Assembly: GCF_006385175.1 (NCBI RefSeq)
Contig: NZ_VFIY01000018.1
Coordinates: forward strand, 682,001 to 746,000
Length of the DNA stretch: 64,000 nt
Source of the DNA: Emcibacter nanhaiensis
GTDB taxonomy: Bacteria > Pseudomonadota > Alphaproteobacteria > Sphingomonadales > Emcibacteraceae
Reading direction: 5' to 3'
This document shows positions 1 to 64,000 of this stretch, piece by piece; the first letter of the stretch is position 1, and each line of letters starts with the position of its first letter. Both the position numbers and the translations under genes were made by a program. The notes under the pieces were generated by a model, which saw nothing but the letters and a program-made list of their open reading frames with translations, had not been told where the DNA came from and made no database searches.

Positions 1-906
1 TTTCTCAATTTCGGCTTTATCGCCGGTAACGGGCTGGCGATCCTCGTCGGTGGAACCATCATCGGTATCCTGGCTGCCAACGCGTCCTCCTTCACCCTGC
101 CCCTGATCGGCGAACTGCGGGTCTGGCAGCTGGCTTTCATCCTGGTCGGCATCCCCGGCATCATTGTCGGTCTGATGATGCTGACCGTCCGGGAACCAGT
201 TCGGCGGGTCGAGGGCGCACCCCCCTCACTGGGTGAAGTCAAAGATTTCCTCAAGGATAAGAGATGGATGTATGCGCCGTTGATTATCGGCATCGCGCTC
301 AACACCATCGTTGCCGTGGGACACGCCAGCTGGGGCCCGACCTTTTTCATGCGCACCTATGGCTGGGCCGTGGAAACCGTTGGCCTGGTATCGGGCCTGA
401 CCTTCATTGTCGTTATGCCGTTCGGCGCCATGCTCGGCAGCATGATGGCGGAACGCTGGACCCGGGAAGGCCGGGCCGACGCCAACATGCGGGTGGTCAT
501 GTTTGCCCTGATCATCAGCCTGCCGTTTAATATCGCCGCCCCGCTGATGCCGCAGGGCTGGATGTCTGCAGGGCTTTTCGCCTTCGGCCTGTTTTTTACC
601 GCCTTTCTGTTCGGCCCGCAGAATGCCGCCATCCAGCTGGCCACCCCAAATCGCATGCGCGGCATGATTTCGGCCCTGGTCCTGTTTGGCTTCAATGTGC
701 TGGGCTATGGCCTTGGCCCGACCGTGCTGGCGCTGATCACCAACTATGTGTTCCAGGATGAAATGCAGATCGGCTACGCTATGGCCACCTGCTATGCGGT
801 GTTCAGCCCGATCGCCATTATCGTGCTCTGGATCGCGATCAAGCCCTATGCGGACACCATCCGGGAACTGCACGGAACCGGAGTTCAGCCACAAGCCGCC
901 GAATAA
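1..906 (+). CDS. MFS transporter, C-terminal part (5' end outside window)
   Basis: The reading frame is open from base 1, so the gene starts upstream of the window and only about 301 C-terminal residues are visible. They form alternating hydrophobic segments typical of the second half of a 12-helix major facilitator, with a hydrophilic central loop around the REPVRR stretch and a short cytoplasmic tail. Family members move small organic acids or other metabolites across the inner membrane by proton coupling. The stop lies 43 bases before an SDR gene on the same strand, so it probably belongs to the same catabolic transcript and may import an aromatic compound. The substrate is inferred only from context. 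Confidence 0.85.
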   Translation, partial: FLNFGFIAGNGLAILVGGTIIGILAANASSFTLPLIGELRVWQLAFILVGIPGIIVGLMMLTVREPVRRVEGAPPSLGEVKDFLKDKRWMYAPLIIGIALNTIVAVGHASWGPTFFMRTYGWAVETVGLVSGLTFIVVMPFGAMLGSMMAERWTREGRADANMRVVMFALIISLPFNIAAPLMPQGWMSAGLFAFGLFFTAFLFGPQNAAIQLATPNRMRGMISALVLFGFNVLGYGLGPTVLALITNYVFQDEMQIGYAMATCYAVFSPIAIIVLWIAIKPYADTIRELHGTGVQPQAAE

Positions 907-949
907 GTTCGGCAGCTCACTTAAATTCGAAAGATGTAGGAGAATTTGA

Positions 950-1858
950 ATGCAAAATCTTTCCGGCAAAACTGCCTTTATCACCGGTGGTGCCAGCGGG
1001 ATCGGCCTCGGCATTGCCAAGGCCTTGCTCAGCCGCGGTATGAACCTGGTCATCGCCGATATCCGCGATGATCACCTGGAAGACGCCCAGAAAGAACTGA
1101 ACAGCCCGGACAAGGTGCTGGCCCTGAAGCTGGACGTCACTGATCGGGCTGCCTTCAAGGCTGCCGCCGACGCTGCCGAGGAACGTTTCGGCAAAATCCA
1201 CATCCTGGTCAACAATGCCGGCGTCGCTGTGGTCGGACCGGTGGAGCAAGCCAGCTATGATGACTGGGACTGGACCATGGGCGTCAACCTGGACGGCACC
1301 ATCAATGGCGTGGTCACCATGCTGCCGCGCATCCTCGCCCACGGCGAAGGCGGCCACATCGTCAACACCGCGTCCATGTCCGGCTTCCTGCCCCACCCGG
1401 GCACGGTGATTTACACCACCTCGAAAGCGGCCGTGATCGGCATGGCCGAAGCCATGCGCGCCGAGCTCGAAGGCCGGGGCGTGATCGTTTCCGCCTTCTG
1501 CCCGGGTCCGGTGCAGTCCAATATCGCCGAGGCCGGCAAAACCCGGCCGGACTCTATGTCCGACACCGGCTATGCAGAATCAGACAAGCGGCGCCAGCAG
1601 GGCGGTGACTTCTTCCATCTCTATAAAACCAAGGAAGAAATCGGTGAGCGGGTTGCCCAGGGCATCGAGAATGACGAGCTTTACATCCTGACCCACAGCG
1701 AATTCACCGAGGGCGTGGAGGCCCGCACCCAGGCCATGCGCGCCGCCGTGCCGGACAACCTGCCACAGAATGAGGAACTGAAACAGGTCTTTGCGCCGCT
1801 GTTTTTCAACCAGGCCCATGCGGATGAGCTGGAACGGCAGAAGAAGCTGAAGAAATAA
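950..1858 (+). CDS. LigD-like short-chain dehydrogenase (SDR) 1
   Basis: A 302-residue classical SDR. The TGGASGIG nucleotide-binding motif is at residues 12-19, the NNAG segment is present, and the catalytic YxxxK is Y155/K159. A shared stretch (YDDWDW, GVNLDG, then SNIAEA...RP after the active site) and the long C-terminal tail resemble LigD-type Calpha-dehydrogenases. Those enzymes oxidise the benzylic alcohol of beta-aryl-ether lignin dimers with NAD+. Classical SDRs are usually about 250 residues, so the extra ~50 residues also fit the LigD type. An AGGAG site precedes the ATG. The next SDR starts 12 bases after the stop, so the two are co-transcribed. The LigD resemblance is from recalled sequences, and the substrate is inferred. 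Confidence 0.88.
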   Translation: MQNLSGKTAFITGGASGIGLGIAKALLSRGMNLVIADIRDDHLEDAQKELNSPDKVLALKLDVTDRAAFKAAADAAEERFGKIHILVNNAGVAVVGPVEQASYDDWDWTMGVNLDGTINGVVTMLPRILAHGEGGHIVNTASMSGFLPHPGTVIYTTSKAAVIGMAEAMRAELEGRGVIVSAFCPGPVQSNIAEAGKTRPDSMSDTGYAESDKRRQQGGDFFHLYKTKEEIGERVAQGIENDELYILTHSEFTEGVEARTQAMRAAVPDNLPQNEELKQVFAPLFFNQAHADELERQKKLKK

Positions 1859-1870
1859 CGGAGACGTAAC

Positions 1871-2773
1871 ATGAAGGATTTTGCAGGACGTACCGCCTTC
1901 GTCACCGGCGGGGCCAACGGCATCGGCCTTGGTCTGGCCCGGGCGCTGCTCGACGAGGGCTGCAAGGTGGCCATCGCCGACATCCGCGAAGACAGCCTGG
2001 AAGCCGCGCTCAAGACCCTGGACAACCGCAACGTCATGGGCGTGAAGCTGGATGTGGCGTCCCGTGAAGGATATGCCAGGACAGCCGATGAGGTCGAGGA
2101 ACAGATGGGCCCCGTCTCGCTGCTGTTCAACAATGCCGGCATCAACCTGTTCCAGACCATTGACGAAAGCACCTATGACGACTGGGACTGGGTGCTGGGC
2201 GTCAACCTGCATGGCGTGATCAACGGCATCCAGACCTTTGTCCCGCGCATGAAGGAACGCGGTCTCGGCGGGCACATTGTCAACACTGCGTCGATGGCGA
2301 GCTTCCTGTGCGGTCCGGCGCCGGGCATCTATAACTGTTCAAAGTTTGCCGTGCGCGGCATGTCCGAATCCCTGCGCTACAGCCTCGCCCCCCAGGGCAT
2401 CGGCGTCTCCGTGCTGTGTCCGGGCCTGGTGAAAAGCTATATCTATGCCAGTGATTCCGTTCGTCCGGAAAATCTTGCCAACCGGGGCACCCCGGAAAAC
2501 CAGGCCTTCACCGACCAGCTGGCCAATGTGCACCAGTATGGCATGGAGCCCGATGAAGTGGCCGCCAAGGTTTTGGACGCGATCCGGGCCAACCGCTTCT
2601 ATATTTTCTCCCACCCGGAATTCAAGGAAGAGCTGCAGGAAGTGTTCGATGAAATCATTGCCGCTTTCCCGCCGATGGGAGATCTGGACGACAATGCCAA
2701 ACAACGGCTTGAATTTGAAAAAGGCCGCCGGGAAAGTTACCGCAAGGCCCGCCAGGAAGCCCGGGGCGAATAG
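1871..2773 (+). CDS. LigD-like short-chain dehydrogenase (SDR) 2
   Basis: A 300-residue classical SDR with TGGANGIG at residues 12-19 and catalytic Y154/K158. It shares the YDDWDW/GVNLHGVINGI block and the long C-terminal extension of its upstream neighbour, and has the HQYGMEP segment also seen in LigD-like proteins. The two SDRs are clearly paralogous. In sphingomonads, Calpha-dehydrogenases of opposite stereo-preference occur as sets (LigD, LigL, LigN, LigO), so a tandem pair may divide the enantiomers of a dimer; this is inference. A GGAGA site precedes the ATG, and a strong hairpin follows the stop, ending the plus-strand transcript. Confidence 0.88.
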   Translation: MKDFAGRTAFVTGGANGIGLGLARALLDEGCKVAIADIREDSLEAALKTLDNRNVMGVKLDVASREGYARTADEVEEQMGPVSLLFNNAGINLFQTIDESTYDDWDWVLGVNLHGVINGIQTFVPRMKERGLGGHIVNTASMASFLCGPAPGIYNCSKFAVRGMSESLRYSLAPQGIGVSVLCPGLVKSYIYASDSVRPENLANRGTPENQAFTDQLANVHQYGMEPDEVAAKVLDAIRANRFYIFSHPEFKEELQEVFDEIIAAFPPMGDLDDNAKQRLEFEKGRRESYRKARQEARGE

Positions 2774-2795
2774 CCCTCTTCCTTTCACCAAACAA

Positions 2796-2831
2796 AAAAG
2801 CCGGACGATGGCAATCCGTCGTCCGGCTTTT
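2796..2831. terminator. Bidirectional intrinsic terminator
   Basis: A perfect 13-base inverted repeat (AAAAGCCGGACGA / TCGTCCGGCTTTT) with a 10-base loop. A and T runs flank it, so it can stop transcription from either side. It lies between the convergent SDR 2 and LigF-like GST genes. Confidence 0.85.
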
Positions 2832-2847
2832 CATTTGGTAAACTGTT

Positions 2848-3609
2848 TTATTTGGCGTGGCCGGTAAAGGTGCGCAGCGCCGGATTGGTATGGTCCGGCA
2901 TTTCCAGCGCCGCTTTCACGCCGGGGCGGGCAGTCATGCGATCACGCCATTCCACCAGCCGGGGCGCCCGGTTCGGAATATCCATTTCCGGGAACATGCG
3001 TTCCACCATCATGCCGCAATGGCAATAGAAGTTGATGTCGGCCAGGGTATACATGTCGCCGGCCAGCCAAGCGCTCTTGCCGAGCTGGTCTTCCACTTTG
3101 TCCACAGCCGCCTCGATCTTGGCCGTCGCGTCCGCCAGCTGTTCTTCGGTAAAGCCGGCGCGGGCGGTTTTCCATTTCTTGCGCTGGTCGGCGAGCGGGA
3201 TCCGCTCCATCAGCTTTTCGAATTCGCCGCTTTCGATGCCGCGGGCAATCACACCGACCATGCGGTGCCAGCCGTGCATGGACACATGGTTCATGACATG
3301 TTCGTCAATGAATTTGTTCCAGAAACGCATGCGGGCCTTGCCCACCGGATCATAGGGGCGCAGGGGGATTTCCGGAAACACGTCTTCCAGATATTCATTG
3401 ATCACCGTGGTATGGGTAATGATGGTGCCGTTATGGTCCAGCACCGGCACCTGGCCTTCCGGATTGATCTTGATGAACCATTCCTCATGCTGTTCGAATT
3501 TATGCAGGTCCACATAAACGCTTTCGAACTCCAGTCCCTTTTCCTTCAGCGGAATCATCGACTTCAGCGAATTCGCCGCCGGTTCCGCGTGATAATATTT
3601 CAGAGCCAT
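2848..3609 (-). CDS. LigF-like glutathione S-transferase (putative beta-etherase)
   Basis: 253 residues: a thioredoxin-like N-terminal domain (about 1-85) followed by an all-helical GST C-terminal domain. The N-terminal half closely resembles LigF beta-etherases: ANSLK, EKGLEFE, KFEQH, then KINPEGQVP with the cis-proline, and YLEDVFPE...LRPYDP. LigF attacks the beta-carbon of an alpha-keto beta-aryl ether with glutathione and releases a phenol. The GGAGG ribosome site is formed by the last codons of the upstream SDR, which ends 3 bases before this ATG, so translation is probably coupled. It is the last gene of a three-gene minus-strand unit (amidohydrolase, SDR, GST). Activity and stereo-preference are inferred. 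Confidence 0.88.
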   Translation of the reverse strand: MALKYYHAEPAANSLKSMIPLKEKGLEFESVYVDLHKFEQHEEWFIKINPEGQVPVLDHNGTIITHTTVINEYLEDVFPEIPLRPYDPVGKARMRFWNKFIDEHVMNHVSMHGWHRMVGVIARGIESGEFEKLMERIPLADQRKKWKTARAGFTEEQLADATAKIEAAVDKVEDQLGKSAWLAGDMYTLADINFYCHCGMMVERMFPEMDIPNRAPRLVEWRDRMTARPGVKAALEMPDHTNPALRTFTGHAK

Positions 3610-3612
3610 GCT

Positions 3613-4407
3613 CTATCCTCCAGTAATGATTGTTCCCAGAATGCCGCCATCAACCGCCCAGGACTGCCCGTTTACATAACGGGCGGCATCGGACAGCAGA
3701 AAAGCAGCCACATTCCCTAATTCCTCTGACGTGCCCACACGCCCCTGCGGGGCCATGCGACCTATTATTTTTAATCCTTCGTCATAGTTGCCGCCGCCCA
3801 GCTGGTCGGCTAGGTCGGTCAGCATTTCGGACTCAATCACCCCCGGCAGGATGCAGTTAACCCGGACGTTGTGGCGGGCTACCTCGGCCGCGGCCGAACG
3901 CACCACGCCCAGCACCGCATGCTTGGAGGCGTTATAGCCCACCGTATCGGAAAAGCCCCGTTCGCTGGCCAGGGATCCGGTGGCCAGGATAGCGCCGTCC
4001 CGGCGCTCAATCATGGACGGCAACACCCGCTTCATGGCCCAGAACAGGCTTTTCAGGTTCAGGGTCATGATGTCGTCGAAGTCTTCGTCGCTATAGTCAA
4101 CGATCGAGGCCCTGGGGCCGCCGGCACCAGCGTTGGCGAACAGGCCGTCAACGGGACCAAAACGCTCCTCGGCGGCATCAATGGAGGCGATCACCTGGTC
4201 CCGCACCGACATGTCGGCGGCATAATAGTCCGCCTCACCGCCGGCCTGGCGGATTTCCTCTACCGCCTCGGCCAGCCTGGCTTCCCGGCGCGCCACCAGC
4301 ATGACCCGCGCGCCAAGCCCGGCCATCACCTTGGCCGCGCCCAGGCCGATGCCGCTGGAGCCACCGGTGACGATGATATGCTTGCCGTCGAGGGTGAAGT
4401 TGTTCAT
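3613..4407 (-). CDS. Classical short-chain dehydrogenase
   Basis: 264 residues from the chosen ATG (MNNFTLDGKH), which leaves 16 bases after the upstream stop. An ATG 45 bases further up would overlap that gene and adds residues with no SDR character. The TGGSSGIG motif lies near the N-terminus, NAGAGG replaces the usual NNAG, and YNASK provides the catalytic Tyr and Lys. The length and the C-terminal VNGQSWAVDGG are those of a standard 250-residue NAD(P)-dependent SDR, unlike the long LigD-like SDRs nearby. It probably oxidises or reduces an alcohol or ketone in the same pathway. The specific substrate is unknown. Confidence 0.85.
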   Translation of the reverse strand: MNNFTLDGKHIIVTGGSSGIGLGAAKVMAGLGARVMLVARREARLAEAVEEIRQAGGEADYYAADMSVRDQVIASIDAAEERFGPVDGLFANAGAGGPRASIVDYSDEDFDDIMTLNLKSLFWAMKRVLPSMIERRDGAILATGSLASERGFSDTVGYNASKHAVLGVVRSAAAEVARHNVRVNCILPGVIESEMLTDLADQLGGGNYDEGLKIIGRMAPQGRVGTSEELGNVAAFLLSDAARYVNGQSWAVDGGILGTIITGG

Positions 4408-4423
4408 TCCGGATCCGAAACTC

Positions 4424-5293
4424 TTACTTAAGACCCAGGACCCGGGCCGCATTTTCCTTGAGGATCAGCGGCAGCACTTCTTCCTTGAAGCCCACTTCCT
4501 TGGCGGCCTTGATCCAGGCCTGGGGCGTGATCAGCGGGAAGTCGGAGCCGAACAGCATTTTGTGCCGCAGCTGACCGTTGGCATAACGGATCACTTGCGG
4601 CGGGAAATATTTCGGCGACCAGCCGGACAGGTCGATAAACACATTGTCCTTGTGCAGGGCCATGGACAGGCTCTCATCGGTCCAGGGCCAGCTCGGGTGT
4701 GCCATGATGAATTTCATATCCGGGAAATCGGCCGCCGCGTCGTCCACCAGCATCGGCTGGCCGTATTTCAGCTTCACGCCGCCGCCACCGGGCATGCCGG
4801 TGCCCATGCCGGAATGGCCGGTATGGAACACGGCCGGCAACTTGTATTCGGCAATCACTTCATACAAAGGATAGGCCATGCGGTCGGACGGATGGAAGTC
4901 CTGCATCGGCGGATGGAACTTGAAGCCCTTGACGCCATATTCCTCGATCAGCATGCGGGCTTCCCGCGCGCCATATTTACCCTTGTGGGGATCGATGGAG
5001 GCAAAGGGGATCATGATATCTGAATTGTCGCGGGCAAATTCGGCGATTTCCTCGTTGCGGATGCGCTTTGCCCCGAAGGCGGATTCAATGTCCACCGTAA
5101 ACATGACAAAGGCCACATTCTGCTCCCGGTACAGCTCGATGGTCTCGGGAATGGTGGGCCGCTTTCGATCAGCCTTGAAATATTTGGACGTGGCATCCAT
5201 GAATTCGCTCATCACCGGATCTTCGGGATCACAGCAGGACACTTCCGCATGCACATGCACATCAATGGCAATGAATTTATCAAGGTCGATCAT
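4424..5293 (-). CDS. Amidohydrolase-2 / ACMSD-superfamily metal-dependent hydrolase or decarboxylase
   Basis: 289 residues with the TIM-barrel metal-site signatures of the amidohydrolase-2 (ACMSD) group. These are DVHVH near residue 12, GFKFHPP, VFHTGHSG, IMAHPSW and the late GSDFP aspartate. Family members hydrolyse ring-opened aromatics or decarboxylate aromatic acids in the cytoplasm with a Zn or Mn ion. It leads a minus-strand unit with an SDR and a LigF-like GST, which points to a late step for lignin-derived acids. Hydrolase and decarboxylase cannot be told apart from the sequence alone. The ribosome site is weak. Confidence 0.82.
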   Translation of the reverse strand: MIDLDKFIAIDVHVHAEVSCCDPEDPVMSEFMDATSKYFKADRKRPTIPETIELYREQNVAFVMFTVDIESAFGAKRIRNEEIAEFARDNSDIMIPFASIDPHKGKYGAREARMLIEEYGVKGFKFHPPMQDFHPSDRMAYPLYEVIAEYKLPAVFHTGHSGMGTGMPGGGGVKLKYGQPMLVDDAAADFPDMKFIMAHPSWPWTDESLSMALHKDNVFIDLSGWSPKYFPPQVIRYANGQLRHKMLFGSDFPLITPQAWIKAAKEVGFKEEVLPLILKENAARVLGLK

Positions 5294-5321
5294 CTGGTTT
5301 CTCTATTTCTTATCAACGGAC

Positions 5322-5350
5322 AAAAAGCCCCTCCCCCGGAAGGGAGGGGC
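5322..5350 (-). terminator. Intrinsic terminator downstream of the aldehyde dehydrogenase gene
   Basis: On the minus strand, GCCCCTCCC and GGGAGGGGC form a 9-base GC-rich stem with a 6-base loop, followed by five T. It lies 12 bases past the aldehyde dehydrogenase stop and separates that unit from the amidohydrolase unit. Confidence 0.85.
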
Positions 5351-5361
5351 CGAAGGACTGA

Positions 5362-6870
5362 TTACAGCTGAATAATAACGCTCTTCAGCTCGGTATAGGC
5401 TTCAACGCCCTGGCGGGCCTGCTCGCGGCCGAGGCCGGACTGTTTAAAGCCGCCAAACGGCAGAGCCGGGTCGATCACGCCGTGGCAGTTGCCCCACACG
5501 GTACCGGCCTTGATTTTGGCAGCCAGCCTGTGCATGGCGGTCACATCCTTGGTCCAGATGCCGGCGCCGAGGCCGTAGCAGGTGTCGTTGGCAGCCTTGG
5601 CCACTTCGTCGATGTCGTCAAAGCGCTGGGCCACCACAACCGGGCCGAAGATTTCTTCCTGCACCACGCTCATGTCCGGCTTCACATCCACCAGCACGGT
5701 CGGGTTCACATAGTAACCGTCGGCAGACGGAGCGTCGCCACCCACGGCCACGGAAGCCCCGGCTTTCTTACCGGCTTCAATGTAGCCCATGACGCGATTG
5801 AACTGCTCGTCGGACACCAGCGGGCCCATGTGAGCTTCCGGATCCAGGGACGGCCGCGGGGACCAGAAGTCAGCCGCACCGGCCACGCCTTCGATCACTT
5901 TGTCGAAGATGGAGCTGTGAGCGAACAGACGGGAACCGGCAACACAAACCTGGCCGGAGTTAAAGAAGATCGCACCGGCACAACCGGCACCGGCAGAGGC
6001 CACATCCACATCAGGCATCACCACAACCGGGGACTTGCCGCCCAATTCCAGGGTCACCCGTTTCAGAGTATCGGTCGCATTCTTGTTGATGATCTTGCCC
6101 ACTTCAGTGGAACCGGTGAAGGCGACTTTGTCCACATCGGGGTGTTTAACCAAGGCGTCACCGGCGGTATGGCCGTAACCGGTGATGATGTTGATAACCC
6201 CCGGCGGGAAACCGGCTTCGGCCACCAGGTCGGCCATGCGCAGGGCGGTGAGCGAAGTCTGCTCGGCCGGCTTCAGGATCAGGGTACAACCGGCAGCCAG
6301 GGCCGGAGCCACTTTCAGGACCGCCATCAGCAGCGGGAAGTTCCAGGGCACGATCTGGGCGGCAACGCCGACCGGCTCGCGACGGACATAGCTGTGCACG
6401 GTGCCGCGCGGCATCGCCATCGGCTCGATCATGTCACCGCCGAGCTTGGTGGCCCAGCCGGCCATATAATGCATCATGCCGGCAGAGGCGGGAATATCCA
6501 CCGCACCGGCCATGCCTTTGGGCTTACCGTTGTCGATGGCTTCCAGTTCGGCCAGTTCGTCGGCATTCTGGCTGATCAGGTCGGCCAGCTTGTGCATCAT
6601 GGTTTCACGGGCGATCGGCGGCAGGTCGGACCAGCGGCCGTCGTCAAAGGCGGCGCGGGCGGCGGCGACAGCACGATCAACGTCTGCCTTTGTGGCTTCG
6701 GAAATCTGGCTGACTTCCTGGCCGCTTGACGGGTCAACCACGGCGATAGTTTCGTCACCGGAGGGGCTGACCCATTCATTGTTGATAAAGTGCGCCGGCT
6801 TGCGGTCCAGGGCTTTCTGAGCTTTCTCGGAATAAGAAAACTGCTTGTAAATATTGCTCATTTCATTCAT
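5362..6870 (-). CDS. NAD(P)-dependent aldehyde dehydrogenase
   Basis: 502 residues, the usual length for the family. PWNFP is at residues 175-179, the FTGSTEVG cofactor loop at 251-258, the general base is E275 in LELGGKSP, and the nucleophile is C309 in SGQVCVAGS. The enzyme oxidises an aldehyde to a carboxylic acid in the cytoplasm. It is the last gene of a minus-strand unit with a PQQ alcohol dehydrogenase and a Nu-class GST, so it may finish the alcohol-to-acid oxidation of the side chain released from a beta-aryl ether, or act on vanillin-type aldehydes. The ATG has an AGGAAG site; a second ATG three codons later is possible. Confidence 0.92.
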   Translation of the reverse strand: MNEMSNIYKQFSYSEKAQKALDRKPAHFINNEWVSPSGDETIAVVDPSSGQEVSQISEATKADVDRAVAAARAAFDDGRWSDLPPIARETMMHKLADLISQNADELAELEAIDNGKPKGMAGAVDIPASAGMMHYMAGWATKLGGDMIEPMAMPRGTVHSYVRREPVGVAAQIVPWNFPLLMAVLKVAPALAAGCTLILKPAEQTSLTALRMADLVAEAGFPPGVINIITGYGHTAGDALVKHPDVDKVAFTGSTEVGKIINKNATDTLKRVTLELGGKSPVVVMPDVDVASAGAGCAGAIFFNSGQVCVAGSRLFAHSSIFDKVIEGVAGAADFWSPRPSLDPEAHMGPLVSDEQFNRVMGYIEAGKKAGASVAVGGDAPSADGYYVNPTVLVDVKPDMSVVQEEIFGPVVVAQRFDDIDEVAKAANDTCYGLGAGIWTKDVTAMHRLAAKIKAGTVWGNCHGVIDPALPFGGFKQSGLGREQARQGVEAYTELKSVIIQL

Positions 6871-6904
6871 GACATGCTTCCTGCTTTTGAGTTCAGTTAT
6901 TCAT

Positions 6905-7564
6905 TCAGACTAAAAGTTTTTTGCCGCCTTCAAGGGTCTTGTCGTCCTGGGCGCCCAGGTCGGTTGGCGGCGGAACCATTTTGCCTCTCTGCACCGCGGG
7001 GCGGGAACCGACCAGGTCGATCCAGCGCTGCAGGTCATCAAGGCCATCGATATTGACTCCGGACCAGGCATAGGCATGGGCCCATGTCCAGTTGGCGATA
7101 TCGGCAATGGAATAATCGCCGGCCAGATATTCATTGTCGGCCAGGCGGGTGTTCAGTACTTCCAGCAGGCGACGAGTCTCCCGCTGGTATCGTTCGATGG
7201 CGGCCGGAATTTTTTCCGGGAAATAGCGGTAAAATACATTGGCCTGCCCCATCATCGGGCCAAGGCCGCCGATCTGGAACATCAGCCACTGGGTCACCAG
7301 GCTTCTGCCCTTGATATCGGTCGGCATCAGCTTGCCGGTTTTCTCCGCCAGATACATGAGTATAGCACCGGATTCGAAAACCGTGAAACCATCATCGTCA
7401 ATGGCCGGAATACGGCCATTGGGATTGATCTTGAGGTACCAGGGTTCCTTCTGCTCCCCCTTGCTGAGCTGGATGTGGTGGACTTCATAGGGAAGCTCCA
7501 ATTCCTCCAGGGCAATGGAGGCTTTCCAGCCGTTCGGGGTTTCAGAAGTATAAAGTTTGATCAT
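6905..7564 (-). CDS. Nu-class glutathione S-transferase (putative glutathione lyase)
   Basis: 219 residues. The N-terminus has TPNGWK and [10 protein letters not shown] with the cis-proline, followed by [15 protein letters not shown], then [11 protein letters not shown] and YSIADI. These blocks are those of the Nu-class proteins YfcG/YghU, which use two glutathiones. A Nu-class GST of Novosphingobium aromaticivorans is known to remove glutathione from the product of beta-etherases, the role LigG plays elsewhere. The ATG overlaps the stop of the PQQ dehydrogenase by 4 bases. Given LigF-like enzymes in the same window, the glutathione-lyase role is a good inference, but a general disulfide reductase is possible. 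Confidence 0.88.
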
Positions 7565-9672
7565 TCTGTTTGCTCCAATGCTTTGTCTTCGTTCGCCCGC
7601 TTGATCACATAGTGGCGAATGCTCTGGGCCTGTTCCTCGGAGATCACCGGGGCAAAGGACACCATTCCGTTGTCTTTCAGGGCGCCGTCGATGACGACCA
7701 TTTTCCAGCTTTCCTCATCGAACAGCAGGCCGCTGTAGCGCAGGTCGGGGGTAATGCCCCCGGCGACAGCGGCATCGCCGTGGCAGACGCCACAGAAACG
7801 ACCGAAAAGCTTGGCACCCTCAGCAACCACTTCCGCGCTCGCGGTCAACGGCGGCGGATCAAGCGGCATTTCATTGAGCGGCGGCATCGGCGGCAATTCG
7901 GCTGTGCCGTTCAGTTTAAAGACCAAAAGACGGCTGATGTTGCGGACCGGACCGGACACATCCGCCAGCACACCGGTAGCCAGCGGCCAGACCCCGCCCC
8001 AACCGGCAAGCACGGCCACATATTGTTCACCGTCAATGGTATAGGTTACAGGGGCGGCCAGGATGCCGGTCTGGGCCGGGAACGACCAGAGTTCCTTACC
8101 CGTATCCGAAGCATAGGCCTCAAACTTGCTGGAGGCATTGCCCTGGAAAACCAGGCCGCCGCCGGTGGCCAGCAGGCCGCCATTCCACGGCCCCGGGAAA
8201 CTCACCTGCCAGCGTGCCTTCTGCGCCACCGGATCCCAGGCGATCAGGGCGCCGGTCGTTGCTTTCCGGGCGGCATCACGCACTTCCTCGATCGCCGGCA
8301 TGGCGCCGGCGGCCATATCGATACCGACGTTAAAGCCCATGGCGGCCGGCTTCCAGTTTTCGTCCGGGAAATAGGGGAAGCCTGCCAGCTTGGCCGGAAT
8401 AAAGACCAGGTTCTGGTCCGGATCATAGGCCATCGGCTGCCAGTTGTGGCCGCCACTGGCGCCAGGAGAGCCAAAGAAGGGCTTGCCGGTTTTATAATAA
8501 CGGGCCTCAGGCTTTTCGATGGGACGTCCGGTCTCCATATCGATCCCTTCGGCCCAGTTGACCGGGATGTAATTATTGGCGGAAATCAGTTCGCCAGTTG
8601 CCCGGTCAAGCACATAGAAGAAGCCGTTTTTCGGCGCCTGCATCAGCACCTTGCGTTTCTTGCCGTCGATTTCCATATCGGCCAGCATGATATGCTGCGT
8701 CGCGGTAAAGTCCCAGGTTTCGCCCGGCGTGGTCTGATAGTGCCAGACATATTCACCGGTTTCCGGCCGCAAAGCGACAATGGAGGACAGATAGAGGTTA
8801 TCGCCGCCGCCCGGAGACCGGTAGGACTGGTTCCAGGGCGAGCCGTTGCCGACCCCGATATAGAGAAGGTCAAGATCCGGATCATAGGCCATGGAATCCC
8901 AGACAGTGCCGCCGCCGCCAAGCTTCCACCATTCGCCGTTCCAGGTTGCTACTGCCTTTTCCAGATACTCCGGCTGCGGGCCGTTTTCCGGATTGTCCGG
9001 CACGGTATAGAAACGCCACAGCTGATCGCCGGTCTTGGCGTCATAGGCGGTGATATAGCCGCGCACCCCCATCTCGGCGCCGCTGTTGCCGATGATGATC
9101 TTGCCATCAATGGCAATGGGCGCCTGGGTAATCGTATAGGATTTGGACTGGTCAACGGTGACCACGCTCCAGTTCACGGTCCCGGTTTTGCGGTCGAGCG
9201 AAATCAGCCGGCCGTCCAGGGTGCCGAAATACAGGTTGTCGCCCCAGGCGGTCATGCCGCGGTTGACCACGTCACAGCAGCCTTTCACCGCCGTCTCGCC
9301 CGGCACTTCAGGGTCAAATTCCCACAACAGGGCGCCGGTGGCGCCGTCATAGGCTTTCACTTTGGACCAGGCAGTTGAGAAATAGAGATTGCCGTCAATC
9401 ACCAGGGGGGTAGCCTCCTGGCCGCGGGCGGTATCCATATCCGCGTACCAGGCCAGGCCGAGTGAGGAGACATTGGACTGATTGATCAGGTGCGCGGGGC
9501 TGTAGCGCTGTTGATTATAGGTGCGGCCATAGGTCAGCCAGCTCGACGTGTTGCCGGCGGCAGACAGCAGGGCGTCCCGGTCAACACCGCCGGAAGAAAC
9601 CTTCTGCTCTTCATCACCGCCGCAACCGGCAAGCACCAGGGTCGCCGCAATCAGCAATCTTTTTATCATCAT
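7561..9672 (-). CDS. PQQ-dependent alcohol dehydrogenase with C-terminal cytochrome c domain (quinohemoprotein)
   Basis: 703 residues. The N-terminus carries a lipobox (LAGC, C17), so the protein is probably a periplasm-facing lipoprotein. A PQQ beta-propeller follows, with the vicinal cysteines C132-C133 typical of quinoprotein alcohol dehydrogenases and repeated tryptophan-docking blades. A c-type cytochrome domain at the C-terminus carries CGVCH at 627-631. The enzyme oxidises alcohols to aldehydes and passes electrons to the heme and then the respiratory chain. A GGGAGGA site precedes the ATG by 8 bases. It leads the unit with the Nu GST and aldehyde dehydrogenase. A periplasmic dehydrogenase coupled to two cytoplasmic enzymes is unusual, so it may act on an imported alcohol rather than on the GST product. 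Confidence 0.93.
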
Positions 9673-9761
9673 CTCTCATGTCCTCCCAAAATTCAGCGGT
9701 TACTCAAAATTCCGGCACTCTCCCAAAATTTCCGGACTCAAACGCTACTATATCAAACGTT

Positions 9762-9774
9762 AGTATTCCATACT
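9762..9774. promoter_or_regulatory. Palindromic operator-like site upstream of the PQQ dehydrogenase operon
   Basis: AGTATTCCATACT is a perfect 5-base inverted repeat around TCC, set in GTTAGTATTCCATACTTTTT (9759-9778), about 90 bases upstream of the PQQ dehydrogenase start. The same core, with two of three spacer bases changed and an extended palindrome, occurs at 15564-15582. That repetition is the reason for calling it a regulator site. The protein that binds is unknown; the MarR protein of this window is one candidate. Confidence 0.5.
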
Positions 9775-9861
9775 TTTTACGTTCCGCGCGTCAGCCTGGA
9801 TCTCACCGGGAGAAACTTTGGGCCCGCAACATAAGATGCTGCGCGCCCCCAGTCTGGAATT

Positions 9862-10641
9862 TTATCCCCAGCGGTTAATTTCAGGTCCGGGCGCCCAGCT
9901 TTTTTCCGGCTCGGCCACTGTCGCACGGGACAAGGCCTGCTGCACGGAAGACCGGTTACGCACCCGCTCCATCCAGGCCCGGGTTTGCTCAGCATTTTCG
10001 AAAGCCGACGGCACCAGTTCGACCATGCCGGCCAGCCAGGAATAGGTTTCCAGGTCAGCCATGCTGAAGTCGCCCATCAGCCAGTCGCGCCCGTCAAGCC
10101 GGCCTTCGACTTTCTCCACCGCGGCGACAACCTTGCTTTGGGAATCTTCCACCTGCTCGTCGGAGAAATTTCCGGCCCGCACATCGCGCCAGCGCTGCGC
10201 CAGGTCTTCACTGGCAATTTTACCGACTCGCGCCTCGAAATCGCCCTCTTCCAGACCGGCAAGCGGCTCCTGAAGATAGGCGCGAACGCCGAGATAGGCG
10301 GCAGCCGGGGCCAGGCGCTCAATGATCTGGCGACACCAGGTCATCACTTCCCAGCACCCGTAGGAATCCTCGGGCACCAGCGCCGTGCCGCTGCCGATAT
10401 CGTCAAAATAGCGGGCGATAAAAACGGAATCCGCGAGCGGTTCACCGTTCACCACCAGAACAGGGCCTTCCCCCTCGACGCTCATGTTTACCTCAACGCT
10501 TTGCTCGCATTTGTCGCCATGGCGTTCGGCCATCGCCAGGTCAATATACACCAGGTCAGCGTCGAGATTCTTTTCCGAGAGCGCAGCAAGAACCGACAGA
10601 GAGGGACCATTGGGTTCACCGTGATAAAGTTTCATCGTCAT
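9862..10641 (-). CDS. Divergent LigF-like glutathione S-transferase, partner of the next gene
   Basis: 259 residues with a GST fold pattern: MKLYHGEPNGPSLS at the start, a thioredoxin-like domain to about residue 90, and a helical C-terminal domain ending in DFSMADLETYSWLAG. The glutathione-binding loop is altered: the family's NPxGxVP becomes an extended VNMSVEGEGPVL, and the usual E-S pair is D-S (ADSVF). The ATG overlaps the stop of the upstream GST (TAATG), which means tight translational coupling and roughly equal dosage. A heterodimer of the two GSTs, as known for the BaeA/BaeB beta-etherase, would explain both the coupling and the degenerate site. That is inference. Confidence 0.82.
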   Translation of the reverse strand: MTMKLYHGEPNGPSLSVLAALSEKNLDADLVYIDLAMAERHGDKCEQSVEVNMSVEGEGPVLVVNGEPLADSVFIARYFDDIGSGTALVPEDSYGCWEVMTWCRQIIERLAPAAAYLGVRAYLQEPLAGLEEGDFEARVGKIASEDLAQRWRDVRAGNFSDEQVEDSQSKVVAAVEKVEGRLDGRDWLMGDFSMADLETYSWLAGMVELVPSAFENAEQTRAWMERVRNRSSVQQALSRATVAEPEKSWAPGPEINRWG

Positions 10642-11408
10642 TAGTTTGCTCCCCGCTCAAGAATATGCACCCGTTTGACCATGTCCGTCTTGCCCATACT
10701 CCAGATATATTTGGTGGCCGGACGTTCATAGATTTTCCGCAGCCACTCCATGATGTGCGGCGTGCGTTCATCATTGGCCAGTTCCGGCTGGGACAGCGGC
10801 AGGGCGTAGCCCAGGTTAAAGCCGTTCACATCGGCCAGGCTGTATTCATCACTGGCCAGCCATTTGTGCTTGGACAGCTCAGTCTCAAGCATATCAATGC
10901 CCACGGACACGCGACGCATGGATTCGGTCATTTCCTCTTCGCTGAAGGTGCCGTAAATAGCCTTGCGCCAGGCAATGCGGCGCTCACGCATCGGGATGCG
11001 GTCAATGGCGGCTTTCAGCTCTTCGGGGTCCTTGCTGCGCACGGACGGCCCGACGAAGAAACTCCAGCCGATCATGCTGAAGGACGGCGCCAGCCACTGG
11101 TCCATGAATTTCATCCACCAGCGCACCCGCAGACGATCATAGGGGTCTTCCGGCATCAGCGCCGGGCCATCAAAGGTCTCATCCACATACTCCATAATGG
11201 CTGTGGACTCGGTCAGAACCTTGTCTCCGTGCAGCATGGCGGGAATAGTTCCCTGCGGATTGATCTCGAGATACTCCGGCTTGTGCTGATCGAAATTCAG
11301 AAGATCGAGGTAATGACTCTTAAATTGGACACCTTTTTCGGCCAAAGCGAGCATGGGCTTACCCGAATTTGCGTTCGGCTCCCAGTGAAACAGCGTGACA
11401 TCCGTCAT
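10641..11408 (-). CDS. LigF-like glutathione S-transferase
   Basis: 255 residues from the chosen ATG (MTDVTLFHWEPNANS), which sits behind a GGGAGG site; an ATG 69 bases upstream adds residues unlike any GST. The N-terminal domain has ANSGKP, EKGVQF, NFDQH, EINPQGTIP with the cis-proline, and TESTAIMEYVDE. The C-terminal domain has the YSLADVNGFNLG block. It resembles LigF-type beta-etherases more than LigE. It is the first gene of a minus-strand pair with the divergent GST, and it faces the P450 gene across a 500-base AT-rich region. Cleavage of a lignin-type beta-aryl ether is the most likely job, inferred from family and context. Confidence 0.86.
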   Translation of the reverse strand: MTDVTLFHWEPNANSGKPMLALAEKGVQFKSHYLDLLNFDQHKPEYLEINPQGTIPAMLHGDKVLTESTAIMEYVDETFDGPALMPEDPYDRLRVRWWMKFMDQWLAPSFSMIGWSFFVGPSVRSKDPEELKAAIDRIPMRERRIAWRKAIYGTFSEEEMTESMRRVSVGIDMLETELSKHKWLASDEYSLADVNGFNLGYALPLSQPELANDERTPHIMEWLRKIYERPATKYIWSMGKTDMVKRVHILERGAN

Positions 11409-11911
11409 GTTTTTTCCGCCTCCCTTGTTTGCGGCAGTTACCTTTTTGTCCGGCAGCCCTTCCAGCCGCCATTTCATCCCCGTTCGAAGTCCGGTCTCCT
11501 CTGAGATATACCTGACGAGAGACCTTCTTCCCTGCCCAGCTCATTTCCGTACAAAAATGAACCAAGCCGTTGATTCCAAATAAGTTTAAACTATCCTGTT
11601 TTTAGGGAAGAACAGACATGGGAAAAAGTCAGAACCAGGCTCCGCCCATAGAACAGACCCCGGTGTCCCCCAAGTTGACTTCGCCCTTCTCCACTATTGA
11701 CTAGTTTATCTCATATTTGTATTTTTAATTTGTGTTACATACAGTTTTTTTAACTAACATGTCAAGCCAATTAGAGCAAATATATTCGCAACACATGTTA
11801 TCAAAATTTACTCAAATTGGATACAACTTGACAAAATAACAATAAAAAAATTTTCGGGAGACAAAACGGGCAAACAGCCCATTCACCCCTGTATGTATTA
11901 GGAGGATATTC
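11409..11911. other. Divergent AT-rich promoter region between GST and P450 genes
   Basis: About 500 bases, much more AT-rich than the flanking genes, especially 11700-11860. It must hold the promoters of the minus-strand GST pair and the plus-strand P450. A TTGACA lies at 11828-11833, but I see no convincing -10 box at the right distance. A CTAAC half-site at 11754-11758 recalls the operator-like palindromes nearby. A 28-codon ORF at 11618-11704 is listed separately. Confidence 0.5.
11618..11704 (+). CDS. Possible small protein of 28 residues
   Basis: ATG preceded by AGGGAAGA at good spacing, then 28 codons to TAG (starts MGKSQNQAPP, ends FSTID). The sequence is hydrophilic and proline-rich, with no motif I recognise. 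It lies in the promoter region between the GST pair and the P450. It could be a leader peptide, the stump of a lost gene, or chance. The ribosome site is the only positive evidence. Confidence 0.25.
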   Translation: MGKSQNQAPPIEQTPVSPKLTSPFSTID

Positions 11912-13105
11912 ATGCCCGCAGAGACGCCGTCTCACGTCCGGCCGGAACAGGTCGTGGACTTCAATTTCTATCGCCCTTGCACGCCCGGTGGCGACCCTTA
12001 TCTCGCCTGGCAAAGGCTTCAGGATGGCCCGGAAATGATCTGGACACCCCACAATGGCGGTCACTGGATCGCCACCCGCGGCGAACAGATCAAGGAAATC
12101 CTGACCGACTACGGCCGCTTTTCCTCGCGCCATGCCTTTATTCCCATCATTCCCGAACGCCCCCGCGGCCTGCCGCTGGAATATGACCCGCCGGAACATG
12201 CGCCGCTGAAAAAGATGCTGGCGCCCGCGTTCCTGCCCAAGGCAATCCAGCACTGGTCCGATGAGGCCCGCGCGCTGGCGGCGGAACTGGTCGAAGGCTT
12301 CATCGATCAGGGCTGGTGTGAATTCATCGAAGACTTCGCCCAGCAGCTGCCGATCATCATATTCCTGCGTATCCTCGACCTGCCGATGGAAGACCGCGAG
12401 CCGCTTCTGGCGGCGGTCAATTCCGGCCTCCGGCCAGTGGACGAGAAAACCCGGAAGTGGGGCCGCGACTATCTCAACAATTATATCGTCGAGCTGGTGG
12501 CGGAACGGCGCGAGAATCCGCGTGAAGAGATCCTCAGTGCGGCGCTGCATACCGAAATAAACGGCAAGCTTTTGGATGATGAAATGGCCTACGGCCTGAC
12601 CAGCGGCCTGCTGGGCGGCGGGCTTGATACCGTCGCCTCAAGCATGGGCTGGATGGCCCTGTTCCTGGCGGAAAACCCGGGCCACCGCCAGCAACTGGTT
12701 GACGATCCGTCCCTGATTCCCAATGCGGTGCAGGAGCTGCTGCGCCGCTATTCCATCCCCAACATCGCCCGGGTGGTCAGGGAGGACATGGACTATCACG
12801 GCGCCCAACTGAAACAGGGCGAACAGGTCCTGATGTCGGGCTGCCTGTATGGCCTGGACCCGAATATTTTCGAGAATCCCATGGCGGTTGATTTCACCCG
12901 CCGGGATGCCTCGCGGCATATGAGCTACAGCACCGGCATCCATCGCTGCATCGGCGCCAAACTGGCCGACCAGGAGCTGCAGATTTTCCTGCAGGAATGG
13001 CTGCCGCGGATTCCCGACTTCCGGCTCGACCCGGACCATCCGCCGGAGATGGTCACCGGCATTGCCCACGGCCTGAACAAGCTGCCGCTGCTCTGGGATG
13101 CCTGA
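11912..13105 (+). CDS. Cytochrome P450
   Basis: 397 residues, the size of soluble bacterial class I P450s. The I-helix carries GGGLDT with D239-T240, ELLRRYS supplies the K-helix ExxR, and the heme loop is YSTGIHRCIG with the cysteine ligand C346. A strong AGGAGG site precedes the ATG. Such enzymes take electrons from a ferredoxin and hydroxylate or O-demethylate a substrate; CYP199- and CYP255-type enzymes demethylate lignin-derived methoxy aromatics. No ferredoxin or reductase gene is adjacent, so partners must come from elsewhere. Its place within the lignin-type cluster suggests an aromatic ether substrate, which is inferred. Confidence 0.93.
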   Translation: MPAETPSHVRPEQVVDFNFYRPCTPGGDPYLAWQRLQDGPEMIWTPHNGGHWIATRGEQIKEILTDYGRFSSRHAFIPIIPERPRGLPLEYDPPEHAPLKKMLAPAFLPKAIQHWSDEARALAAELVEGFIDQGWCEFIEDFAQQLPIIIFLRILDLPMEDREPLLAAVNSGLRPVDEKTRKWGRDYLNNYIVELVAERRENPREEILSAALHTEINGKLLDDEMAYGLTSGLLGGGLDTVASSMGWMALFLAENPGHRQQLVDDPSLIPNAVQELLRRYSIPNIARVVREDMDYHGAQLKQGEQVLMSGCLYGLDPNIFENPMAVDFTRRDASRHMSYSTGIHRCIGAKLADQELQIFLQEWLPRIPDFRLDPDHPPEMVTGIAHGLNKLPLLWDA

Positions 13106-13110
13106 TCCAT

Positions 13111-13152
13111 AAAAATCCGCCTGCCTCCCGGCATGTCTCGGGAAGCAGGCGG
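13111..13152 (-). terminator. Intrinsic terminator for the amidohydrolase operon
   Basis: Arms CCGCCTGCCTCCCG and CGGGAAGCAGGCGG pair with one mismatch around an 8-base loop. On the minus strand the stem is followed by five T (13111-13115). It lies between the convergent P450 and amidohydrolase genes and may also slow plus-strand transcription. Confidence 0.8.
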
Positions 13153-13192
13153 TTCAGTCTTTGGCTATAAAGCCAGAGGAATTAGGTTCGAT

Positions 13193-14323
13193 CTAGAGCC
13201 GGAACACCCGTTCGGCATTTTCCTGCATCAGCATCTTTTTATGTTCCGGACTGATGTCCATGCGGTCATAGGCGGCCACTTCGTCGCCAGACTGCTGGTA
13301 GGGATAGTCCATGGCGTAAATCACCCGGTCCGGCCCCATCACATCCATGCAGAATTTGATGGCCGGCTCCCAGCCCACGCCGCTGGTGGTGATCCAGATA
13401 TTCTTCTTGAAATAATAGCTGATAGGATGTTCCAGCGTCACCGGATCCTGGCCGCCGCGCAGACCGGGCACCCCGTCGGCATTGGACTGCATCCAGTCAA
13501 AACGATAAAGATGCAGCGGCATGCATTCTCCGAGATGGCCGATCACCAGCCGCAGGTCGGGATATTTGTCAAACGCCCCGGACAGGATCAGGCCCATGGT
13601 GTGAATCCAGACATCATGGGGGAAACCGCCGAGCGCCCCGGTCATGCCGCGGAACTGATAGGGTTCGTTGTAGCGGGGCGCGGTCGGATGGATATAGAGC
13701 GCCGCATCATTGGCCTCCAGTGCCGCCAGGATCGGTTCGAACTCTGCCTCGTCCAGGTAACGCCCCTTCCAGTGGGAATTGAGCACCGCACCACTGAGCT
13801 TCAATTCCTGCATGGCGCGGTCGATTTCCGCCACCGCGCCATCCACATCCTGGGGCTGGAAGGCGGCCAGGGCGGAAAAGCGGTCGGGGTATTTGGCACA
13901 GGCTTCGGCGGCAATATCGTTGGACATACGGGCCAGACGGTTGCCCTCTTCCGGCTCCAGCACCTGCACCCCGGGCGAGGTCAGTAACAGCAACTGCCGG
14001 TCAATGCCGAGCTCATCCATCCGGGCGATACGCTTATCGCCCAGGTCAAACAGGATGTCCTGCAAGGCAGACATGCCGGCGAACATATTGGCCATGGCCA
14101 GCGAGGCATCGTCTGAGGCCCGGCCGCTGTTATGCAGCCTCACCTGGGCTTCGACCAGCTCGGGAAAACTCCAGGCTTCCTCGGTGGCAATGCGCTTATA
14201 GGGAGCGTTGTAGTCAATTTCCGCTTCAGGCGGCGCAAGTCCCACATGGGAGCGTGGGTTAATCACATTATTGCCAAGGCCGCGCATGCCTTTTTCACTG
14301 TTGTCGGAATTATCTTGCGACAT
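13193..14323 (-). CDS. ACMSD-superfamily amidohydrolase, LigW / gamma-resorcylate decarboxylase-like
   Basis: 376 residues. An unusual ~45-residue N-terminal stretch precedes KRIATEEAW, the metal-binding start motif of gamma-resorcylate and 5-carboxyvanillate (LigW) decarboxylases. Later motifs fit the same group: IHPTAP, GHLGECMP and the metal aspartate in YAMDYPYQ. These enzymes remove a ring carboxylate without a cofactor other than a divalent metal. It is the last gene of a minus-strand unit with two NTF2-like proteins. In the LigW setting the substrate would be a carboxylated vanillate-type ring, though hydrolysis of a ring-fission product is also possible. Confidence 0.85.
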   Translation of the reverse strand: MSQDNSDNSEKGMRGLGNNVINPRSHVGLAPPEAEIDYNAPYKRIATEEAWSFPELVEAQVRLHNSGRASDDASLAMANMFAGMSALQDILFDLGDKRIARMDELGIDRQLLLLTSPGVQVLEPEEGNRLARMSNDIAAEACAKYPDRFSALAAFQPQDVDGAVAEIDRAMQELKLSGAVLNSHWKGRYLDEAEFEPILAALEANDAALYIHPTAPRYNEPYQFRGMTGALGGFPHDVWIHTMGLILSGAFDKYPDLRLVIGHLGECMPLHLYRFDWMQSNADGVPGLRGGQDPVTLEHPISYYFKKNIWITTSGVGWEPAIKFCMDVMGPDRVIYAMDYPYQQSGDEVAAYDRMDISPEHKKMLMQENAERVFRL

Positions 14324-14365
14324 GAGCTCTCTCCTTAAACCAGCCTGCTTGACGCAGGCCTGGCA

Positions 14366-14821
14366 TCAGAACATGGTGTTATTATTGGCGGAGATTTCCG
14401 GCACCGGCTGCAACACATCCCAATGTTCGGCAATCCTGCAGCCTTCGACACGAAAGATATCGACCACGGCAAAGCCGCGATCCTCCGATGTCGGCTTAGC
14501 ATGCATATGCACTGCAACCAGATCGCCGTCAGCAATGACCCGCTTTACATCATACTTGAAATCGGGCTGAGTCGAGAGCCAGCCGCTAAGGGCGTCGATG
14601 GCCGGTTGGCGACCGTCGGGGGCCACCGGGTTATGCTGGATATAGTCTTCCCGCACCCAGGTTTCGAAAGCCTCCTTTACCTTCAACTGGTCATAGAACA
14701 GTTTGCCGAAGGCTTCGACCACCTGGCGCGGCGTTTTGTCACAGGATGCCCCCTCCCCGGCGAAAGCTTGGGGGCACACCAGGGCGGCCATCAGAACGCC
14801 CGCGTAGAATGCCCGCATCAT
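14366..14821 (-). CDS. Secreted NTF2-like (SnoaL-type) protein
   Basis: 151 residues with a clear signal peptide (about residues 1-21, ending AFA), so it is exported to the periplasm. The mature part has the cone-shaped NTF2/SnoaL pattern: an N-terminal helix with FGKLFYDQL, VREDYIQHNP, then VIADGDLVAVHMHAK and VVDIFRVEGCRIAEHWD. SnoaL-like proteins with the QHNP motif are often of unknown function, and some act as cyclases, isomerases or lyases. It lies 3 bases after the larger NTF2-like gene and 42 before the amidohydrolase. A periplasmic step in dimer processing is possible. Function is not known. Confidence 0.8.
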   Translation of the reverse strand: MMRAFYAGVLMAALVCPQAFAGEGASCDKTPRQVVEAFGKLFYDQLKVKEAFETWVREDYIQHNPVAPDGRQPAIDALSGWLSTQPDFKYDVKRVIADGDLVAVHMHAKPTSEDRGFAVVDIFRVEGCRIAEHWDVLQPVPEISANNNTMF

Positions 14822-14824
14822 GGC

Positions 14825-15520
14825 TCACTCCTCGAAGGGTTTAAAGGCCTTACCCATCACCGGATGAGCATAATGGTAAGGCACGTCATGGCGATTCGGC
14901 CAGGTCAGGCGCGGTTCGGGCAGCAGCTCGTCCGGCCCGATCGGATTGCCGGGATAGATTTCCACCGCCGGCTGCAGATGAGCCTTGGTTTTGGCCCAGC
15001 CCTTGTCATAGTCCGCCTGCCACTGGACCATATAGTCGAGGCGCTTGATCTTCCACACCCCGTCCACGCAGACATAATCGTTCTCATAGATTCCGGCTTC
15101 ATAGAACTGATCCGGCAGACCCTCGGGCTTATATTCCCGGTCTTCATGCACCCCGCCCATCAGCACGGCGCGGAAGCGGCCCTTGGCGGTTTTGCGGTCC
15201 GGCGCCACGGTAATAATGTCCTGCATCTGGAAATGATCGAGCAGGAAGCCATCCTCGGGCCCCGGCTTGCCGTGGGTGAAATAATTCTGGAACCAGGTCT
15301 TGTAGAGGCGGGCGACTCCTGCCTTGCCTTTATAAATGCCGGACAGGAAGATCACTTCCCCGTCATCGGCAAACAGCTGCACCACTTCGTCATACTGGCA
15401 GAAGTCGATATAATAGCCGTAAGCATAGTGAAGTTTGCGGATCGCCTGCTGGTCTTCCAGCATGCCCACACGATTGGTCAGAGCCTGCAGCTCGGCCCTC
15501 AGATCAGAGTTGTCAGTCAT
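14825..15520 (-). CDS. NTF2-like protein of the size of the diarylpropane lyase LdpA
   Basis: 231 residues without a signal peptide. The N-terminal helix (QQAIRKLHYAYGYYID) and the following YDEVVQLFADD and ENDYVCVDGVWKIKRLDY segments define a SnoaL/NTF2-like fold, followed by a ~50-residue proline-rich tail. LdpA of Novosphingobium is an NTF2-like gamma-formaldehyde lyase of about this length that turns diarylpropane-1,3-diols into lignostilbenes. A lignostilbene-dioxygenase-like gene lies 1 kb away, which makes this role attractive. I cannot align it to LdpA here, so the assignment rests on fold, size and neighbourhood. It is the first gene of the minus-strand unit. Confidence 0.8.
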   Translation of the reverse strand: MTDNSDLRAELQALTNRVGMLEDQQAIRKLHYAYGYYIDFCQYDEVVQLFADDGEVIFLSGIYKGKAGVARLYKTWFQNYFTHGKPGPEDGFLLDHFQMQDIITVAPDRKTAKGRFRAVLMGGVHEDREYKPEGLPDQFYEAGIYENDYVCVDGVWKIKRLDYMVQWQADYDKGWAKTKAHLQPAVEIYPGNPIGPDELLPEPRLTWPNRHDVPYHYAHPVMGKAFKPFEE

Positions 15521-15563
15521 TTTCCCTTTTCCCTATATTTTTTGGTGTTTATGAATAACATTT

Positions 15564-15582
15564 GTTAGTATGCTACACTAAC
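15564..15582. promoter_or_regulatory. Palindromic operator-like site between the NTF2-like and SDR genes
   Basis: GTTAGTATGCTACACTAAC has perfect 6-base arms (GTTAGT/ACTAAC) around seven bases. It lies in the 100-base divergent intergenic region, 44 bases before the minus-strand NTF2-like start and 39 before the plus-strand SDR start, so it can control both. Its core matches the site at 9759-9774 (GTTAGTATnCnAyACT). Confidence 0.6.
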
Positions 15583-15620
15583 TAATAATCAAATCAACAT
15601 CAATATAGAGAGAAATTTTT

Positions 15621-16535
15621 ATGTCCTGGGAAAACAAGACAGCTTTCATTACGGCCGGGGTGTCCGGCATCGGCTTCGGCCTGGCCCGGGCCCTGAGCAA
15701 CGCCGGCATGCGCTTGGCGCTCAGCTATCGCAACGAGGACCACAAGGAGCAGGCCGCCCGCTGGTTTGCCGACCAAGGGCGCGAGCAACCATTGTTTTTG
15801 AAACTGGACGTCCAGGACCGGGACAGATTCGCCGAAGTCGCCGACGAGGTGGAGAATCATTTCGGCAAGCTGCATGTGCTGATCAACAACGCCGGGGTCA
15901 GCGTGTTCGGCCCTACCGACGAAGCCAGCTATGCGGACTATGACTGGATCATGGGGGTCAACTTCGGCGGCGTGGTCAACGGACTGGTCAGCTTCATTCC
16001 CAGGATCAAGGCCCATGGCGAAGGCGGCCACATCGTCAATGTGGCCAGCATGGCGGCCTTCCTGCCCGGCCCCCAGGCCGGCATCTATACCGCCAGCAAA
16101 TTTGCCGTGCGCGGCCTGACCGAGAGCCTGCGCTACAATCTGGCGCCCTACAACATCGGTGTGTCGCTGATGTGTCCGGGCCTGACCCGCACCAATGCCT
16201 GGGACAGCGCCACGCGACGGCCCGACGAGTTCAAGGACAGTGGTTTTGAACCTGTGGAAGCGGCGGAACTGGAACAGTTCGGCACCGCCTTCGAGGCCGG
16301 CATGGACCCGCTGGAAGTGGGCGAAAAGACCTTGCGCGGCATGACCGAAAACCGCGGCCTGATCCTGACCCATCCGGAATTCGCCCAGGACTTCAGGGAA
16401 ATTTACGAGACTTCCCTGGCCGCCCTGCCTGACGAGGAAATCCCGGAAGGACGGCTGCATATCGAAAGACTGCGCCGGGAGGCCATGAAGGCGGCGGAGG
16501 CCGGCATCAAAACCGGCCTCAAGGACCTGACCTGA
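15621..16535 (+). CDS. LigD-like short-chain dehydrogenase (SDR) 3, altered glycine motif
   Basis: 304 residues with the same architecture as the two LigD-like SDRs at 950-2773: NNAGVS, SYADYDWIMGVNFGG, catalytic Y156/K160 and a long C-terminal tail. The nucleotide-binding loop reads TAGVSGIG, so the first glycine of TGxxxGxG is alanine; the other two glycines are intact. The change is encoded cleanly (ACG GCC GGG) and the rest of the gene is undamaged, so the enzyme is probably active, perhaps with changed cofactor affinity. It is transcribed divergently from the NTF2-like unit and converges on the lignostilbene-dioxygenase-like gene. Confidence 0.88.
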   Translation: MSWENKTAFITAGVSGIGFGLARALSNAGMRLALSYRNEDHKEQAARWFADQGREQPLFLKLDVQDRDRFAEVADEVENHFGKLHVLINNAGVSVFGPTDEASYADYDWIMGVNFGGVVNGLVSFIPRIKAHGEGGHIVNVASMAAFLPGPQAGIYTASKFAVRGLTESLRYNLAPYNIGVSLMCPGLTRTNAWDSATRRPDEFKDSGFEPVEAAELEQFGTAFEAGMDPLEVGEKTLRGMTENRGLILTHPEFAQDFREIYETSLAALPDEEIPEGRLHIERLRREAMKAAEAGIKTGLKDLT

Positions 16536-16542
16536 AGTCGGG

Positions 16543-18018
16543 TTACTTTCTGACCGACTTGTCGAGCTCGGCCTGCGGCACCCACCAGCCATGCACCTGG
16601 GGCCGCAGCCGGTGCGGGATGGTGATTTTCGCCACCGGCCCGGCCGCCACATTGCCCGCGTCGAAAATCCAGGCGCCCTGATAGAGGTCATCCTCGCCCT
16701 GCATCATGTCGACGAAGGAAATCAGCCAGCCTTCATGCCCGTCCCGGGCCGACGGCACATGCACCGGCTCGTGGATGCCGCTCAGCGGCGGGAAGGCATA
16801 GGCGTCGATTCTGCCGTTGTCCGGCTCGATCCGCAGCAGCAGGTTGAACTCGGCACCGACCACACCGCCCATCAGCGGCGGACCCTTGAGCTCCGGGTTG
16901 ACGCTCAGGTACCAGCCGCGCTGGTAGGGCCGTCCCTGGTCTTTGTCGGCAATGCGCGGCATATCGCCCGGAGGGCCGAGCGTCACCTGGGTCAGGTTGT
17001 CGTCACTGCCGGTCATGTCCATGGTCCAGCGGATCAGGCCGCCGCCCAGTTCCTGCGGCGGCACATTGAGGCCGGACGCCCGCTGGATAAAGGGAAAAGC
17101 GTTGCAGTTGGACATGCAGTGGTCCATATGCACCCGCCCCTCTTCATCTTCGAAACAGTTCATCATGTGATAGGTGGACACGCCCTTCGGCCCCCGGAAC
17201 CAGCGCATTTCGGAGACATCGCCGTAGCGCGGCATGATGCCGACCCAGCTTTCCAGGTCCATGTGGTGCACCCAGTGATCGCCGCCGGCTTTGAGCCGCT
17301 CCAGGTCAGCCGTGGTCGGATAGACCGGGAACACTGCATAATTTTCGGTGATGACAAAATCATGCATCATGGAACAATAGGGCACATCGAACCATTGTTC
17401 GTGGGTGAGCGTACCCTCCCTGTCGGCGATGCAGTAGGCCACCTTGGAAGAGGCCAGGCCGTCGGCTTCATAGCCGAAGAAGAACATTTCCTTCGTTGCC
17501 GGATCGATACGCACATGGGCAGTCATGGTTTCCGACTTCAGGACGCCGCCGAAATCATAGGAGCCGAGGGTCTCCAGCGTATGCGGATTCATTTCATAGG
17601 CGCGGCCGTCCTCCTTGGTCATCAGCAGGCGGCCCCCGTGCCACACCGGGGTGGTGTTGGCGACGGTGCGGTCGACGCCGTCCACTGACGGGTCATCAGT
17701 AAAGGGATTGCGATAGCGGCCGAACAGCGCCTTGCCGGCCGCAACTTCGGCCTGGTGCCGGGCGGTCTCGACAAAGCGGATGTCGAAATCCACCTGGCCG
17801 TCGGGCCCGAAATAAAGCCGGGACAACATGCCGTCGCCGGACAGGGCGGTGTCATCCTCGAACATCGGCGGAAACGCCGGATCCGGCACCGCACGATAGA
17901 AGGCGCCGCGCACCTCCGCCGGAATTTCGCCTTCCACCTCGAGGTTTTTCAGGCTGTATTCCTCGCCGATTGGCGCATTGATCCCGGTAAAGTCCGGGGT
18001 ATCGGGATATTGTTTCAT
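16543..18018 (-). CDS. Carotenoid-oxygenase-family protein, lignostilbene dioxygenase-like
   Basis: 491 residues, a seven-bladed propeller. The four iron-binding histidines can be placed at H168 (MTAHVR), H219 (MMHDF), H284 (TYHMMN) and H476 (VHGWWV). Y102 (RYRNPF) and K135 (MTKEDG) sit where lignostilbene dioxygenases have the Tyr and Lys that bind the substrate's 4-hydroxyl. These enzymes split the central double bond of hydroxystilbenes with O2 and give two aromatic aldehydes such as vanillin. No signal peptide is seen. The CmcJ-like gene lies 86 bases upstream on the same strand. Together with the NTF2-like protein this suggests a diarylpropane (beta-1) branch. Confidence 0.92.
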   Translation of the reverse strand: MKQYPDTPDFTGINAPIGEEYSLKNLEVEGEIPAEVRGAFYRAVPDPAFPPMFEDDTALSGDGMLSRLYFGPDGQVDFDIRFVETARHQAEVAAGKALFGRYRNPFTDDPSVDGVDRTVANTTPVWHGGRLLMTKEDGRAYEMNPHTLETLGSYDFGGVLKSETMTAHVRIDPATKEMFFFGYEADGLASSKVAYCIADREGTLTHEQWFDVPYCSMMHDFVITENYAVFPVYPTTADLERLKAGGDHWVHHMDLESWVGIMPRYGDVSEMRWFRGPKGVSTYHMMNCFEDEEGRVHMDHCMSNCNAFPFIQRASGLNVPPQELGGGLIRWTMDMTGSDDNLTQVTLGPPGDMPRIADKDQGRPYQRGWYLSVNPELKGPPLMGGVVGAEFNLLLRIEPDNGRIDAYAFPPLSGIHEPVHVPSARDGHEGWLISFVDMMQGEDDLYQGAWIFDAGNVAAGPVAKITIPHRLRPQVHGWWVPQAELDKSVRK

Positions 18019-18104
18019 TGTCTGTCACTCTGTTTAAATTTGGGGTTTAAGATGTCACCCCCTGAACCGCCCTGTTTTTGTTATTTCAGTCCTCAGCCGA
18101 CCAG

Positions 18105-18917
18105 TTAATTTTCGTACCAGTAAGCTGTCGCCCGCATTTCAATGCTGACGCGGGGCACCGCGTCCGCGGGGCAAGTCGGATCATTGAAAGCCACATGGGG
18201 GACCTGCATGGCCTGCCCGGTCGCACTATCAAAGGTATTGAAAACAATCACTTCATCCGGCGTCATATCCCGGTAAAAATACCAGTGATGATCCGGATTA
18301 TGGGCCACGACATAGCCCTCGAACGACCATTCCGGTTTCCCGGGTTCGTCAAAGATCGCATCCGCCTCCACCAGGTCCTCCGGCTCAACCGTTCTCGCAT
18401 CACAAAGGGCAAGGGGCACATCCTGTGGCGCCGCACTCAGGGCGCGCCAGACATTGACCTGGTTATAGCGACGGACCTTTTTCCCTTCGGGGCTGGTCCT
18501 CTGGGCCATGCATTGGGCCGTGGCGGGGCTGATATCCACATGGGCGAAGCGGGCCGGATAGGAATTGTTCAGGGCCCCAGCCTTGCCGCTTTTTTCCCCG
18601 AAACGAAGCAATCCCGGAGACGTGACAAAGACCTCGTCTGCCCCGGTCACCTGCTTGACCAGGGCTTCGATTTCGGTCTTATGCACATCGGCAACGGCTT
18701 CGGGATCGGAAAAATCCATGATGGTGCTTTTGTGAGGGACCAGGGCAAAGCCTTCCCGGTCAACCCTGGGGGGATCCGTCAGATTTCGCGCATTGATGAC
18801 GCTCATTTCCCTGGTATCTATTTCCAGGATATCCCTGGAATGATCGTTGGCGTAATACCGGGGACGCACATCCATCGGCGCAATATAATTGATGTCGGCT
18901 GTGACTGTTTCAGTCAT
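18105..18917 (-). CDS. CmcJ/NvfI-family putative oxidoreductase
   Basis: About 270 residues. The second ATG (18917) is chosen because GAGGGG lies 8 bases before it; the first ATG, at 18923, would add two residues. The C-terminal half carries the blocks I associate with the CmcJ/NvfI/AsaB group: ARTVEPEDLV near residue 170, HNPDHHWYFYRDM, then VFNTFDS and a final histidine followed by RVSIEMRA. That arrangement is like the iron site of 2-oxoglutarate oxygenases, and members work in cephamycin and fungal metabolite pathways. Its place just upstream of the lignostilbene-dioxygenase-like gene suggests an oxidative or demethylating step on an aromatic. The reaction is unknown. Confidence 0.75.
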   Translation of the reverse strand: MTETVTADINYIAPMDVRPRYYANDHSRDILEIDTREMSVINARNLTDPPRVDREGFALVPHKSTIMDFSDPEAVADVHKTEIEALVKQVTGADEVFVTSPGLLRFGEKSGKAGALNNSYPARFAHVDISPATAQCMAQRTSPEGKKVRRYNQVNVWRALSAAPQDVPLALCDARTVEPEDLVEADAIFDEPGKPEWSFEGYVVAHNPDHHWYFYRDMTPDEVIVFNTFDSATGQAMQVPHVAFNDPTCPADAVPRVSIEMRATAYWYEN

Positions 18918-19224
18918 CCTCATTGCCCCTCATCTTCTCCACTATATTTCAGGTGCGACGGTTCATTTTTCCGAGCGCCTCTCCCTGGCCGGCCCGGTGC
19001 CATCGCTATTGCCATACCCTTTCATGGCGTCACACATTAGTTTGTGTGACATATTATTATTTGTTTGTATAACCTATTATCTTGGACAGGTGCAACCGTT
19101 TAATGACCTTGGCCAAAAGCCATTGTCGCTTTTTACATTCGCGAACAGAAGAAAGGATAGATATAGCAAAGCTGAGCACAGGCCTGATGCTGGTGCAGCA
19201 ATAAAATAGCAGAAAAATATATTC
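18918..19224. other. Intergenic region upstream of the CmcJ-like gene
   Basis: About 300 bases between the CmcJ-like start and the MarR-type regulator's stop, both on the minus strand. It must contain the promoter of the CmcJ-like/dioxygenase pair. The part from 19020 to 19080 is AT-rich and holds a 22-base perfect inverted repeat, listed separately. No ORF is convincing. Confidence 0.6.
19029..19050. promoter_or_regulatory. Perfect inverted repeat, likely operator
   Basis: GTCACACA and TGTGTGAC form perfect 8-base arms around TTAGTT. It lies about 110 bases upstream of the CmcJ-like start, in the AT-rich promoter region and immediately downstream of a MarR regulator gene. No T-run follows, so it is more likely a protein-binding site than a terminator. 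Confidence 0.55.
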
Positions 19225-19752
19225 TTAAGACTGGTTGGCGATCACATCCAGGAATTTGAAGAAAGTGGCCAGCTCGTCCTTGGTGAACAGGTTTTTGAAC
19301 CGCTGTTCGTGCCCCTTGATCAGTTCCTTGGCCTGGGCCAAAAGGGCTTCCCCCTCATCAGTCAGGCACAATTCGTGCCGGCGACGGTCGACTTCGGACC
19401 GCTTGCGTTTGACCAGGCCGCGGGTGCTCAGCTTGTCAATAATCACCAGCATGGTGGCCCGGTCCATCAGCAGCACCGACGCCAGTTCTGACTGAGAAAT
19501 GGCCGGGTTTTCCTTGATCAGCCACAGAGTTGCCCCCTGACGCTGGGTCAGGCCGATCGGCGCCAGTGTTTCGAGGAAATCGCGCTGCAGGATGATCTGG
19601 GCGCGCTTCAGCTGGTAGCCAAGCAGTTCATCAAGACCTTTCAGGCTCACCGGTTTACCCGATGACAGTTGCAGTTCTTCCTTGCCTGTATTATTTGTCA
19701 TTTTATTCATACTTTCAATCATCCCCCAAGCACATACGGGAGTTTTCTGCAT
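19225..19752 (-). CDS. MarR-family transcriptional regulator
   Basis: 175 residues from the first ATG; a start at 19710 (MNKMTNN) is equally possible because neither ribosome site is strong. The winged-helix core is clear: LTQRQGATLWLI, ISQSELASVLLMDRATMLVIIDKLSTRGLVKRKRS (two blocks), and the wing VDRRRHELCLTDEGEALL. MarR proteins are dimeric repressors released by phenolic ligands, and they commonly control aromatic catabolism. It lies between the dioxygenase unit and an AraC regulator and is a candidate for binding the palindromes in this island. An imperfect 16-base palindrome lies just upstream of its start and may serve autoregulation. Confidence 0.92.
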   Translation of the reverse strand: MQKTPVCAWGMIESMNKMTNNTGKEELQLSSGKPVSLKGLDELLGYQLKRAQIILQRDFLETLAPIGLTQRQGATLWLIKENPAISQSELASVLLMDRATMLVIIDKLSTRGLVKRKRSEVDRRRHELCLTDEGEALLAQAKELIKGHEQRFKNLFTKDELATFFKFLDVIANQS

Positions 19753-19778
19753 CTGAAACGGCCTTCAGCAGCCCCGTA

Positions 19779-19794
19779 GTTGATAAATTACAAC
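19779..19794. promoter_or_regulatory. Imperfect palindrome upstream of the MarR gene
   Basis: GTTGATAAATTACAAC is a near-symmetric 16-mer (GTTG/CAAC outer arms) 27 bases upstream of the MarR start. Size and position fit an autoregulatory MarR operator. It is a single occurrence, so support is limited. Confidence 0.35.
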
Positions 19795-19894
19795 AGTTAA
19801 CGTGTCAACCATCCTGATCGCCGCGAAAACAGACAGATAACACCCCCCAAAATCTCGCTTTATACAGTCCGGTGTACCGGTCCTGCCGGATAAG

Positions 19895-20875
19895 TCAGTT
19901 TGCACGCACCTTGCCTCCCTCACCGTTGGGACTGGCGCCGACATTGCGAAAATCCCTCGGGCTCATGCCGTAGTAATTCCGGAATACCCTGGCAAAATGT
20001 GTGGTGTTGTTAAAGCCCCAGCCAAAAGCAATTTCCGTGATCGTATGGCCGCGCCAGAGTGCCGATGTCATCTGGCGGGCACATTCTTCCACCCGCCTGC
20101 GCTGGATATAACTGGACACGGTTTCACCTTCGGCGGAAAACAGAACGTGCAGATACCGGTTGGAAATTCTGAACGCTGCCGCGACCCTGCCGACGGAAAG
20201 TTCCGGATCCCGCAGGTTGATTTCGATATATCTTTTGATCTGGATCCGCCTCGCTCCGGCAACCGAAGTTTCACTGGCTGCGGCTCCATGCTCCACGCTG
20301 CAGGCCGTCGCCAGAACATCAAGCAGGTTGTGGGACAGTCTTTGCTCTATTTCCGGCGAAAAATCCTCCTCGGTCTGACTCCAGATACTGCGTAACATGG
20401 TCTGCAGGACGTGTCCTGCCCCCCGGTCACCCGCCAGCTTCCTACCGGCAACCAGTTCAGGGCAGGGCAGATGCGCCTTCAATGATTTGGCGGGAATACC
20501 CAGACTCAATATGCTGTGTTCTTTTGCATTCAGGATATAGGGCGAAGCACTGTCGCACATCACCATATCCCCTTCGGAAAGCGCCTCCACATGTCCATGC
20601 TGGCGGGTTTCCATCGTCCCCCCGATTTGCAAATGGAGAAAAAACAGATGGTCCTTTGCGTTGGAAACATGCGTGGCTGTGCGAATGATCTGGGCCGGCG
20701 AAGAGCGGGGATTTAAAAGCGAAAGATTACCGAGACGAACCATATCCATACTTGCCCTGAACTCGTCCGGCTGCAAGGCCACCGTTTCAAGGTCGGTAAA
20801 CTGGTCACAAATAATATCGTTCCAGTATACGAGCCGCTTGTTTGCCGAGACCGAATCTGTAGAGTAATGGTACAT
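19895..20875 (-). CDS. AraC-family transcriptional regulator
   Basis: 326 residues from the ATG preceded by GGGAGA; a GTG codon directly before it is an alternative. Residues 1-190 form a ligand/dimerisation domain of the AraC_binding_2 (FeaR-like) kind, and residues 220-320 hold two helix-turn-helix motifs (VGRVAAAFRISNRYLHVLF and TITEIAFGWGFNNTTHFARVF), ending in the usual SPRDFR. Such proteins are mostly activators of catabolic operons. It is divergent from the Bcr-type exporter, acyl-CoA synthetase and cupin unit, which is its most likely target. Confidence 0.93.
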   Translation of the reverse strand: MYHYSTDSVSANKRLVYWNDIICDQFTDLETVALQPDEFRASMDMVRLGNLSLLNPRSSPAQIIRTATHVSNAKDHLFFLHLQIGGTMETRQHGHVEALSEGDMVMCDSASPYILNAKEHSILSLGIPAKSLKAHLPCPELVAGRKLAGDRGAGHVLQTMLRSIWSQTEEDFSPEIEQRLSHNLLDVLATACSVEHGAAASETSVAGARRIQIKRYIEINLRDPELSVGRVAAAFRISNRYLHVLFSAEGETVSSYIQRRRVEECARQMTSALWRGHTITEIAFGWGFNNTTHFARVFRNYYGMSPRDFRNVGASPNGEGGKVRAN

Positions 20876-21276
20876 CACAAATTCTCCCTATATTTACATT
20901 GCTTTATTCACCGGCCCCAGGCTTGAACTGCCTGTGGTTTTAACGACTCCCAAATGCGCCGGTAAATATTTGTGACCCTTTTTTATGGAATATGTTGTCT
21001 AGGGTCTTTTTTGTTTATACTATGCCGCCTTACAAATAATAAGTATAGCTAACTATATCTGCACCTCCCCCGGGACTGTCAAGTATTTGTGTAAGACGTG
21101 AGCAAGTAGATTTACAGGATATGACCTATATTCCGGCCTCTTTTTCTGTGTGTTCGCAAATATATTCACCTCCGCCCGGGGAGATAAAACAGAATAACTG
21201 CAGAGTAAATAAGGGAGTTTTCCGGACAACGAATCAATGCGATTTGTGCGGAAAATAGTGAAACAGGGAATAGTAT
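20876..21276. other. Divergent intergenic region between AraC regulator and MFS exporter
   Basis: About 400 bases that should contain the promoters of the AraC gene and of the exporter, synthetase and cupin unit. The stretch 20995-21060 is AT-rich and includes AAGTATAGCTAACTATAT, which shares AGTAT and ACT half-sites with the palindromes at 9762 and 15564 but with imperfect spacing. No ORF or hairpin terminator was seen. Confidence 0.45.
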
Positions 21277-22545
21277 ATGTCGTCTTCTCGTCATTTGGCC
21301 CCGGAGGGCAACCGGTTCATCATTCTGCTCGGTGCGCTGACCGCGCAGGGCGCCATTTCGGTTGATGTACTGCTTCCTTCCCTGCCCTCCATGGTCAGGG
21401 AATTGTCCATGACCTCGGCGGCCGCGCAACTGACCATCGGTCTTTATATCGGCGGTTTTGCCGCCGGACAGCTGGGCTGGGGCTGGCTTTCCGACTGGGT
21501 TGGCCGGCGTCCGGTGATCCTGGCCGGCACCGGTGGCTACGCCCTGACCACCTTCATGTGCTCTTTTTCCCACAGCGGGGAGGAACTGCTGTTCTGGCGC
21601 CTGCTCCTGGGCATCTGCGCCGCCGCCCCCATTACCGTGAGCCGGGCCGTGCTGCGAGATCACTTCACCGGCCGGCTGCTGGCCCGGCGCATGGCGGCAA
21701 TGACCACGGTTTTCTTCCTCTCCCCCATGCTGGCGCCTGCCCTGGGCACTTTCCTGCTCTATAGCTTCGGCTGGCGCAGTGTTTTCTGGGTCCCGGGCCT
21801 GATCAGTGTGATTGCCCTCGGCTTCGCCTGGGTCTTCCTGGGCGAAAGCCATGCAATCTCAAAACGCAAACGGTCCAGCTTCCTGCAGATCCTCGGCACG
21901 TTCCGCGACATGATCCTGCATCCGGTCAGCGGCCCGTGCCTGATGATACAGGCCGGCATGTCTGCCGGCATCATGACCTGGATATCGTCTTCTTCCCTGA
22001 TCCTGACCGGCTATTATCAAATTCCGAACCGGTATTACGCCCTTTTCTTCACGGCCACTGCCGCCGTGCAGCTTTCCGGAACCATCAGCTGCAATCACCT
22101 GCTCAGGACTCATACGCTGCCCAAAGTCATGGAATGGGGCGGAATATTTGTCGGCAGCGGTGCAGTGTTGCTGTTTCTGTGCACCGTTCCGTTCAATGCG
22201 CCGCTATGGGCGGTGATGTCGTCCATCTGGATTTTCATGTACGGATTCGGCCTGATGGTCCCGGCTACCAGCGGCATGGCGCTCCATGCCTTCGGCCTGG
22301 TCGGCGGACTGGCCGCCGCCCTGCTTGGCAGTGCCCAAAGCCTGTTCGGCAGCATCGGCTCCATCGTCTCGGCCTCGCTTTACAATGGAACAGCCTCGTC
22401 ACTGGGCGAGGGAATGGGAATGGCGGCCGCTTTCGCCTGCCTCATGCTGCTGATCCTGAGCCTGCGCCTGCGCCGGGAGCCGGAACTGGTCGACCATCCG
22501 CCGGAAGCAGACACGCCCCTGAATGAACAAAAAACCTCAACCTAA
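21277..22545 (+). CDS. MFS transporter, Bcr/CflA drug-resistance type
   Basis: 422 residues with 12 predicted membrane helices. The cytoplasmic loop between helices 2 and 3 has GWLSDWVGRRPVI, the MFS motif A, and the opening VDVLLPSLPSM is typical of Bcr/CflA proton-driven exporters. It begins a plus-strand unit with an acyl-CoA synthetase gene 20 bases downstream and a cupin gene after that. In a catabolic unit such a carrier may protect the cell from a phenolic intermediate, or import a substrate. The direction cannot be read from the sequence. Confidence 0.88.
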   Translation: MSSSRHLAPEGNRFIILLGALTAQGAISVDVLLPSLPSMVRELSMTSAAAQLTIGLYIGGFAAGQLGWGWLSDWVGRRPVILAGTGGYALTTFMCSFSHSGEELLFWRLLLGICAAAPITVSRAVLRDHFTGRLLARRMAAMTTVFFLSPMLAPALGTFLLYSFGWRSVFWVPGLISVIALGFAWVFLGESHAISKRKRSSFLQILGTFRDMILHPVSGPCLMIQAGMSAGIMTWISSSSLILTGYYQIPNRYYALFFTATAAVQLSGTISCNHLLRTHTLPKVMEWGGIFVGSGAVLLFLCTVPFNAPLWAVMSSIWIFMYGFGLMVPATSGMALHAFGLVGGLAAALLGSAQSLFGSIGSIVSASLYNGTASSLGEGMGMAAAFACLMLLILSLRLRREPELVDHPPEADTPLNEQKTST

Positions 22546-22565
22546 TGAAACAAGAGTGAAAAACC

Positions 22566-24134
22566 ATGCGATCCATTGACTATTTTGACAAAGGTGTTGA
22601 ACGTGCAGGCGACCGTCCTGCCTTTATCGAAGGCGACATGTCCATGACCTTCAAGGAGCTGCAGGCGGAAACCTACCGCTTTGCCGCCGCCATGGCCGCC
22701 GACGGCGCCGCCTACCAGTCCACGGTGGCCCTTTACGCCCCCAACCACTGGAGTGTGCTGATCGCCCTGCTCGGCCTGTGGCGGTTTGGCGCCAAATGGG
22801 TGCCGGTCAACGCCCGCAACTCCGTCGACACCAACATCCAGTTCCTGAACTATGTGCGCTGTGAGCGCCTGTTCTACCACTCCAGCATGACCGAGGAAGT
22901 GGAGGAAATGCTGGCCAACATCCCGAGCTTCACCACGGCGGTGTGCCTGGACAAGCCGAACGGCGACCACCCCTCGCTCGAGCAATTCATGAAGCGCGGC
23001 GAAGGTGTCGATTGGCAGGAAAAGTGCGACGCCTTCGGCAACCTCGATGAAATTGTCGGCCTGTTCGCCACCGGCGGCACCACCGGCCCCTCCAAAGGGG
23101 TCAATGTAACCAACCTCGGCTGGGGCACCATGCTGTCGACGGCGTCCTGCTACTGGGATGTGCCGGATATCGAGCCGGTCTGCCTGGTGACTGCACCGAT
23201 GACCCATGCGGCCGGCCCGGTCACCGTCGCCACCATGTCCATCGGCGCCACCCAGGTGATCCTGCCCGGCTTTGATGCCGGCAAGGTCCTTGAAGCGATC
23301 GAGAAACACAAAGTCACCCACATCTATCTGCCGCCCACCGCGCTCTATATCCTGATGGATCACCCGGACCTGAACAAATATGACCTCAGCTCCCTGAAGA
23401 TTTTCCTGCTGGTGGGCTCCCCGGTGGCGCCGGAAAAACTGCGCCAGGCCGTGGAAATCTTCGGCCCCTGCATGTGCCAGTGCTATGGCCAGGTGGAATC
23501 CCCGATGATCACCACCTGGCTGGATCCGGCCACCGTCGCCAGGGCCGCGGCCGGAGACCACCCGGAACGCCTCGCCAGCTGCGGGCGGGCAACGCCGCAC
23601 GTGCGGGTCGGCATTATGGATGATGACGGCAACCTGCTGCCGCCGGGCGAGCGGGGCGAAATCGTCTCCCGCGGGCCGCTGGTCAGCCACAGCTATTTCG
23701 AAAAACCGGAAGCCACCGAGGAAGTGCGCACCTTCGGCTGGCATCATACCGGCGATGTGGCCTACCGGGATGAAGAAGGCTTTTTCTATATTGTCGACCG
23801 CAAGAAGGATATGATCGTCACCGGCGGCTTCAATGTCTATTCCGCGGAAGTGGAAGCCTGCATCCTGGAGCTGCCGCAGATCCTGGAATGCGCCGTCATC
23901 GGCATTCCGCACGAAAAATGGGGCGAAGCGGTCACTGCCATCTGCGTGCTGGCCGAAGGGGAAAGCATTTCCGAAGAGGACGTCATTGCCCACTGCAAGA
24001 CCCGGCTCGGCGGCGTCAAGGCTCCCAAGAAAGTGGAATTCTGGACCGAACTGCCGAAAACCCCGGCCAACAAGCTGGACAAGAAAACCATCCGGCAGAA
24101 GTTCTGGGGCGATTCCGACCGCAACGTCGGCTAA
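22566..24134 (+). CDS. AMP-binding acyl-CoA synthetase / aryl-CoA ligase
   Basis: 522 residues of the adenylate-forming family. The P-loop is FATGGTTGPSKGV, YGQVESP is the A5 motif, HHTGDVAYRDEEGFFYIVDR carries the ribose-binding Asp and hinge, and GGFNVYSAEVE is A8. The C-terminal catalytic lysine lies in PKTPANKLDK, a variant of the usual TxxGK. The enzyme activates a carboxylate with ATP and transfers it to CoA. In this setting a phenylpropanoid or aromatic acid is likely, possibly the side-chain acid from dimer cleavage. The specific acid is not determined. The cupin gene follows 38 bases later. Confidence 0.92.
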   Translation: MRSIDYFDKGVERAGDRPAFIEGDMSMTFKELQAETYRFAAAMAADGAAYQSTVALYAPNHWSVLIALLGLWRFGAKWVPVNARNSVDTNIQFLNYVRCERLFYHSSMTEEVEEMLANIPSFTTAVCLDKPNGDHPSLEQFMKRGEGVDWQEKCDAFGNLDEIVGLFATGGTTGPSKGVNVTNLGWGTMLSTASCYWDVPDIEPVCLVTAPMTHAAGPVTVATMSIGATQVILPGFDAGKVLEAIEKHKVTHIYLPPTALYILMDHPDLNKYDLSSLKIFLLVGSPVAPEKLRQAVEIFGPCMCQCYGQVESPMITTWLDPATVARAAAGDHPERLASCGRATPHVRVGIMDDDGNLLPPGERGEIVSRGPLVSHSYFEKPEATEEVRTFGWHHTGDVAYRDEEGFFYIVDRKKDMIVTGGFNVYSAEVEACILELPQILECAVIGIPHEKWGEAVTAICVLAEGESISEEDVIAHCKTRLGGVKAPKKVEFWTELPKTPANKLDKKTIRQKFWGDSDRNVG

Positions 24135-24172
24135 ACCATAAGATAGAGGCCAAAATATAGAGGAGAGACAAG

Positions 24173-24706
24173 ATGCCTGAAGCACCAAAATCAGAATTCT
24201 GGCGCGATATCATACCCATTGAAAAGGTTTTCAAGCCGGATGCCGCGCCGGAAACCTATTACCCCAACACCACGTCGGGGGACGAGCGATACTGGGTGCC
24301 CATTTCCGACACTGTCTCTTCCCGTCCCCTGTGGATTTCCCCGTCCCGCAACATGTGGGCCGACATCCTGATGGCCAAGGAAGCGGGTCTGGTCAACCGC
24401 CATTACCACCCGCACCAGATCTTCGCCTACACAGTCAGCGGCAAATGGGGTTATCTGGAACATGACTGGACTGCCACCGCCGGAGACTTCATCTATGAAA
24501 CCCCGGGCGAAGGCCATACCCTGGTGGCCTATGATCACGAAGACCCGATGCAGGTCTTCTTCGTGGTCACCGGGCCGCTGATCTGGCTCGATGAAAATGG
24601 CGAGGCCGCCGGATATTTCGACGTCCATGACTATATCGCCATGGCCAAGGAACATTATGACAAGGTGGGGATCGGCGCCGACTTTGTGGACACCCTGTTC
24701 CGCTAG
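24173..24706 (+). CDS. Cupin, 2,4'-dihydroxyacetophenone dioxygenase-like
   Basis: 177 residues of a single cupin barrel. The metal site is visible as RHYHPHQIFAY (His ligands) with the late histidine in GEGHTLV. Length and the DERYWVPISD...FDVHDYI framework match the 2,4'-dihydroxyacetophenone dioxygenase family, which cleaves the C-C bond of an aryl alpha-hydroxyketone to an aromatic acid and formate using Fe and O2. Beta-ether cleavage of lignin dimers yields aryl ketones, so a related ketone is a reasonable substrate; this is inference. A GGAGAG site precedes the ATG and a terminator follows the stop. Confidence 0.85.
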   Translation: MPEAPKSEFWRDIIPIEKVFKPDAAPETYYPNTTSGDERYWVPISDTVSSRPLWISPSRNMWADILMAKEAGLVNRHYHPHQIFAYTVSGKWGYLEHDWTATAGDFIYETPGEGHTLVAYDHEDPMQVFFVVTGPLIWLDENGEAAGYFDVHDYIAMAKEHYDKVGIGADFVDTLFR

Positions 24707-24724
24707 GACGTCACGTTTCACAAC

Positions 24725-24754
24725 AAAAAGCCGCTCAACCGAGCGGCTTTTTTT
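24725..24754. terminator. Bidirectional intrinsic terminator
   Basis: AGCCGCTC / GAGCGGCT stem with a 4-base loop, seven T on the plus strand and five A upstream. It separates the convergent cupin and oxidoreductase genes. Confidence 0.9.
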
Positions 24755-24775
24755 CATGTCTGGTGTACGCCGGGA

Positions 24776-25792
24776 TCAGACCGTGATGACAATCTTGCCA
24801 AAATGGCTGGCGGTCATCTGGTGCTGGAAGGCCTCAACCGCCTGGTCGAAGTCAAAGGTGGCGCCGATCACCGGCTGGATGCCGTTGGTGGCAATGGCCT
24901 TGTTCATGCCGTCGAACATATCCCGGTTGCCGACAAAAATGCCGCGCAGGGTGGCCGCCTTGAACATCAGGCCATGAGGGCTCAGGTCCCCGTCCGGGGC
25001 CGCCAGCACCCCGATCAGGGCAATCTCGCCGCCGGAACCCACCGCCTGGTAGGACAGCGGCAGGGTACCGGCACCGCCAACCTCCACAACCTGGCTCACG
25101 CCCTGGCCGCCGGTCAGCTTCATCACTTCCTCGGCCCAGTTCGGAGTGTTCCTGTAATTGATCAGGCCGTCCGCGCCCAAGGCCTTGGCCCGTTCCAGTT
25201 TTTCGTCACTGGAAGAGGTGACGATCACCCGCGCCCCGGCCATGCGGCCGAACTGCAGGGCAAACATGGACACCCCGCCGGTCCCCAGACACAGCACCGT
25301 ATCGCCGGGCTTGAGGGTCCGCCCCTCCATCAGGGCGTTCCAGGCCGTCACCCCGGCGCAGGGCAGTGTGGCCGCCTCTTCAAAGGACAGATTGTCCGGA
25401 ATGCCGACCAGGCCCTCTTCAGACAGAACCACATATTCCGCCAGCATACCGTCGAGCGGCGCCCCCAGGGCAATCCCCGGTATCGAGGCCGGCGGATGGC
25501 CGTTGACCCAGCCCTGGAAAAAGGTGCCGGCAACCCGATCCCCGGCCTTGAAGCGGGTGACGCCATCGCCCACAGCCTCCACTTCCCCTGCCCCGTCAGA
25601 CAGGGGGATGGTGTCCCGCTGCAGCGGGCCGATAAAATATTTTCCGATCACCACCGCCTGGTCGCGGTAGTTGAGCGATGTCGCCCTGACCCTGACCAGG
25701 ACCTCGCCCGGGCCGGCCTCGGGCTTGTCCAGTTCAACCTGCTTCAGGCCGTCAAGGCTGCTGCTGCCGGCTTCAATCTGATATGCTTTCAT
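24776..25792 (-). CDS. MDR-superfamily NAD(P)H quinone oxidoreductase-like dehydrogenase
   Basis: 338 residues with a GroES-like N-terminal domain and a Rossmann domain (LGTGGVSMFALQFGRMAGARV). The cysteines and histidine that hold catalytic zinc in alcohol dehydrogenases are not in place, which points to the zinc-less quinone oxidoreductase/enoyl reductase side of the family. It reduces or oxidises a small carbonyl compound with NADP(H). It is transcribed alone on the minus strand, divergent from bluB, behind a GGGAGCG site. The substrate is unknown. Confidence 0.88.
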   Translation of the reverse strand: MKAYQIEAGSSSLDGLKQVELDKPEAGPGEVLVRVRATSLNYRDQAVVIGKYFIGPLQRDTIPLSDGAGEVEAVGDGVTRFKAGDRVAGTFFQGWVNGHPPASIPGIALGAPLDGMLAEYVVLSEEGLVGIPDNLSFEEAATLPCAGVTAWNALMEGRTLKPGDTVLCLGTGGVSMFALQFGRMAGARVIVTSSSDEKLERAKALGADGLINYRNTPNWAEEVMKLTGGQGVSQVVEVGGAGTLPLSYQAVGSGGEIALIGVLAAPDGDLSPHGLMFKAATLRGIFVGNRDMFDGMNKAIATNGIQPVIGATFDFDQAVEAFQHQMTASHFGKIVITV

Positions 25793-25938
25793 TTGTCGCT
25801 CCCTGTATTTGCATTTAGTTTGTTACAAAAACAATTTATACGTCAAGTCAAACTTGCCCGGATTGAAAATATCGCTCAGTCGTTGAACTTTACGGGCTAT
25901 AGAGTATCCTGAAAATATAACCATAACAGGACACCTCC

Positions 25939-26577
25939 ATGGAAACCCCGGTCTTCAACAAGGAATTCAGAGAAAAGCTGCACGACCTGCTGGTCTGGCG
26001 CCGGGATGTCCGCCGCTTCCGCACCGCCCCGGTGGCTGAAGACATTATCCTCGATTGCCTGCAGATGGCCTGCCGCGGCCCCTCGGTCGGCAATTCCCAG
26101 CCCTGGCGCTTTGTCCGGGTCAAAAGCGCGGAAAAAAAAGACCAGCTGATCCGGGCCTTCGAGATCGAGAACGAGAAGGCTCTGGGGGAGTATGAGGGCG
26201 AGGACGCCGCCCTCTATGCCCGGCTCAAGCTGGCGGGCCTTCGGGAAGCCCCGGTGCAGATCAGCGTCTTTGCCAATGTGGCCACCGCCGTCGGCAAGGG
26301 GCTGGGATCGCGCACCATGCCCGAAGCGAAAATGTATTCGGTGGTGTCCGCCATCCAGATCCTGTGGCTGATGCTGCGGAGCTATGACGTGGGCCTGGGC
26401 TGGGTCAGCATCCTACCGCCGGACAAGATGGCGGAGCTGCTGGAGGTGGACGAGTCCTGGGTGTTCATCGGCCACCTTTGCATCGGTTATCCCGAAGAAC
26501 AGACCGACACCCCCGAACTGGTCAAGGAAGGCTGGCAGGAGCGTTTGCCGATGGAAAAATTCCTGCTCGAACGCTAG
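25939..26577 (+). CDS. bluB: BluB, 5,6-dimethylbenzimidazole synthase
   Basis: 212 residues of the flavin-destructase type of nitroreductase fold. The N-terminal RRDVRRF, the GPSVGNSQPWR block and the lid-forming LGWVSILPP segment are characteristic of BluB. The enzyme breaks reduced FMN with O2 to form 5,6-dimethylbenzimidazole, the lower ligand of vitamin B12. It converges on an ABC transporter pair, leaving only 6 bases between the stops. The neighbourhood of FecCD/BtuCD-type genes supports a corrinoid function for both. No other cobalamin biosynthesis gene lies in the window. Confidence 0.9.
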   Translation: METPVFNKEFREKLHDLLVWRRDVRRFRTAPVAEDIILDCLQMACRGPSVGNSQPWRFVRVKSAEKKDQLIRAFEIENEKALGEYEGEDAALYARLKLAGLREAPVQISVFANVATAVGKGLGSRTMPEAKMYSVVSAIQILWLMLRSYDVGLGWVSILPPDKMAELLEVDESWVFIGHLCIGYPEEQTDTPELVKEGWQERLPMEKFLLER

Positions 26578-26583
26578 GAGGCC

Positions 26584-27369
26584 TCAGAGCTTCTCCGCCG
26601 GCACGATAAATTCCTGTCCGTCCGCCTGCCAGCGCACCGCCCGGATGCCGTAGGCGGCAGCCAGGTTGTCATCCGCCAGCACCTGTTCCGGTTCCCCTTC
26701 CGCCAGTACAGCCCCCTTGTGAAGCAGCACCAGCTGGTCGCAATACCGCCGGGCCAAAGTCAGGTCATGAAGGACAATCACGATACCGTGGCCCTGCCCG
26801 GCCAGATTTTTTAATATTCCCATTACCTGCAGCTGGTGTGAGGGGTCAAGGGAGGCGACCGGTTCATCCACCAGCAGCCAGGAGGCATCGGTGGCGATGG
26901 TGCGGGCCAGCATGGCGCAGGCCCGCTCGCCGCCGGACAGGGTGGTGACGATGCGGTCCCTGAGGCGGTAACTGTCCGTCATGGTCATGGCGCGCTCAAT
27001 CGCCTCCCGGTCGGCGCTGCCGATTTTCTGCCACGGCCCCAAGTGGGGCAGGCGGCCGAGGGCGACCATTTTTTCCACCGTCAGGGGCCAGTGCACCGGC
27101 GCCCCCTGGGCGGCATAGGCCAGCTTCCGGGATCGTTCCGCAATCGTAATATTGTTGAGCGGTGTGCCATCGACCCGGATTTCCCCCGCCCCGGGCTCGA
27201 TCAGGCCAAGCAGTGACTTCAGCAGGGTGCTCTTGCCGGCCCCGTTGGGGCCGATCAGGCCGGTGATGCGGCCCGGCGCAAACCTGAGGTTGATATTTTC
27301 CAGCACCGTGCACGGGCCATAGCCCACCGCCAGCCGGTCGATTTCGATTTCGCGCTCCACCCCGGTCAT
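26584..27369 (-). CDS. ABC transporter ATPase, BtuD/FecE type
   Basis: 261 residues with Walker A GPNGAGKST, the Q-loop at AAQGAP, signature LSGGERACA, Walker B WLLVDEP and the switch histidine in VLHDLTLA. It is the energising subunit for a metal-chelate or corrinoid importer. Its ATG overlaps the permease stop by 4 bases. Neighbouring bluB favours cobalamin over heme or siderophore, but the sequence alone does not decide. Confidence 0.92.
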   Translation of the reverse strand: MTGVEREIEIDRLAVGYGPCTVLENINLRFAPGRITGLIGPNGAGKSTLLKSLLGLIEPGAGEIRVDGTPLNNITIAERSRKLAYAAQGAPVHWPLTVEKMVALGRLPHLGPWQKIGSADREAIERAMTMTDSYRLRDRIVTTLSGGERACAMLARTIATDASWLLVDEPVASLDPSHQLQVMGILKNLAGQGHGIVIVLHDLTLARRYCDQLVLLHKGAVLAEGEPEQVLADDNLAAAYGIRAVRWQADGQEFIVPAEKL

Positions 27370-28364
27370 CGCATGGCCTCCCGCGTTTTATAAATGATAT
27401 GCAGGAACAAAGGCGCGCCGATCAGCGACGTGACCACGCCGAGCTGCAGCTGCTGATTGCCGAACGGCAGCCGGGTGATCATATCGGCCAGCAGCAGCAG
27501 AATGGCACCGCCGAGGGCACTGGGCAGCAAAAGACGCCCGGGCGCATAGCCCACCAGCGGTCGGAGGAAATGGGGAATCACCAGGCCGACAAAGCCGACG
27601 GTGCCGCACACCGCCACCACCGCGCCGACACTGAGCGCCGCCCCGAGGATAATGCGCAGGCGCAGCAGTTTCATGTTGATGCCGAGTGTGATGGCCGTCT
27701 CCTCGCCGAGGCTGGTGGCGTCCAGCCCCCGGCCGGTACCGAGCAGCAGGCCCCAGCCCACCAGCACGAACGGCAGGGTCAGCATCAGATCGTCGAAGGT
27801 GCGGTTCTGCAGTGAGCCCATCAGCCACATGACCATGTCCTGCAGGGCCAGCGGATTGGGCGCGAAATTCATCACCAGCGCCATGATCGCCGCCGCCAGC
27901 GAACTGATGCCGATCCCGGCCAGGATCAGGGGCAGGATGCTGGCGTCCCGCGCCGCCAGATAAAGCAGGACTGCCGTGGCACAAAGCCCACCGGCCATGG
28001 CCAGAAGCTGCAGCGCCATGGGAAAGACCGACACCAGGCCGAAGGAAATGGCGACCACCGCACCGAGGCCGGCCGAGGCAGACACGCCGATCACGCCGGG
28101 ATCAGCCAGCGGGTTGCGCAGCAGGCCCTGCAGCGCGGCACCGGACACGCCCAGCGTCGCCCCGGCCAGGATGCCGATGGCGACCCGCGGAACCCTGAGT
28201 TCCTGGATAATGATGGCGATATTTTCCTCACCTTGGCCGAACAATCCGGACATCACCTGGGAAACGCTGAGGTCAACCGGGCCGATCATCAGGCCGGCTG
28301 CGGCGCATAAAACAAGCGCCGCGGCCAACACCGGGACCAGCAAAACAGGAGTCTTCCCGCTCAT
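27366..28364 (-). CDS. FecCD/BtuC-type ABC transporter permease
   Basis: 332 residues with about ten hydrophobic helices and FecCD landmarks: RVPRVAIGILAGATLGVSGAALQG (two blocks), NPLADPGVIGVSAGAG-like repeats, and GFVGLVIPH. It forms the inner-membrane channel for vitamin B12, heme or Fe-siderophores. A GGAGG lies 40 bases upstream, in front of a different frame, and the true ATG has only a weak site. No periplasmic binding protein or TonB receptor is encoded beside it, so these must be elsewhere. Confidence 0.9.
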   Translation of the reverse strand: MSGKTPVLLVPVLAAALVLCAAAGLMIGPVDLSVSQVMSGLFGQGEENIAIIIQELRVPRVAIGILAGATLGVSGAALQGLLRNPLADPGVIGVSASAGLGAVVAISFGLVSVFPMALQLLAMAGGLCATAVLLYLAARDASILPLILAGIGISSLAAAIMALVMNFAPNPLALQDMVMWLMGSLQNRTFDDLMLTLPFVLVGWGLLLGTGRGLDATSLGEETAITLGINMKLLRLRIILGAALSVGAVVAVCGTVGFVGLVIPHFLRPLVGYAPGRLLLPSALGGAILLLLADMITRLPFGNQQLQLGVVTSLIGAPLFLHIIYKTREAMR

Positions 28365-28426
28365 ACATCAGTTCCTGAGTTCAGGGTGTCTGACTGGGTC
28401 ATTGGTCCTCCGGTGCTGGTTACAAT

Positions 28427-28492
28427 AAAAAAGGCTGACTGCAAGTCTTAGCCATTTTGCCCGGAGGGGACAAATGAAAACCGCAGTCAGCC
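28427..28492 (-). terminator. Large-loop intrinsic terminator with inner hairpin
   Basis: On the minus strand, GGCTGACTGC and GCAGTCAGCC form a perfect 10-base stem followed by six T. The 40-base loop contains a second hairpin (CATTTG.CCC / GGGCAAAATG). It lies just past the stop of the unrecognised secreted-protein gene and before the ABC permease. Confidence 0.7.
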
Positions 28493-28522
28493 GGTCCGGT
28501 TGATGCCGTCCTGTCGGCAGGA

Positions 28523-29518
28523 TCAGGGGGTCAGTTCCAAAGTGGCGACAAATTTATAGTCATCTTTTGACAGCGTGGTCGTGTAACTTTTCGTTGCATA
28601 AAGCTCGAGCTTGTTGCCCGCGATGGCAATTTGTCCGATCGGCACCAAGTTGCCGATGACCTGGTCCTTGTGGCTGCCCTTCATATATTTCTTGTTTTGC
28701 TCATATCCCGGATGATCTTCCACATGTACCCCGATCACATCCGAAATGGTAAAGCGGTAACGGGCATACAACCTGCCCATACCGTTGAAATCCTTATGCA
28801 GTTGTTCCGCCTTGTCGGTTGGCATGGATATCCAATAGGTTTTGGCCTCCTTCACGGCGGGAATCTCATAGCTGACCGGTTTGCGGTAACTGCTGACCCA
28901 GGGGATAGGCCATTTGTTACCCGTCGGCACATAGACCGGCCAGGCCTGCTTGTCGAAATCATAGCGCCCTACTGTAAATATCAGGTCATTGGAGGTTTTA
29001 TTATAATCGATTTCGGGGTTGGACTGGTTGTCAATCCAGGGCGCCACTTCAAATGTGGTCGGTGCGCCCTCGGACTCCTCCAGCATCTTCGCCTTGAATT
29101 TTTCCTTATTCTTGCGCCAGTAGAATTCGTCAACAAGCTTTTCATTTTCTGCCGGATAGAAGATTTTCACAAACGACTTGATATCATAGTCCGGCCGCAC
29201 CTCCAGAATATCCGGGGCGATGCTGAGAACGGCGCGGGCCATGATCCGGGCCGTAGTTGGATGTTTCCCGCCGGATACGGTCGCCGGCGCCGTCGCCGGG
29301 GAGCCGCCGGAAGAGGAGCTCTGGGCTGACGAAGAAGATGATGATTTTTCCGCCTCACCAAGACCCACCGTTTCCTTGGCCTTGTCCTCGGCCTCGTCCT
29401 TGACAATCTCCTCGGCCTTTTTCTTCAGCTTGTCGAATATGCCCGCTTGAACCTGTGGCTGGGCCACAAAAAGAAACACTGCCGCCCCCACGGTTCCCAT
29501 AATCAATTTCCGATGCAT
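28523..29518 (-). CDS. Secreted protein of unknown function with Ser-rich linker
   Basis: 331 residues from an ATG behind AAGGAGA; the open frame continues upstream but without a ribosome site. A signal peptide ends near VQA (residue 25). The mature N-terminus is a charged helix (FDKLKKKAEEIVKDEAEDKAKE), followed by a serine-rich low-complexity linker at about 58-75 and a ~250-residue globular domain rich in aromatics and beta-type sequence. I do not recognise the domain. It is the second gene of a minus-strand pair with a two-helix membrane protein and may work with it at the envelope. Confidence 0.75.
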   Translation of the reverse strand: MHRKLIMGTVGAAVFLFVAQPQVQAGIFDKLKKKAEEIVKDEAEDKAKETVGLGEAEKSSSSSSAQSSSSGGSPATAPATVSGGKHPTTARIMARAVLSIAPDILEVRPDYDIKSFVKIFYPAENEKLVDEFYWRKNKEKFKAKMLEESEGAPTTFEVAPWIDNQSNPEIDYNKTSNDLIFTVGRYDFDKQAWPVYVPTGNKWPIPWVSSYRKPVSYEIPAVKEAKTYWISMPTDKAEQLHKDFNGMGRLYARYRFTISDVIGVHVEDHPGYEQNKKYMKGSHKDQVIGNLVPIGQIAIAGNKLELYATKSYTTTLSKDDYKFVATLELTP

Positions 29519-29564
29519 GATCTTCTCCTTGTTTGAATTGTTTTTCTGGGCGTGAACTGATTTT

Positions 29565-30230
29565 TCAGGCTTCGGCCACAGCGGCTTCGCCCTTTGTGCC
29601 GATAACCCTGTCGCGCAGCTGGTCCGGATCGCCGGCCAGATAGCCCTCCAGAATCTTGCGCGCCTTTGCCTTGGCCAGCATGCGGACAATGAAAAAGCTG
29701 AAAAAGGGCGCCACCAGCAACCCAAAGGCGAAGCCCATGCCCTCGGACCACAGCAGGACCGACCAGACAAAGGGGGTGGCAAAAAAGGCCGCCACCGGCC
29801 ACCAGGACGTATTCCCCAGCAGCGGCAGCGTGACCCGGCCCGGGTAAAACATGGCGGCGAAATCATCACCCCAGAAATATTCCTTCATCTGGTGGTTATA
29901 GACGGCAATATAGGGACCGTTCTTGGCCCCCTTCGGGATCGCCCACATGACGGTCAGCACACTGCCGTTGCGGCACGTGATGCCCCAGTCTTCAAATGTG
30001 AAGGACTGTTCGTGGCCGTCCCGGCCCTGCAGGATGAATTGATTGTGGCGGGTGGTCTTGGAGCGTACATCCACATAGTTTCCCACCGTCTGACCGCCGA
30101 CATTATAACCGCCACCACCGCTACCGGTGACTTCCGTTTCCGACCATTGTTTTTCATCGACGACGGTGCCGGTGAAATAATAGATATCGTAGCTGCGACC
30201 GTTGACCGTCACCTCTTTCAATAGCGCCAT
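29565..30230 (-). CDS. Membrane protein of unknown function
   Basis: 221 residues from the ATG behind an AGGAGA site; the upstream ATGs in frame lack one. The first ~130 residues are a soluble beta-rich domain that includes a glycine run (GSGGGGYNVGG). Two hydrophobic helices follow at about 143-180 (WWPVAAFFATPFVWSVLLW and FGLLVAPFFSFFIVRML), then a basic cytoplasmic tail. No family is recognised. It starts the unit with the secreted protein and is divergent from the HTH/repeat membrane protein, so the three genes may form one functional locus. Confidence 0.75.
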   Translation of the reverse strand: MALLKEVTVNGRSYDIYYFTGTVVDEKQWSETEVTGSGGGGYNVGGQTVGNYVDVRSKTTRHNQFILQGRDGHEQSFTFEDWGITCRNGSVLTVMWAIPKGAKNGPYIAVYNHQMKEYFWGDDFAAMFYPGRVTLPLLGNTSWWPVAAFFATPFVWSVLLWSEGMGFAFGLLVAPFFSFFIVRMLAKAKARKILEGYLAGDPDQLRDRVIGTKGEAAVAEA

Positions 30231-30460
30231 GACATTATCTCCTGTTTGTTTTTCCTGTGATCCGGACATTCCCGACATGACCTTAACCACATGAAAAACA
30301 TAAACTATTTCGGAACAAAAAGCGTCGAACGCTATCGGCCTTTATCGCTGCTTATCGCGGGATATGACATTTTTTTGAGCCGCTTGAACTTGGTCACCGC
30401 TGCCGATAGACTGTTGTAAGACAACTCTTCAGGAATGCCTCATTCGGGGAGTCGGCAAAG

Positions 30461-32479
30461 ATGGAGAATAACGGAAACGGCGACCAAAACGGCCGGACGC
30501 GCAACCGCGGGGTCCGGGCCTCCCGACTCAAGCTTGAAAAGGCGCTCGCCGAAAGCGATCTGGACAAGAAAACCCAAGCCGCGCTCGCCAATCGCATTGC
30601 CGACCTGGAAGAGCTTGACGCGGCGCCCAAGGACCTGGTGAGCAAAGTCTTCCGGGAACTGCCCGTCGCCCCCCAGACCATAGAGCGCATTGCCCGCGCA
30701 CTTGGCGTGGAGGCGGCCAGCCTTTACCTGACTGAAGAAGACGAACATTTGTCTCCGCCACCGTCCTCGCATCCTGTTCCGCCACCACCGGTTCCAACGC
30801 AAACAGCGCCGGCCTGGTTCCGTCCGATCGCCTTGTGGCCGACAGCACTCCTGATGGTCGCCATCGTTGCGATTGTTTTCACCGTTCGCGCCTTTTCCCC
30901 CAACAGCGACCTGACCTGCCGGGTCAATGAGTTCTTCACGCCCCTGCACACTCCGCCGGGACGGCTTGGCGTCATTATTGCCCGCTTTGGCAATGATCCT
31001 GAAAACCGGGGCCAGCGGATGCTGACAAGGGAATTCCTGAAAGATGCAAAGCTCAGTCGCTACGTGACCGTGCTCCAAGCCTGCGACCGGCCGTCGCTCA
31101 GCGGACCGGGAGATATCAGCGCCCGCCTCGAGAAAATCCGGGGAGACGGACGGCAAAAACTGACCCGAACCGGGGCCCATATCCTCATCTGGGGGCAGAA
31201 TGACGGCGACCGGCTGCAGGTCCGTTTCATATCACCGGGAACCGGCATCAGCCCGGTTTCCCTCGATATTGGCGGCCGGCCGACCCAGATTGCCGAAAGC
31301 CAGCTGACCATCCCGCTGGAATTTGACCAGCCGGATGATACCCTGCCGGACATCAAAAAGATCGCCCTCGAGCTGATGACGCCGGAAACTGACGACCTCC
31401 GTGCCGTGCGCCAGGAAGCAGTCCGCTCCTACCAGGCCTCGATGGAATGGCTCCGGGCCTCAATCCTGGGTGACCGCAACGTGAAACGGACCATCAATCC
31501 GAAAACAGACCCGCAGCTCTGGGCCCTGCTCAACGGACAGCTGTGTTATAAACAGCGCCTGCTCGGCGACTATGACGCTGACCTTACCCAATATCTCGAA
31601 GCGGAACAAAGCTGCCGGGATGCCCTCGAGGTGCGTGACAAGCAACAGTATCCCCGGGACTGGGCAAGCCTTAAAATCAACCTGGCCAGCACCCTGATCC
31701 GCCAGCATCTTTATGCCGACAGTCCTGAAAAAAGCCGCGAGCTCCTCAGACAGGCGGAAACAGTGATGCTTGAAGCCGCCGAGGTGCTGGACGAAAAATC
31801 CATGCCCCAGCTCTGGGCCCTGCAGAAGCGCAATATGGGCGTGGTCTATATGCGGCTGGGGGAACTGAGCGAAGGCGACGAGGCGGAATATTATTTCGAC
31901 CGCGGCCTGGAAAGCATGCAGGCGGCGCTGACTGTCCTCCGCCCCGAATTCCAACCCGTGGACTGGGCCCTGACCCAGCAGAATATCTGCCTGTCACTCT
32001 ACCGCAAGGGATACAACCGCGGCACGGAGGGCATTCCGCTGGTTCACCTGGCCGGCGAGCACTGCCGGGAGGCTCTGCGCTGGCTGGACCCGGAAAAAAC
32101 CGGCCTGACCTGGGCCATGGTGCAGAATAACCTGGCGGTCAGCCTGGCCATTCTCTCGCAACTGGAAGGAAAACCGGACCAGCTTGCCGCCGCCATCGAC
32201 GAATTCAGCAAAGCGCAAACCGTCTATACCCGTGAGCGTTTCCCGGCCAACTGGGCGGAAGTGGAAATCAACCTTGGCGAGCTGAATTGCAATCTGGCAG
32301 TGCTGCGCAGGGACGCCGCCTACCTCGAGGAGGCCATCACTCATTCAGAGCAGGCGCTGCAAGTGCTGATGAGCAAGAAACTGGGCCGTTACCAGACCTA
32401 TCTGGAAGGGCTTCTCAAGACCTACAAGGCCTGTCAGCAGGAAGATATCTCCAAATGCAGCTGCAGCCCCGCACAGTGA
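30461..32479 (+). CDS. Membrane-anchored protein with HTH-like N-terminus and helical (TPR-like) repeats
   Basis: 672 residues. Residues 1-85 are charged and helical and end in an HTH-like segment (TIERIARALGVEAASLYL). A proline-rich stretch precedes one membrane helix at about 125-144. The remaining ~525 residues are extracytoplasmic: a small alpha/beta domain to about residue 310, then helical repeats with recurring W-A-L/N-L-A positions spaced like TPRs. Cytoplasmic HTH, one helix and an outer sensor domain is the layout of ToxR-like or one-component membrane regulators. No named family is recognised. It is divergent from the two unknown genes and may regulate them. Confidence 0.8.
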   Translation: MENNGNGDQNGRTRNRGVRASRLKLEKALAESDLDKKTQAALANRIADLEELDAAPKDLVSKVFRELPVAPQTIERIARALGVEAASLYLTEEDEHLSPPPSSHPVPPPPVPTQTAPAWFRPIALWPTALLMVAIVAIVFTVRAFSPNSDLTCRVNEFFTPLHTPPGRLGVIIARFGNDPENRGQRMLTREFLKDAKLSRYVTVLQACDRPSLSGPGDISARLEKIRGDGRQKLTRTGAHILIWGQNDGDRLQVRFISPGTGISPVSLDIGGRPTQIAESQLTIPLEFDQPDDTLPDIKKIALELMTPETDDLRAVRQEAVRSYQASMEWLRASILGDRNVKRTINPKTDPQLWALLNGQLCYKQRLLGDYDADLTQYLEAEQSCRDALEVRDKQQYPRDWASLKINLASTLIRQHLYADSPEKSRELLRQAETVMLEAAEVLDEKSMPQLWALQKRNMGVVYMRLGELSEGDEAEYYFDRGLESMQAALTVLRPEFQPVDWALTQQNICLSLYRKGYNRGTEGIPLVHLAGEHCREALRWLDPEKTGLTWAMVQNNLAVSLAILSQLEGKPDQLAAAIDEFSKAQTVYTRERFPANWAEVEINLGELNCNLAVLRRDAAYLEEAITHSEQALQVLMSKKLGRYQTYLEGLLKTYKACQQEDISKCSCSPAQ

Positions 32480-32494
32480 CGGCGGCTTTTCCCT

Positions 32495-33640
32495 TCAGAA
32501 CATTTCAATGCCGTCGTCATCCTCGTCATCTGCCGGAGCGACCGCCGGTTTGACATCTTCCACCGGCGTCCTGCCGAGCTGCTTCAGGAAACGGTCGCGG
32601 ACTTCCTGCAACGGGAAATTATCCACCAGCCTGTTGATCCAGTCTTCGAGGTCCTGTTCCCGGGGGGACGCCCCCCCTTTCAGGGCGCAGGCGGATTCCG
32701 CTTCCGCTTCCCTCAGGAACTCACCCAGCTTTTCCAGGGTAACCCGGATTGTCCGCATATACTGACTGGAGCGATCCTGGTATTGCAGCCCCGTGGTCAG
32801 ACCGGAAATATCGCCGGATATTTTTGTCGACAGCGCAGAGGATTCCTGCAGCTTCTTCTGGAATTCCTTGTTATATTCCATCAGGTTGTTCATCATTTCG
32901 CCGATCTGGTCCTTGGCGGCAATGTTGGGATTGATGTCAATGTTGGCGATATCCTTGAGCCTGTCGAAGCTGGCGTGGATTCCCCGCGAAACTTCGCCCA
33001 TCCGGCCCTGGATATTGCCGGCCACCGAATTCACCATATTGGACAGGTCGCGCATTTCATCAGAAACGACCGAAAAGCCGCGCCCCGCTTCCCCGGCGCG
33101 GGCGGATTCAATCTTCGCATTCAGTGCCAGCAGGTTGGTCTTCTTGTTGATATCCTCGATCTTGAGCACCATTTCCTCGGCCTCGGTAACATGCTCGATA
33201 ACGTCCTCAAGGTCGGTCACCATGATCAGGGCCTGCTTACAGAGGTTGAGGACCTTTGAGATCCCGTCATTCAGCGTATCATCAAGATAGCGGATCAGGT
33301 TGGGCAGCGACCTGTCATTGTGTTCATCGGTCATGAAGCTGGCGGATTCAATGATTTCATTGATGCAGGCGCTCTGGGCGTTGGTCGTTTCAATGACGGT
33401 GCTGAAACAGCTGGACAGCTCGCTGGTATGCGTTTCCACCAGGTTGGAAACAATATCCAGTTCCTTACACAGATGGGTAAAGCTTATACGCTGGATATCT
33501 GACAGGCCGTTCCAGCGCCGGAGCAGGTCCAGAACCTCTTCGTCCGCAGAACCATCAAAACTTTTGGCCGTGTCCGCTTGTTTGCTGAGCGGTGATACAT
33601 TCATTTCCATTGTTTCTGCCCTATTCCTTGCAAAATCCAT
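32495..33640 (-). CDS. Soluble methyl-accepting-chemotaxis-like protein
   Basis: 381 residues from the ATG behind GGGTGAGG; a TTG 36 bases upstream would overlap cheB. No membrane segment is present. The tip of the receptor signalling hairpin is recognisable ([21 protein letters not shown]), flanked by long coiled coil, but the flanks are shorter than in a full receptor. The C-terminus is acidic ([11 protein letters not shown]). It is the last gene of the che operon. It may be a cytoplasmic receptor or an adaptor that joins the CheA/CheW array; the signal it senses is unknown. Confidence 0.85.
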
Positions 33641-33647
33641 ATCAGCC

Positions 33648-34706
33648 TCACCCGGCTTTTCTGCAGGCTTCACCAATGTCCCTGCAGGCGTTCAAAATAT
33701 TTGATGCCATTTGTGACAGCGGCAATTGTTGTTCCACTGCCCCTGTTTTCCATGCAACCCCGCACATGCCATAGACCGTCGCTGTCGCCTCGTCCTGGCC
33801 GAAAGTCCGCGCTCCGGCCTTGCGCATCTGCAGGAGCCCCTCGGCGCCATCCTTGCCCATACCGGTCAGGATCACACCGATCGCCCGGTCACCCACGGCC
33901 TCGGCAACGGAGGCGAACATGGCGTCTACCGAAGGCCGGTGACCGGAGACCTTGGGCCCATCCGTCAGATTACAGGTGTAGTAGGCGCCGGACCGTTGTA
34001 CTCCCAGGTGCGTATCTCCCGGTGCAATGAAGACATGGCCGGGAATAATGCGTTCCCCCTGCCGGGCTTCGCTCACCTGCATCGCTGTTTTGCCGTTCAG
34101 CCGGGCCGCAAACCCGCCGGTGAATTCCTTCGGCATATGCTGGGTAATCACCACCGCCGGTGAATTTGCCGGCATCTCCTCCAGAATCTGGGTAATAGCC
34201 TGCACACCGCCGGTAGACGCCCCGATGGCTATCACCTGCTCCGTGGTGGAAAAGGACAGGTTCGGTTTCGCGTCACCTTTCAAAACAAGCTGCCTGACCC
34301 GCGCCCCCGCCGCCGAACGAACCTTTGCGGTGATTTCATCCTCCAGCAGAAGCAGGTTTTCCCGAAGACCGGACATGGGTTTGGCCACATAATCCACCGC
34401 CCCCAGTTCCAGCGCCTTCATGGTCGCCTCGGCACTTTCCTGGGTCAGGGAGGAAATCATCACCACCGGCGTGGGGCGCAGCGTCATGATCTTGGACAGG
34501 AAGGTAATACCGTCCATTTTCGGCATTTCGATATCCAGTGTCACCACATCCGGATTAAGTTCCTTGATCATCTTGCGTGCAATCAGGGGATCAGGGGCGG
34601 CACCGACCACTTCCAGGTCGGGCGCCCTGTTGATGAGGCTGGTGAGCATCTGCCGCATCAAGGCGGAATCATCGACAACCAGAACTGTTTTCCTGCGCTT
34701 CATCAT
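33648..34706 (-). CDS. cheB: CheB, receptor methylesterase/deamidase with receiver domain
   Basis: 352 residues from the ATG that overlaps the cheD stop by one base. The N-terminal receiver has the acidic pocket at VVDDS and the phospho-acceptor D58 ([11 protein letters not shown]). The C-terminal esterase has the triad serine in IGASTGGVQ, histidine in TQHMP and aspartate in [10 protein letters not shown]. Phosphorylated CheB removes methyl groups from chemoreceptors for adaptation. Its place after cheR and cheD is standard for alphaproteobacterial che operons. Confidence 0.95.
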
Positions 34707-35347
34707 CAGCCGGCTTCCTTGTTCTGCAGCTTCAACGGGGCGGCATCCGGATTCAGGCATTTACGCAGAAGCCGTGTCTCTTCATCCAGCACCCCAACAT
34801 CGGCAGACCGTTTCAACAACAGGCGTTCCACCCGGCCGGAAGCCGGGAAATAATGAATACGCCGCGGATAGGGCCCGCCCAGGTCGCAGGCTTCCGCTTT
34901 CAGGCCCCTTCGGTCGAGATAATCCAGGATGAAGGCGGCATTTTCCGTGCCAACCGCAGAGGCATTCCTGATGACATTGCCCCCGCCAAATATCTTTATT
35001 TCCAGGTGCGATTTTTTACATCCTGTCTCGAGAATGGCATTGAGGAGAAAATCCATGGCAAAATCGCCGTACCGCAAAAAGCCGTCCTCGCCGCCCCAGG
35101 AGGAATTGCTCCGCTTTGACGGCAACATGAAATGATTCATGCCGCCGAAACCGGTGTTCACGTCGCGAATACAGGCAGAGACACAAGAGCCCAGTGTTGT
35201 TGACAACATTTCCGACGGATCGCTGGTAATCCAGCAGTCGCCGGGCAATATCCGGATCACATTGACATTGCGCATGTAATCGAAATAGGGATTCCGTTCG
35301 TCATTTAAGGTATGTTTTCGACGGTCCGTTTGCCTGACTTCGCTCAT
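34706..35347 (-). CDS. cheD: CheD, chemoreceptor glutamine deamidase
   Basis: 213 residues. The catalytic cysteine sits in LGSCVSACI and the histidine in MNHFMLP, followed by GGEDGFLRYGD and KIFGGGNV, all characteristic of CheD. The enzyme converts receptor glutamines to glutamates and can tune CheB/CheC. The ATG overlaps the cheR stop by 4 bases. The N-terminal ~25 charged residues are an extension beyond the usual domain. Confidence 0.95.
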   Translation of the reverse strand: MSEVRQTDRRKHTLNDERNPYFDYMRNVNVIRILPGDCWITSDPSEMLSTTLGSCVSACIRDVNTGFGGMNHFMLPSKRSNSSWGGEDGFLRYGDFAMDFLLNAILETGCKKSHLEIKIFGGGNVIRNASAVGTENAAFILDYLDRRGLKAEACDLGGPYPRRIHYFPASGRVERLLLKRSADVGVLDEETRLLRKCLNPDAAPLKLQNKEAG

Positions 35348-36183
35348 GACGCCACCTTTCTGAAGGAGGCACGCCCCGACGGGGCAATAGCTTGCCGGTC
35401 ACCAATCAGAGCTTCTGAATGGCCAAGATACAGCATGCCGCCCGGATTGAGTTTGCCGCTGAACTGGTCCACCAGACTATCTTTCGTTTCGGCATCAAAA
35501 TAGATCAGGACATTGCGGCAGAAAATAAAGTCAAATCCGTTCTGCATCGGCCAGTCGTGCAGAAGGTTCAGCTGTTTAAAGCGCACCAGTTGTTTTACGG
35601 CAGGGTCGATTTCATAATGCCCTTCGGCGCAGTCCCGGATATATTTGTCCGCAAATTTTTCCGGCAGGCTGCTGACTTCCGCCGAGGTATAGACGCCTGA
35701 CCGTCCCTTTTGCAGCATGTTGCGGTCGATATCCGTTGCCAGGACCAGGATATCCCGACTGCTGCAATCCCCCAGCACCGAAGCGGCGATCATGGCGATG
35801 GAATAGGGTTCCTGTCCACTGGAACAGCCGGCCGACCAGACACGCAGTTTTTTCACGCCGCCGCGCTGTGTCTTCTCCATCTCCCGCAAGCGACAGCCAA
35901 AATCCTTCAACTGGTAGCTTTCCCGGAAAAATTTGGTCAGGTTGGTGGTCATGGCGTCAACCAGGGCATGCAGTTCCGCACCTGAGGGGTCTTCCCTGAT
36001 CAGCTCAACATAGTTTTTGAAACTTTTCAGTCCCAGTTGCCTGATCCGTCGCGCCAGGCGGGAGTAGACCATTTCATATTTGGTCGCCTTGAGGACGATC
36101 CCGGTCTGTCCGGAGACCAGCTCTGCAAGGAAATTGAAATCCTTGCGGCTGAAGTCAAATTCTTTTCTCTGCTTCCGCGGCAT
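35344..36183 (-). CDS. cheR: CheR, chemoreceptor methyltransferase
   Basis: 279 residues from the ATG behind GGAGG (an upstream in-frame ATG lacks a site). The helical N-terminal domain is followed by the S-adenosylmethionine-binding domain with WSAGCSSGQEPYS, ATDID and FIFCRNVLIYFD. It methylates glutamates on receptors. The receptor upstream ends in a CheR-docking-type pentapeptide, which fits its position in the operon. Confidence 0.95.
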   Translation of the reverse strand: MPRKQRKEFDFSRKDFNFLAELVSGQTGIVLKATKYEMVYSRLARRIRQLGLKSFKNYVELIREDPSGAELHALVDAMTTNLTKFFRESYQLKDFGCRLREMEKTQRGGVKKLRVWSAGCSSGQEPYSIAMIAASVLGDCSSRDILVLATDIDRNMLQKGRSGVYTSAEVSSLPEKFADKYIRDCAEGHYEIDPAVKQLVRFKQLNLLHDWPMQNGFDFIFCRNVLIYFDAETKDSLVDQFSGKLNPGGMLYLGHSEALIGDRQAIAPSGRASFRKVAS

Positions 36184-36243
36184 CGTTGCCAGTCCTCCGG
36201 TGTTCAGCATTTGACGGTTCTCAAGACAGTTAAAAGGGAGGGA

Positions 36244-36267
36244 CGGGGAGCAGCTTCAGGCTCCCCG
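36244..36267 (-). terminator. Hairpin between receptor and cheR, possible attenuator
   Basis: CGGGGAGC / GCTCCCCG perfect 8-base arms with an 8-base loop in the 94-base gap inside the che operon. On the minus strand it is followed only by a weak T-rich stretch (TCCCTTTTAAC). It may lower expression of the distal genes or stabilise mRNA ends. Confidence 0.45.
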
Positions 36268-36277
36268 CCAACCGATC

Positions 36278-38662
36278 CTAGAATTCGCTCCAGTCCTCAT
36301 CGTCAACAATGTCGACTTTTTTGGACGCCGCTTTCTTTACCACCTTTTTGGGAGCCGCCTTGGCAGGCTTTTCCTCTGCAGCCTTCGGCCCGGCTGCCGG
36401 TGCCGCGCGCACGTACGCCTCACCGATATTGAAGAACTCCATCCTGGAGGTCATGTTATGGGCCTGCTCTTCCATGGACCTGGCCGCGGCAGTGCTTTCT
36501 TCCACAAGGGCTGAGTTCTGCTGGGTCATATCGTCCATTTCGGTGACAGACTTGTTGATTTCCTCGATGCCGGTGGACTGCTCCTCGCTGGCGGCGGCAA
36601 TTTCGGAAACAATGTCGGTGACATTCTTGATCGACTTGAGGATGTCATTCAGGGTGGTTCCGGCCTCACCGACCAGGCGCACGCCATCCTTGACCTGGTT
36701 ACCGCTGTCGACAATCAGGTTTTTGATGTCCTTGGCAGCTTCAGAAGACCGCTGGGCGAGCTTGCGCACTTCGGAGGCGACAACGGCAAAGCCTTTGCCG
36801 GCATCGCCCGCCCGGGCGGCTTCCACTGCCGCGTTCAGCGCCAGCAGATTGGTCTGGAACGCGATCTCGTCAATCACCCCGATAATGTCGGAAATTTTCT
36901 GGGAAGACTGCTCGATCCGGTCCATGGCCGTTACGGCATCACTGACCACTTCACCGCCCTTGGTTGCCACGTCGCGAGCCTCCTGGCTAAGCTGGCTGGC
37001 TTCCTGGGCGTTTTCGGAGTTATTCTTCACTGTGGCCGCGATCTGTTCCATGGCCGCGGCAGTTTCCTCCAGGGCCGAAGCCTGGGATTCAGTCCGTTCG
37101 GACAGGTCGGCGCTGCCTTCGGCAATCTGCGAGGCGGCACTGGAGACCTCATCGGCGCTCTCAGCGATGGAAGCGACAATCTCGGCCAGTTTTTCCGCCA
37201 TGCCGTTGCTGTCCTGCTTCAGGGCGTCAAAGGTGCCCTGATAATCGGTTTCAATCCGTTTTGTCAGATCGCCGTCAGCCAGGTAGCGCAGCATCTGTCC
37301 CACTTCCGTCAGGCCCTTGTCGCAGATGGAGGCAATTTCATTGACCCCCTTGGCGATGTTCAGCATAAAGCCCTGCTTGCCTTCCTCGTCAATACGGGAG
37401 GTAAAGTCGCCGACGCTGATCGCCTCAACAACCCTGGCGATTTCCGCCTCGGCGTTGCGCTCGTCGGTCACATCCTTCCATTCCACCACGGTGCCGAGCC
37501 GGTTGCCGTCCTCGTCATTGACCGGATTGGCAATCAGGCTGAACTTGCGGGCACCGACGGTGATTTCCGTCTGGTAAGTGCTGGCCAGCCGGGCCAGCAG
37601 CTCTTTCTGGTGGGCCGGGTTTTTATGGAAGATATCCATATTGGAGCCCAGCACCTCGCCGGCCCGGAAATTGGGCAGGGATTTCTGCAGGTCCTTTTCC
37701 GCCACCTGCAGCATCTCGTTTACGGATTCATTCATGTAAATGATGTCACCGTTCATATCGGCCAGCATGACGTTGGTGGTACATTTATCCAGACCAACCT
37801 TGATCCGGGCATTGGCCGCGGCACGCTCGGCCCGTTCCCGTTCCTCACGCAGCTTGTCCGTCACGTCGGCCCATTCCACGCTGGTGCCAATGCGCTGTCC
37901 GTCGTCGTCCAGCACCGGATTGGCAATCAGGTTGAAGGTGCGTCCGCCGAGCTCAATGGAGCCTTCGTAGGTTTCCGTCAGGGCGTCCAGCATCCGGCGC
38001 TGGTGGGCCGGGTTTTTATGGAACACATCAATATTGGCGCCCAGCAGCTTATTCACATCGAAATTGGGCAGTTCGGTGCGGATATCCTGTTGCGCGTTAG
38101 TCATCATCTCGACCATGGTCTTGTTCATATAGATGATGTTGTAATCCTGGTCCGCCAGCATCACGTTGGTCTTGGCGCCGTCGAGCGCCTCGCGAATGCG
38201 GGCATTTTCGCTGGCGATGGCCGCGGCTTCCCGCTCCGCCTTCAGCTTGTCGGTCACATCCTCCCACTCCACGCTGGTGCCGGTGCGATTGCCGTCCGCA
38301 TCGAACAGCGGCGTTGCAATCAGGGTGAAAGCCAGATCCCCGACCGTTATCGAGGTGCTGTGGGCCGCGCGCAGGCCGGCCAGCATGCCCCGCTGGTGCG
38401 CCGGGTTCTTGTGGAAAATATCGATGTTCGAGCCGATCAGAGTATGGGCGTTGAAATTGGGCAGTTCCTTTTTCAGTTCCGCCTCATTCCCGCGCATCAT
38501 CTGGGTCATGGTCTCGTTCATATAAATGATGTTGTAATCCGCATCCGCCACCATCACATTGGTCTGGCAGTTGTGCAGAACGGACAGCAGCCGGTCGTCG
38601 CTTTTCTTGCGGCCTAGCTTCAGAATGTTCAGAAGCTCGAATTTTGAACTGTATTTGGACAT
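36278..38662 (-). CDS. Soluble chemoreceptor with three tandem PAS domains
   Basis: 794 residues from the ATG behind GGAG. Three PAS repeats at about 20-390 each start with TNVM(V/L)AD...IIYMN and contain FHKNPAHQ; they look like recent duplications. A HAMP-like segment (about 400-460) and a receptor signalling domain with [21 protein letters not shown] follow. No membrane helix is present, so sensing is cytoplasmic, perhaps of redox or a PAS-bound ligand. The last five residues, DWSEF, fit the x-[FYWH]-x-x-[FYWH] CheR/CheB-docking pentapeptide (NWETF type). It is encoded between cheW and cheR. Confidence 0.93.
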
Positions 38663-38727
38663 GGTAGTCTCCAATTGGCTTTTATATTTGCTGGGGCGCA
38701 CAAGCGGCGCGATTTTTCATTTCCACA

Positions 38728-39276
38728 TTACGCACTGAGTTTTTCCACGATGGAATCGAGGTTAAAAAGTTCTTCCAGGGACAGGAGGGCCACCATCTTG
38801 TCCTCGTGGGTGATCAGTCCGGCGAGAAACTTGCGGTCGCCGCGCTGGTCAAGTTCGGGAACATCCAGCACCTGGTTTGCCCCCACGGTCAGAATGTCGG
38901 ATACGGCATCCACCAGAATACCCATCACCCGCTCGCCCACCGCCACGATAATCATGACGTGCAGCGGGGTGGCGTCGGTCCTGCCAAGGCCAAACCGACA
39001 GCGCATATCGAAGATCGGCACGATGACGCCGCGCAGGTTGAGGACGCCAAGCATGAATTCCGGTGAGTTGGGCAGCGGCGTCACCGGCACCCAGCCCTTG
39101 ATCTCGCGGACATGGATGATATCGACGCAATATTCCTCGTTACCAATAACAAAGGAGATATACTGGCTGGTCTCTCCGGTGACGGCAGCGTCATCCTCTG
39201 TCGCCTCCGGCGTCATTCGGGCAATGGCCGAAATATCAATATCGTCCCGCGCTAAATCCTGCCGATCTTCACTCAT
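38728..39276 (-). CDS. cheW: CheW, chemotaxis coupling protein
   Basis: 182 residues. After a ~35-residue acidic lead, the SH3-like CheW fold is clear: YISFVIGNEEYCVDI, VREIKGWVPVTPLPN, the arginine in GVLNLRGVIVPI, and VGERVMGILVDAVSDI. It links receptors to CheA. It lies 17 bases after the cheA stop and 65 before the receptor gene. Confidence 0.95.
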   Translation of the reverse strand: MSEDRQDLARDDIDISAIARMTPEATEDDAAVTGETSQYISFVIGNEEYCVDIIHVREIKGWVPVTPLPNSPEFMLGVLNLRGVIVPIFDMRCRFGLGRTDATPLHVMIIVAVGERVMGILVDAVSDILTVGANQVLDVPELDQRGDRKFLAGLITHEDKMVALLSLEELFNLDSIVEKLSA

Positions 39277-39293
39277 GCTTCTGTCCTTTGTCC

Positions 39294-41372
39294 TTAGGCC
39301 GAATGCCGCTGGTCTTCCTCGACCATCTGCTCAATATCCGTTGCGTTCAGGGAACGCCCGCCACGGCGGCAACGCTCCATCTCTTCCAGTCCGTCGATAT
39401 CCAGGATCAGGCAAACCTGGCCGTTGCCCAGAATGGTGGCGGCGGAAATGCCCTCCACATGGGTGTAGTTGGTTTCCAGGGACTTGATCACCACCTGCTG
39501 CTGGCCCAGCAGTTCATCCACCACCAGGCCGACATGGTTGCCGCCGTCCAGTTCCACAATCACCACCAGTGCCTGGGAGGGATCGCGGAAACCACCGCTC
39601 ACGCCAAACAGCCCTGACACCTGCAGCAGGGGAATATATTCCCCGCGGATCCGCACCACCTGGGTGTCGCCGAACAGGGTCATCACATCGCTGGCCGCGG
39701 GCCGGATGCTTTCGATAATGCTGTTGACCGGGACGACAAATTTTTGCGCGCCGACGCCGACGATCATGCCGTCGAGAACCGCCAGGGTCAGCGGCAGGGA
39801 CAGGGTGAATTTTGATCCCTTGCCCTGTTCCGACTGAACCGAAATACGCCCGCCAAGCGACATGATATTCTTGCGCACCACATCCATGCCCACCCCGCGA
39901 CCGGACACATCGGTCACGGTTTCCGCCGTTGAAAAGCCGGGATGGAAAATAAGATTGTCGATTTCCTCGTCACTCAGTTCGTCACCGTCCAGCAGGCCTT
40001 TTTCCTGCGCCTTCTGCAGCACCCGTTCCCGGTTGATGCCCCGGCCGTCATCGGAAACTTCAATGATGATCCGCCCACCCCGGTGTTCAGCCGCCAGATG
40101 GATGGTGCCTTCCGGGTTTTTGCCGGCTCTTTCCCGTTCTTCCGGAGTCCCGATCCCATGGTCAAGGGAGTTGCGGATCATGTGGGTCAGCGGATCGGCA
40201 ATCTCCTCGATCACCGTCTTGTCCACTTCGGTATTCTCGCCGGTCATCACCAGCCTGACCTTCTTGTCGAGCTTGCTGCTCAGGTCGCGTACCAGACGCG
40301 GCATGCGGGAAAAGACGGATTTGACCGGCTGCATGCGGATCGCCATCACATTTTCCTGCAGTTCGCGGGCGTGGGAGGCCAGCTCCTCCATCCCGGCCAT
40401 CAGGCGCATGTTGCGGGACGGATCCAGCTGTTCGAGTTCCTGGCTCAGCATGGCCTGAGTGATCACCAGTTCGCCCACCATGTTGACCACCTTGTCGACC
40501 CGGTCCAGATCCACCCGGATCGAGGCGGACTTGTTCTTGGTCTTTGCCGGGCTGCCGCCGGATGCGGGAGCCGGATCTCCTTCGGCGACCTCCTGTGCCG
40601 GCAAAACCTCCGTCGATGCCGGGTTTTCCGGTTCCTCTTCAGCCAGCATGATTTCAAGCTTGCAGTCGTCCTCGACAAATTCGAAAACCTCGTCAATATC
40701 CTCCCGGGACGCCTCGGTCGTCAGCTTCAGGCTCCAGCTGAAATAGGAATCTTCCGGTTCCAGGGTATGAATATCGGGCAGCCGGGACATGTCGATATTT
40801 ACTTCCAGATCACCCAGGGTTTTCAGTTCCCGGAGGATCAGGATCGGTTCATTGGCGTGGCGGAATACTTCCGCATGGGGCTCAAAGCGGATCAGATAGG
40901 TCGCCGCCTGCCGGACGGCTTCTTGCTCCGGTTCAGGGGCTGGAAACACGTCCTCTGCCGGGACCGCCACAGCACCGGTCGCATTCAGAAGCTTTTCCAT
41001 CTCGGCTTTGACCTCCCTGCCATAGCCGGCCTCAAGCTGGTCTTCATTCTGGGCCGCATCAATCAGGTCGGCGAGGATATCGCTGGCCCGGAACAGGACC
41101 TGGGTCACATCTTCATAGATGGAAATTTCGCCGGCCCGCAGCTTGTCAAGCAGGGCTTCAAAAACATGGGAATAGTCAACCAGTTCGGTATAGTGAAAGG
41201 CGCCGGCGCCGGCCTTGATGGAATGTACGGCGCGAAAAATGGCGTTGAGGTCTTCGAGATCGGCGTCTCCGGCTTGCAGTTCCGAAAGATGCTGTTCCAT
41301 ATCGGAGGTCAATTCGCTGCATTCCGCAAAGAAAACATCCTTGAACTGTGAAAAGGGATCCGCCTCGCTCAT
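39294..41372 (-). CDS. cheA: CheA, chemotaxis histidine kinase
   Basis: 692 residues with the CheA domain order. P1 has the phospho-histidine H50 in AVHSIKAGAGAF; an acidic region with a P2-like segment and a linker extends to about 290. The P3 dimerisation helices follow, then the P4 kinase with N-box LDHGIGTPEER, G1 SDDGRGI and G2 GRGVGMDVVR. The P5 CheW-like domain ends the protein (GEYIPLLQV and VDELLGQQQVVIKSLE). It transfers phosphate to CheY and CheB. Confidence 0.96.
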   Translation of the reverse strand: MSEADPFSQFKDVFFAECSELTSDMEQHLSELQAGDADLEDLNAIFRAVHSIKAGAGAFHYTELVDYSHVFEALLDKLRAGEISIYEDVTQVLFRASDILADLIDAAQNEDQLEAGYGREVKAEMEKLLNATGAVAVPAEDVFPAPEPEQEAVRQAATYLIRFEPHAEVFRHANEPILILRELKTLGDLEVNIDMSRLPDIHTLEPEDSYFSWSLKLTTEASREDIDEVFEFVEDDCKLEIMLAEEEPENPASTEVLPAQEVAEGDPAPASGGSPAKTKNKSASIRVDLDRVDKVVNMVGELVITQAMLSQELEQLDPSRNMRLMAGMEELASHARELQENVMAIRMQPVKSVFSRMPRLVRDLSSKLDKKVRLVMTGENTEVDKTVIEEIADPLTHMIRNSLDHGIGTPEERERAGKNPEGTIHLAAEHRGGRIIIEVSDDGRGINRERVLQKAQEKGLLDGDELSDEEIDNLIFHPGFSTAETVTDVSGRGVGMDVVRKNIMSLGGRISVQSEQGKGSKFTLSLPLTLAVLDGMIVGVGAQKFVVPVNSIIESIRPAASDVMTLFGDTQVVRIRGEYIPLLQVSGLFGVSGGFRDPSQALVVIVELDGGNHVGLVVDELLGQQQVVIKSLETNYTHVEGISAATILGNGQVCLILDIDGLEEMERCRRGGRSLNATDIEQMVEEDQRHSA

Positions 41373-41408
41373 TTTCCTGCACCCATTAATTTTGTTCCTT
41401 TGGTTTTC

Positions 41409-41768
41409 CTATGGACAAACCTTGCCAACCACCTTGAGAAGTTTTTCCGGCACAAAGGGTTTCACCACCCAGCCTGTGGCGCCCGCGTCGCGGCCTTCCT
41501 GCTTCAGGGTTTCCCCGGATTCCGTTGTCAGAATGATGATCGGCGTGGACCGGTGCGCCGGGTTGCCGCGCACATTCTTGATCAGCTCGATGCCGTTCAT
41601 GCCGGGCATGTTGATGTCGGTGATAATCAGATCGACCCCGTTCAGCTTGCTCAGCGCGTCATTGCCGTCGGTTGCCAGGTCAACCTGATATCCGCCCCCG
41701 GAAAGGGTGAAGCTGATCATGTCCCGGATGGTTTGGGAATCATCAACTGCCAAAATGCGCTTGCTCAT
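41409..41768 (-). CDS. cheY: CheY-type single-domain response regulator
   Basis: 119 residues from the ATG that overlaps the STAS stop by 4 bases; the open frame continues upstream inside the STAS gene without meaning. Acidic pocket D9-D10, phospho-acceptor D51 (IITDINMPGMNG), the threonine in ILTTES and the conserved lysine in VVKPF are all present. It carries the CheA signal, probably to the flagellar motor, although no flagellar gene is in the window. Confidence 0.94.
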   Translation of the reverse strand: MSKRILAVDDSQTIRDMISFTLSGGGYQVDLATDGNDALSKLNGVDLIITDINMPGMNGIELIKNVRGNPAHRSTPIIILTTESGETLKQEGRDAGATGWVVKPFVPEKLLKVVGKVCP

Positions 41769-42055
41769 TCCTCTTCGCTCCATTTTTGGTATATTTCTTC
41801 CAGTCCAATATCCTTGAGGGCCGTGACCACAGCCTCCGAGGCCTGGGTTATTTTGAAACTTCCCCCGTTTTCCGAAAGCTCCCGGGCAACCGCGACAAAA
41901 AGCTGAAGACAGGGCGTGGTAATCCTGTCCACTTTTCCCGCATCCAGCCATATGTCATTGCCGGCGGCCAGGGCTGTCAGAAGAAGCTCTTTCAGCTTGT
42001 CCGCATAAGCCAGGTCAAGAACGGGCGCCAACTCTATTTTCTGGGAAGAATCCAC
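41765..42055 (-). CDS. STAS-domain protein
   Basis: 96 residues with a GTG start behind GAGG. The fold pattern matches anti-sigma-factor antagonists of the SpoIIAA type: LDLAYADKLKELLLTAL, then IWLDAGKVDRITTPCLQLFVA and the final helix. Many STAS proteins have a phosphorylatable Ser/Thr at the DxSxxD position; here T sits in VDRITTP. It opens the che operon, a frequent arrangement in alphaproteobacteria. Its role there is unclear, perhaps a phospho-switch or array component. Confidence 0.88.
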   Translation of the reverse strand: MDSSQKIELAPVLDLAYADKLKELLLTALAAGNDIWLDAGKVDRITTPCLQLFVAVARELSENGGSFKITQASEAVVTALKDIGLEEIYQKWSEEE

Positions 42056-42544
42056 TATCCAACCTCGATTACTAATAGTTGTTTTCGAATGTTTTCATCC
42101 TTTAATTAATGTTGTCTTAATGATGAGTTTTTTCGGGTTTTTCTGGCACTTTTTAGTACATTTGTATTATGCCAAATAACTCAAAAGGAGGACCGGCGGC
42201 GGGGAATCGGCCTGTTTTCACGCCCTGCCTACTAACATATTAGGAATCAATCACGTATTTGACATTTCAAGGATTTTATAGGGGTCCAAACCGAAAATAA
42301 CTGCATATCCCATAAATTTTATATAGCGGAATCAGGTTATATCTTCCGGGATAACATGTTGAAGCAAAACAAGAACTTTAGAATCATTCCAAACAGGTTA
42401 GGCTCAGAGCAGGAAACGTGACACGCCTGCGGCACACTTTCCCTCTATAGGTGTATCATGAAATTTTTCGATTGCAGGGGATAGGCTGGCAGGCCGACAA
42501 CAGCGGCATGCCGATGAGCGGCTCGGGCTGATTTGCCGGTGTTG
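42056..42544. other. Intergenic region upstream of the che operon
   Basis: About 490 bases between the che operon start and the stop of the FMN oxidase gene, both minus strand. The part next to the che operon (42060-42170) is AT-rich and should hold its promoter. No ORF with a ribosome site, no strong terminator and no clear sigma-factor box was recognised. Confidence 0.5.
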
Positions 42545-43690
42545 TTACTGCCGAACCAGGACTTTGGAGCAAATTTCCTGCACCTGGGCGACGCCGGTCA
42601 GCGCCATGGTAACGCGCATCTCGGTCATCAGCAAATCGATCATACGGGCAACCCCATCCTGCCCGCCGGCCGCCAGGGCATAGGCCCAGGCGCGGCCAAG
42701 GAATACCCCCTGTGCCCCAAGCGCCAGCATTTTGACCACATCGGCACCGGTCCGCACCCCGCCGTCGGCCAGAACCGTCGCTTTACCGTCCACAGCCTTG
42801 ACGATAGACGGCAGAACACTGGCCGTGGACGGTGCGCTGTCCAGCTGACGACCGCCATGGTTGGACACGATAATGCCGTCCACCCCGGCGGCGCAGGCGG
42901 TTTGCGCATCCTCCGGATCAAGAATGCCCTTGATCAACAAGGGCCCCGACCATCTGCTTCGGATATGATCTATATCCTTCCAGGTCACCGTGGGATCGAA
43001 ATTTCCCGCCACCCAGCTTACGAAATCCTCCATGCCGGTGTTGCCGCCCATGAAAGGCGCGATATTTCCGAAGCCATGCGGCCGTCCCATCAGCCCCACA
43101 TCCCAGCTCCAGGAAGGCCGGCACAATGCCTGGAACAGGCGGCGCGCCTGTCCTTTCAGCCCGGGGGCGCCGGACATGCCGGACCGGAAGTCCCGATAGC
43201 GGATGCCGGACATCGGCATGTCCACCGTCACCACCAATGCCGTGCACTTGGTCTCGATGGCCTGGTCCAGAAGGGCCTCGGTGATGCTCCTGTCCCGCGT
43301 GATATAGAGCTGGAACCAGGGAGGCGACCCCGCCCCCTGGGTGACTTCCTGCAGGGAACAGGTGGAAACGGTGGACAGACAGAAAGGCACCCCGGCGGCG
43401 GCCGCAGCGCGCGCGGCCTGCACTTCGCCGCGACGGGCGGCCATTCCGGCCAGTCCCACCGGGCCAAGAAGGAACGGCGCGGCAAGCTCCTGCCCGAACA
43501 GGTTCACGGACAGGTCCATGTCGGAAACATCCCTGAGCACCCGCTGGCGCAGCGTCAGGGACTGCAGATCCGCCTGGTTGCGCCCCAGTGTCACTTCCTC
43601 GAAAGCCCCGCCGTCAATATAATTGAACAGAAAGTCGGGAAGGCGTCGCCTCGCGGCCTCGCGAAAATCGGACACTGCGAAAATAGCCAT
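42545..43690 (-). CDS. FMN-dependent alpha-hydroxy-acid dehydrogenase, mandelate/lactate type
   Basis: 381 residues of the family of L-lactate dehydrogenase (LldD), glycolate oxidase and mandelate dehydrogenase (MdlB). The active-site block VSNHGGRQLD, the phosphate-binding LADGGVRTGADV and FLGRAWAYAL are present. The enzyme oxidises an L-2-hydroxy acid to a 2-keto acid. It follows a benzoylformate-decarboxylase-like gene by 8 bases, and the pair recalls the mandelate pathway (MdlB then MdlC). It may be membrane-associated, as MdlB is. L-lactate remains possible. Confidence 0.9.
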   Translation of the reverse strand: MAIFAVSDFREAARRRLPDFLFNYIDGGAFEEVTLGRNQADLQSLTLRQRVLRDVSDMDLSVNLFGQELAAPFLLGPVGLAGMAARRGEVQAARAAAAAGVPFCLSTVSTCSLQEVTQGAGSPPWFQLYITRDRSITEALLDQAIETKCTALVVTVDMPMSGIRYRDFRSGMSGAPGLKGQARRLFQALCRPSWSWDVGLMGRPHGFGNIAPFMGGNTGMEDFVSWVAGNFDPTVTWKDIDHIRSRWSGPLLIKGILDPEDAQTACAAGVDGIIVSNHGGRQLDSAPSTASVLPSIVKAVDGKATVLADGGVRTGADVVKMLALGAQGVFLGRAWAYALAAGGQDGVARMIDLLMTEMRVTMALTGVAQVQEICSKVLVRQ

Positions 43691-43698
43691 ATTTTCTA

Positions 43699-45279
43699 TT
43701 ACTCCTCCACCTGAACATCGATCAGGGTGGGACCGCTGGCGCCGAAGGAATTGAGCAGGGCTTCCTTCAGGTCCGCCGGGTCGCTCACCCGTGTCGCCGG
43801 GACCCCCTGCCCTTCGGCCAGGGCACAGAAATCCAGTCCGGGAAGCTGGGTGCCGACCAGCTGCTGCAGACCAAACTGGGGGGCGAAGCTGTTCAACGCC
43901 TGATAGGCGCCGTTATTGACGATGATGAAGCTGATGGGCAGGCCCAGCTGGGCCGCCGACCACAGTCCCTGAATGGCATAGAGGCTTGAGCCGTCCCCCA
44001 GCAGGGCAATGACCCGCTCTCCCGGCCGGCCGAGGGCGACGCCGACAGCCGCCGGCAGGCCGTGTCCCAAGCCGCCGCTGGCCGTGGTGTAAAAGCCGTC
44101 CCGGTTCGGCATCGGCAGGTTGGCCTGCATCACCGGGCGGCTCGACGGCGCCTCCTCGACGACGATGCTGCCTTCGGGCCGGAGTTTAGCCAGCGACTGC
44201 AGCAGGAATACATCGGTCAGCCGCTGGCCGGTTGCCTCTTCAGGTGTCGGGCGCGGCGTCGGCATTTCCCGTTCGCTCCCAGGCGCGGGTCCGGCGAGCA
44301 GGGCGGCAATCCCCGCTTTCAGGCTGGTCTGGATGGCGGTACCGACCGGCGACAGGGCCGCCTGCGCCGGATCGCAGGTCAGTTGATAGAGAGTGGCGTC
44401 CTCCGGGATATGCGGTCCCTGCCCCTCCACGTGATAGGGGAAGACCGGCCCGCCCAGCACCAGGATCAGGTCGTGCCCGTCCAGCCGTTCAACGATCTTT
44501 TCGCGCATGGCCGGCAGGAACCCGGCAAACAGGTCATGGTCCTCGGGAAAGCTGTTGCGCGCCGACATGGGGCTGGCCCAGACCGGGGCCCGGTGCCGTT
44601 CCGCCAGCTGGATGACTTCGTCCCAGGCATCGTCGCGGGCCACTTCGGCGCCAACCACAAACAGCGGTTTCTTGCTGTCCGCCAGCGCTTCCGCCGCCTC
44701 TGCCAGCATTCCGGCATCCCCCTGTAGCGATTGGCTCACCCGGCGCAACTCCAGCGGCGCACAGGGCTGGTCCCAGTCATCCACCGGCACCGAGACAAAG
44801 ACCGGGCCGTGGGGCGGCTGCAGGGCCATATGAAACGCCCGGGCGATCGCCTGGGGCACATCCTCGGCCCGGGCCGGCTCATTGCTCCATTTCACATAGG
44901 GCTTGGGAAATTCGGTGGCTTCAGATGCGAACAGGAACGGCTCGTAGGGCAGGATCGAGCGGGCCTGCTGTCCGGCGATTACCACCACCGGCGTCTGATT
45001 CTTCCAGGCGGTAAACAGGTTGCCCAGCGCATGCCCGACCCCGGCAGCGGAATGAAGGTTGACCACCGCCGGACGGCGCCGCGCCTGGGCGTACCCGTCC
45101 GCCATGCCCACTACAATACTTTCCTGCAGGCCGAGCACATAGTCGAAATCCTCCGGAAAATCGCGAAACATGGGCAGTTCCGTGGAGCCCGGATTGCCGA
45201 AAACCCGGTCCACTCCCATGTGGCGGAACAGGCGGTAAACTTCCTCCCGCACCGTCGATGTCATCGCGGTATTTCCCAT
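43699..45279 (-). CDS. Thiamine-diphosphate decarboxylase, benzoylformate decarboxylase-like
   Basis: 526 residues. The opening VFGNPGSTELP...DFPEDFDYVLGLQE resembles benzoylformate decarboxylase strongly. Its catalytic residues can be placed: S32 (GNPGS), E53 (LQE), H76 (NLHSAAG) and the late histidine in PVFPYH. The cofactor site is GDGSSLY...NN. The enzyme decarboxylates aryl 2-keto acids to aldehydes. It is co-transcribed with a mandelate-dehydrogenase-like gene. No mandelate racemase or benzaldehyde dehydrogenase is adjacent, so the natural acid may be a substituted mandelate. The ATG follows GGGAGA. Confidence 0.9.
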   Translation of the reverse strand: MGNTAMTSTVREEVYRLFRHMGVDRVFGNPGSTELPMFRDFPEDFDYVLGLQESIVVGMADGYAQARRRPAVVNLHSAAGVGHALGNLFTAWKNQTPVVVIAGQQARSILPYEPFLFASEATEFPKPYVKWSNEPARAEDVPQAIARAFHMALQPPHGPVFVSVPVDDWDQPCAPLELRRVSQSLQGDAGMLAEAAEALADSKKPLFVVGAEVARDDAWDEVIQLAERHRAPVWASPMSARNSFPEDHDLFAGFLPAMREKIVERLDGHDLILVLGGPVFPYHVEGQGPHIPEDATLYQLTCDPAQAALSPVGTAIQTSLKAGIAALLAGPAPGSEREMPTPRPTPEEATGQRLTDVFLLQSLAKLRPEGSIVVEEAPSSRPVMQANLPMPNRDGFYTTASGGLGHGLPAAVGVALGRPGERVIALLGDGSSLYAIQGLWSAAQLGLPISFIIVNNGAYQALNSFAPQFGLQQLVGTQLPGLDFCALAEGQGVPATRVSDPADLKEALLNSFGASGPTLIDVQVEE

Positions 45280-45390
45280 CAGCTTCTCCCTGATTAATTC
45301 TTTCCGCCACAGTAACAGGCTTGAGAATTAACTGCTATATAAAATAGCCTCTGGTCAACCGGACAGAAAAATGAAAAGAAGACCAAGAGG

Positions 45391-47001
45391 TCACCGCATC
45401 AGCGCCCTTGTCGCCCGCCACAGGATCGCCGGCTTTGAGACAGAATTATAAACCGGAAGCGGTTGCCGCCCACAGTCGAACAGGCCGTAAACCGCCGTCT
45501 GGGCGCAACGTACCGAATATTCCACCGTGAAAACGCAGTCTGTTGGCACCTCGGCGAACTGGCCGAGAAAAGCAAAATTCTCCGCCCCCTCGGGAATGAC
45601 CTGCGGCCGGTCGCCCCAGGCACAGGGCATGAACAGGCTGTCAATAAACGGCATGGCCACCGGGATGCAGTTAACCCTGCCGGCCTCAACCACCGGCGCC
45701 ATCCTGTCCATGACCCCCAGATGCCGCCACAGTTCCTCGAGCATCTCCCGGCCGCTGCAGTCGGACATTTTTTTCGGCACGTAATTGCCCTCCCGGTCCG
45801 CATAGAGGCCGTAGCCCCAGAAGGTTTTGACATGGTCCGGCTGGTTGGGGAAATGGGGCTGGCGCGGGATAACGAAGGACATCAGCCAGTTGGAATCGGT
45901 CAGGGTCACAAGCCCGCCGGTGCCGTCCACATTGCCGGAGAATTTTTCCATATAGTCGTGGAAGCTGCTGTCCTTCAGGGTGGCGGTGAAACTGTACCAT
46001 TTCTGCAGGTCGATCCGGTCGCTGAAAACCCCCGGATTGCCGAATGAAATGTCCCTTGCCGCCAGCTTTTCCCACAACTGCCAGGACCCGGACTCCGCCT
46101 TGCCCTTCAACGTTGCCGCTGTGGTCCAGGAGCCCGTATCACTGCTTTCGGTGATGGAGCCATTGGTGATAAAGACATAGTCTTCCTCGCCGAGAGGAAT
46201 GATCTCTTCCGCCCCCTTCTCTCGTTGCACCGTGAGGGCCGTAGCCCGCTTACGCTCATTGTCAAAGGAAAAGTCCACATCCGTGACCCGGCAGCCCATG
46301 TCAAACTGCACGCCCCGGTCCTTCAGAAAGCGTTGCAGCGGCAGCACCACCGAATGATACTGGTTATATTTGGTCCGCATCACCCCGCCGAGACGCGGCA
46401 AGCCCTCCACCAGATGAATAAAACGTCGCATATAGCGCCGCATGGCAGCCAGGCTGCTCCATCTCTGAAAGGCAAACATGCTGCTCCACAGCAGCCAGAA
46501 GTTGGTTTCGAAAAAATGCTCAAGGAACCATTCCTCGATGGTCACATTGTCGAGCAGGTTTTCGGGGGTGAGAAACAGCCGCAGCAGGTCCCAGCGGTCC
46601 CGTAACGACAGGCCGAAGGAGGTGAGGTCAACCTTCTGTCCGCCCCGCAGCAGCCGGGCCCGGGCGTTGGACACAAAGCGCTCATTGAAGGCAAACGTCT
46701 CTTCGGTGACACTGATATCGGGATTGTCATATGAGGGAACCCCGGACAGCAGGTCCCAGTAGCAGACGAAATGTTCCTCGTGCATGCGTCCGCCCCGGAT
46801 CAGGAAGCCGCTGTCCACATCACCGCCGCCGTCCAGGGAACCGCCGGCGATCCGGTCCTGCTCGAGAATATGGATATTGCCGCCCGGCACCCCGGCGTCA
46901 CGGATCAGATAGACGGCAGACGCCAGCGAAGCAATGCCGCTGCCGACCAGATATATTTTTGAATTCTCAGAAACTTTATAGCCCATGACCCGTATATCCA
47001 T
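45391..47001 (-). CDS. Oleate hydratase (myosin-cross-reactive-antigen family)
   Basis: 536 residues. The FAD site is LVGSGIASLASAVYLIRD, followed by LEQDRIAGGSLDGGG with the family's catalytic-loop glycines, RGGRMHEEHFVCYWDL, FQRWSSLAAMRRYMRRF and KYNQYHSVVLPL. These proteins add water across the cis-9 double bond of unsaturated fatty acids to give 10-hydroxy acids, with FAD as a structural cofactor. It lacks the N-terminal extension of longer homologues. Two starts (47001 and 46986) are possible and neither has a good ribosome site. It is divergent from the DUF3175 gene, whose start is only 79 bases away. Confidence 0.92.
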   Translation of the reverse strand: MDIRVMGYKVSENSKIYLVGSGIASLASAVYLIRDAGVPGGNIHILEQDRIAGGSLDGGGDVDSGFLIRGGRMHEEHFVCYWDLLSGVPSYDNPDISVTEETFAFNERFVSNARARLLRGGQKVDLTSFGLSLRDRWDLLRLFLTPENLLDNVTIEEWFLEHFFETNFWLLWSSMFAFQRWSSLAAMRRYMRRFIHLVEGLPRLGGVMRTKYNQYHSVVLPLQRFLKDRGVQFDMGCRVTDVDFSFDNERKRATALTVQREKGAEEIIPLGEEDYVFITNGSITESSDTGSWTTAATLKGKAESGSWQLWEKLAARDISFGNPGVFSDRIDLQKWYSFTATLKDSSFHDYMEKFSGNVDGTGGLVTLTDSNWLMSFVIPRQPHFPNQPDHVKTFWGYGLYADREGNYVPKKMSDCSGREMLEELWRHLGVMDRMAPVVEAGRVNCIPVAMPFIDSLFMPCAWGDRPQVIPEGAENFAFLGQFAEVPTDCVFTVEYSVRCAQTAVYGLFDCGRQPLPVYNSVSKPAILWRATRALMR

Positions 47002-47080
47002 CTGGACAAGCCGCGTAATCCTGTCCGATTATACAGGCAGAATTGATTTTTGCCATTCATCCGGAAAAGGAACGGGCGAA

Positions 47081-47374
47081 ATGACCACAGACCCCGAAAA
47101 CAGAAAATGGTCCGGGAAGGTGACCCGGGAAAGCCATGCCCTCGATCTGGAGGAAGGGGTATTCACCTGGCAGGACCCGAAAAAAATCGCCGCATCCCTC
47201 AAGCGCTCGGCCGAGGAGAGCACACAGCGCAAGGGCACGCCGTTCCAGTCGGCCATGTCCATGCTGAATTTCTACATCAACCGGGCCGGCAGCAAGCTTG
47301 ACCCCAAACAAAAGCAAATCCTCGAGCTGGCGAAAGAAGAGCTGCGACGGCTGTTTGGAAAGGAAAAGAGATGA
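47081..47374 (+). CDS. DUF3175 protein
   Basis: 97 residues from the chosen ATG (MTTDPENRKW); the open frame extends further up but overlaps the oleate hydratase gene. KWSGKVT, LDLEEGVFTWQDPKKIAASLKRSAE, then SAMSMLNFYINRAG identify DUF3175, a small basic protein family of unknown function. The stop overlaps the kinase start by 4 bases, so the two are made together. Confidence 0.85.
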   Translation: MTTDPENRKWSGKVTRESHALDLEEGVFTWQDPKKIAASLKRSAEESTQRKGTPFQSAMSMLNFYINRAGSKLDPKQKQILELAKEELRRLFGKEKR

Positions 47375-48306
47375 TCCGGACTCTTCCGCTGTCGGCGTCT
47401 CTGGAAACCACCGTTCAACGCCATATCGCGGCTGAACAGCTGCCGCCGGACTTTGACGCAACGGTCAGGCGCTATTATCTGCCTGTCGCCGAAAGAATTG
47501 CCGCGTTGCAGAACCGCCTGGGTCGCCCGCTGGTGGTCGGCGTTAACGGCGCCCAGGGCAGCGGCAAGTCGACCCTGTCGGCGTTCCTGAAACTGATCCT
47601 CGAGAACAACCATGACCTGCGCACGGTGGTGATCTCCATCGATGACCTTTACCTGACCCGGGCAGAGCGGGAACAGCTGGCCCGGGACATCCACCCCCTG
47701 TTAGTCACCCGCGGGGTGCCCGGCACCCACGATGTGGGTCTCGGCATCCAAACCATCACCAAGCTTCTGAACGCAAAAGAAGACGACGTCACCCTCATCC
47801 CCCGCTTTGACAAGGCCCGGGACGACCGCTGTCCGCAGGAAGACTGGGACCGCTTCAAAGGCCGGGCCGATATCGTGATCCTGGAGGGCTGGTGTGTCGG
47901 CGCCCGGCCCCAGCCTGACGAAGACCTGGCAAATCCGGTCAATGACCTGGAACGCAATGAAGACCCGGCCGGCGCCTGGCGCCGCCATGTGAACAACCAA
48001 CTTAAAGGCCCGTACCGGGAGCTGTTTGGACTGCTTGACTATCTGGTGATGCTGCTGGTGCCGTCGTTCGACTGTGTGCTGGATTTCCGGCTGAAACAGG
48101 AACGGAAGCTGGCCCACAAGCTCGAAACCACCGGCGTTAAAGCTGAAAACCTAAAACTGATGGACGAGGCCGCCATCCACCGTTTCATCATGCATTATGA
48201 GCGGCTGACCAGGTTCATGCTTACCGACCTGCCCGCCATTGCGGATGCGCTGCTGGAGGTGGATGCTGATCACAGCGTGACGGGACTGAGCTTCAAAGAC
48301 TCCTGA
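47371..48306 (+). CDS. P-loop kinase, D-glycerate 3-kinase / PRK-like family
   Basis: 311 residues. Walker A is GVNGAQGSGKST at about residue 53; VISIDDLYLT is the acceptor-binding strand, HDVGLGIQTITKL and PRFDKARDDRCPQ follow, and EGWCVGARPQ is a strong family signature of plant-type glycerate kinases and yeast YGR205W. The enzyme phosphorylates a small hydroxylated acid, most likely D-glycerate. Coupling to a DUF3175 gene is noted, but the meaning is unknown. Confidence 0.87.
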   Translation: MIRTLPLSASLETTVQRHIAAEQLPPDFDATVRRYYLPVAERIAALQNRLGRPLVVGVNGAQGSGKSTLSAFLKLILENNHDLRTVVISIDDLYLTRAEREQLARDIHPLLVTRGVPGTHDVGLGIQTITKLLNAKEDDVTLIPRFDKARDDRCPQEDWDRFKGRADIVILEGWCVGARPQPDEDLANPVNDLERNEDPAGAWRRHVNNQLKGPYRELFGLLDYLVMLLVPSFDCVLDFRLKQERKLAHKLETTGVKAENLKLMDEAAIHRFIMHYERLTRFMLTDLPAIADALLEVDADHSVTGLSFKDS

Positions 48307-48334
48307 ATTGTTGGTCCAGGCCCTACCCTGGTGT

Positions 48335-48820
48335 TCAATAGGTAACCGTCACGGTTAACGTGTCTGAATAAAAACCGGGCGGCGTAACTTGTCCCCCGGG
48401 AATACGGCCATAAACAGGATAGTTTTTCGTCACAGGAATAAGAATTTCAAGGGGGTACCCGTCGGCAATAACCGTGGTGCCTGACGTACCGTCACCCCAG
48501 ATCTGGGTCCGTGCGGCGTCCGCATAGAGATTATAGTGCAGCGTGTCCGCGCCGTTGGACATATGGCGGTTGGTCATGTCTGCGGAAAGGCCCCCATCCG
48601 CCTCGACGGTATAGTTGAAGTTCACACCGACTACCAGAGCGCTGCATGTCACTTCCACGTTACTGGCTGCATCCAGGCTTCCCGCCAGAAAATCATAGGT
48701 GCCGAAAGTCACATCGTCGACACTGACCGAACAGGTGCACCCGAGACCGATACAGGCCTTTGCAGGAGTAAAGGAAAAAAGCGCAAACAGCAAAGCCGCT
48801 GCGGCAAGAATTCTGAACAT
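48335..48820 (-). CDS. Secreted spore-coat-U-domain protein (Csu-type pilus subunit)
   Basis: 161 residues with a signal peptide (about 1-22, ending AKA). The mature SCPU domain has paired cysteines (CIGLGCTCSVS...CSAL), TFGTYDF, and the C-terminal beta strand GFYSDTLTVTVTY typical of donor-strand-assembled subunits. It lies directly after the usher gene, a position often held by the tip adhesin, although tip proteins are usually two-domain; this one is single-domain. A GGAG site precedes the ATG. Confidence 0.88.
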   Translation of the reverse strand: MFRILAAAALLFALFSFTPAKACIGLGCTCSVSVDDVTFGTYDFLAGSLDAASNVEVTCSALVVGVNFNYTVEADGGLSADMTNRHMSNGADTLHYNLYADAARTQIWGDGTSGTTVIADGYPLEILIPVTKNYPVYGRIPGGQVTPPGFYSDTLTVTVTY

Positions 48821-48834
48821 CGCGTCTCTTCTCC

Positions 48835-51171
48835 TTAAGTCGGTTTGGTAACCCGGCAGGTCACGGTTTTAAGTAGTTGTCCCGGCTTCACTCCCGGATC
48901 GACTTTTAAGTCAAATTCACAGGTTCGTGAGGATATCATCGCCAAAAACCGGTATCGACCGGCCGGATATCTCACGTTCAGCCTTCCCCGGCGGCCAATC
49001 ACAAAATTCTTGCCCGTATTGCCGAGCACCCTGGTGCCGAAGGGAAGCCATTCACCCTCCTCATCCTGAACGACAACGATAAAGGAAAGATAAATATCCC
49101 GGCTGAAATCGACACCAACGCCGGCTTCCCGGTGAGGCACAACAATTTTTTCGTAGGTGTCCAGATATTGGCCGGGCGGGATATCCCGGGACTCAATGGC
49201 GATCCTGTTTCTTTCAAAGGGGCGCAAGTCGGTAATCAGCAACCTGCCGTTATCATCCAGACGACCCACATATTGCGAGTCATGATATACCCTGGCCTTG
49301 CCGATTTCGGGGGCTTTAACCACACCATAGCTGCCCGTGATATAGCGGGCGGCCTTCACGGCGCCGTCCCAGAACACGACGCCGCCCCGGGCATTGGCCC
49401 GTACTGTTGTGGCGTCCGGCCGGTCGCTGACACCCAGATCAAAATCGCCAATTCCCGTTCGCCGGAGCAGTACCGCTTCTGCGTTCGGCGTTGTTCCCCG
49501 GGTCACTTCCGCCCGATAGCCCCAGCCTTCGGTGCGCTTTGGTGTACGATGCGCCAGCAAGCTGGCGCGTTCTCCGGATTTTGAATGCTGATAGGACGCG
49601 CCCAGATGCTGTCGCCCCCCAAGGGGCAGGGACAGAAACATGCCCACAAGCGTATCCTTCCGGAGGCCGAAAGCCTGCCGAAGCGTAAAGCTCAGATTGA
49701 TTCTGCGGGCCAGGTCCACATTCAGGTTTCCGTTAACGACATGTTCCGCTTCAAGGCCCGGCCTCTTGTTGCGGATAAAGCTGCCGGAAAATCCGAAACG
49801 ACTGTCAAACCGCTTGCTCAGCCGAGCCTGAAGGCGGTGACTGAAAGCCCCGAAATCGCTGCGGTCGGAGGGGAGTTTGAATTTCCGGGAACGCCATTCC
49901 CCGTAAGCTGCAAATCCCCAGTCCAGGTCATACCGTTCGTAGCCCACCGAAAACATGCTATCCACATCCCCGTCGCCCAGCGACAGGGCACTGCTGACAT
50001 GAACAACCCCCCCGACAGGCGGCATCAGCAACAGGCCGACCCCCGTTACCAGACGATCCTCTCCCGCTTCTGTATATAATTCAATGGTTTTAAGATTATC
50101 CAGACCATGTCGGAACCGGCCGGAAACCACTATTTCTCCATAGTTAAAACTGTCCAGCCCGTAGTTTTGCCGCAGCACCCCCACCTGAAGGCTGAACTTG
50201 GTCAATCCCTGCTTCAGAAGCTGCGGAGCAATATAGAAGCTTTGCACAAACACCTTCTCGCGGCCCAGCAGGTCCTTGACGTTCATTTGCAACTGACCTC
50301 CCCCTGTAATAAGAGGGAGCTCACCGGTTTCAAAGGGCCCCTGCTGAACCACCCCGGAGCCGAACTGAACGCCGTTAAGATAGAGATCCACAACCGACGG
50401 CAGGGTGGCATCACCGGTTATGTTGGGCAAAGGATAGGTAATGTAGCCGGGCTGCAGGCTATGGTCGGTACCGAACATGACGCCCAGAAAACGATAGGGA
50501 TTCGCCCAACCCGCAGCGTCGGAGATGCTGTCGCCTATGACAAGTTTGTGTGGGCCGGACGGCCATTCCCTGATCCAGGATGTTTCCAGCCGCACGAATT
50601 CACTTTGGCCCGCTCCCTCCGCCAGAATTCCTTCTGCCTTCCAGCGGGATTTATTCAAGCCTCCGCCCGCCTGCAGATAGCCCCGGAAAAATTCATTTCC
50701 ATTATCGCTGGCCTGAAAGACCAGATCATAATTAAAATAAGCGCCCTCAATGGCGCCCGGCTCGGGGCGGTCCCGCAATCCAAAGCGACGATCCCCCAGA
50801 TTCAATGTATTTTTCTCGAAGCACCCCGGCGGGCATTCCACATACAAGCGGGGGGATTCCAGGCGATAGTCCAAGCCCTCGAAATTTGACAGGGCGTAAT
50901 ATTCAATATTGTTGCGGACAACGGCCGGACCCTGCGGGATAAGGCCCAGTGAGGAAAGGCTGTCTGACGACAGGAGCAAACGATCCTCCTGCACAAGAAG
51001 CGGGGAGATTGACTCGGTATCGGCCCCGTTCAACCAGATATTGACCATTATATATTTCATCGCCACCCTTTCCTTTGCACAAAGCGGCCCCGGGACGGCA
51101 AAAAAAAACAGCACCGCGCAACAGGCAAAGAGCAGGTATTTTTGTTCAGGGCGAGGGAGGAACAGAGGCAT
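48835..51171 (-). CDS. Fimbrial outer-membrane usher (Csu-type)
   Basis: 778 residues from MPLFLPRPEQ, which gives a clean signal peptide (ending LCA). This start overlaps the chaperone's 3' end by 26 bases and has no visible ribosome site, so translation is probably coupled. The usher pattern is clear: an N-terminal domain with a cysteine pair, GDSISDAAGWANPYRFLGV and GYITYPLPNITGDATLPSVVDLYLNG, the 24-strand barrel, and C-terminal beta domains. It exports chaperone-bound subunits to the surface. Confidence 0.92.
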   Translation of the reverse strand: MPLFLPRPEQKYLLFACCAVLFFFAVPGPLCAKERVAMKYIMVNIWLNGADTESISPLLVQEDRLLLSSDSLSSLGLIPQGPAVVRNNIEYYALSNFEGLDYRLESPRLYVECPPGCFEKNTLNLGDRRFGLRDRPEPGAIEGAYFNYDLVFQASDNGNEFFRGYLQAGGGLNKSRWKAEGILAEGAGQSEFVRLETSWIREWPSGPHKLVIGDSISDAAGWANPYRFLGVMFGTDHSLQPGYITYPLPNITGDATLPSVVDLYLNGVQFGSGVVQQGPFETGELPLITGGGQLQMNVKDLLGREKVFVQSFYIAPQLLKQGLTKFSLQVGVLRQNYGLDSFNYGEIVVSGRFRHGLDNLKTIELYTEAGEDRLVTGVGLLLMPPVGGVVHVSSALSLGDGDVDSMFSVGYERYDLDWGFAAYGEWRSRKFKLPSDRSDFGAFSHRLQARLSKRFDSRFGFSGSFIRNKRPGLEAEHVVNGNLNVDLARRINLSFTLRQAFGLRKDTLVGMFLSLPLGGRQHLGASYQHSKSGERASLLAHRTPKRTEGWGYRAEVTRGTTPNAEAVLLRRTGIGDFDLGVSDRPDATTVRANARGGVVFWDGAVKAARYITGSYGVVKAPEIGKARVYHDSQYVGRLDDNGRLLITDLRPFERNRIAIESRDIPPGQYLDTYEKIVVPHREAGVGVDFSRDIYLSFIVVVQDEEGEWLPFGTRVLGNTGKNFVIGRRGRLNVRYPAGRYRFLAMISSRTCEFDLKVDPGVKPGQLLKTVTCRVTKPT

Positions 51172-51952
51172 GGGAGGAAACTTTATCCGGTTTTTCCCCC
51201 AGCGGGGATAGATCGAGATCCCTGGAGTGAAGGGCCTCGGGTGTCCCGCCCCAGAGATAGTCAAGGGACACAGATCCCGATTTGGGGATGTCCGTTTTGC
51301 TGATCACCAAAAGGTCTCCTTTGCCTGGCAGAAGATAGCTGTTCAGGGGCATTTCCATGTGAGAGGTTCCGTCCGCCTCCCGAAAATACAGCTTTTGCAG
51401 CCGGACATAGCGGGCACTTTCATTTTTCAAATAAATCAGGACTTTTGTCCCCTCGCCCTTCCTGAGGTCAACGGAAAGACCGGGAGTTCCATTTTCCGAC
51501 GGAGCGACAAAAATCGGGATTGATATGCTCAGGCTGACCTTGGCGCCGGTGTGGGGGGCGGCGCCGGGTGTCGGGTCCGAACGCAGTATCATCCGGTAGC
51601 TGACTTCCCCGCTTTCCGGTGTCGGCGTCTCAAGCAATCCCAACAGAATTACCTGGCTTTGCCCGGGCTGGAGAAAAAATATTTCACCGGAAAGAGCAAT
51701 GGCCTGGGTCGGAAGCAACCGGTCTTCCCCGGCCTCTTGCTCCCATCGATAGGCCCTGGCTTCCACAATGACTTCATAGGAGGAAGTATTTTTCAGAACC
51801 AGCTTTTCGGAAACCTGTCCCCGGGCCAGTTCCACCCGGACCGGACTGACCTGAAGACCGCTGGAAAACGCCTGGAGCGGAAGAAATATCCCGGCGACTA
51901 CCAGGATAGACCATAAGAACCCCAAGAGCTTTCTGTAAGGTGCCTGCCCCAT
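51146..51952 (-). CDS. Periplasmic pilus chaperone (Csu-type)
   Basis: 268 residues with a signal peptide ending near AFS. The immunoglobulin-like chaperone domain has VSPVRVELARGQVSEKLVLKN, the alternating strand ILLGLLETPTPESGEVSYRM, and a second domain ending in a proline-rich tail. It caps pilus subunits until they reach the usher. It lies 16 bases after the pilin stop and overlaps the usher start. Confidence 0.9.
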   Translation of the reverse strand: MGQAPYRKLLGFLWSILVVAGIFLPLQAFSSGLQVSPVRVELARGQVSEKLVLKNTSSYEVIVEARAYRWEQEAGEDRLLPTQAIALSGEIFFLQPGQSQVILLGLLETPTPESGEVSYRMILRSDPTPGAAPHTGAKVSLSISIPIFVAPSENGTPGLSVDLRKGEGTKVLIYLKNESARYVRLQKLYFREADGTSHMEMPLNSYLLPGKGDLLVISKTDIPKSGSVSLDYLWGGTPEALHSRDLDLSPLGEKPDKVSSHASVPPSP

Positions 51953-51968
51953 TCCTGACCCTTGATCC

Positions 51969-52475
51969 CTAGAATGTCACAGTGACGGTTATTGTATCTG
52001 AATAACTGCCTGTGGGGACAGACTGACTGGCGTTGATCAGTCCATAAACAGTGAAATTTTGTGCAGCTCCGGTCCCGGAAGAGGAGAGCGTGTCCACACC
52101 GGTGGTTTCACCCCAGACCGTTGTATGGGACACATCGCTGTAGAGGCTGTACGACAAAGTATTGCCTCCATTGGTCATCTTGCGGGTTGTTACGGTCGCC
52201 CCGGCCCCCAAACCGGCATCAAGACCGATTTCATAGGCTGTTCCGGAAGAACAGGTCACCGACACCGTGGTCGAGCCGGCAATGGCTGTTCCCGCAACTA
52301 TGTCGTAATCCCCAAAGGCAAGGTCACTGGCGGAGACCCCGCAAGAGGAAATGACGGTTGATGTCACCTGAAAGGTGGTAGTAGCGGTATCTGCTTTTAC
52401 CGGTGTACAGAATATAATACTGATAAAGAGTACACTGATTAGTTTAAGGGCATCCCCAAATGTCCGATGCATCAA
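51969..52475 (-). CDS. Major Csu-type pilin (spore coat U domain)
   Basis: 168 residues with a signal peptide (ending VKA). The mature protein has TFQVTSTVISSCGVSASDLAFGDYD, a central disulfide partner in VSVTCSSGT, and a final strand GSYSDTITVTVTF. It is similar to the subunit at 48335 and is the first gene of the chaperone-usher unit, the usual place for the major rod subunit. The start may be the second ATG (52472). Confidence 0.9.
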   Translation of the reverse strand: MMHRTFGDALKLISVLFISIIFCTPVKADTATTTFQVTSTVISSCGVSASDLAFGDYDIVAGTAIAGSTTVSVTCSSGTAYEIGLDAGLGAGATVTTRKMTNGGNTLSYSLYSDVSHTTVWGETTGVDTLSSSGTGAAQNFTVYGLINASQSVPTGSYSDTITVTVTF

Positions 52476-53045
52476 TTTTCCCTTTTTTCATTTACCTATA
52501 TTTTAAAGCCACTTGCTATCCAAGGTTGTTTCAACTCTCATTACCCAAATTCAACTTAATACTCGCGTTTATGTTTTCCGCGTAGCCCCCCACGTCAATG
52601 AGAATCCCAGTTGCAAATGAGGGGGCAAATAAGCACTTTTAAACAAGCACTTAATAAACTTTACTCTAACTGTATGTACGGAAGACTGGTTGACTATTAA
52701 CAACACCTAATTTAGGTAGATTACATATTAAAGGTAAATAAAATGTTAATTATATACCAGAGGTTGCTACGTCATTATTTCGACCCCATACCGACCCGCA
52801 CGGAAAAGGTTGACGACAGCGCTGTGGCACCGGTACGCACCGCCCGCCGCGAGCGAACATTTCAATTGACATTTTCCCGCCGTTTATATATCGAACAGGG
52901 AAGGTTCCGGACACCTGCCGCTCGCAGACTGCCAGGTCACGGTAAAGTCCGGCTCTGACGATTTTCTCACCCTTTGTGCATTTCGTGCGGGTGGCAAGGC
53001 GAGCTCCCTCTTCCAGATTGAAATGCCTGAAACAAGGAGATTGGG
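52476..53045. other. Long divergent region between pilus operon and MATE gene
   Basis: About 570 bases. The half nearest the pilin (52476-52760) is AT-rich and probably carries the pilus promoter. A 71-codon frame at 52743-52958 has no ribosome site and no recognisable motif and is not called. The second half has the base composition of coding DNA, so a decayed gene is possible. Confidence 0.4.
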
Positions 53046-54476
53046 ATGTCGTCGGATTCCTTCAACAATAGTTTCGTCCGTGGCCCGCTGGGCGCCGTCT
53101 TCGCCAAGACCGCGCTGCCCATTATATTCGTGATGAGCATGAACGGACTGCTCACTGTCGTCGATGCGATTTTCCTGGGGGTGTATGTCGGTGCGGACGC
53201 CCTCGGGGCCGTCACGCTGATGTTCCCCCTCTATATGCTGATCGTAGCCCTGGCCACGCTGGTCGCCAGCGGCATGTCCAGCATCATCGCCCGCCACCTT
53301 GGCGCACAGCACTACGAAGAGGCGCGTGGCGTCTTTGCCGGCGCCCATGGCCTGGCGCTTGCGGTGAGCGCCGGTTTTATCCTGTTGTTTCTGCTGCTGG
53401 GGGACCAGGTCACTCTTCTCGCGGCCAACGGATCCGCATCGCTGGCGGAAATGGGGCATACCTATCTCGCCATTACCGTGATCGCCTCGCCGGTCCTGTT
53501 CCTGCTGTCGATAAATTCCGACGCCCTGCGCAACGAGGGCCGCGCCGGTTTTATGGCGGCCATGAGTCTGCTCGTATCGCTGGTCAACATCGGCTTCAAT
53601 TATGTCCTGATCGTCGTATTCGACCTGGGCGTGGCCGGTTCCGCTTACGGCACCGTGGCGGCGCAGTTGCTGGCCTTATCCATTATTTTCATCTTTCGCC
53701 TGCGCGGGCGGACGGAGTTGAGGCCGAATGCCTTCGTTCAGCATCGTCTCACCGCCCACTGGCGCCGCATACTCGCCCTCGGAGCGCCCCAGAGCCTGAA
53801 TTTCCTGGGCATGGCCCTCGGCTCCACAGCGATCCTTACCGCCCTGCAAATGGTGGCCGGCAGCAACTATGAGACGACCATATCGGCCTACGGCATTATC
53901 TCCCGCGTCATGACCTTCACCTTTCTGCCGCTGCTCGGGATCAGTCAGGCAATGCAGTCGATTACCGGCAACAATTACGGGGCCGGATTGTGGCAACGTT
54001 CCAATGACAGCCTGCGGCTGGCGATCATGATTTCCTTTGTCTATTGCCTTGTCAGTGAAATCATTCTGGTCAACCTTGCCGGACCGATCGGCCGCCTGTT
54101 CGTCGACAATACTGCCGTGGCGGGTGAAGTGGCCCGGATCATGCCGGTCATGGCCACCATGTTTTTCGCCGCCGGCCCCCTGATCATCATCGCCACCTAT
54201 TTCCAGGCGATTGGCGATGCAGGCCGGGCGGCGGTCCTCGGCCTTGCCAAACCGTATCTCTTCGCCCTGCCGCTGATCTTTCTTCTTGCCCTGACCATGG
54301 GAGAAAAAGGCATCTGGATGGCCAGCCCGGTCGCTGAGCTGTTATTACTCGGACTGACAACACTGATTCTGGCGGGAAATGCGCGACAACAAGCCTTTAG
54401 ATGGGGCCTGTTCAGGCCGGAGGGTGAAAAAAGCGAGGTTCCTGCGAACGCGTCATCAGGAAGCAAAGGGCTCTGA
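53046..54476 (+). CDS. MATE-family multidrug/Na+ exporter
   Basis: 476 residues with 12 hydrophobic helices in two similar halves. The N-terminal ALPIIFVMSMNGLLTVVDAIFLG, GMSSIIARHLGAQHYEEA and INSDALRNEGRAGFMA segments are typical of NorM/DinF-type exporters. It pumps cationic or other compounds out with Na+ or H+. An AGGAG site precedes the ATG. The last ~40 residues after GLTTLILAGNARQ differ from a decayed copy of the same 3' end found 1.36 kb downstream, which suggests recombination at this end of the gene. Confidence 0.92.
   Translation: MSSDSFNNSFVRGPLGAVFAKTALPIIFVMSMNGLLTVVDAIFLGVYVGADALGAVTLMFPLYMLIVALATLVASGMSSIIARHLGAQHYEEARGVFAGAHGLALAVSAGFILLFLLLGDQVTLLAANGSASLAEMGHTYLAITVIASPVLFLLSINSDALRNEGRAGFMAAMSLLVSLVNIGFNYVLIVVFDLGVAGSAYGTVAAQLLALSIIFIFRLRGRTELRPNAFVQHRLTAHWRRILALGAPQSLNFLGMALGSTAILTALQMVAGSNYETTISAYGIISRVMTFTFLPLLGISQAMQSITGNNYGAGLWQRSNDSLRLAIMISFVYCLVSEIILVNLAGPIGRLFVDNTAVAGEVARIMPVMATMFFAAGPLIIIATYFQAIGDAGRAAVLGLAKPYLFALPLIFLLALTMGEKGIWMASPVAELLLLGLTTLILAGNARQQAFRWGLFRPEGEKSEVPANASSGSKGL
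54351..54420. repeat. Direct repeat copy 1 (3' end of MATE gene)
   Basis: About 70 bases inside the MATE gene match 55711-55779 at roughly 80-85 percent, including an identical first 19 bases (GGACTGACAACACTGATTC). This copy is in frame with the MATE protein (LTTLILAGNARQQAFRWGLF). Confidence 0.8.
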
Positions 54477-54538
54477 CTCCATTAACCGGTCAGCAGAAAA
54501 TAGTGAAAACAATAAATTACAGCGAGGGATTCAAAACT

Positions 54539-55717
54539 ATGAACAGGCTTATATTTATCTTGTACGCCTTTTTTGCCAGCGCAACCGCACAGGCTGCTCC
54601 GGGCGCCCCGGCGACAGAGGCTGGCCGGCTGGATCTGGCAACCAAATATCATATTGCCTCGGCCGCGCTTGGTGACGAGCGCACAATCCTGATTTCCGTG
54701 CCTGACGGATATGACGCCTCCGACGCGCGCTATCCGGTCATTTACCTGCTGGATGGCATGCAGAGCATCTATCACGCTGCCGGCACGCGTGACGTTCTGG
54801 TGCGGTCGGGCGATATGCCACCGGTGATCCTGGTCGGCCTCAAGAGCGTTAACCGCACCCGGGACATGACGCCGTCCCGCATGGCAGGCAACGCCCAGAG
54901 CGGCGGCGCTGCGAAGTTGCTGGCCCATCTCAGGGACGAAGTCATTCCCTTTGTCGAAAAGGCCTATCGCGCCAATGGTTATCGGGTACTCACCGGCCAT
55001 TCCGATGGCGGACTCTTCTCCGTCTATGCCCTGATGGAGGCCCCGAAGCTGTTTGATGCCGAGATCATCATGTCGCCGGCGTTATGGTGGAATGGTGAGG
55101 AAATGACCAAAGCCGCAGGGCCTTTCCTCGACACGCATCCGAAGCTGACGAAATCCCTCTATTTCGGCATCGGGGCCGACGATGGGGATGGCATGCGCCA
55201 GGAACTGAAGCGCTTCGTCGATGTGGTGAAGGCGGCACAGCTGCCGGGCGTACGCTGGGATTATCGGGAATTCGACGGCGAAGGCCACATGTCCGCGCCT
55301 CTCCGAACCTTCTATCATGGGGTAAAATTCATCTTCGCCGACCTGCGGTTGCCGGACGAGGTGATCTATCATTTCACGACCGATGCCTTCCTGGCCCATG
55401 AACGCATGATCCAGGCCAAATATGGTGCGGCAGCGCGCCAGACCCAGGAGCTCTATGTGCCGCTCGGGTTGCACCTAATCGAAACAGGCGACTATGACGG
55501 TGCGATCGCGGTCTTGCAACGTAATGCCGAAGCCTATGCCGGCAACCGCTATCCGCGCAACAATGCCTGGTTGGCAGACGCCTATCAAAAGGCCGGGCGC
55601 AAGGCCGAGGCCCTCGCCGAATATCAGCGCGCCTACCGCCTTGCCGTTGAGACCGGCTACGGCGAAGCCGATAGCTACCGTCAGAAGATTGTCGAGCTGG
55701 GTGGTCACGCGGACTGA
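54539..55717 (+). CDS. Secreted esterase (PF00756-like) with C-terminal TPR-like region
   Basis: 392 residues from MNRLIFILYA, behind GAGGG; an in-frame ATG 36 bases earlier spoils the signal peptide, which ends at AQA. The esterase-D-like alpha/beta-hydrolase domain has VIYLLDGM, the nucleophile serine in GHSDGGLFS and the late histidine in GEGHMS. Residues ~300-385 hold one or two TPR-like helical pairs. Related periplasmic proteins hydrolyse siderophores or other esters. The stop codon falls inside a sequence shared with the MATE 3' end, so the gene sits exactly between two repeat copies. Confidence 0.87.
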   Translation: MNRLIFILYAFFASATAQAAPGAPATEAGRLDLATKYHIASAALGDERTILISVPDGYDASDARYPVIYLLDGMQSIYHAAGTRDVLVRSGDMPPVILVGLKSVNRTRDMTPSRMAGNAQSGGAAKLLAHLRDEVIPFVEKAYRANGYRVLTGHSDGGLFSVYALMEAPKLFDAEIIMSPALWWNGEEMTKAAGPFLDTHPKLTKSLYFGIGADDGDGMRQELKRFVDVVKAAQLPGVRWDYREFDGEGHMSAPLRTFYHGVKFIFADLRLPDEVIYHFTTDAFLAHERMIQAKYGAAARQTQELYVPLGLHLIETGDYDGAIAVLQRNAEAYAGNRYPRNNAWLADAYQKAGRKAEALAEYQRAYRLAVETGYGEADSYRQKIVELGGHAD

Positions 55718-55787
55718 CAACACTGATTCCAGCCGGCAATGCGCGACAACACGTCTTTAAATGGGCCTGTTCAAATCTGAAAATTGA
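55711..55787 (+). pseudogene. Remnant of a MATE gene 3' end (direct repeat copy 2)
   Basis: Reading in the MATE frame gives LTTLIPAGNARQHVFKW; a one-base deletion relative to copy 1 (TGGGC instead of TGGGGC at about 55762) breaks the frame. Restoring that base gives ...GLFKSEN and a stop at 55785-55787, a plausible natural end of a MATE protein. So this is the old 3' end of a MATE gene left behind when the segment carrying the present MATE tail and the esterase was inserted. Confidence 0.65.
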
Positions 55788-55801
55788 CAATCCCAAAAAG
55801 C

Positions 55802-55830
55802 AAAAGCCCGGCAATATGCCGGGCTTTCTT
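55802..55830. terminator. Bidirectional intrinsic terminator
   Basis: AGCCCGGC / GCCGGGCT stem with AATAT loop, T-rich on both sides. It lies between the esterase (plus) and the receptor-like gene (minus), and just after the MATE remnant, for which it may be the original terminator. Confidence 0.85.
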
Positions 55831-55885
55831 TCCATTAGCGACCGGTCGCCTTCCGACTTTGGAATGGCCCTTCAGCACCCGGAGG

Positions 55886-57010
55886 CTAGACCTCCTGCTT
55901 CTGGACGATTACGCCGTACCAGCCGAGGCCGTCATATTCCTCATAGCCGATGGTCTGGGCATAGGCGACCACCTCGCCCCGCTCATTGGTGTAGGCGCCC
56001 TTCTGTCCCTGGTCGGTCTTCAGGGGATAACGCTCATACAAGCCGCTGTTATCGGAGCTGGCGATAACCCGGTGATTGCGGTCCAGCAGCATGACCCGGG
56101 TCCGCAACCATTCTTCCTCGCTGAACGCCGGCTCATCGTTTACGATCGAACGCCCCTGTTCCTGCCAGTCAAAGAAAATGCCCAGTACACCGAGAGGTTC
56201 GGAAAAACGCTCCCCGTCGTGGCGCACTGCCGCCGAGTAGATGGCAGCCGGACGCTGGCGATGGAAGCTGTCGGGACGGATGTCATCGACCACGTAATCA
56301 TCGCCGGACCGGGTTCTCATCGCTTCCTGGAACCAGTGCTCCCCGGCCACGGACTTGCCCTTGACGCTGGAAAATTCCTCCGGATTGGAAATGGCGATCA
56401 CCGTGCCGTCACCATCCGCCAGCACCAGGTTCATATAGACCGTATAATAGAGGTTGATCACCGCCAGGCGTTCCCCGGCGTGCCTGGCCCGCTCGTCGGT
56501 GGGCTCCTGAAGGGCGCGCCAGAACGCACTGTCGGTCGCCCACCAACGCACATCGGCGGTCCGCTCGAACAGGTTGCGCACAATCAGCTGCACCAGGGTT
56601 TGTGCCATTTCCGTCAGCCGCTGGCTTTCCAGCCGGCCCGCCAGGTCATTGGTCAGCGAGCGCAACCGGTCGATGCTGCCCAGCACCACAGACTGGAAAT
56701 CCTGGGCGTTTTTCTCCGCCTGTTCCGCCAGGTTCTTGACCTCGGTGGCGACCACGGAAAATCCGCGCCCGGCGTCTCCGGCCCGCGCCGCCTCGATGGT
56801 TGCATTGAGGGCAAGCAATTTGGTTTGCCCGGCAATATCCTGATTTACTTTTGAAAAATGAGACACCTGATCGTTCAAGGTCTCGGTGGTACGCCGGATC
56901 ATATGCGGCGTTGCCATTTTCCCCTCCCGGGGTGTTTTTGAATTTTCTGTTTTTAAAACATTCTGCCCGGATACCGGAGTATCCAGGCTACTCACTACAC
57001 TCGATGTCAT
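55886..57010 (-). CDS. Soluble chemoreceptor with N-terminal signalling tip and C-terminal Cache-like sensor
   Basis: 374 residues from MTSSVVSS, behind AAAGGGG; a longer frame reaches 57154 but crosses the upstream terminator. The receptor hairpin tip ([21 protein letters not shown]) is near residue 62, and the C-terminal ~230 residues form a Cache/PAS-like sensor ([50 protein letters not shown]). This is the reverse of the usual order and there is no membrane helix. A similar layout is known in a few cytoplasmic receptors. It is a single gene, away from the che operon. Confidence 0.85.
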
Positions 57011-57068
57011 TGAGAAGACCCCTTTCTCATTTACTAGCGGAAATGAGACATGCAAAGCCTGTGCCAGC

Positions 57069-57095
57069 AAAAAAGCCCCTAAAAAAGGGGCTTTT
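57069..57095 (-). terminator. Intrinsic terminator of the PQQ dehydrogenase gene
   Basis: AGCCCCT / AGGGGCT stem with a 5-base loop, followed on the minus strand by six T. It lies between the PQQ dehydrogenase stop (57213) and the receptor start (57010). Confidence 0.8.
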
Positions 57096-57212
57096 GGCAG
57101 TATTTTCTGCTGAAAAAGCCTGCAATTCAGGCATTCTGCCCAAAATCCGGGCAAAGGTCATAGGCACTTTGGCATATTTACACCAATTTAACTATCCGGA
57201 AAATCCAGCCGA

Positions 57213-59138
57213 TCAGCGCTTGAGCTTATAGGCCATCACCGCGTCCCCCATTGTCGACTGATACATGCTGTGACCACCGGCCGGGATCACCACATACTGC
57301 TCGCCTTTCACTTCATAGGTGACCGGCACCGCGGTGCCGGCGGCAGGCAAATCGGTTTCCCACAGCACTTCACCGGTCTTCAGGTCAAAGGCCCGGAAAA
57401 CATCATCCAGGGTATAGCCGATAAACACCAGCCCGCCGGCAGTCACCAGCGGCCCGCCGGCGCCCGGGGTGCCGAGTTCGATCTCCATGCCAAAGGGCGC
57501 GAATTTCCGGATATCGCCCAGCGGCACTTCCCAGACGATCTCGCGCTTTTCCATATCCACCGCCGTCAGGGCCGCCCAGGGCGGCTCCGAACAGGGGGCG
57601 CCGAAGTTCGACAGCGGCGCCGAGACTTCAGCCTGATAGGGGGCCCCTTTGTTGGGAAACAGCATGGAGCCGCGGGTTTCAATAGACTGGTGTTCCGTCC
57701 CGCTGTCCTCGGTTCCCTCTTTGCGAACCAGCTTCACTATCAGGGGAACCCGGTTGGAGGGCACCACCATGATTTTGCTGTCAGGATCATAGCCGCCACT
57801 GCCCCAGTTGGGACCGCCACCGTTCGCCGGGGAAAAGACGGTGCCCTTTTCACTGGGCGGCGTGTAGATCGGACCATAGTTGAGTTCCTCGATCTTGCCT
57901 TCGCAATTCCAGCGGTCGATGAAGGTGAAACCCCAGGCATCGTCCGGGGAAAATCCCTGCGGCATCAGCACCGGCATCCCCTCAGGGAACGGCTGGGTCG
58001 GGGACAGCACCTCTTCCGCCACCTTGCCGGTTTGCGGCACCGGACGCTCGATAATCGGCACCAGCGGCTCGCCGGTGGCGCGGTTAAAGACAAAAATCAG
58101 ACCCATTTTGGTATGCTGCACCAGGGCCGGCACCAGTTTGCCGTCGACGGGGAAGTCGATCAACATGGGCTGGGCCGGCAGGTCGTAATCGAAAACATTA
58201 TGGTGTACCAGCTGATGGTGCCAGACTACCTCACCGGTAGCTCCCCGCACGGCAACGATGGAGGTGGAATAGTCATTATCCCCCGGCCGGTCACCGCCGA
58301 AGAAATCCACCGACGCCGACGAGGTGGGCAGGTAAACCAGGTCGAGGTCGTTATCCACCGCCATGTCGGCCCAGACATTGGCGGCGCCAATACCCTCGGT
58401 GCCATTCTCCCAGGTTTCCATCGCCGGGTCGGCCGGATCGCGGGGGATGGGATCAAACTGCCACATAAACTCGCCGGTGCGGGCATGATAGGCCATGACC
58501 CGGCCGCTGGGCGAATTCACCCTCTGATTATCGGCGACATAGCTGCCGACCACGATCACATCATTGACGATGGCGGGATTGGCGCTGATCATCAGTTCCG
58601 CCGGCTGGGCCAGCGGCTTGCTGGTCGGCACCTGGACCTCGCCATTCTCCCCGAATTCGCTACAGGGCTTGCCGTCTTTGGCATCTATCGCAACGAGGCG
58701 GTTGTCCGGGGTGCCGAGGATCAGACGGGTCCGGCAGTGCGTGCCTTCCGCAGCCGTTTTATCAACCCAGTGGGACACGCCACGGCATTTACGGTAGAAG
58801 ACCTGTTCTGCCTTGTGATCATAGACCCAGCGCTCTTCCCCGGTCGCGGGATCGAGAGCGATCAGGCGACGATCCATGCTGCAGATCACCAGATTCCCCT
58901 CGATCAGGGTCGGCCGGTCCTGGAAAGAGGCAAAGTCCCCCTCCCTCATCTGTTCGCCGGTATGATATTCCCAGGCCAGTTCCAGTTCAGTGACAGTGTC
59001 CCTGTTAATCTGGGTCAGGGGCGAATATTTCGCGGACGGATCCTGCGGCCCGCCGCCCGCCGCGTGAAGAGTGGCAGGGACCAGCAGCAAACAGGCGGCA
59101 AACAGCCTGGCCAAAACGATTTTTCCCGGAAAATTCAT
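57213..59138 (-). CDS. Periplasmic PQQ-dependent dehydrogenase, glucose-dehydrogenase-like
   Basis: 641 residues with a signal peptide ending at LHA. The PQQ propeller is complete, with blade motifs such as LIALDPATGEERWVYD and LVAIDAKDGKPC, and a C-terminal VFRAFDLKTGEVLWETDLPA. It has neither a cytochrome domain nor the vicinal cysteines of the alcohol dehydrogenase at 7561, and lacks membrane helices. This fits the soluble PQQ dehydrogenase group that oxidises sugars or alcohols and gives electrons to a separate acceptor. It is divergent from the flavoprotein/cytochrome c pair. The substrate is unknown. Confidence 0.9.
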   Translation of the reverse strand: MNFPGKIVLARLFAACLLLVPATLHAAGGGPQDPSAKYSPLTQINRDTVTELELAWEYHTGEQMREGDFASFQDRPTLIEGNLVICSMDRRLIALDPATGEERWVYDHKAEQVFYRKCRGVSHWVDKTAAEGTHCRTRLILGTPDNRLVAIDAKDGKPCSEFGENGEVQVPTSKPLAQPAELMISANPAIVNDVIVVGSYVADNQRVNSPSGRVMAYHARTGEFMWQFDPIPRDPADPAMETWENGTEGIGAANVWADMAVDNDLDLVYLPTSSASVDFFGGDRPGDNDYSTSIVAVRGATGEVVWHHQLVHHNVFDYDLPAQPMLIDFPVDGKLVPALVQHTKMGLIFVFNRATGEPLVPIIERPVPQTGKVAEEVLSPTQPFPEGMPVLMPQGFSPDDAWGFTFIDRWNCEGKIEELNYGPIYTPPSEKGTVFSPANGGGPNWGSGGYDPDSKIMVVPSNRVPLIVKLVRKEGTEDSGTEHQSIETRGSMLFPNKGAPYQAEVSAPLSNFGAPCSEPPWAALTAVDMEKREIVWEVPLGDIRKFAPFGMEIELGTPGAGGPLVTAGGLVFIGYTLDDVFRAFDLKTGEVLWETDLPAAGTAVPVTYEVKGEQYVVIPAGGHSMYQSTMGDAVMAYKLKR

Positions 59139-59401
59139 GAAAGCCTCATCCTATGTTTATTGAGAAGAACGCATCCAAACATTTTGTAAACGGAGCAGTT
59201 TATTCATTTAAGTAAACTTAACCGTATACTTTTTATCTTGTCAAGCTATCGTTCGCTCACAGACAAAAAGAATTTCGCTCTCAGTCGGGACAGGCTTTCC
59301 CGGAATGAGATATGCTGATACACTAACAATTCCGGCATCCATCTAACCGGCATTCAGAAGACCGGCAGATAATCCGCGAACCATAATTGGGAGACTTCAC
59401 A

Positions 59402-60964
59402 ATGACTGTGCCTTTGCCTGCTGGCGTAAGCCTGGAAGACATGACTGCCGCGCTGGAAAAATTCCGGCGGATAGCCGGCGATGAATGGGTCCTCACCGGC
59501 CCGGATGCCGGCCCCTATGACGACCCCTACCCCATTACAGACCCGGAAACAGACCACCGGCCCTATGCGGCCGTGGCGCCGGCGACCACTGCCCAGGTAC
59601 AGGAGATCGTCAAGGTCGCCAACGAGCATGGCATTCCGCTCTGGCCCGTCTCCCGGGGCAAGAATTTCGCTTATGGCGGCGCGGCGCCGGTGCTGACCGG
59701 CACCGTTGTGCTCGACCTCAAACGTCTCAATCGCATCCTGGAGGTCAATGAAGAATTCGGTTATGCCCTGGTGGAGCCGGGCGTCAGCTATTTCGACCTT
59801 TATGACTATATCCAGGAAAAGGGCCTCAAGCTGTGGCTCGATGTGCCCGATCCCGGCTGGGGCAGTGTGGTCGGCAACGCCCTTGACCATGGCATCGGCT
59901 ATACCCCTTACGGCGACCATTTCGCCATGCAGTGCGGCATGGAGGTGGTGCTGCCGACCGGCGACATCGTGCGCACCGGCATGGGGGCCATGCCCGGCAA
60001 CAACAGCTGGCAGCTGTTCAAATATGGCTTTGGCCCCTATGTGGACGGCATGTTCTCCCAGTCCAATTTCGGCATCGTCACCAAGATGGGCATCTGGCTG
60101 ATGCCGGAACCGCCCTACTATGAACCCTATATGATCAGCTTTGAGCGGGAAGAGGATATCGAACAGGTGATCGAAATCCTGCGCCCGCTTAAAGTCGGCA
60201 GCATCATCCAGAATGCGGCAACGGTGCGCAGTCTGATCCTGGACGCCTCGATCACCTCCACCAAAGCCCAGTATTATGACGGCGCCGGGCCACTGCCGCC
60301 GAGCGCCGCCCGCAAGATCATGGACGACCAAAAGCTTGGCATGTGGAACTTCTGCGGCGCGCTCTATGGCCCGCCACCGGTCGCCGAAACCCTGTGGACA
60401 GTGATCCGCGATTCCTTCGCCGCCGTCCCGGGGGTCAAATTCTACAAGGTCGACGACCGGCCGCAGGGTTTTGACCTGCTGCGCCACCGGGCGGACACCA
60501 TGCGCGGCATCCCGAAAATGACCGAATTCAATCTCTGCAACTGGACCGGCGGCGGCGGTCATACCGGTTTCTCCCCGGTCTCGCCGATCACCGGCCGGGA
60601 TGCGGTCAAGCAATATGAAATGGTCAAAAAACGCATGCATGAATATGGCTATGACTATATGGGCCTGCTGGCCATCGGCTGGCGGGAAATGCATCATGTC
60701 TCGCTGATTGTTTATGACCAGAATGATGCCGATGAGCGCAAAAAGGTCGATGAGCTGTTTAACATCCTGATCGATGAGGCCGCCGCCGAAGGCTACGGCG
60801 AATATCGCACCCACATTAACTTTATGGACCGCATCGCCGGCACCTACAGCTGGAACAACAATGCCCTGTGGCGCATGCATGAAACCATCAAGGATGCGCT
60901 CGATCCCAACGGCATCCTGGCCCCGGGCAAGTCCGGCATTTGGCCACAGAACAGGAGGGGGTAA
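59402..60964 (+). CDS. Flavoprotein of the p-cresol methylhydroxylase / eugenol hydroxylase / vanillyl-alcohol oxidase family
   Basis: 520 residues from the ATG behind GGGAG. The FAD-binding PCMH-type domain has PVSRGKNFAYGGAAPV, VEPGVSYFDLYDYI and GNALDHGIGYTPYGDH. The C-terminal cap has HINFMD, a TYSWNNNALWR block and NGILAPGKSG, as in vanillyl-alcohol oxidase. H387 (GGGHTGF) aligns with the FAD-linked histidine of vanillyl-alcohol oxidase and Y419 lies near the FAD-linked tyrosine of PCMH. The cytochrome c gene starts 4 bases later, so it is more likely a dehydrogenase/hydroxylase of 4-alkylphenols than an oxidase. Confidence 0.92.
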   Translation: MTVPLPAGVSLEDMTAALEKFRRIAGDEWVLTGPDAGPYDDPYPITDPETDHRPYAAVAPATTAQVQEIVKVANEHGIPLWPVSRGKNFAYGGAAPVLTGTVVLDLKRLNRILEVNEEFGYALVEPGVSYFDLYDYIQEKGLKLWLDVPDPGWGSVVGNALDHGIGYTPYGDHFAMQCGMEVVLPTGDIVRTGMGAMPGNNSWQLFKYGFGPYVDGMFSQSNFGIVTKMGIWLMPEPPYYEPYMISFEREEDIEQVIEILRPLKVGSIIQNAATVRSLILDASITSTKAQYYDGAGPLPPSAARKIMDDQKLGMWNFCGALYGPPPVAETLWTVIRDSFAAVPGVKFYKVDDRPQGFDLLRHRADTMRGIPKMTEFNLCNWTGGGGHTGFSPVSPITGRDAVKQYEMVKKRMHEYGYDYMGLLAIGWREMHHVSLIVYDQNDADERKKVDELFNILIDEAAAEGYGEYRTHINFMDRIAGTYSWNNNALWRMHETIKDALDPNGILAPGKSGIWPQNRRG

Positions 60965-60968
60965 GACC

Positions 60969-61373
60969 ATGAGACTCAGAAGACTTCATCTAACCCTTGC
61001 CCTTGTTGCCACTGCCGGCCTGGCCGGCTGTACGCCGGAGGAAGAGACCGAAGTAAAATCCGCCGAAATCTCGACCCCGACTTCCATCGCACTGGAAGGC
61101 GCCGCGCCGCGCCCCACACTCACCGGCACCGAGGTCTTCGCCCGCCAGTGCGCCAACTGCCATGCCGCCGGTGACGACCATACCGGCAGCTTCCAGCTCG
61201 CCCGCAGCCGGGGCGAAGAGTATGCGGTGCTGGAAGAGCGCACGGACCTCAGCGCCGACTATATCAGGCAGGTAGTCCGCACCGGCATCAACACCATGCC
61301 CGGGTTTTCGAAAGTAGACATTACCGAGCAGGAGATGTCTGCGCTGACAGACTATCTGGTCAAAACGGAGTAA
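60969..61373 (+). CDS. Lipoprotein c-type cytochrome, partner of the flavoprotein
   Basis: 134 residues from the ATG behind AGGAGGGGG. A lipobox (LAGC, about residue 20) predicts a membrane-anchored periplasmic protein. One heme site CANCH is near residue 62, with the axial methionine in NTMPGFSKV. In p-cresol methylhydroxylase and eugenol hydroxylase, a small cytochrome c is the second subunit and takes electrons from the flavin; this gene order fits that. The flavoprotein has no obvious signal peptide, so export or the site of assembly is unclear. Confidence 0.9.
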   Translation: MRLRRLHLTLALVATAGLAGCTPEEETEVKSAEISTPTSIALEGAAPRPTLTGTEVFARQCANCHAAGDDHTGSFQLARSRGEEYAVLEERTDLSADYIRQVVRTGINTMPGFSKVDITEQEMSALTDYLVKTE

Positions 61374-61390
61374 TATGCCTTCCGGCCCGC

Positions 61391-62317
61391 CTACCTGAGG
61401 GGACGCAACATGTTGATTCCGCCCCAGTTAAATATCTGGGTGACCCAAAGCTTGTCATCGGTGTCAACATAAATGCCGTGCACCGCGCTAAACTGTCCCG
61501 GGTTGCGACCTGCAGGCCCCTGGAAACTCTTGAGCAGGCGGCCGTTCAAATCGAACTTCCGCACTGTTTCGGCCCGGGCGTCAGTGACCCATAGTTTGTC
61601 TCCGGCAAGAGTCATCACATAGGGATATCCGACGTCTGTCCATTCATCCAGATACTTGCCCTCCAGGTCAAACCGCTGAATACGCCTGTTTTCCCGGTCC
61701 GCAACATACACCCTGTCCTCATCGTCAATAACGATGGAATGGGCGAATTTAAATTCACCGGCAGCAGAACCTTTCCCGCCCCACGCCTTGATCAGAAAAC
61801 CGTTGGGATCCATCTTGACGATACGCTCATTGCCCTTGTCGACCACATAGATATTTTTATGACGGTCCAGAGCCACATCCATCGGCTGGTCGAACAGGAC
61901 AAGATGATAGTCCCTGTCAAACCATCCGGTTCCGGCCAGATTGTTTTTACCCAGCACCATTGTGACCGCCCCTGAAGGAGAAAACCTGAGAACAATATGC
62001 GTCCCGCTGTCAGTGGTCCAGATATTCCCGTCATCGTCAATTCTCAGGCCGTGTGGATTCTTGAACAGCCCCGGGCCGATTTCCCGTATAAATTTTTGGT
62101 CCTGGTCAAATTCAAGAAGCTGGTGCCGGCCGCGATGAAATATGATGAAATTGCCGTTATCGCGCCTGGCGATCGCGGCAACCTCCCCCAATATCCACCC
62201 CTCCGGCAGGGAAACTTCGATGGCTTTATTCTCAAACCGGGCAGCGGCAGCAACCGCCGTCCCGCCGCTGACTGGTAAAAAAAGACAGGCCAAAAGCGCA
62301 ATTGTCCCGAGTTTCAT
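61391..62317 (-). CDS. Secreted NHL-repeat beta-propeller protein
   Basis: 308 residues from MKLGTIALLA; a GTG nine bases upstream overlaps the ribosome site GAAAGG. A signal peptide ends around VAAA. Repeats with the pattern PHGLRIDDDGNIWTTD, PMDVALDRHKNIYVVD, AHSIVIDDEDRVYVAD and VHGIYVDTDDKLWV mark a six-bladed NHL propeller. Such exported proteins bind or hydrolyse diverse ligands; some are lactonases or lyases. It converges on the cytochrome c gene and is divergent from the LysR gene. Function is not known. Confidence 0.85.
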   Translation of the reverse strand: MKLGTIALLACLFLPVSGGTAVAAAARFENKAIEVSLPEGWILGEVAAIARRDNGNFIIFHRGRHQLLEFDQDQKFIREIGPGLFKNPHGLRIDDDGNIWTTDSGTHIVLRFSPSGAVTMVLGKNNLAGTGWFDRDYHLVLFDQPMDVALDRHKNIYVVDKGNERIVKMDPNGFLIKAWGGKGSAAGEFKFAHSIVIDDEDRVYVADRENRRIQRFDLEGKYLDEWTDVGYPYVMTLAGDKLWVTDARAETVRKFDLNGRLLKSFQGPAGRNPGQFSAVHGIYVDTDDKLWVTQIFNWGGINMLRPLR

Positions 62318-62430
62318 GTGTCGCACCTTTCGTTAGACATAAATTTAAGTTCGCCAGCCTTTTAATTTATTTCTATAAAACTATTAATAGTGTTTAATAG
62401 ATAATATCTTTTTCTTTATTGGATATAATA

Positions 62431-63327
62431 ATGAAGCGGGATACAGATAAATTTCACCTGATGAAGGTTTTTCATATGGTGGCCACCAAAGGGTCTTTCA
62501 CCGACGGGGCAAAGGAACTCGGCATGACGGTTTCTTCGGTCAGCAAGGCCGTGCAGCAACTGGAAAGCAACCTGCGGACCAAACTGTTATATCGCACAAC
62601 CCGAAGTCAGAGCCTGACGGACAGCGGGAAAATCTATCTGGCCCAGGCCCGACTTATTCTTGCCGACATCAAGGCGCTGGAAGAACAATTGCTGCAACAG
62701 GCGCAACACCCCTCCGGCACCCTCAGGGTCACGGCGCCCATAGCCATCGGGCAGTTCTTCCTGTCTCCCAAAATTCACGAATTCATGCGCCTTTACCCAC
62801 AGATCCGCATTGAACTCTTCCTCAGCGACAGGGTCGTGGACGTCACTGAGGAAGGTTTTGATCTGGCCATCCGCTCCCGCAACGTCCCGGAAACATCCCC
62901 GCTCTTTTGCAAGAAGCTGGGCTCCCATAGCCGCAAACTGGTTGCCGCCCCCGATTATCTTGCCGGCGTGGAGTTGCCGAAGACACCGGCGCGCCTCCCG
63001 GACCTGAAGCTGCTGAATTATTCCGGATCGCAGGCTTTGGCGGCCTGGTCATTCTCGCACGCGGGACAGGAGATCGCTTTTGAACCGGAAGCCGCTTTGT
63101 CCTGTAATAATTATTATGCTCTGCTTCAGGCCGCCTGCAGCGGCTGCGGTGTGGCAAACCTCTATCAATATCTGGTGGATGAAAAGATTGAGGAAGGTAC
63201 GCTGATTCATCTTCTTCCCGAGTGGAAGCAAAGCGGCCGGGAACTCTACGCCATCTATCATCAGCGGCGGGATATCTCTCCCAAACTTGATAAATTTATT
63301 TCCTTCCTGTCTCGCTCAATTACCTAG
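62431..63327 (+). CDS. LysR-family transcriptional regulator
   Basis: 298 residues from the ATG; a TTG 12 bases upstream is in frame, but neither has a strong ribosome site. The winged HTH is at residues 4-62 (FHMVATKGSFTDGAKELGMTVSSVSKAVQQLE in two blocks, TRSQSLTDSGK), followed by the substrate-binding domain of the CrgA/DmlR-like subgroup (LRVTAPIAIGQFFLSP, IRIELFLSDRVVD, FDLAIRS). It probably controls the divergent NHL-propeller gene, or the flavoprotein/cytochrome unit or the downstream dehydrogenase. Confidence 0.92.
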   Translation: MKRDTDKFHLMKVFHMVATKGSFTDGAKELGMTVSSVSKAVQQLESNLRTKLLYRTTRSQSLTDSGKIYLAQARLILADIKALEEQLLQQAQHPSGTLRVTAPIAIGQFFLSPKIHEFMRLYPQIRIELFLSDRVVDVTEEGFDLAIRSRNVPETSPLFCKKLGSHSRKLVAAPDYLAGVELPKTPARLPDLKLLNYSGSQALAAWSFSHAGQEIAFEPEAALSCNNYYALLQAACSGCGVANLYQYLVDEKIEEGTLIHLLPEWKQSGRELYAIYHQRRDISPKLDKFISFLSRSIT

Positions 63328-63488
63328 ACCTGTCCACCAGGTTCTGCGCAAACCGGCGGTCACTGCAACACTCTGGACGGTGGTCTGCAATCCCTTCACC
63401 ATCTGCAAAAAGGGGGTTGGCTTTTTTAACAGTTTGTAAAATACTGGAACGCCTGGAAAGCGAATAAGAATAATTCAGGAGAGGAAGC

Positions 63489-64000
63489 ATGTCATACAGG
63501 GTTATTCAATGGGCCACCGGCTCGGTCGGCAGCGCCGCCATCGGCGCCATCACCCACCACCGGGATCTGGAGCTTGCGGGCCTGTGGGTCCATTCGGAAG
63601 ACAAGGAAGGCCGGGACGCCGGCGAGCTGGGCGGCCTGCCGCCGCTCGGGATCAAAGCCACCCGCGACAAGGAAAAACTGCTCAACATGGACGCCGACGT
63701 TGTCTGCTATTCGGTCGGCCGGGCGTGGATGAAACAGGGCAAGGATGCCCTGATCGACGAGCTGTGCCACATCCTGCGCTCCGGCAAGAATGTGGTCAAC
63801 ACCACCTGGCCGTCGCTGGTCAATCCGAAAGCCGTCGGCGGCGATGTCTACGACAAACTGCAGGCGGCCTGCCTGGACGGCGGCACCTCCTTTTACACCA
63901 ACGGCATCGACCCCGGCTTCGGCAGTTTCGGCATCGCGCTCTCCGCCTTGGCGCTGAGCAGCAATGCGCGCTGCGTACATATGTATGAGGTGTTGAATTA
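63489..64000 (+). CDS. DapB-like NAD(P)-dependent dehydrogenase, N-terminal part (3' end outside window)
   Basis: About 170 residues before the window ends. The Rossmann start is VIQWATGSVGSAAIGAI, followed by LELAGLWVHS and NVVNTTWPSLV, with GIDPGFG later. This matches the dihydrodipicolinate-reductase-like group that includes 2,4-diaminopentanoate dehydrogenase, often found in catabolic clusters of actinobacteria and sphingomonads, with unknown substrates. A strong AGGAGAGG site precedes the ATG. The 160 bases between the LysR stop and this start show no gene or strong hairpin. Confidence 0.82.
   Translation, partial: MSYRVIQWATGSVGSAAIGAITHHRDLELAGLWVHSEDKEGRDAGELGGLPPLGIKATRDKEKLLNMDADVVCYSVGRAWMKQGKDALIDELCHILRSGKNVVNTTWPSLVNPKAVGGDVYDKLQAACLDGGTSFYTNGIDPGFGSFGIALSALALSSNARCVHMYEVLN

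Follow-up and report, generated by a model that had tools for sequence, protein, structure and literature searches.

The published BaeAB beta-etherases are encoded by an overlapping gene pair, in which BaeA carries Asn14/Ser15 and BaeB a Ser14 without preceding Asn (PMC6369299). In Novosphingobium aromaticivorans the pair belongs to the Saro_2865-2873 cluster. The aldehyde dehydrogenase (ALDH) of this cluster, Saro_2869, is active in vitro on the aldehyde DC-L, which it oxidises (PMC11323797). In bacteria without VceA/VceB, the published pathways do not assign enzymes to the onward conversion of HPV, vanilloyl acetaldehyde and vanilloyl acetate (PMC11837543). The reference among Nu-class GSTs is the glutathione lyase NaGSTNu, for which we compared residues Thr51/Asn53, Tyr166 and Tyr224. 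Beta-1 dimers are the substrates of the LdpA and LsdA/NOV2 pathway, beta-5 dimers those of the PcfL-LsdD-FerD-LigW pathway, PcfL being 44% identical to LdpA.

We analysed a window of 64,000 nucleotides of Emcibacter nanhaiensis DNA by profile and structure-database searches and found a lignin-dimer gene set of ~18 kb. Positions 950-18018 encode every protein class that a sequence-only reading had listed for them. By family placement the GSTs group with LigF2, BaeA and BaeB, the NTF2-like protein with LdpA, the dioxygenase with NOV2 and the SDRs with the LigD/L/O family, and not with unrelated GST, SDR or SnoaL subfamilies, which upholds the proposal that beta-aryl-ether and stilbene (beta-1) routes are packed together. 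We put at roughly 0.8 the probability that this chromosomal region is an island for lignin-dimer catabolism with beta-O-4 and beta-1 branches and a beta-5 set upstream, working by the reactions proposed below. This analysis establishes which genes are present, the families they belong to, their active-site residues and their conserved linkage. The glutathione-dependent ether cleavage would start from the following genes:

2848-3609, minus strand: GST_F, predicted LigF2-type beta-etherase with Asn13 and Ser14, 46% identical to LigF (4xt0)
9862-10641, minus strand: BaeB-like subunit with Ser14, preceded by Pro13 and no Asn, 56% identical to Sphingobium xenophagum BaeB, in the BaeB clade (support 100/100)
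10641-11408, minus strand: BaeA-like catalytic subunit with Asn14 and Ser15, 74% identical to S. xenophagum BaeA, in the BaeA clade (99/100)
11409-11911, unstranded: divergent intergenic region of 503 bases between baeA and the P450 gene, a likely promoter region as judged by spacing only

LigF (4xt0) is the best PDB match of all three GSTs (E-values of 1e-57 for 2848-3609, 3e-17 for 9862-10641 and 4e-46 for 10641-11477), as their initial description as LigF-like implied, but the tree ruled out three LigF paralogues and resolved one LigF2-type enzyme and a BaeA/BaeB pair. GST_F falls into a 13-row clade of cluster-linked orthologues (support 100/100). baeA lies directly upstream of baeB with a one-base overlap at 10641, its reading frame being listed to 11477 with a more likely start at ~11408, and both subunits match the published gene arrangement and active-site residue pattern. 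The S. xenophagum reference is the NBRC 107872 locus, from the same species as the assayed SxeBaeAB. With glutathione, beta(S) ethers would be cleaved by the LigF2-type GST, beta(R) ethers by the BaeA-BaeB heterodimer.

GST_F also bears on another view of the region, in which it is a general aromatic/syringate catabolic and detoxification region, with GST_F acting as DesD, the other GSTs, SDRs and SnoaL proteins acting on other plant phenolics, and dimers not being the main substrates. The positional counterpart Saro_2865 (LigF2) was deleted as desD in strain 12444PDC (PMC8091115), DesD, the proposed isomerase of the syringate pathway, is predicted to act on a product derived from CHMOD (PMC12314914), and the compounds that Lig dehydrogenases reduce include monoaromatic diketones (PMC8612281). 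However, the scan of window proteins yielded no DesC, the alpha/beta hydrolase that partners DesD, only dimer reactions are described for BaeAB, LdpA and a NOV2-type dioxygenase together in the literature examined, and the GST_F gene of gammaproteobacterial MAGs belongs to a compact BaeAB-GSTnu-AMH1-GST_F-SDR2-SDR1 set. We consider this view very unlikely. For the dimer-catabolic island itself, LigF2-, SDR-, LSD- and SnoaL-type enzymes have broad substrates, so that identity alone cannot fix which dimer each would use.

Four SDRs are encoded:

950-1858, plus strand: SDR1, LigD-family C-alpha dehydrogenase, 302 aa; its best PDB matches are the C-alpha dehydrogenases 4ya6 and 4yae, with 4y98 next but one
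1871-2773, plus strand: SDR2, LigD-family C-alpha dehydrogenase, 300 aa; PDB 3ioy (413 bits), followed by LigD-family C-alpha dehydrogenases
3613-4404, minus strand: SDR3, classical SDR; the listed reading frame runs to 4452
15621-16535, plus strand: SDR4, third LigD-family SDR, 304 aa, divergent from ldpA, candidate LdpB/LdpC-type reductase (NCBIfam/Pfam)

Three long LigD-family SDRs are present as anticipated, PRK06194 being the best NCBIfam model for all of them; SDR1 and SDR2 were placed in the family by PDB search, SDR4 by the shared model and 45% identity alone. The frame at 3613-4452 was ruled out as a LigD-like SDR, its best models being of the glucose dehydrogenase/FabG type; SDR3 is 35% identical to SDR1 over 184 aa and occurs in 20 of 51 BaeA loci. 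Tandem SDR1-SDR2 orthologues lie near BaeA in loci L064, L073, L086, L127, L093 and L099. By analogy to characterised relatives, as for each reaction proposed here, SDR1 and SDR2 would oxidise the C-alpha alcohol of arylglycerol beta-aryl ethers.

Release of glutathione and the side-chain steps may be served by a further run of genes:

4424-5293, minus strand: AMH1, Amidohydro_2 enzyme (Pfam) of candidate role with invariant metal-type residues H13, H15, H157, H160, H199 and D251
5362-6870, minus strand: NAD-type ALDH, StyD-like, positional counterpart of Saro_2869 (NCBIfam/Pfam)
6905-7564, minus strand: short (YfcG-like) Nu-class GST, 219 aa, candidate GS-HPV lyase
7561-9672, minus strand: PQQ quinohaemoprotein alcohol dehydrogenase, lipoprotein-type, with a CGVCH haem site (TIGR03075, 640 bits against a cut-off of 480)

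The Nu-class GST expected from the sequence-only reading is present, but it is YfcG-like and not an orthologue of the characterised NaGSTNu: it has 219 aa compared with ~288 aa, scores 168 bits with the YghU model NF008731 (cut-off 325), matches PDB 4eci with 303 bits against 141 bits for NaGSTNu (5uun), and has a gap at the position of Tyr224. Thr9-Pro10-Asn11 and Tyr114, which aligns to NaGSTNu Tyr166, are retained. The enzyme may remove glutathione from the thioether, yielding HPV-type ketones, and would then be a candidate third type of glutathione lyase. For this one step there is a rival, namely that the protein is a stress/disulfide reductase in the role of YfcG that lies here by chance. 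We regard this as a serious possibility, somewhat disfavoured: the closest solved relative, 4eci, the YfcG-like size and the missing Tyr224 equivalent agree with it, the efficiency of EcYfcG is ~10,000-fold below that of NaGSTNu (PMC5892560), and a YghU-type enzyme is also encoded in 6 of the 12 genomes that carry the short GST beside BaeA. Yet Tyr114 is absent in EcYfcG, the short GST shows linkage to BaeAB in 11 further named loci (55-75% identity), and a scan with the YghU model found no YghU-type GST over the cut-off in this genome. Moreover, the YghU-type enzyme is missing in 6/12 genomes with the short GST beside BaeA as compared to 2/17 without it (Fisher p 0.04, uncorrected for MAG incompleteness).

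The PQQ enzyme gene overlaps the Nu-class GST gene by 4 bases, and with the ALDH it accounts for the alcohol and aldehyde dehydrogenases described initially. The two enzymes would oxidise the side-chain alcohol, and AMH1 would process a downstream product. Two observations count against the PQQ step: Saro_2870, tested on DC-A, is absent from the active enzymes reported, and growth of N. aromaticivorans on HPV requires HpvY and not the Saro_2870-type PQQ enzyme.

Linkage was assessed in 51 full-length named loci that had been fetched by BaeA alone. Within 10 kb of BaeA, BaeB is found in 47/51, the PQQ enzyme in 41/51 and AMH1 in 39/51, and because these genes recur the clustering is not due to chance. 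AMH1 orthologues are strongly conserved (82% mean column identity over 29 sequences; structure model with pLDDT 90), and in 401 genomes of the order AMH1 occurs in all 19 with a BaeA orthologue but in only 24 of the 382 others. Neither DesC, an alpha/beta hydrolase, nor LigW (12-14% identity) accounts for AMH1, and both assignments were ruled out. Its tight association with BaeAB makes AMH1 a concrete candidate for the missing HPV-branch step. It might be a metal-dependent C-C hydrolase/decarboxylase with vanilloyl acetaldehyde or vanilloyl acetic acid as substrate, at the step for which VceA/VceB homologues are missing from N. aromaticivorans, and work with the short Nu-class GST in place of NaGSTNu/LigG; we hold this full assignment to be doubtful. 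If it applied, the beta-O-4 route would be self-contained and include two uncharacterised enzymes. Any function given here for AMH1, AMH2, SDR4, the P450 or the short Nu-class GST is a hypothesis.

The genes of the beta-1 branch and their neighbours lie upstream of baeA:

11912-13105, plus strand: cytochrome P450 (Pfam p450), candidate role
13193-14323, minus strand: AMH2, probable LigW-family decarboxylase paralogue with an EEA motif, 43% identical to LigW Saro_0799 (4inf) by structure search; model pLDDT 73
14366-14821, minus strand: second SnoaL/NTF2-like protein (Pfam SnoaL_2), apparently exported
14825-15520, minus strand: LdpA, by homology a diarylpropane gamma-formaldehyde lyase, 65% identical over 223 aa to the LdpA structures 8abt/8abv
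16543-18018, minus strand: NOV2-type lignostilbene alpha,beta-dioxygenase (curated equivalog NF053780, 875 bits against a cut-off of 650)

The NTF2-like protein of LdpA size groups with LdpA in the SnoaL_4/NTF2 fold and, at 65% to 8abt, is closer to LdpA than the two PcfL-like paralogues of this genome (47%); the second SnoaL/NTF2-like protein had not been listed before. The protein described as similar to lignostilbene dioxygenases passes the NOV2 model, and its alignment with LSD4 (reference residues from PMC8191317) reveals that the four Fe-ligand His and the equivalents of Tyr101 and Lys134 are kept while Phe59 is replaced by Leu and Ser283 by Tyr. Two Amidohydro_2 proteins (4424-5293 and 13193-14323) correspond to what had been called two ACMSD-type enzymes, AMH2, whose gene is linked to LdpA, being a probable LigW-family paralogue rather than a clear orthologue. 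The predicted P450 is likewise in place, with relatives beside BaeA in L060 (65%) and L049 (53%). The minus-strand frame 15600-16691 is a shadow ORF without family matches, and 11801-12550, 13133-13987 and 14423-15568 are likewise shadow ORFs.

In the proposed route LigD-family SDRs, including SDR4, would set the stereochemistry of diarylpropane diols via the ketone, LdpA would eliminate water and formaldehyde to give a lignostilbene, and the NOV2-type dioxygenase would cleave it to two vanillin-type aldehydes. These may pass to the extradiol pathways of the genome, which also encodes LigA-family protocatechuate 4,5-dioxygenase subunits. The divergent SDR4-LdpA gene pair occurs in 20/25 LdpA-bearing loci, and from this linkage we propose SDR4 as candidate LdpB/LdpC-type (diarylpropane ketone) reductase.

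Further genes flank this set:

1-906, plus strand: C-terminal portion of an MFS transporter whose start lies upstream of the window (Pfam MFS_1 on 175-906)
18105-18923, minus strand: CmcJ/NvfI-family oxidoreductase (NF041278, 285 bits against a cut-off of 80), found in 17/51 BaeA loci
19225-19752, minus strand: MarR-family regulator (Pfam)
19895-20878, minus strand: AraC-family regulator (Pfam)
21277-22545, plus strand: MFS transporter (Pfam), possible uptake protein

Directly upstream of the window lie genes for a SnoaL_4 protein (PcfL-like), an ALDH (FerD-like), a LigW-like amidohydrolase and a lignostilbene dioxygenase that fits the NF053778 model. The SnoaL_4 protein is a candidate PcfL-like enzyme by linkage and ~47% identity to LdpA, and the set would serve beta-5 dimers. 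The core genes are inside the boundaries initially drawn, but these cut the island because the beta-5 branch adjoins directly upstream. Elsewhere in the genome, on C10, a second cluster contains ligF-, ligD-, ligE- and ligO-like genes.

Whether the branches function jointly is a separate matter, as the island may have been acquired recently by horizontal transfer, with independent beta-O-4, beta-1 and beta-5 modules that are not expressed as one pathway. This would be compatible with our reading of each module and deny only their joint function. BaeA is found in this genome only among 33 of the family, which shares the order of the Sphingomonadaceae but lies outside them, the nearest BaeA among the loci retrieved is from Parvularculaceae (79%), and the modules recombine, as the loci that have LdpA, the beta-5 set, GSTnu or SDR1-SDR2 beside BaeA form different subsets. 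LdpA, for instance, is within 10 kb of BaeA in 14/51 loci at >=50% identity and in 13/51 at >=58%. In contrast, the island has kept its reading frames open and its active-site residues in place, its overlapping genes still form one-directional runs, and BaeA, LdpA and beta-5 genes recur together in 2/51 loci, both from Parvularculaceae. We rate independent modules as unlikely, although with appreciable weight. Together with its upstream part, the island would unite beta-O-4, beta-1 and beta-5 cleavage within ~45 kb, a handy source for engineering lignin funnelling, and the island is a useful place to seek missing steps of lignin breakdown.

The individual enzymes are relatives of known ones; what stands out is that they are gathered in a single island and that two conserved partners of candidate role go with them. 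The beta-ether part is the already known Saro_2865-2873-type sphingomonad cluster, and the BaeA-LdpA combination is not unique. As compared to Saro_2865-2873, by published locus tags only since DSM 12444 is not among the 80 loci listed, the order LigF2 (Saro_2865), ALDH (2869), PQQ enzyme (2870), BaeB (2872) and BaeA (2873) is the same (PMC6369299, PMC11323797), whereas here the run also includes the short Nu-class GST, is flanked by the SDR1-SDR2 pair, and has LdpA, SDR4 and the NOV2-type dioxygenase upstream of BaeA. With the characterised BaeAB of N. aromaticivorans, PP1Y and S. xenophagum the pair shares the overlap and the N14/S15 and S14 residues, but it occurs outside Sphingomonadaceae, and its BaeB has Pro instead of Ala before Ser14, as in the S. 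xenophagum locus. The short GST has the Nu class, the Thr-Pro-Asn motif and the Tyr166 equivalent in common with the YghU-type NaGSTNu, but lacks the N- and C-terminal extensions. LdpA and the NOV2 equivalog are common to the described beta-1 pathway; here, however, the two genes adjoin each other and BaeAB, and a LigD-family SDR gene in divergent orientation separates them. Finally, the four gene types of the PcfL-LsdD-FerD-LigW pathway, which the S. xenophagum locus has at 71-85% identity beside BaeAB, are here joined directly to beta-O-4 and beta-1 genes.

Across 950-18018, a stretch of the 64-kb piece of the 782-kb contig C18 (host genome 3.96 Mb), we assigned protein families with NCBIfam and Pfam and recovered the classes listed in the sequence-only reading, whose gene-content observation is thus sound. 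The minus strand carries a near-continuous gene run, given here from its upstream end and followed by the plus-strand genes:

16543-18018 (-), lignostilbene dioxygenase, NOV2-type
14825-15520 (-), LdpA
14366-14821 (-), second SnoaL/NTF2-like protein
13193-14323 (-), amidohydrolase AMH2
10641-11408 (-), BaeA
9862-10641 (-), BaeB
7561-9672 (-), PQQ dehydrogenase
6905-7564 (-), GSTnu, short Nu-class GST
5362-6870 (-), ALDH
4424-5293 (-), amidohydrolase AMH1
3613-4404 (-), SDR3, classical
2848-3609 (-), GST_F, LigF2-type GST
15621-16535 (+), SDR4, LigD-family, between LdpA and the dioxygenase
11912-13105 (+), P450
950-1858 and 1871-2773 (+), tandem SDR1-SDR2, LigD-family

Most pairs are spaced by <100 bases, GSTnu/PQQ and BaeA/BaeB overlap, and a 503-base gap separates the divergent BaeA and P450 genes. 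The second SnoaL protein has an apparent signal peptide, lies 3 bases from ldpA and has relatives in 10 of 51 BaeA loci. Beyond the island follow a CmcJ/NvfI-family oxidoreductase gene (18105-18923; relatives in 17/51 BaeA loci) and then MarR and AraC regulators.

The three GSTs described as LigF-like do have LigF as their best solved relative, but according to the tree and active-site residues only one is LigF2-type, the other two being BaeA and BaeB rather than LigF paralogues. GST_F carries Asn13-Ser14, is 46% identical to SYK-6 LigF and falls in a fully supported maximum-likelihood clade of cluster-linked orthologues apart from it. By gene order it is the positional counterpart of NaLigF2 (Saro_2865), reported as a beta(S)-etherase (PMC6369299) and elsewhere named DesD (PMC8091115, PMC12314914). 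The BaeAB pair agrees with the published signature on every point tested (gene order, overlap, the Asn14/Ser15 pair of BaeA, and in BaeB a Ser14 that no Asn precedes) and shows 74% (BaeA) and 56% (BaeB) identity to the locus of S. xenophagum, one of the species with assayed BaeAB.

For GSTnu the Nu-class assignment holds, but not the NaGSTNu type: its best solved relative is 4eci (303 bits vs 141 for NaGSTNu), and the extensions and Tyr224 position of NaGSTNu are absent. Both share a Thr-Pro-Asn motif, and the invariant Tyr114 of GSTnu aligns with NaGSTNu Tyr166, which has no equivalent in E. coli YfcG. As no YghU-type enzyme above the model cut-off was found in the host genome, GSTnu is a reasonable but unproven candidate glutathione lyase.

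The proteins read as two ACMSD-type enzymes are both amidohydrolases, AMH2 however being LigW-family (43% identity to LigW Saro_0799; moderate structure model, pLDDT 73). AMH1 was modelled with confidence as a TIM barrel (pLDDT 90). Among solved folds it comes nearest to the uncharacterised 3irs and next to LigW and related decarboxylases (12-18% identity); its HxH and further His and Asp residues are kept across 29 orthologues (mean column identity 82%). Among 401 genomes of the order, AMH1 occurs in 19/19 with a BaeA orthologue (E < 1e-95) vs 24/382 without (hypergeometric 5e-21, counting genomes as independent of kinship). The HPV branch of N. aromaticivorans is without VceA/VceB homologues, and AMH1 is a candidate enzyme for a step of this branch.

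Alignment bore out the NTF2-like protein of LdpA size: the SnoaL_4 protein, 231 aa long, shares 65% identity with the 8abt/8abv series, 8ABV being LdpA (PMC11476836). The lignostilbene-dioxygenase-like protein was likewise confirmed, scoring 875 bits on the NOV2 equivalog (cut-off 650) and retaining the iron ligands, Tyr101 and Lys134. SDR4 and LdpA form a divergent pair in 20 of 25 loci with LdpA near BaeA, a set in which a few genomes are counted twice (SDR4 identity 66-80%). In SYK-6 the SDR reductases LdpB and LdpC produce erythro-DGPD for LdpA (PMC12997858). By linkage alone, SDR4 is proposed as a candidate LdpB/LdpC-type reductase.

Modelled stepwise on characterised relatives, the island would encode a route of dimer breakdown, whose weakest links are AMH1, AMH2, P450, SDR4 and GSTnu. 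Growth of N. aromaticivorans on HPV requires HpvY, not this PQQ enzyme, and Saro_2870 is not listed among the enzymes active on DC-A (PMC11323797). A second PQQ-dependent alcohol dehydrogenase lies at 57213-59138, near a LysR regulator (62419-63327).

The 20 kb directly before the window (L141, C18:662001-682000) carry genes for an LdpA/PcfL-like SnoaL_4 protein, an ALDH, an amidohydrolase resembling LigW, an MFS transporter, a tannase-like protein, a lignostilbene dioxygenase, a TonB receptor and a flavoprotein (FAD-oxidase)/cytochrome c pair; the dioxygenase scores 873 bits against a model cut-off of 800. These are likely beta-5 dimer genes extending the island upstream: breakdown of beta-5 dimers has been described with a PcfL/ALDH/LigW/dioxygenase set (PMC11323797), and in S. 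xenophagum it likewise adjoins BaeAB, with 71-85% identity to the L141 set. Two or more of PcfL, LigW and dioxygenase are present in 11/51 BaeA loci; among these 51, the combination of BaeA, LdpA and the beta-5 set was seen in just two, L055 and L056, which are both from Parvularculaceae. The sole carrier of the set outside Sphingomonadales is given as Maricaulis flavus (PMC11323797), presumably the Marinicaulis flavus of L056.

Elsewhere in the genome, a second lignin cluster (L052, C10:165000-184900) comprises LigF-like and LigE-like GSTs, LigD-like and LigO-like SDRs, an MFS transporter, P450 plus ferredoxin and a NOV2-type dioxygenase; the LigE-like GST, with a shortened C-terminus, scores 424 bits vs a cut-off of 440. 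A third LdpA/PcfL-family protein (L190:10022-10738, contig C17; 54% to the window LdpA) lies away from other dimer genes. In the window, 42545-47001 holds an FMN-dependent alpha-hydroxyacid dehydrogenase beside a benzoylformate decarboxylase, which scores 792 bits (cut-off 493), and an MCRA-family hydratase, possibly a mandelate-type pathway, and chemotaxis genes (MCPs, CheB, CheR, CheA) at 32495-41372 lie in the wider neighbourhood of the catabolic genes.

A BaeA profile search yielded 80 named loci, of which the 51 full-length ones, a phylogenetically uneven sample, were used for counts of neighbours within 10 kb by identity thresholds: BaeB 47, PQQ enzyme 41, AMH1 39, SDR3 20, GST_F 17, LdpA 13 and short Nu GST 7. 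Compact sets of BaeAB, short Nu GST, AMH1, GST_F, SDR2 and SDR1 are found in MAGs labelled Gammaproteobacteria. BaeA is absent from 32/32 other genomes of the host's own family. Its closest relative is in Parvularcula NAT21 (79%), which, together with the patchy distribution, suggests acquisition through horizontal transfer.

The interpretation as a dimer island is largely right, apart from a Nu-class GST that differs from NaGSTNu and an amidohydrolase of the LigW family, and two well-conserved partner enzymes merit assay. Compared by locus tags, the order LigF2-ALDH-PQQ-BaeB-BaeA matches the published Saro_2865, 2869, 2870, 2872 and 2873 of N. aromaticivorans, and the whole system belongs with the known sphingomonad dimer clusters, as a variant that brings its parts together in an unusual combination.

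Follow-up and report, generated by a model that had tools for sequence, protein, structure and literature searches.

Which catabolic route is encoded by the lyase-like and dioxygenase-like genes that lie together in the 64,000-nucleotide stretch of Emcibacter nanhaiensis DNA analysed here (the window), and what is an oxygenase of the CmcJ family doing among them? A preliminary description had named four genes, and an ORF check of the window found all of them in place, all on the minus strand. They encode a secreted SnoaL/NTF2-like protein of 151 residues (14,366-14,821), an NTF2-like protein of 231 residues (14,825-15,520), a dioxygenase of 491 residues from the RPE65/LSD family (16,543-18,018) and a CmcJ-family protein of 272 residues (18,105-18,923), whose earlier boundary at 18,917 corresponds to the second in-frame ATG. 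Most starts in the cluster are preceded by sequences resembling ribosome-binding sites. Two neighbours had been overlooked: a divergent short-chain dehydrogenase/reductase (SDR) gene on the plus strand (15,621-16,535), between the lyase and the dioxygenase, and a LigW-like amidohydrolase gene on the minus strand (13,193-14,323), directly downstream of the NTF2-like genes. Questions at genome scale were addressed by family search, and the conservation of gene order was counted in the flanks of 49 ldpA loci.

The 231-residue protein, which carries the SnoaL_4 domain, had been proposed to be a lyase of the LdpA type, and the PDB search bears this out: it matches the entries 8abt, 8abu and 8abv with E-values of at most 7e-90 and is 63.7% identical to LdpA in 8abt. 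The solved LdpA is hit at 2e-95; a putative scytalone dehydratase, which comes next among the solved NTF2 proteins, reaches only 1e-4. In the tree it falls within an LdpA clade of 91 rows (support 100/100) that includes both LdpA structures and not a steroid-isomerase or polyketide-cyclase branch, and it keeps 85 of the 85 near-invariant residues of that clade. Among these is His96, the histidine changed to glutamine in 8abu; its designation as an active-site residue rests on the difference between 8abt and 8abu. A PcfL-type identity was rejected, PcfL being placed separately in the tree and only 48% identical. The protein is thus of the LdpA type by sequence, and the conversion of erythro-DGPD into lignostilbene and formaldehyde is its predicted reaction. 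Since its identity to the characterised LdpA is 64% rather than above 90%, and since it branches early within the clade, its substrate may differ from that of the latter.

Against NF053780, the lignostilbene model named after NOV2, the dioxygenase reaches 875 bits (curated cut-off 650); on the apocarotenoid model NF052295 it reaches 160 bits, below the cut-off of 675, and a carotenoid role was discarded on these scores. The four iron ligands noticed earlier are present (His168, His219, His284 and His476), as are Asn121 and the Tyr102/Lys135 pair that serves the 4-hydroxyl group, and the protein groups with SYK-6 LsdA and NOV2 (100/99), which by sequence makes it a lignostilbene dioxygenase of the LsdA/NOV2 type. 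At the site of the stacking Phe59 of LSD4 it has Leu59, which sets it apart from the LSD4-like (LsdD) type; the same leucine occurs in NOV2 and in SYK-6 LsdA, so that it is not special to the window, and the residue at this site does not define the LsdA clade. That the pair might instead be a carotenoid-cleaving enzyme and a steroid isomerase or polyketide cyclase is permitted only by the superfamily names RPE65 and SnoaL; it is contradicted by the NOV2-model score, the LdpA match and clade, and the dioxygenase tree, and we regard it as highly improbable.

The divergent SDR completes the set. It is 70.7% identical to the SDR adjoining SYK-6 ldpA (SLG_12640, ldpB by position), and in 46 of the 49 loci ldpA has such an SDR beside it in divergent orientation. 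The published β-1 (diguaiacylpropanediol) pathway first forms the erythro diol by reduction, then deformylates it to lignostilbene and finally cleaves the latter into two vanillins (PMC12997858, PMC11323797). For these proteins of the window, the analysis establishes the family and clade, the catalytic residues and the conservation of gene order; their reactions are predicted from the characterised homologues. The LdpB-type SDR, a putative DGPD-ketone reductase, would convert the Cα ketone of the dimer into the erythro diol; the LdpA-type enzyme would dehydrate this diol to a quinone methide and release the γ carbon as formaldehyde, without a cofactor, to give lignostilbene; and the LsdA/NOV2-type iron dioxygenase would cleave the stilbene into two aromatic aldehydes. 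We therefore assign the LdpA-, LdpB- and LsdA-type genes of the cluster, with a probability of about 85%, to lignin-dimer catabolism of the sphingomonad type, in its β-1 (1,2-diarylpropane-1,3-diol) branch. The family scores far exceed the curated cut-offs and the arrangement is repeated in dozens of genomes, so that the cluster is not due to chance. The earlier reading of lyase and dioxygenase as joined through a stilbene thus stands; stilbene formation is not a new step, the lyase, SDR and dioxygenase forming a gene set whose pathway is already published.

Two neighbours have no place in this LdpB-LdpA-LsdA scheme. The amidohydrolase (PDB 4inf, E-value 1e-85) has motifs that align with those of 4inf and resembles the 5-carboxyvanillate decarboxylase LigW in fold family; yet it is only 42-46% identical to LigW (45% to that of Novosphingobium aromaticivorans) and belongs to a separate subgroup, 64-76% conserved beside ldpA, which at an identity of at least 60% adjoins ldpA in 27 of the 49 loci. 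We predict an aryl-carboxylate decarboxylase function for it. The second NTF2-like protein (PF12680, PF07366; PDB 3g0k, E-value 3e-19), already noticed as secreted, indeed starts with a Sec-type signal sequence as judged by eye (MMRAFYAGVLMAALVCPQAFA). Its gene follows the lyase gene after 3 bp, 29 of the 49 ldpA loci have a homologue in their flanks, at no more than 1.5 kb in 18 of them, and SYK-6 ldpA is followed by two copies.

The genes are also part of a wider lignin-dimer island that had been overlooked. On its minus strand lie a LigF-like, β-etherase-like glutathione S-transferase (10,641-11,477; best PDB match LigF 4xt0, E-value 4e-46), a satellite of the cluster with homologues at 18 of the 49 ldpA loci, and a second transferase paired with it (9,862-10,641; PF00043, PF02798), found at 17. 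Two SDRs resembling Cα-dehydrogenases follow one another on the plus strand: a LigN-like one (950-1,858), whose best PDB matches are Cα-dehydrogenases (E-value 1e-68) and which is 68.5% identical to Saro_0794 (ligN by position), and a LigO-like one (1,871-2,773), 62% identical to Saro_0793 (ligO by position). A MarR-family regulator (19,225-19,752, minus strand; PF01047) precedes the CmcJ gene in the same orientation, and its position suggests a link with that gene. As conserved members of the cluster, MarR and AraC genes (2 of 49 loci each) and a P450 (11,912-13,105, plus strand; 0 of 49) were rejected.

Just upstream of the window, the same genome carries a β-5 set with PcfL (73%), LsdD (81%) and LigW (78%). 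The logic of the N. aromaticivorans PcfL/LsdD/LigW β-5 pathway, a lyase and then a stilbene dioxygenase, is common to the cluster described here, whereas the lyase of the window lies in the LdpA clade and its dioxygenase is only 37-39% identical to LsdD. The closer relatives are the ldpA-ldpB-lsdA systems of SYK-6 (Sphingobium/Parasphingobium) and N. aromaticivorans, which share the LdpA-clade lyase, the LsdA/NOV2-clade dioxygenase and the proximity of the genes and, for SYK-6, the LdpB-type SDR divergent from ldpA. The window differs from them by identities of 61-64%, by a host family other than that of the Sphingomonadaceae genomes of the sample, by the attached LigW-like gene, and by the position of CmcJ and lsdA between the MarR gene and ldpB, without a lig operon alongside. 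An alternative is a paralogous pathway, in which deformylation and stilbene cleavage would act on another diaryl substrate (catecholic, syringyl or carboxylated) and the CmcJ, LigW-like and secreted NTF2-like proteins would handle the extra groups. The early branching of the lyase at 64% identity to LdpA, the LigW-like decarboxylase subgroup beside ldpA, the Leu59 of the dioxygenase in place of Phe59 and the acceptance of piceatannol by NOV2 all speak for it; the intact set of LdpA-clade invariant residues, the occurrence of Leu59 in NOV2 and SYK-6 LsdA and the LdpB-type SDR conserved as in SYK-6 argue against it, and we judge it unlikely, at roughly one chance in a handful or slightly better.

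There remains the CmcJ-family protein. It scores 285 bits on NF041278 (cut-off 80), keeps the invariant HxD..H motif (H128, D130, H243) and the 2-oxoglutarate-binding R258, and its AF2 model (pLDDT 92.6) has as closest solved folds CTB9 and NvfI, with TM-scores of about 0.8. By family, residues and modelled fold it is an Fe(II)/2-oxoglutarate oxygenase, whose activity is predicted. Known CmcJ/NvfI/CTB9 enzymes, which it resembles in all these respects, act in β-lactam, meroterpenoid and cercosporin biosynthesis; the clade of the window's protein (47 rows, 100/99), which also contains the ldpA-linked copies, occurs in aromatic catabolic loci.

The gene had rightly been placed directly upstream of the dioxygenase gene; the two share one orientation, and 86 bp separate them. 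It had also been called an unusual partner, and here the comparison points the other way, as CmcJ is the usual neighbour of the cluster: in Novosphingobium it lies within 10 kb of the LdpA gene in 52 of 68 cases, where about 1.3% would be expected from copy number, and in N. aromaticivorans it is the gene between ligC (Saro_2811) and lsdA (Saro_2809), upstream of the latter by 64 bp. In SYK-6, an orthologue of the clade (52%) is present and not adjacent to ldpA. In raw counts that ignore kinship, CmcJ was found in 35/35 lyase-positive genomes of the order sample against 6/366 lyase-negative ones, and in 71/72 lyase-positive Novosphingobium genomes against 23/124 without a lyase; restricted to LSD-positive Novosphingobium, kinship again being ignored, the figures are 71/72 and 6/51. 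Furthermore, several loci of a third lyase clade carry a separate CmcJ-family gene a short distance downstream of the lyase. A literature search found no paper assigning a CmcJ-family gene a role in the context of lignin or Novosphingobium, and CmcJ is absent from the table of pathway genes in a 2026 review.

Could CmcJ serve the metabolism of protocatechuate or another monomer, and lie close to ldpA only through the lig operon found there? It does follow genes of the LigB and/or LigC (GFO_IDH_MocA) type in Erythrobacteraceae loci and in a relative of N. aromaticivorans. Against this, it stands at lsdA/ldpB without a lig operon beside it in the window, in Parvularcula and in Marinicaulis, it tracks the lyases among LSD-positive Novosphingobium, and a second CmcJ type is found directly downstream of a third-clade lyase, so that a monomer role seems rather improbable to us. 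Co-distribution and adjacency make it most likely that the CmcJ-family oxygenase takes a functional part in this β-1 pathway.

Its reaction can be proposed only tentatively. The enzyme would oxidise an aryl O-methyl group, the O-demethylation yielding a catechol and formaldehyde, or would hydroxylate a C-H bond of the dimer; either oxidation would let more kinds of dimer enter the pathway. The O-methyl idea derives from CTB9, the closest fold, which forms a methylenedioxy bridge (PMC9808054), and from NOV2, which takes the catechol stilbene piceatannol where LSD4 does not (PMC8191317). We hold aryl O-demethylation to be possible but doubtful, and a hydroxylation priming the lyase to be less probable still. 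The Fe/2-oxoglutarate enzymes of this family are chemically varied, so that likeness of fold does not fix the reaction, and the known β-1 pathway needs no such oxygenase, which counts against a CmcJ step. On balance, we lean slightly towards the view that a distinct CmcJ/NvfI clade performs a lignin-dimer step together with the NTF2 lyases, for example guaiacyl O-demethylation or the introduction of a hydroxyl required by the lyase, and that a second CmcJ clade plays the corresponding part next to the third lyase clade.

In conclusion, the β-1 lignin-dimer gene set extends to a host that does not belong to the usual sphingomonad families, and the association of CmcJ with this set is a useful lead: the gene is a near-universal companion of the deformylating lyases, and both of the best-studied lignin-degrading strains possess it. 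If guaiacyl rings were O-demethylated, the resulting catechols would remain cleavable by LsdA/NOV2; and if CmcJ proved to be an O-demethylase or hydroxylase of dimers, engineered bacteria would gain access to a wider variety of lignin fragments.

The four genes of the preliminary description, namely those of an NTF2-like lyase, a lignostilbene dioxygenase, a CmcJ-family protein and a secreted NTF2-like protein, are real and occupy 14366-18923 of the minus strand. On this strand, the genes of a MarR regulator (19752-19225), the CmcJ-family protein (18923-18105) and the dioxygenase (18018-16543) are followed by those of the lyase (15520-14825), the secreted NTF2-like (SnoaL-like) protein (14821-14366) and a LigW-like amidohydrolase (14323-13193). 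An SDR gene (15621-16535, plus strand) is divergent from the lyase gene, at a distance of about 100 bp. The gaps of 86 bp between the CmcJ and dioxygenase genes, 3 bp between the lyase and secreted-protein genes and 42 bp from there to the amidohydrolase gene make it likely that the minus-strand genes form two transcription units.

Against the solved LdpA proteins, the 231-residue lyase gives E values of 2e-95 to 7e-90 (63.7% identity to 8abt, 60.8% to 8abv); the next solved relative, a putative scytalone dehydratase, follows at 1e-4. A tree of 101 proteins places the lyase with both LdpA structures in a clade of 91 rows (support 100/100), and it keeps all 85 near-invariant residues of that clade; at 25 of these positions, most PcfL-type proteins have a different residue. 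Its His96 corresponds to the histidine changed to glutamine in 8abu, the single aligned difference from 8abt. The dioxygenase reaches 875 bits on the NOV2 equivalog model (cut-off 650), scores far under the apocarotenoid equivalog cut-off, and keeps His168, His219, His284, His476, Tyr102, Lys135 and Asn121; Phe59 of LSD4 is replaced by Leu, as in NOV2 and SYK-6 LsdA, with which it groups (100/99). In the same tree, the two other LSDs of the host join LsdD (C18:673380) and SYK-6 LsdF (C10:171518).

The SYK-6 (G175) and N. aromaticivorans (G404) genomes were recognised by identity to the two LdpA sequences. The window SDR shares 70.7% identity with the SYK-6 SDR that diverges from ldpA, listed in the published table as ldpB, SLG_12640 (PMC12997858). 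Of the 49 loci with sufficient flank, 46 have this SDR in the same divergent arrangement with ldpA. In the published pathway, LdpB and LdpC convert the DGPD ketone into erythro-DGPD, which LdpA deformylates through a proposed quinone methide; the resulting lignostilbene is cleaved to vanillin by LSDs (PMC12997858). The chemistry first suggested for the locus is right, and the locus adds a member, in a new host, to a pathway that is already known.

The CmcJ-family protein fits its family well (285 bits, cut-off 80) and has the invariant HxD..H and Arg; its AF2 model (pLDDT 92.6) best matches the folds of CTB9 and NvfI (TM about 0.8). A CmcJ gene is present in 35/35 lyase-positive versus 6/366 lyase-negative genomes of a 401-genome order sample, and in 71/72 versus 23/124 Novosphingobium genomes; these counts, like those that follow, take related genomes as independent and so overstate significance. 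Since the contrast holds among LSD-positive Novosphingobium genomes (71/72 with lyase, 6/51 without), the gene tracks the lyase rather than LSDs generally. This within-genus contrast speaks against simple inheritance, as does the recurrence in Parvularculaceae, Erythrobacteraceae and a gammaproteobacterial bin. A CmcJ gene lies within 10 kb of 52 of 68 Novosphingobium ldpA genes, and the clade's CmcJ is found in 29 of the 49 well-flanked ldpA loci, an LsdA-type gene in only 5. In N. aromaticivorans, the CmcJ gene stands between ligC and lsdA by published numbering, 64 bp upstream of the latter; in SYK-6, the clade orthologue is elsewhere and a more distant family member lies about 12 kb from lsdA.

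Bridge formation by CTB9 involves the oxidation of an aryl O-methyl group. The product is the methylenedioxy bridge of cercosporin (PMC9808054), and the catechol stilbene piceatannol is cleaved well by NOV2, not by LSD4 (PMC8191317). By analogy with this O-methyl chemistry, and given the use of piceatannol by NOV2, our first choice, at a probability of about 0.3, is that the CmcJ enzyme would O-demethylate guaiacyl rings, the catecholic products still being usable by LsdA. A hydroxylation priming the substrate for the lyase comes second and seems rather improbable.

Other loci carry related genes. A third NTF2 lyase clade, apart from LdpA and PcfL (45% and 53% identity, respectively), occurs in the host (L005, G000:C17:15033-15698) and in loci L043:8028-8699, L050:9107-9769, L053:3625-4287 and L055, L057 and L060 (near 2160-2820). 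Five of these loci (L050, L053, L055, L057 and L060) also carry a CmcJ-family gene, in the same orientation as the lyase gene and some 75-90 bp downstream of it. In the gammaproteobacterial bin, an LSD, two CmcJ-family genes, a third-clade lyase and an LdpA-clade lyase adjoin (L050:5822-10663). Host locus L109 (G000:C10:164001-184000; 2806-8984 and 16557-17633) holds the LSD grouping with SYK-6 LsdF (PinU-like) near an NmrA-type reductase (PinZ-like), with a second CmcJ-family gene about 8 kb away and then a P450; it is likely a beta-beta (pinoresinol-type) locus.

The surrounding island includes two C-alpha-dehydrogenase-like SDRs, LigN and LigO by position (950-1858 and 1871-2773, plus strand), and a GST closest to LigF (10641-11477). 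A PcfL/LsdD/LigW/aldehyde dehydrogenase set sits about 1-9 kb before the window; this beta-5 set, with a transporter, spans 9335-17300 of L108 (G000:C18:664001-684000), and an additional MFS transporter and SDRs run from it into the window. A P450 (11912-13105) between the LigW-like gene and the GST pair is kept in 0/49 other ldpA loci. The LigW-like decarboxylase subgroup (13193-14323), distinct from LigW, adjoins ldpA in 27/49 loci, and the published beta-1 pathway does not explain its substrate. The secreted SnoaL-like gene (14366-14821) comes after ldpA, as do two copies in SYK-6. Past an AraC regulator, 21277-26577 is possibly an additional aromatic-acid module (MFS transporter, acyl-CoA ligase, cupin, zinc-type dehydrogenase and nitroreductase-like genes, named by eye from translations). 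The host has about ten LigB-type extradiol dioxygenase genes; three LigB-family matches at 129.3 bits (C3:26712, C3:37767 and C4:342) are perhaps recent duplications or assembly repeats. Much of the island is common to Parvularcula and Marinicaulis, and it may have been acquired horizontally, as the lyase was found in none of the other same-family genomes among those listed in the order sample.

In the literature covered, which leaves aside most subscription journals, we found no paper assigning these CmcJ-family genes. The point worth pursuing is this conserved partner of the lyase, a CmcJ-family enzyme without an assigned role.
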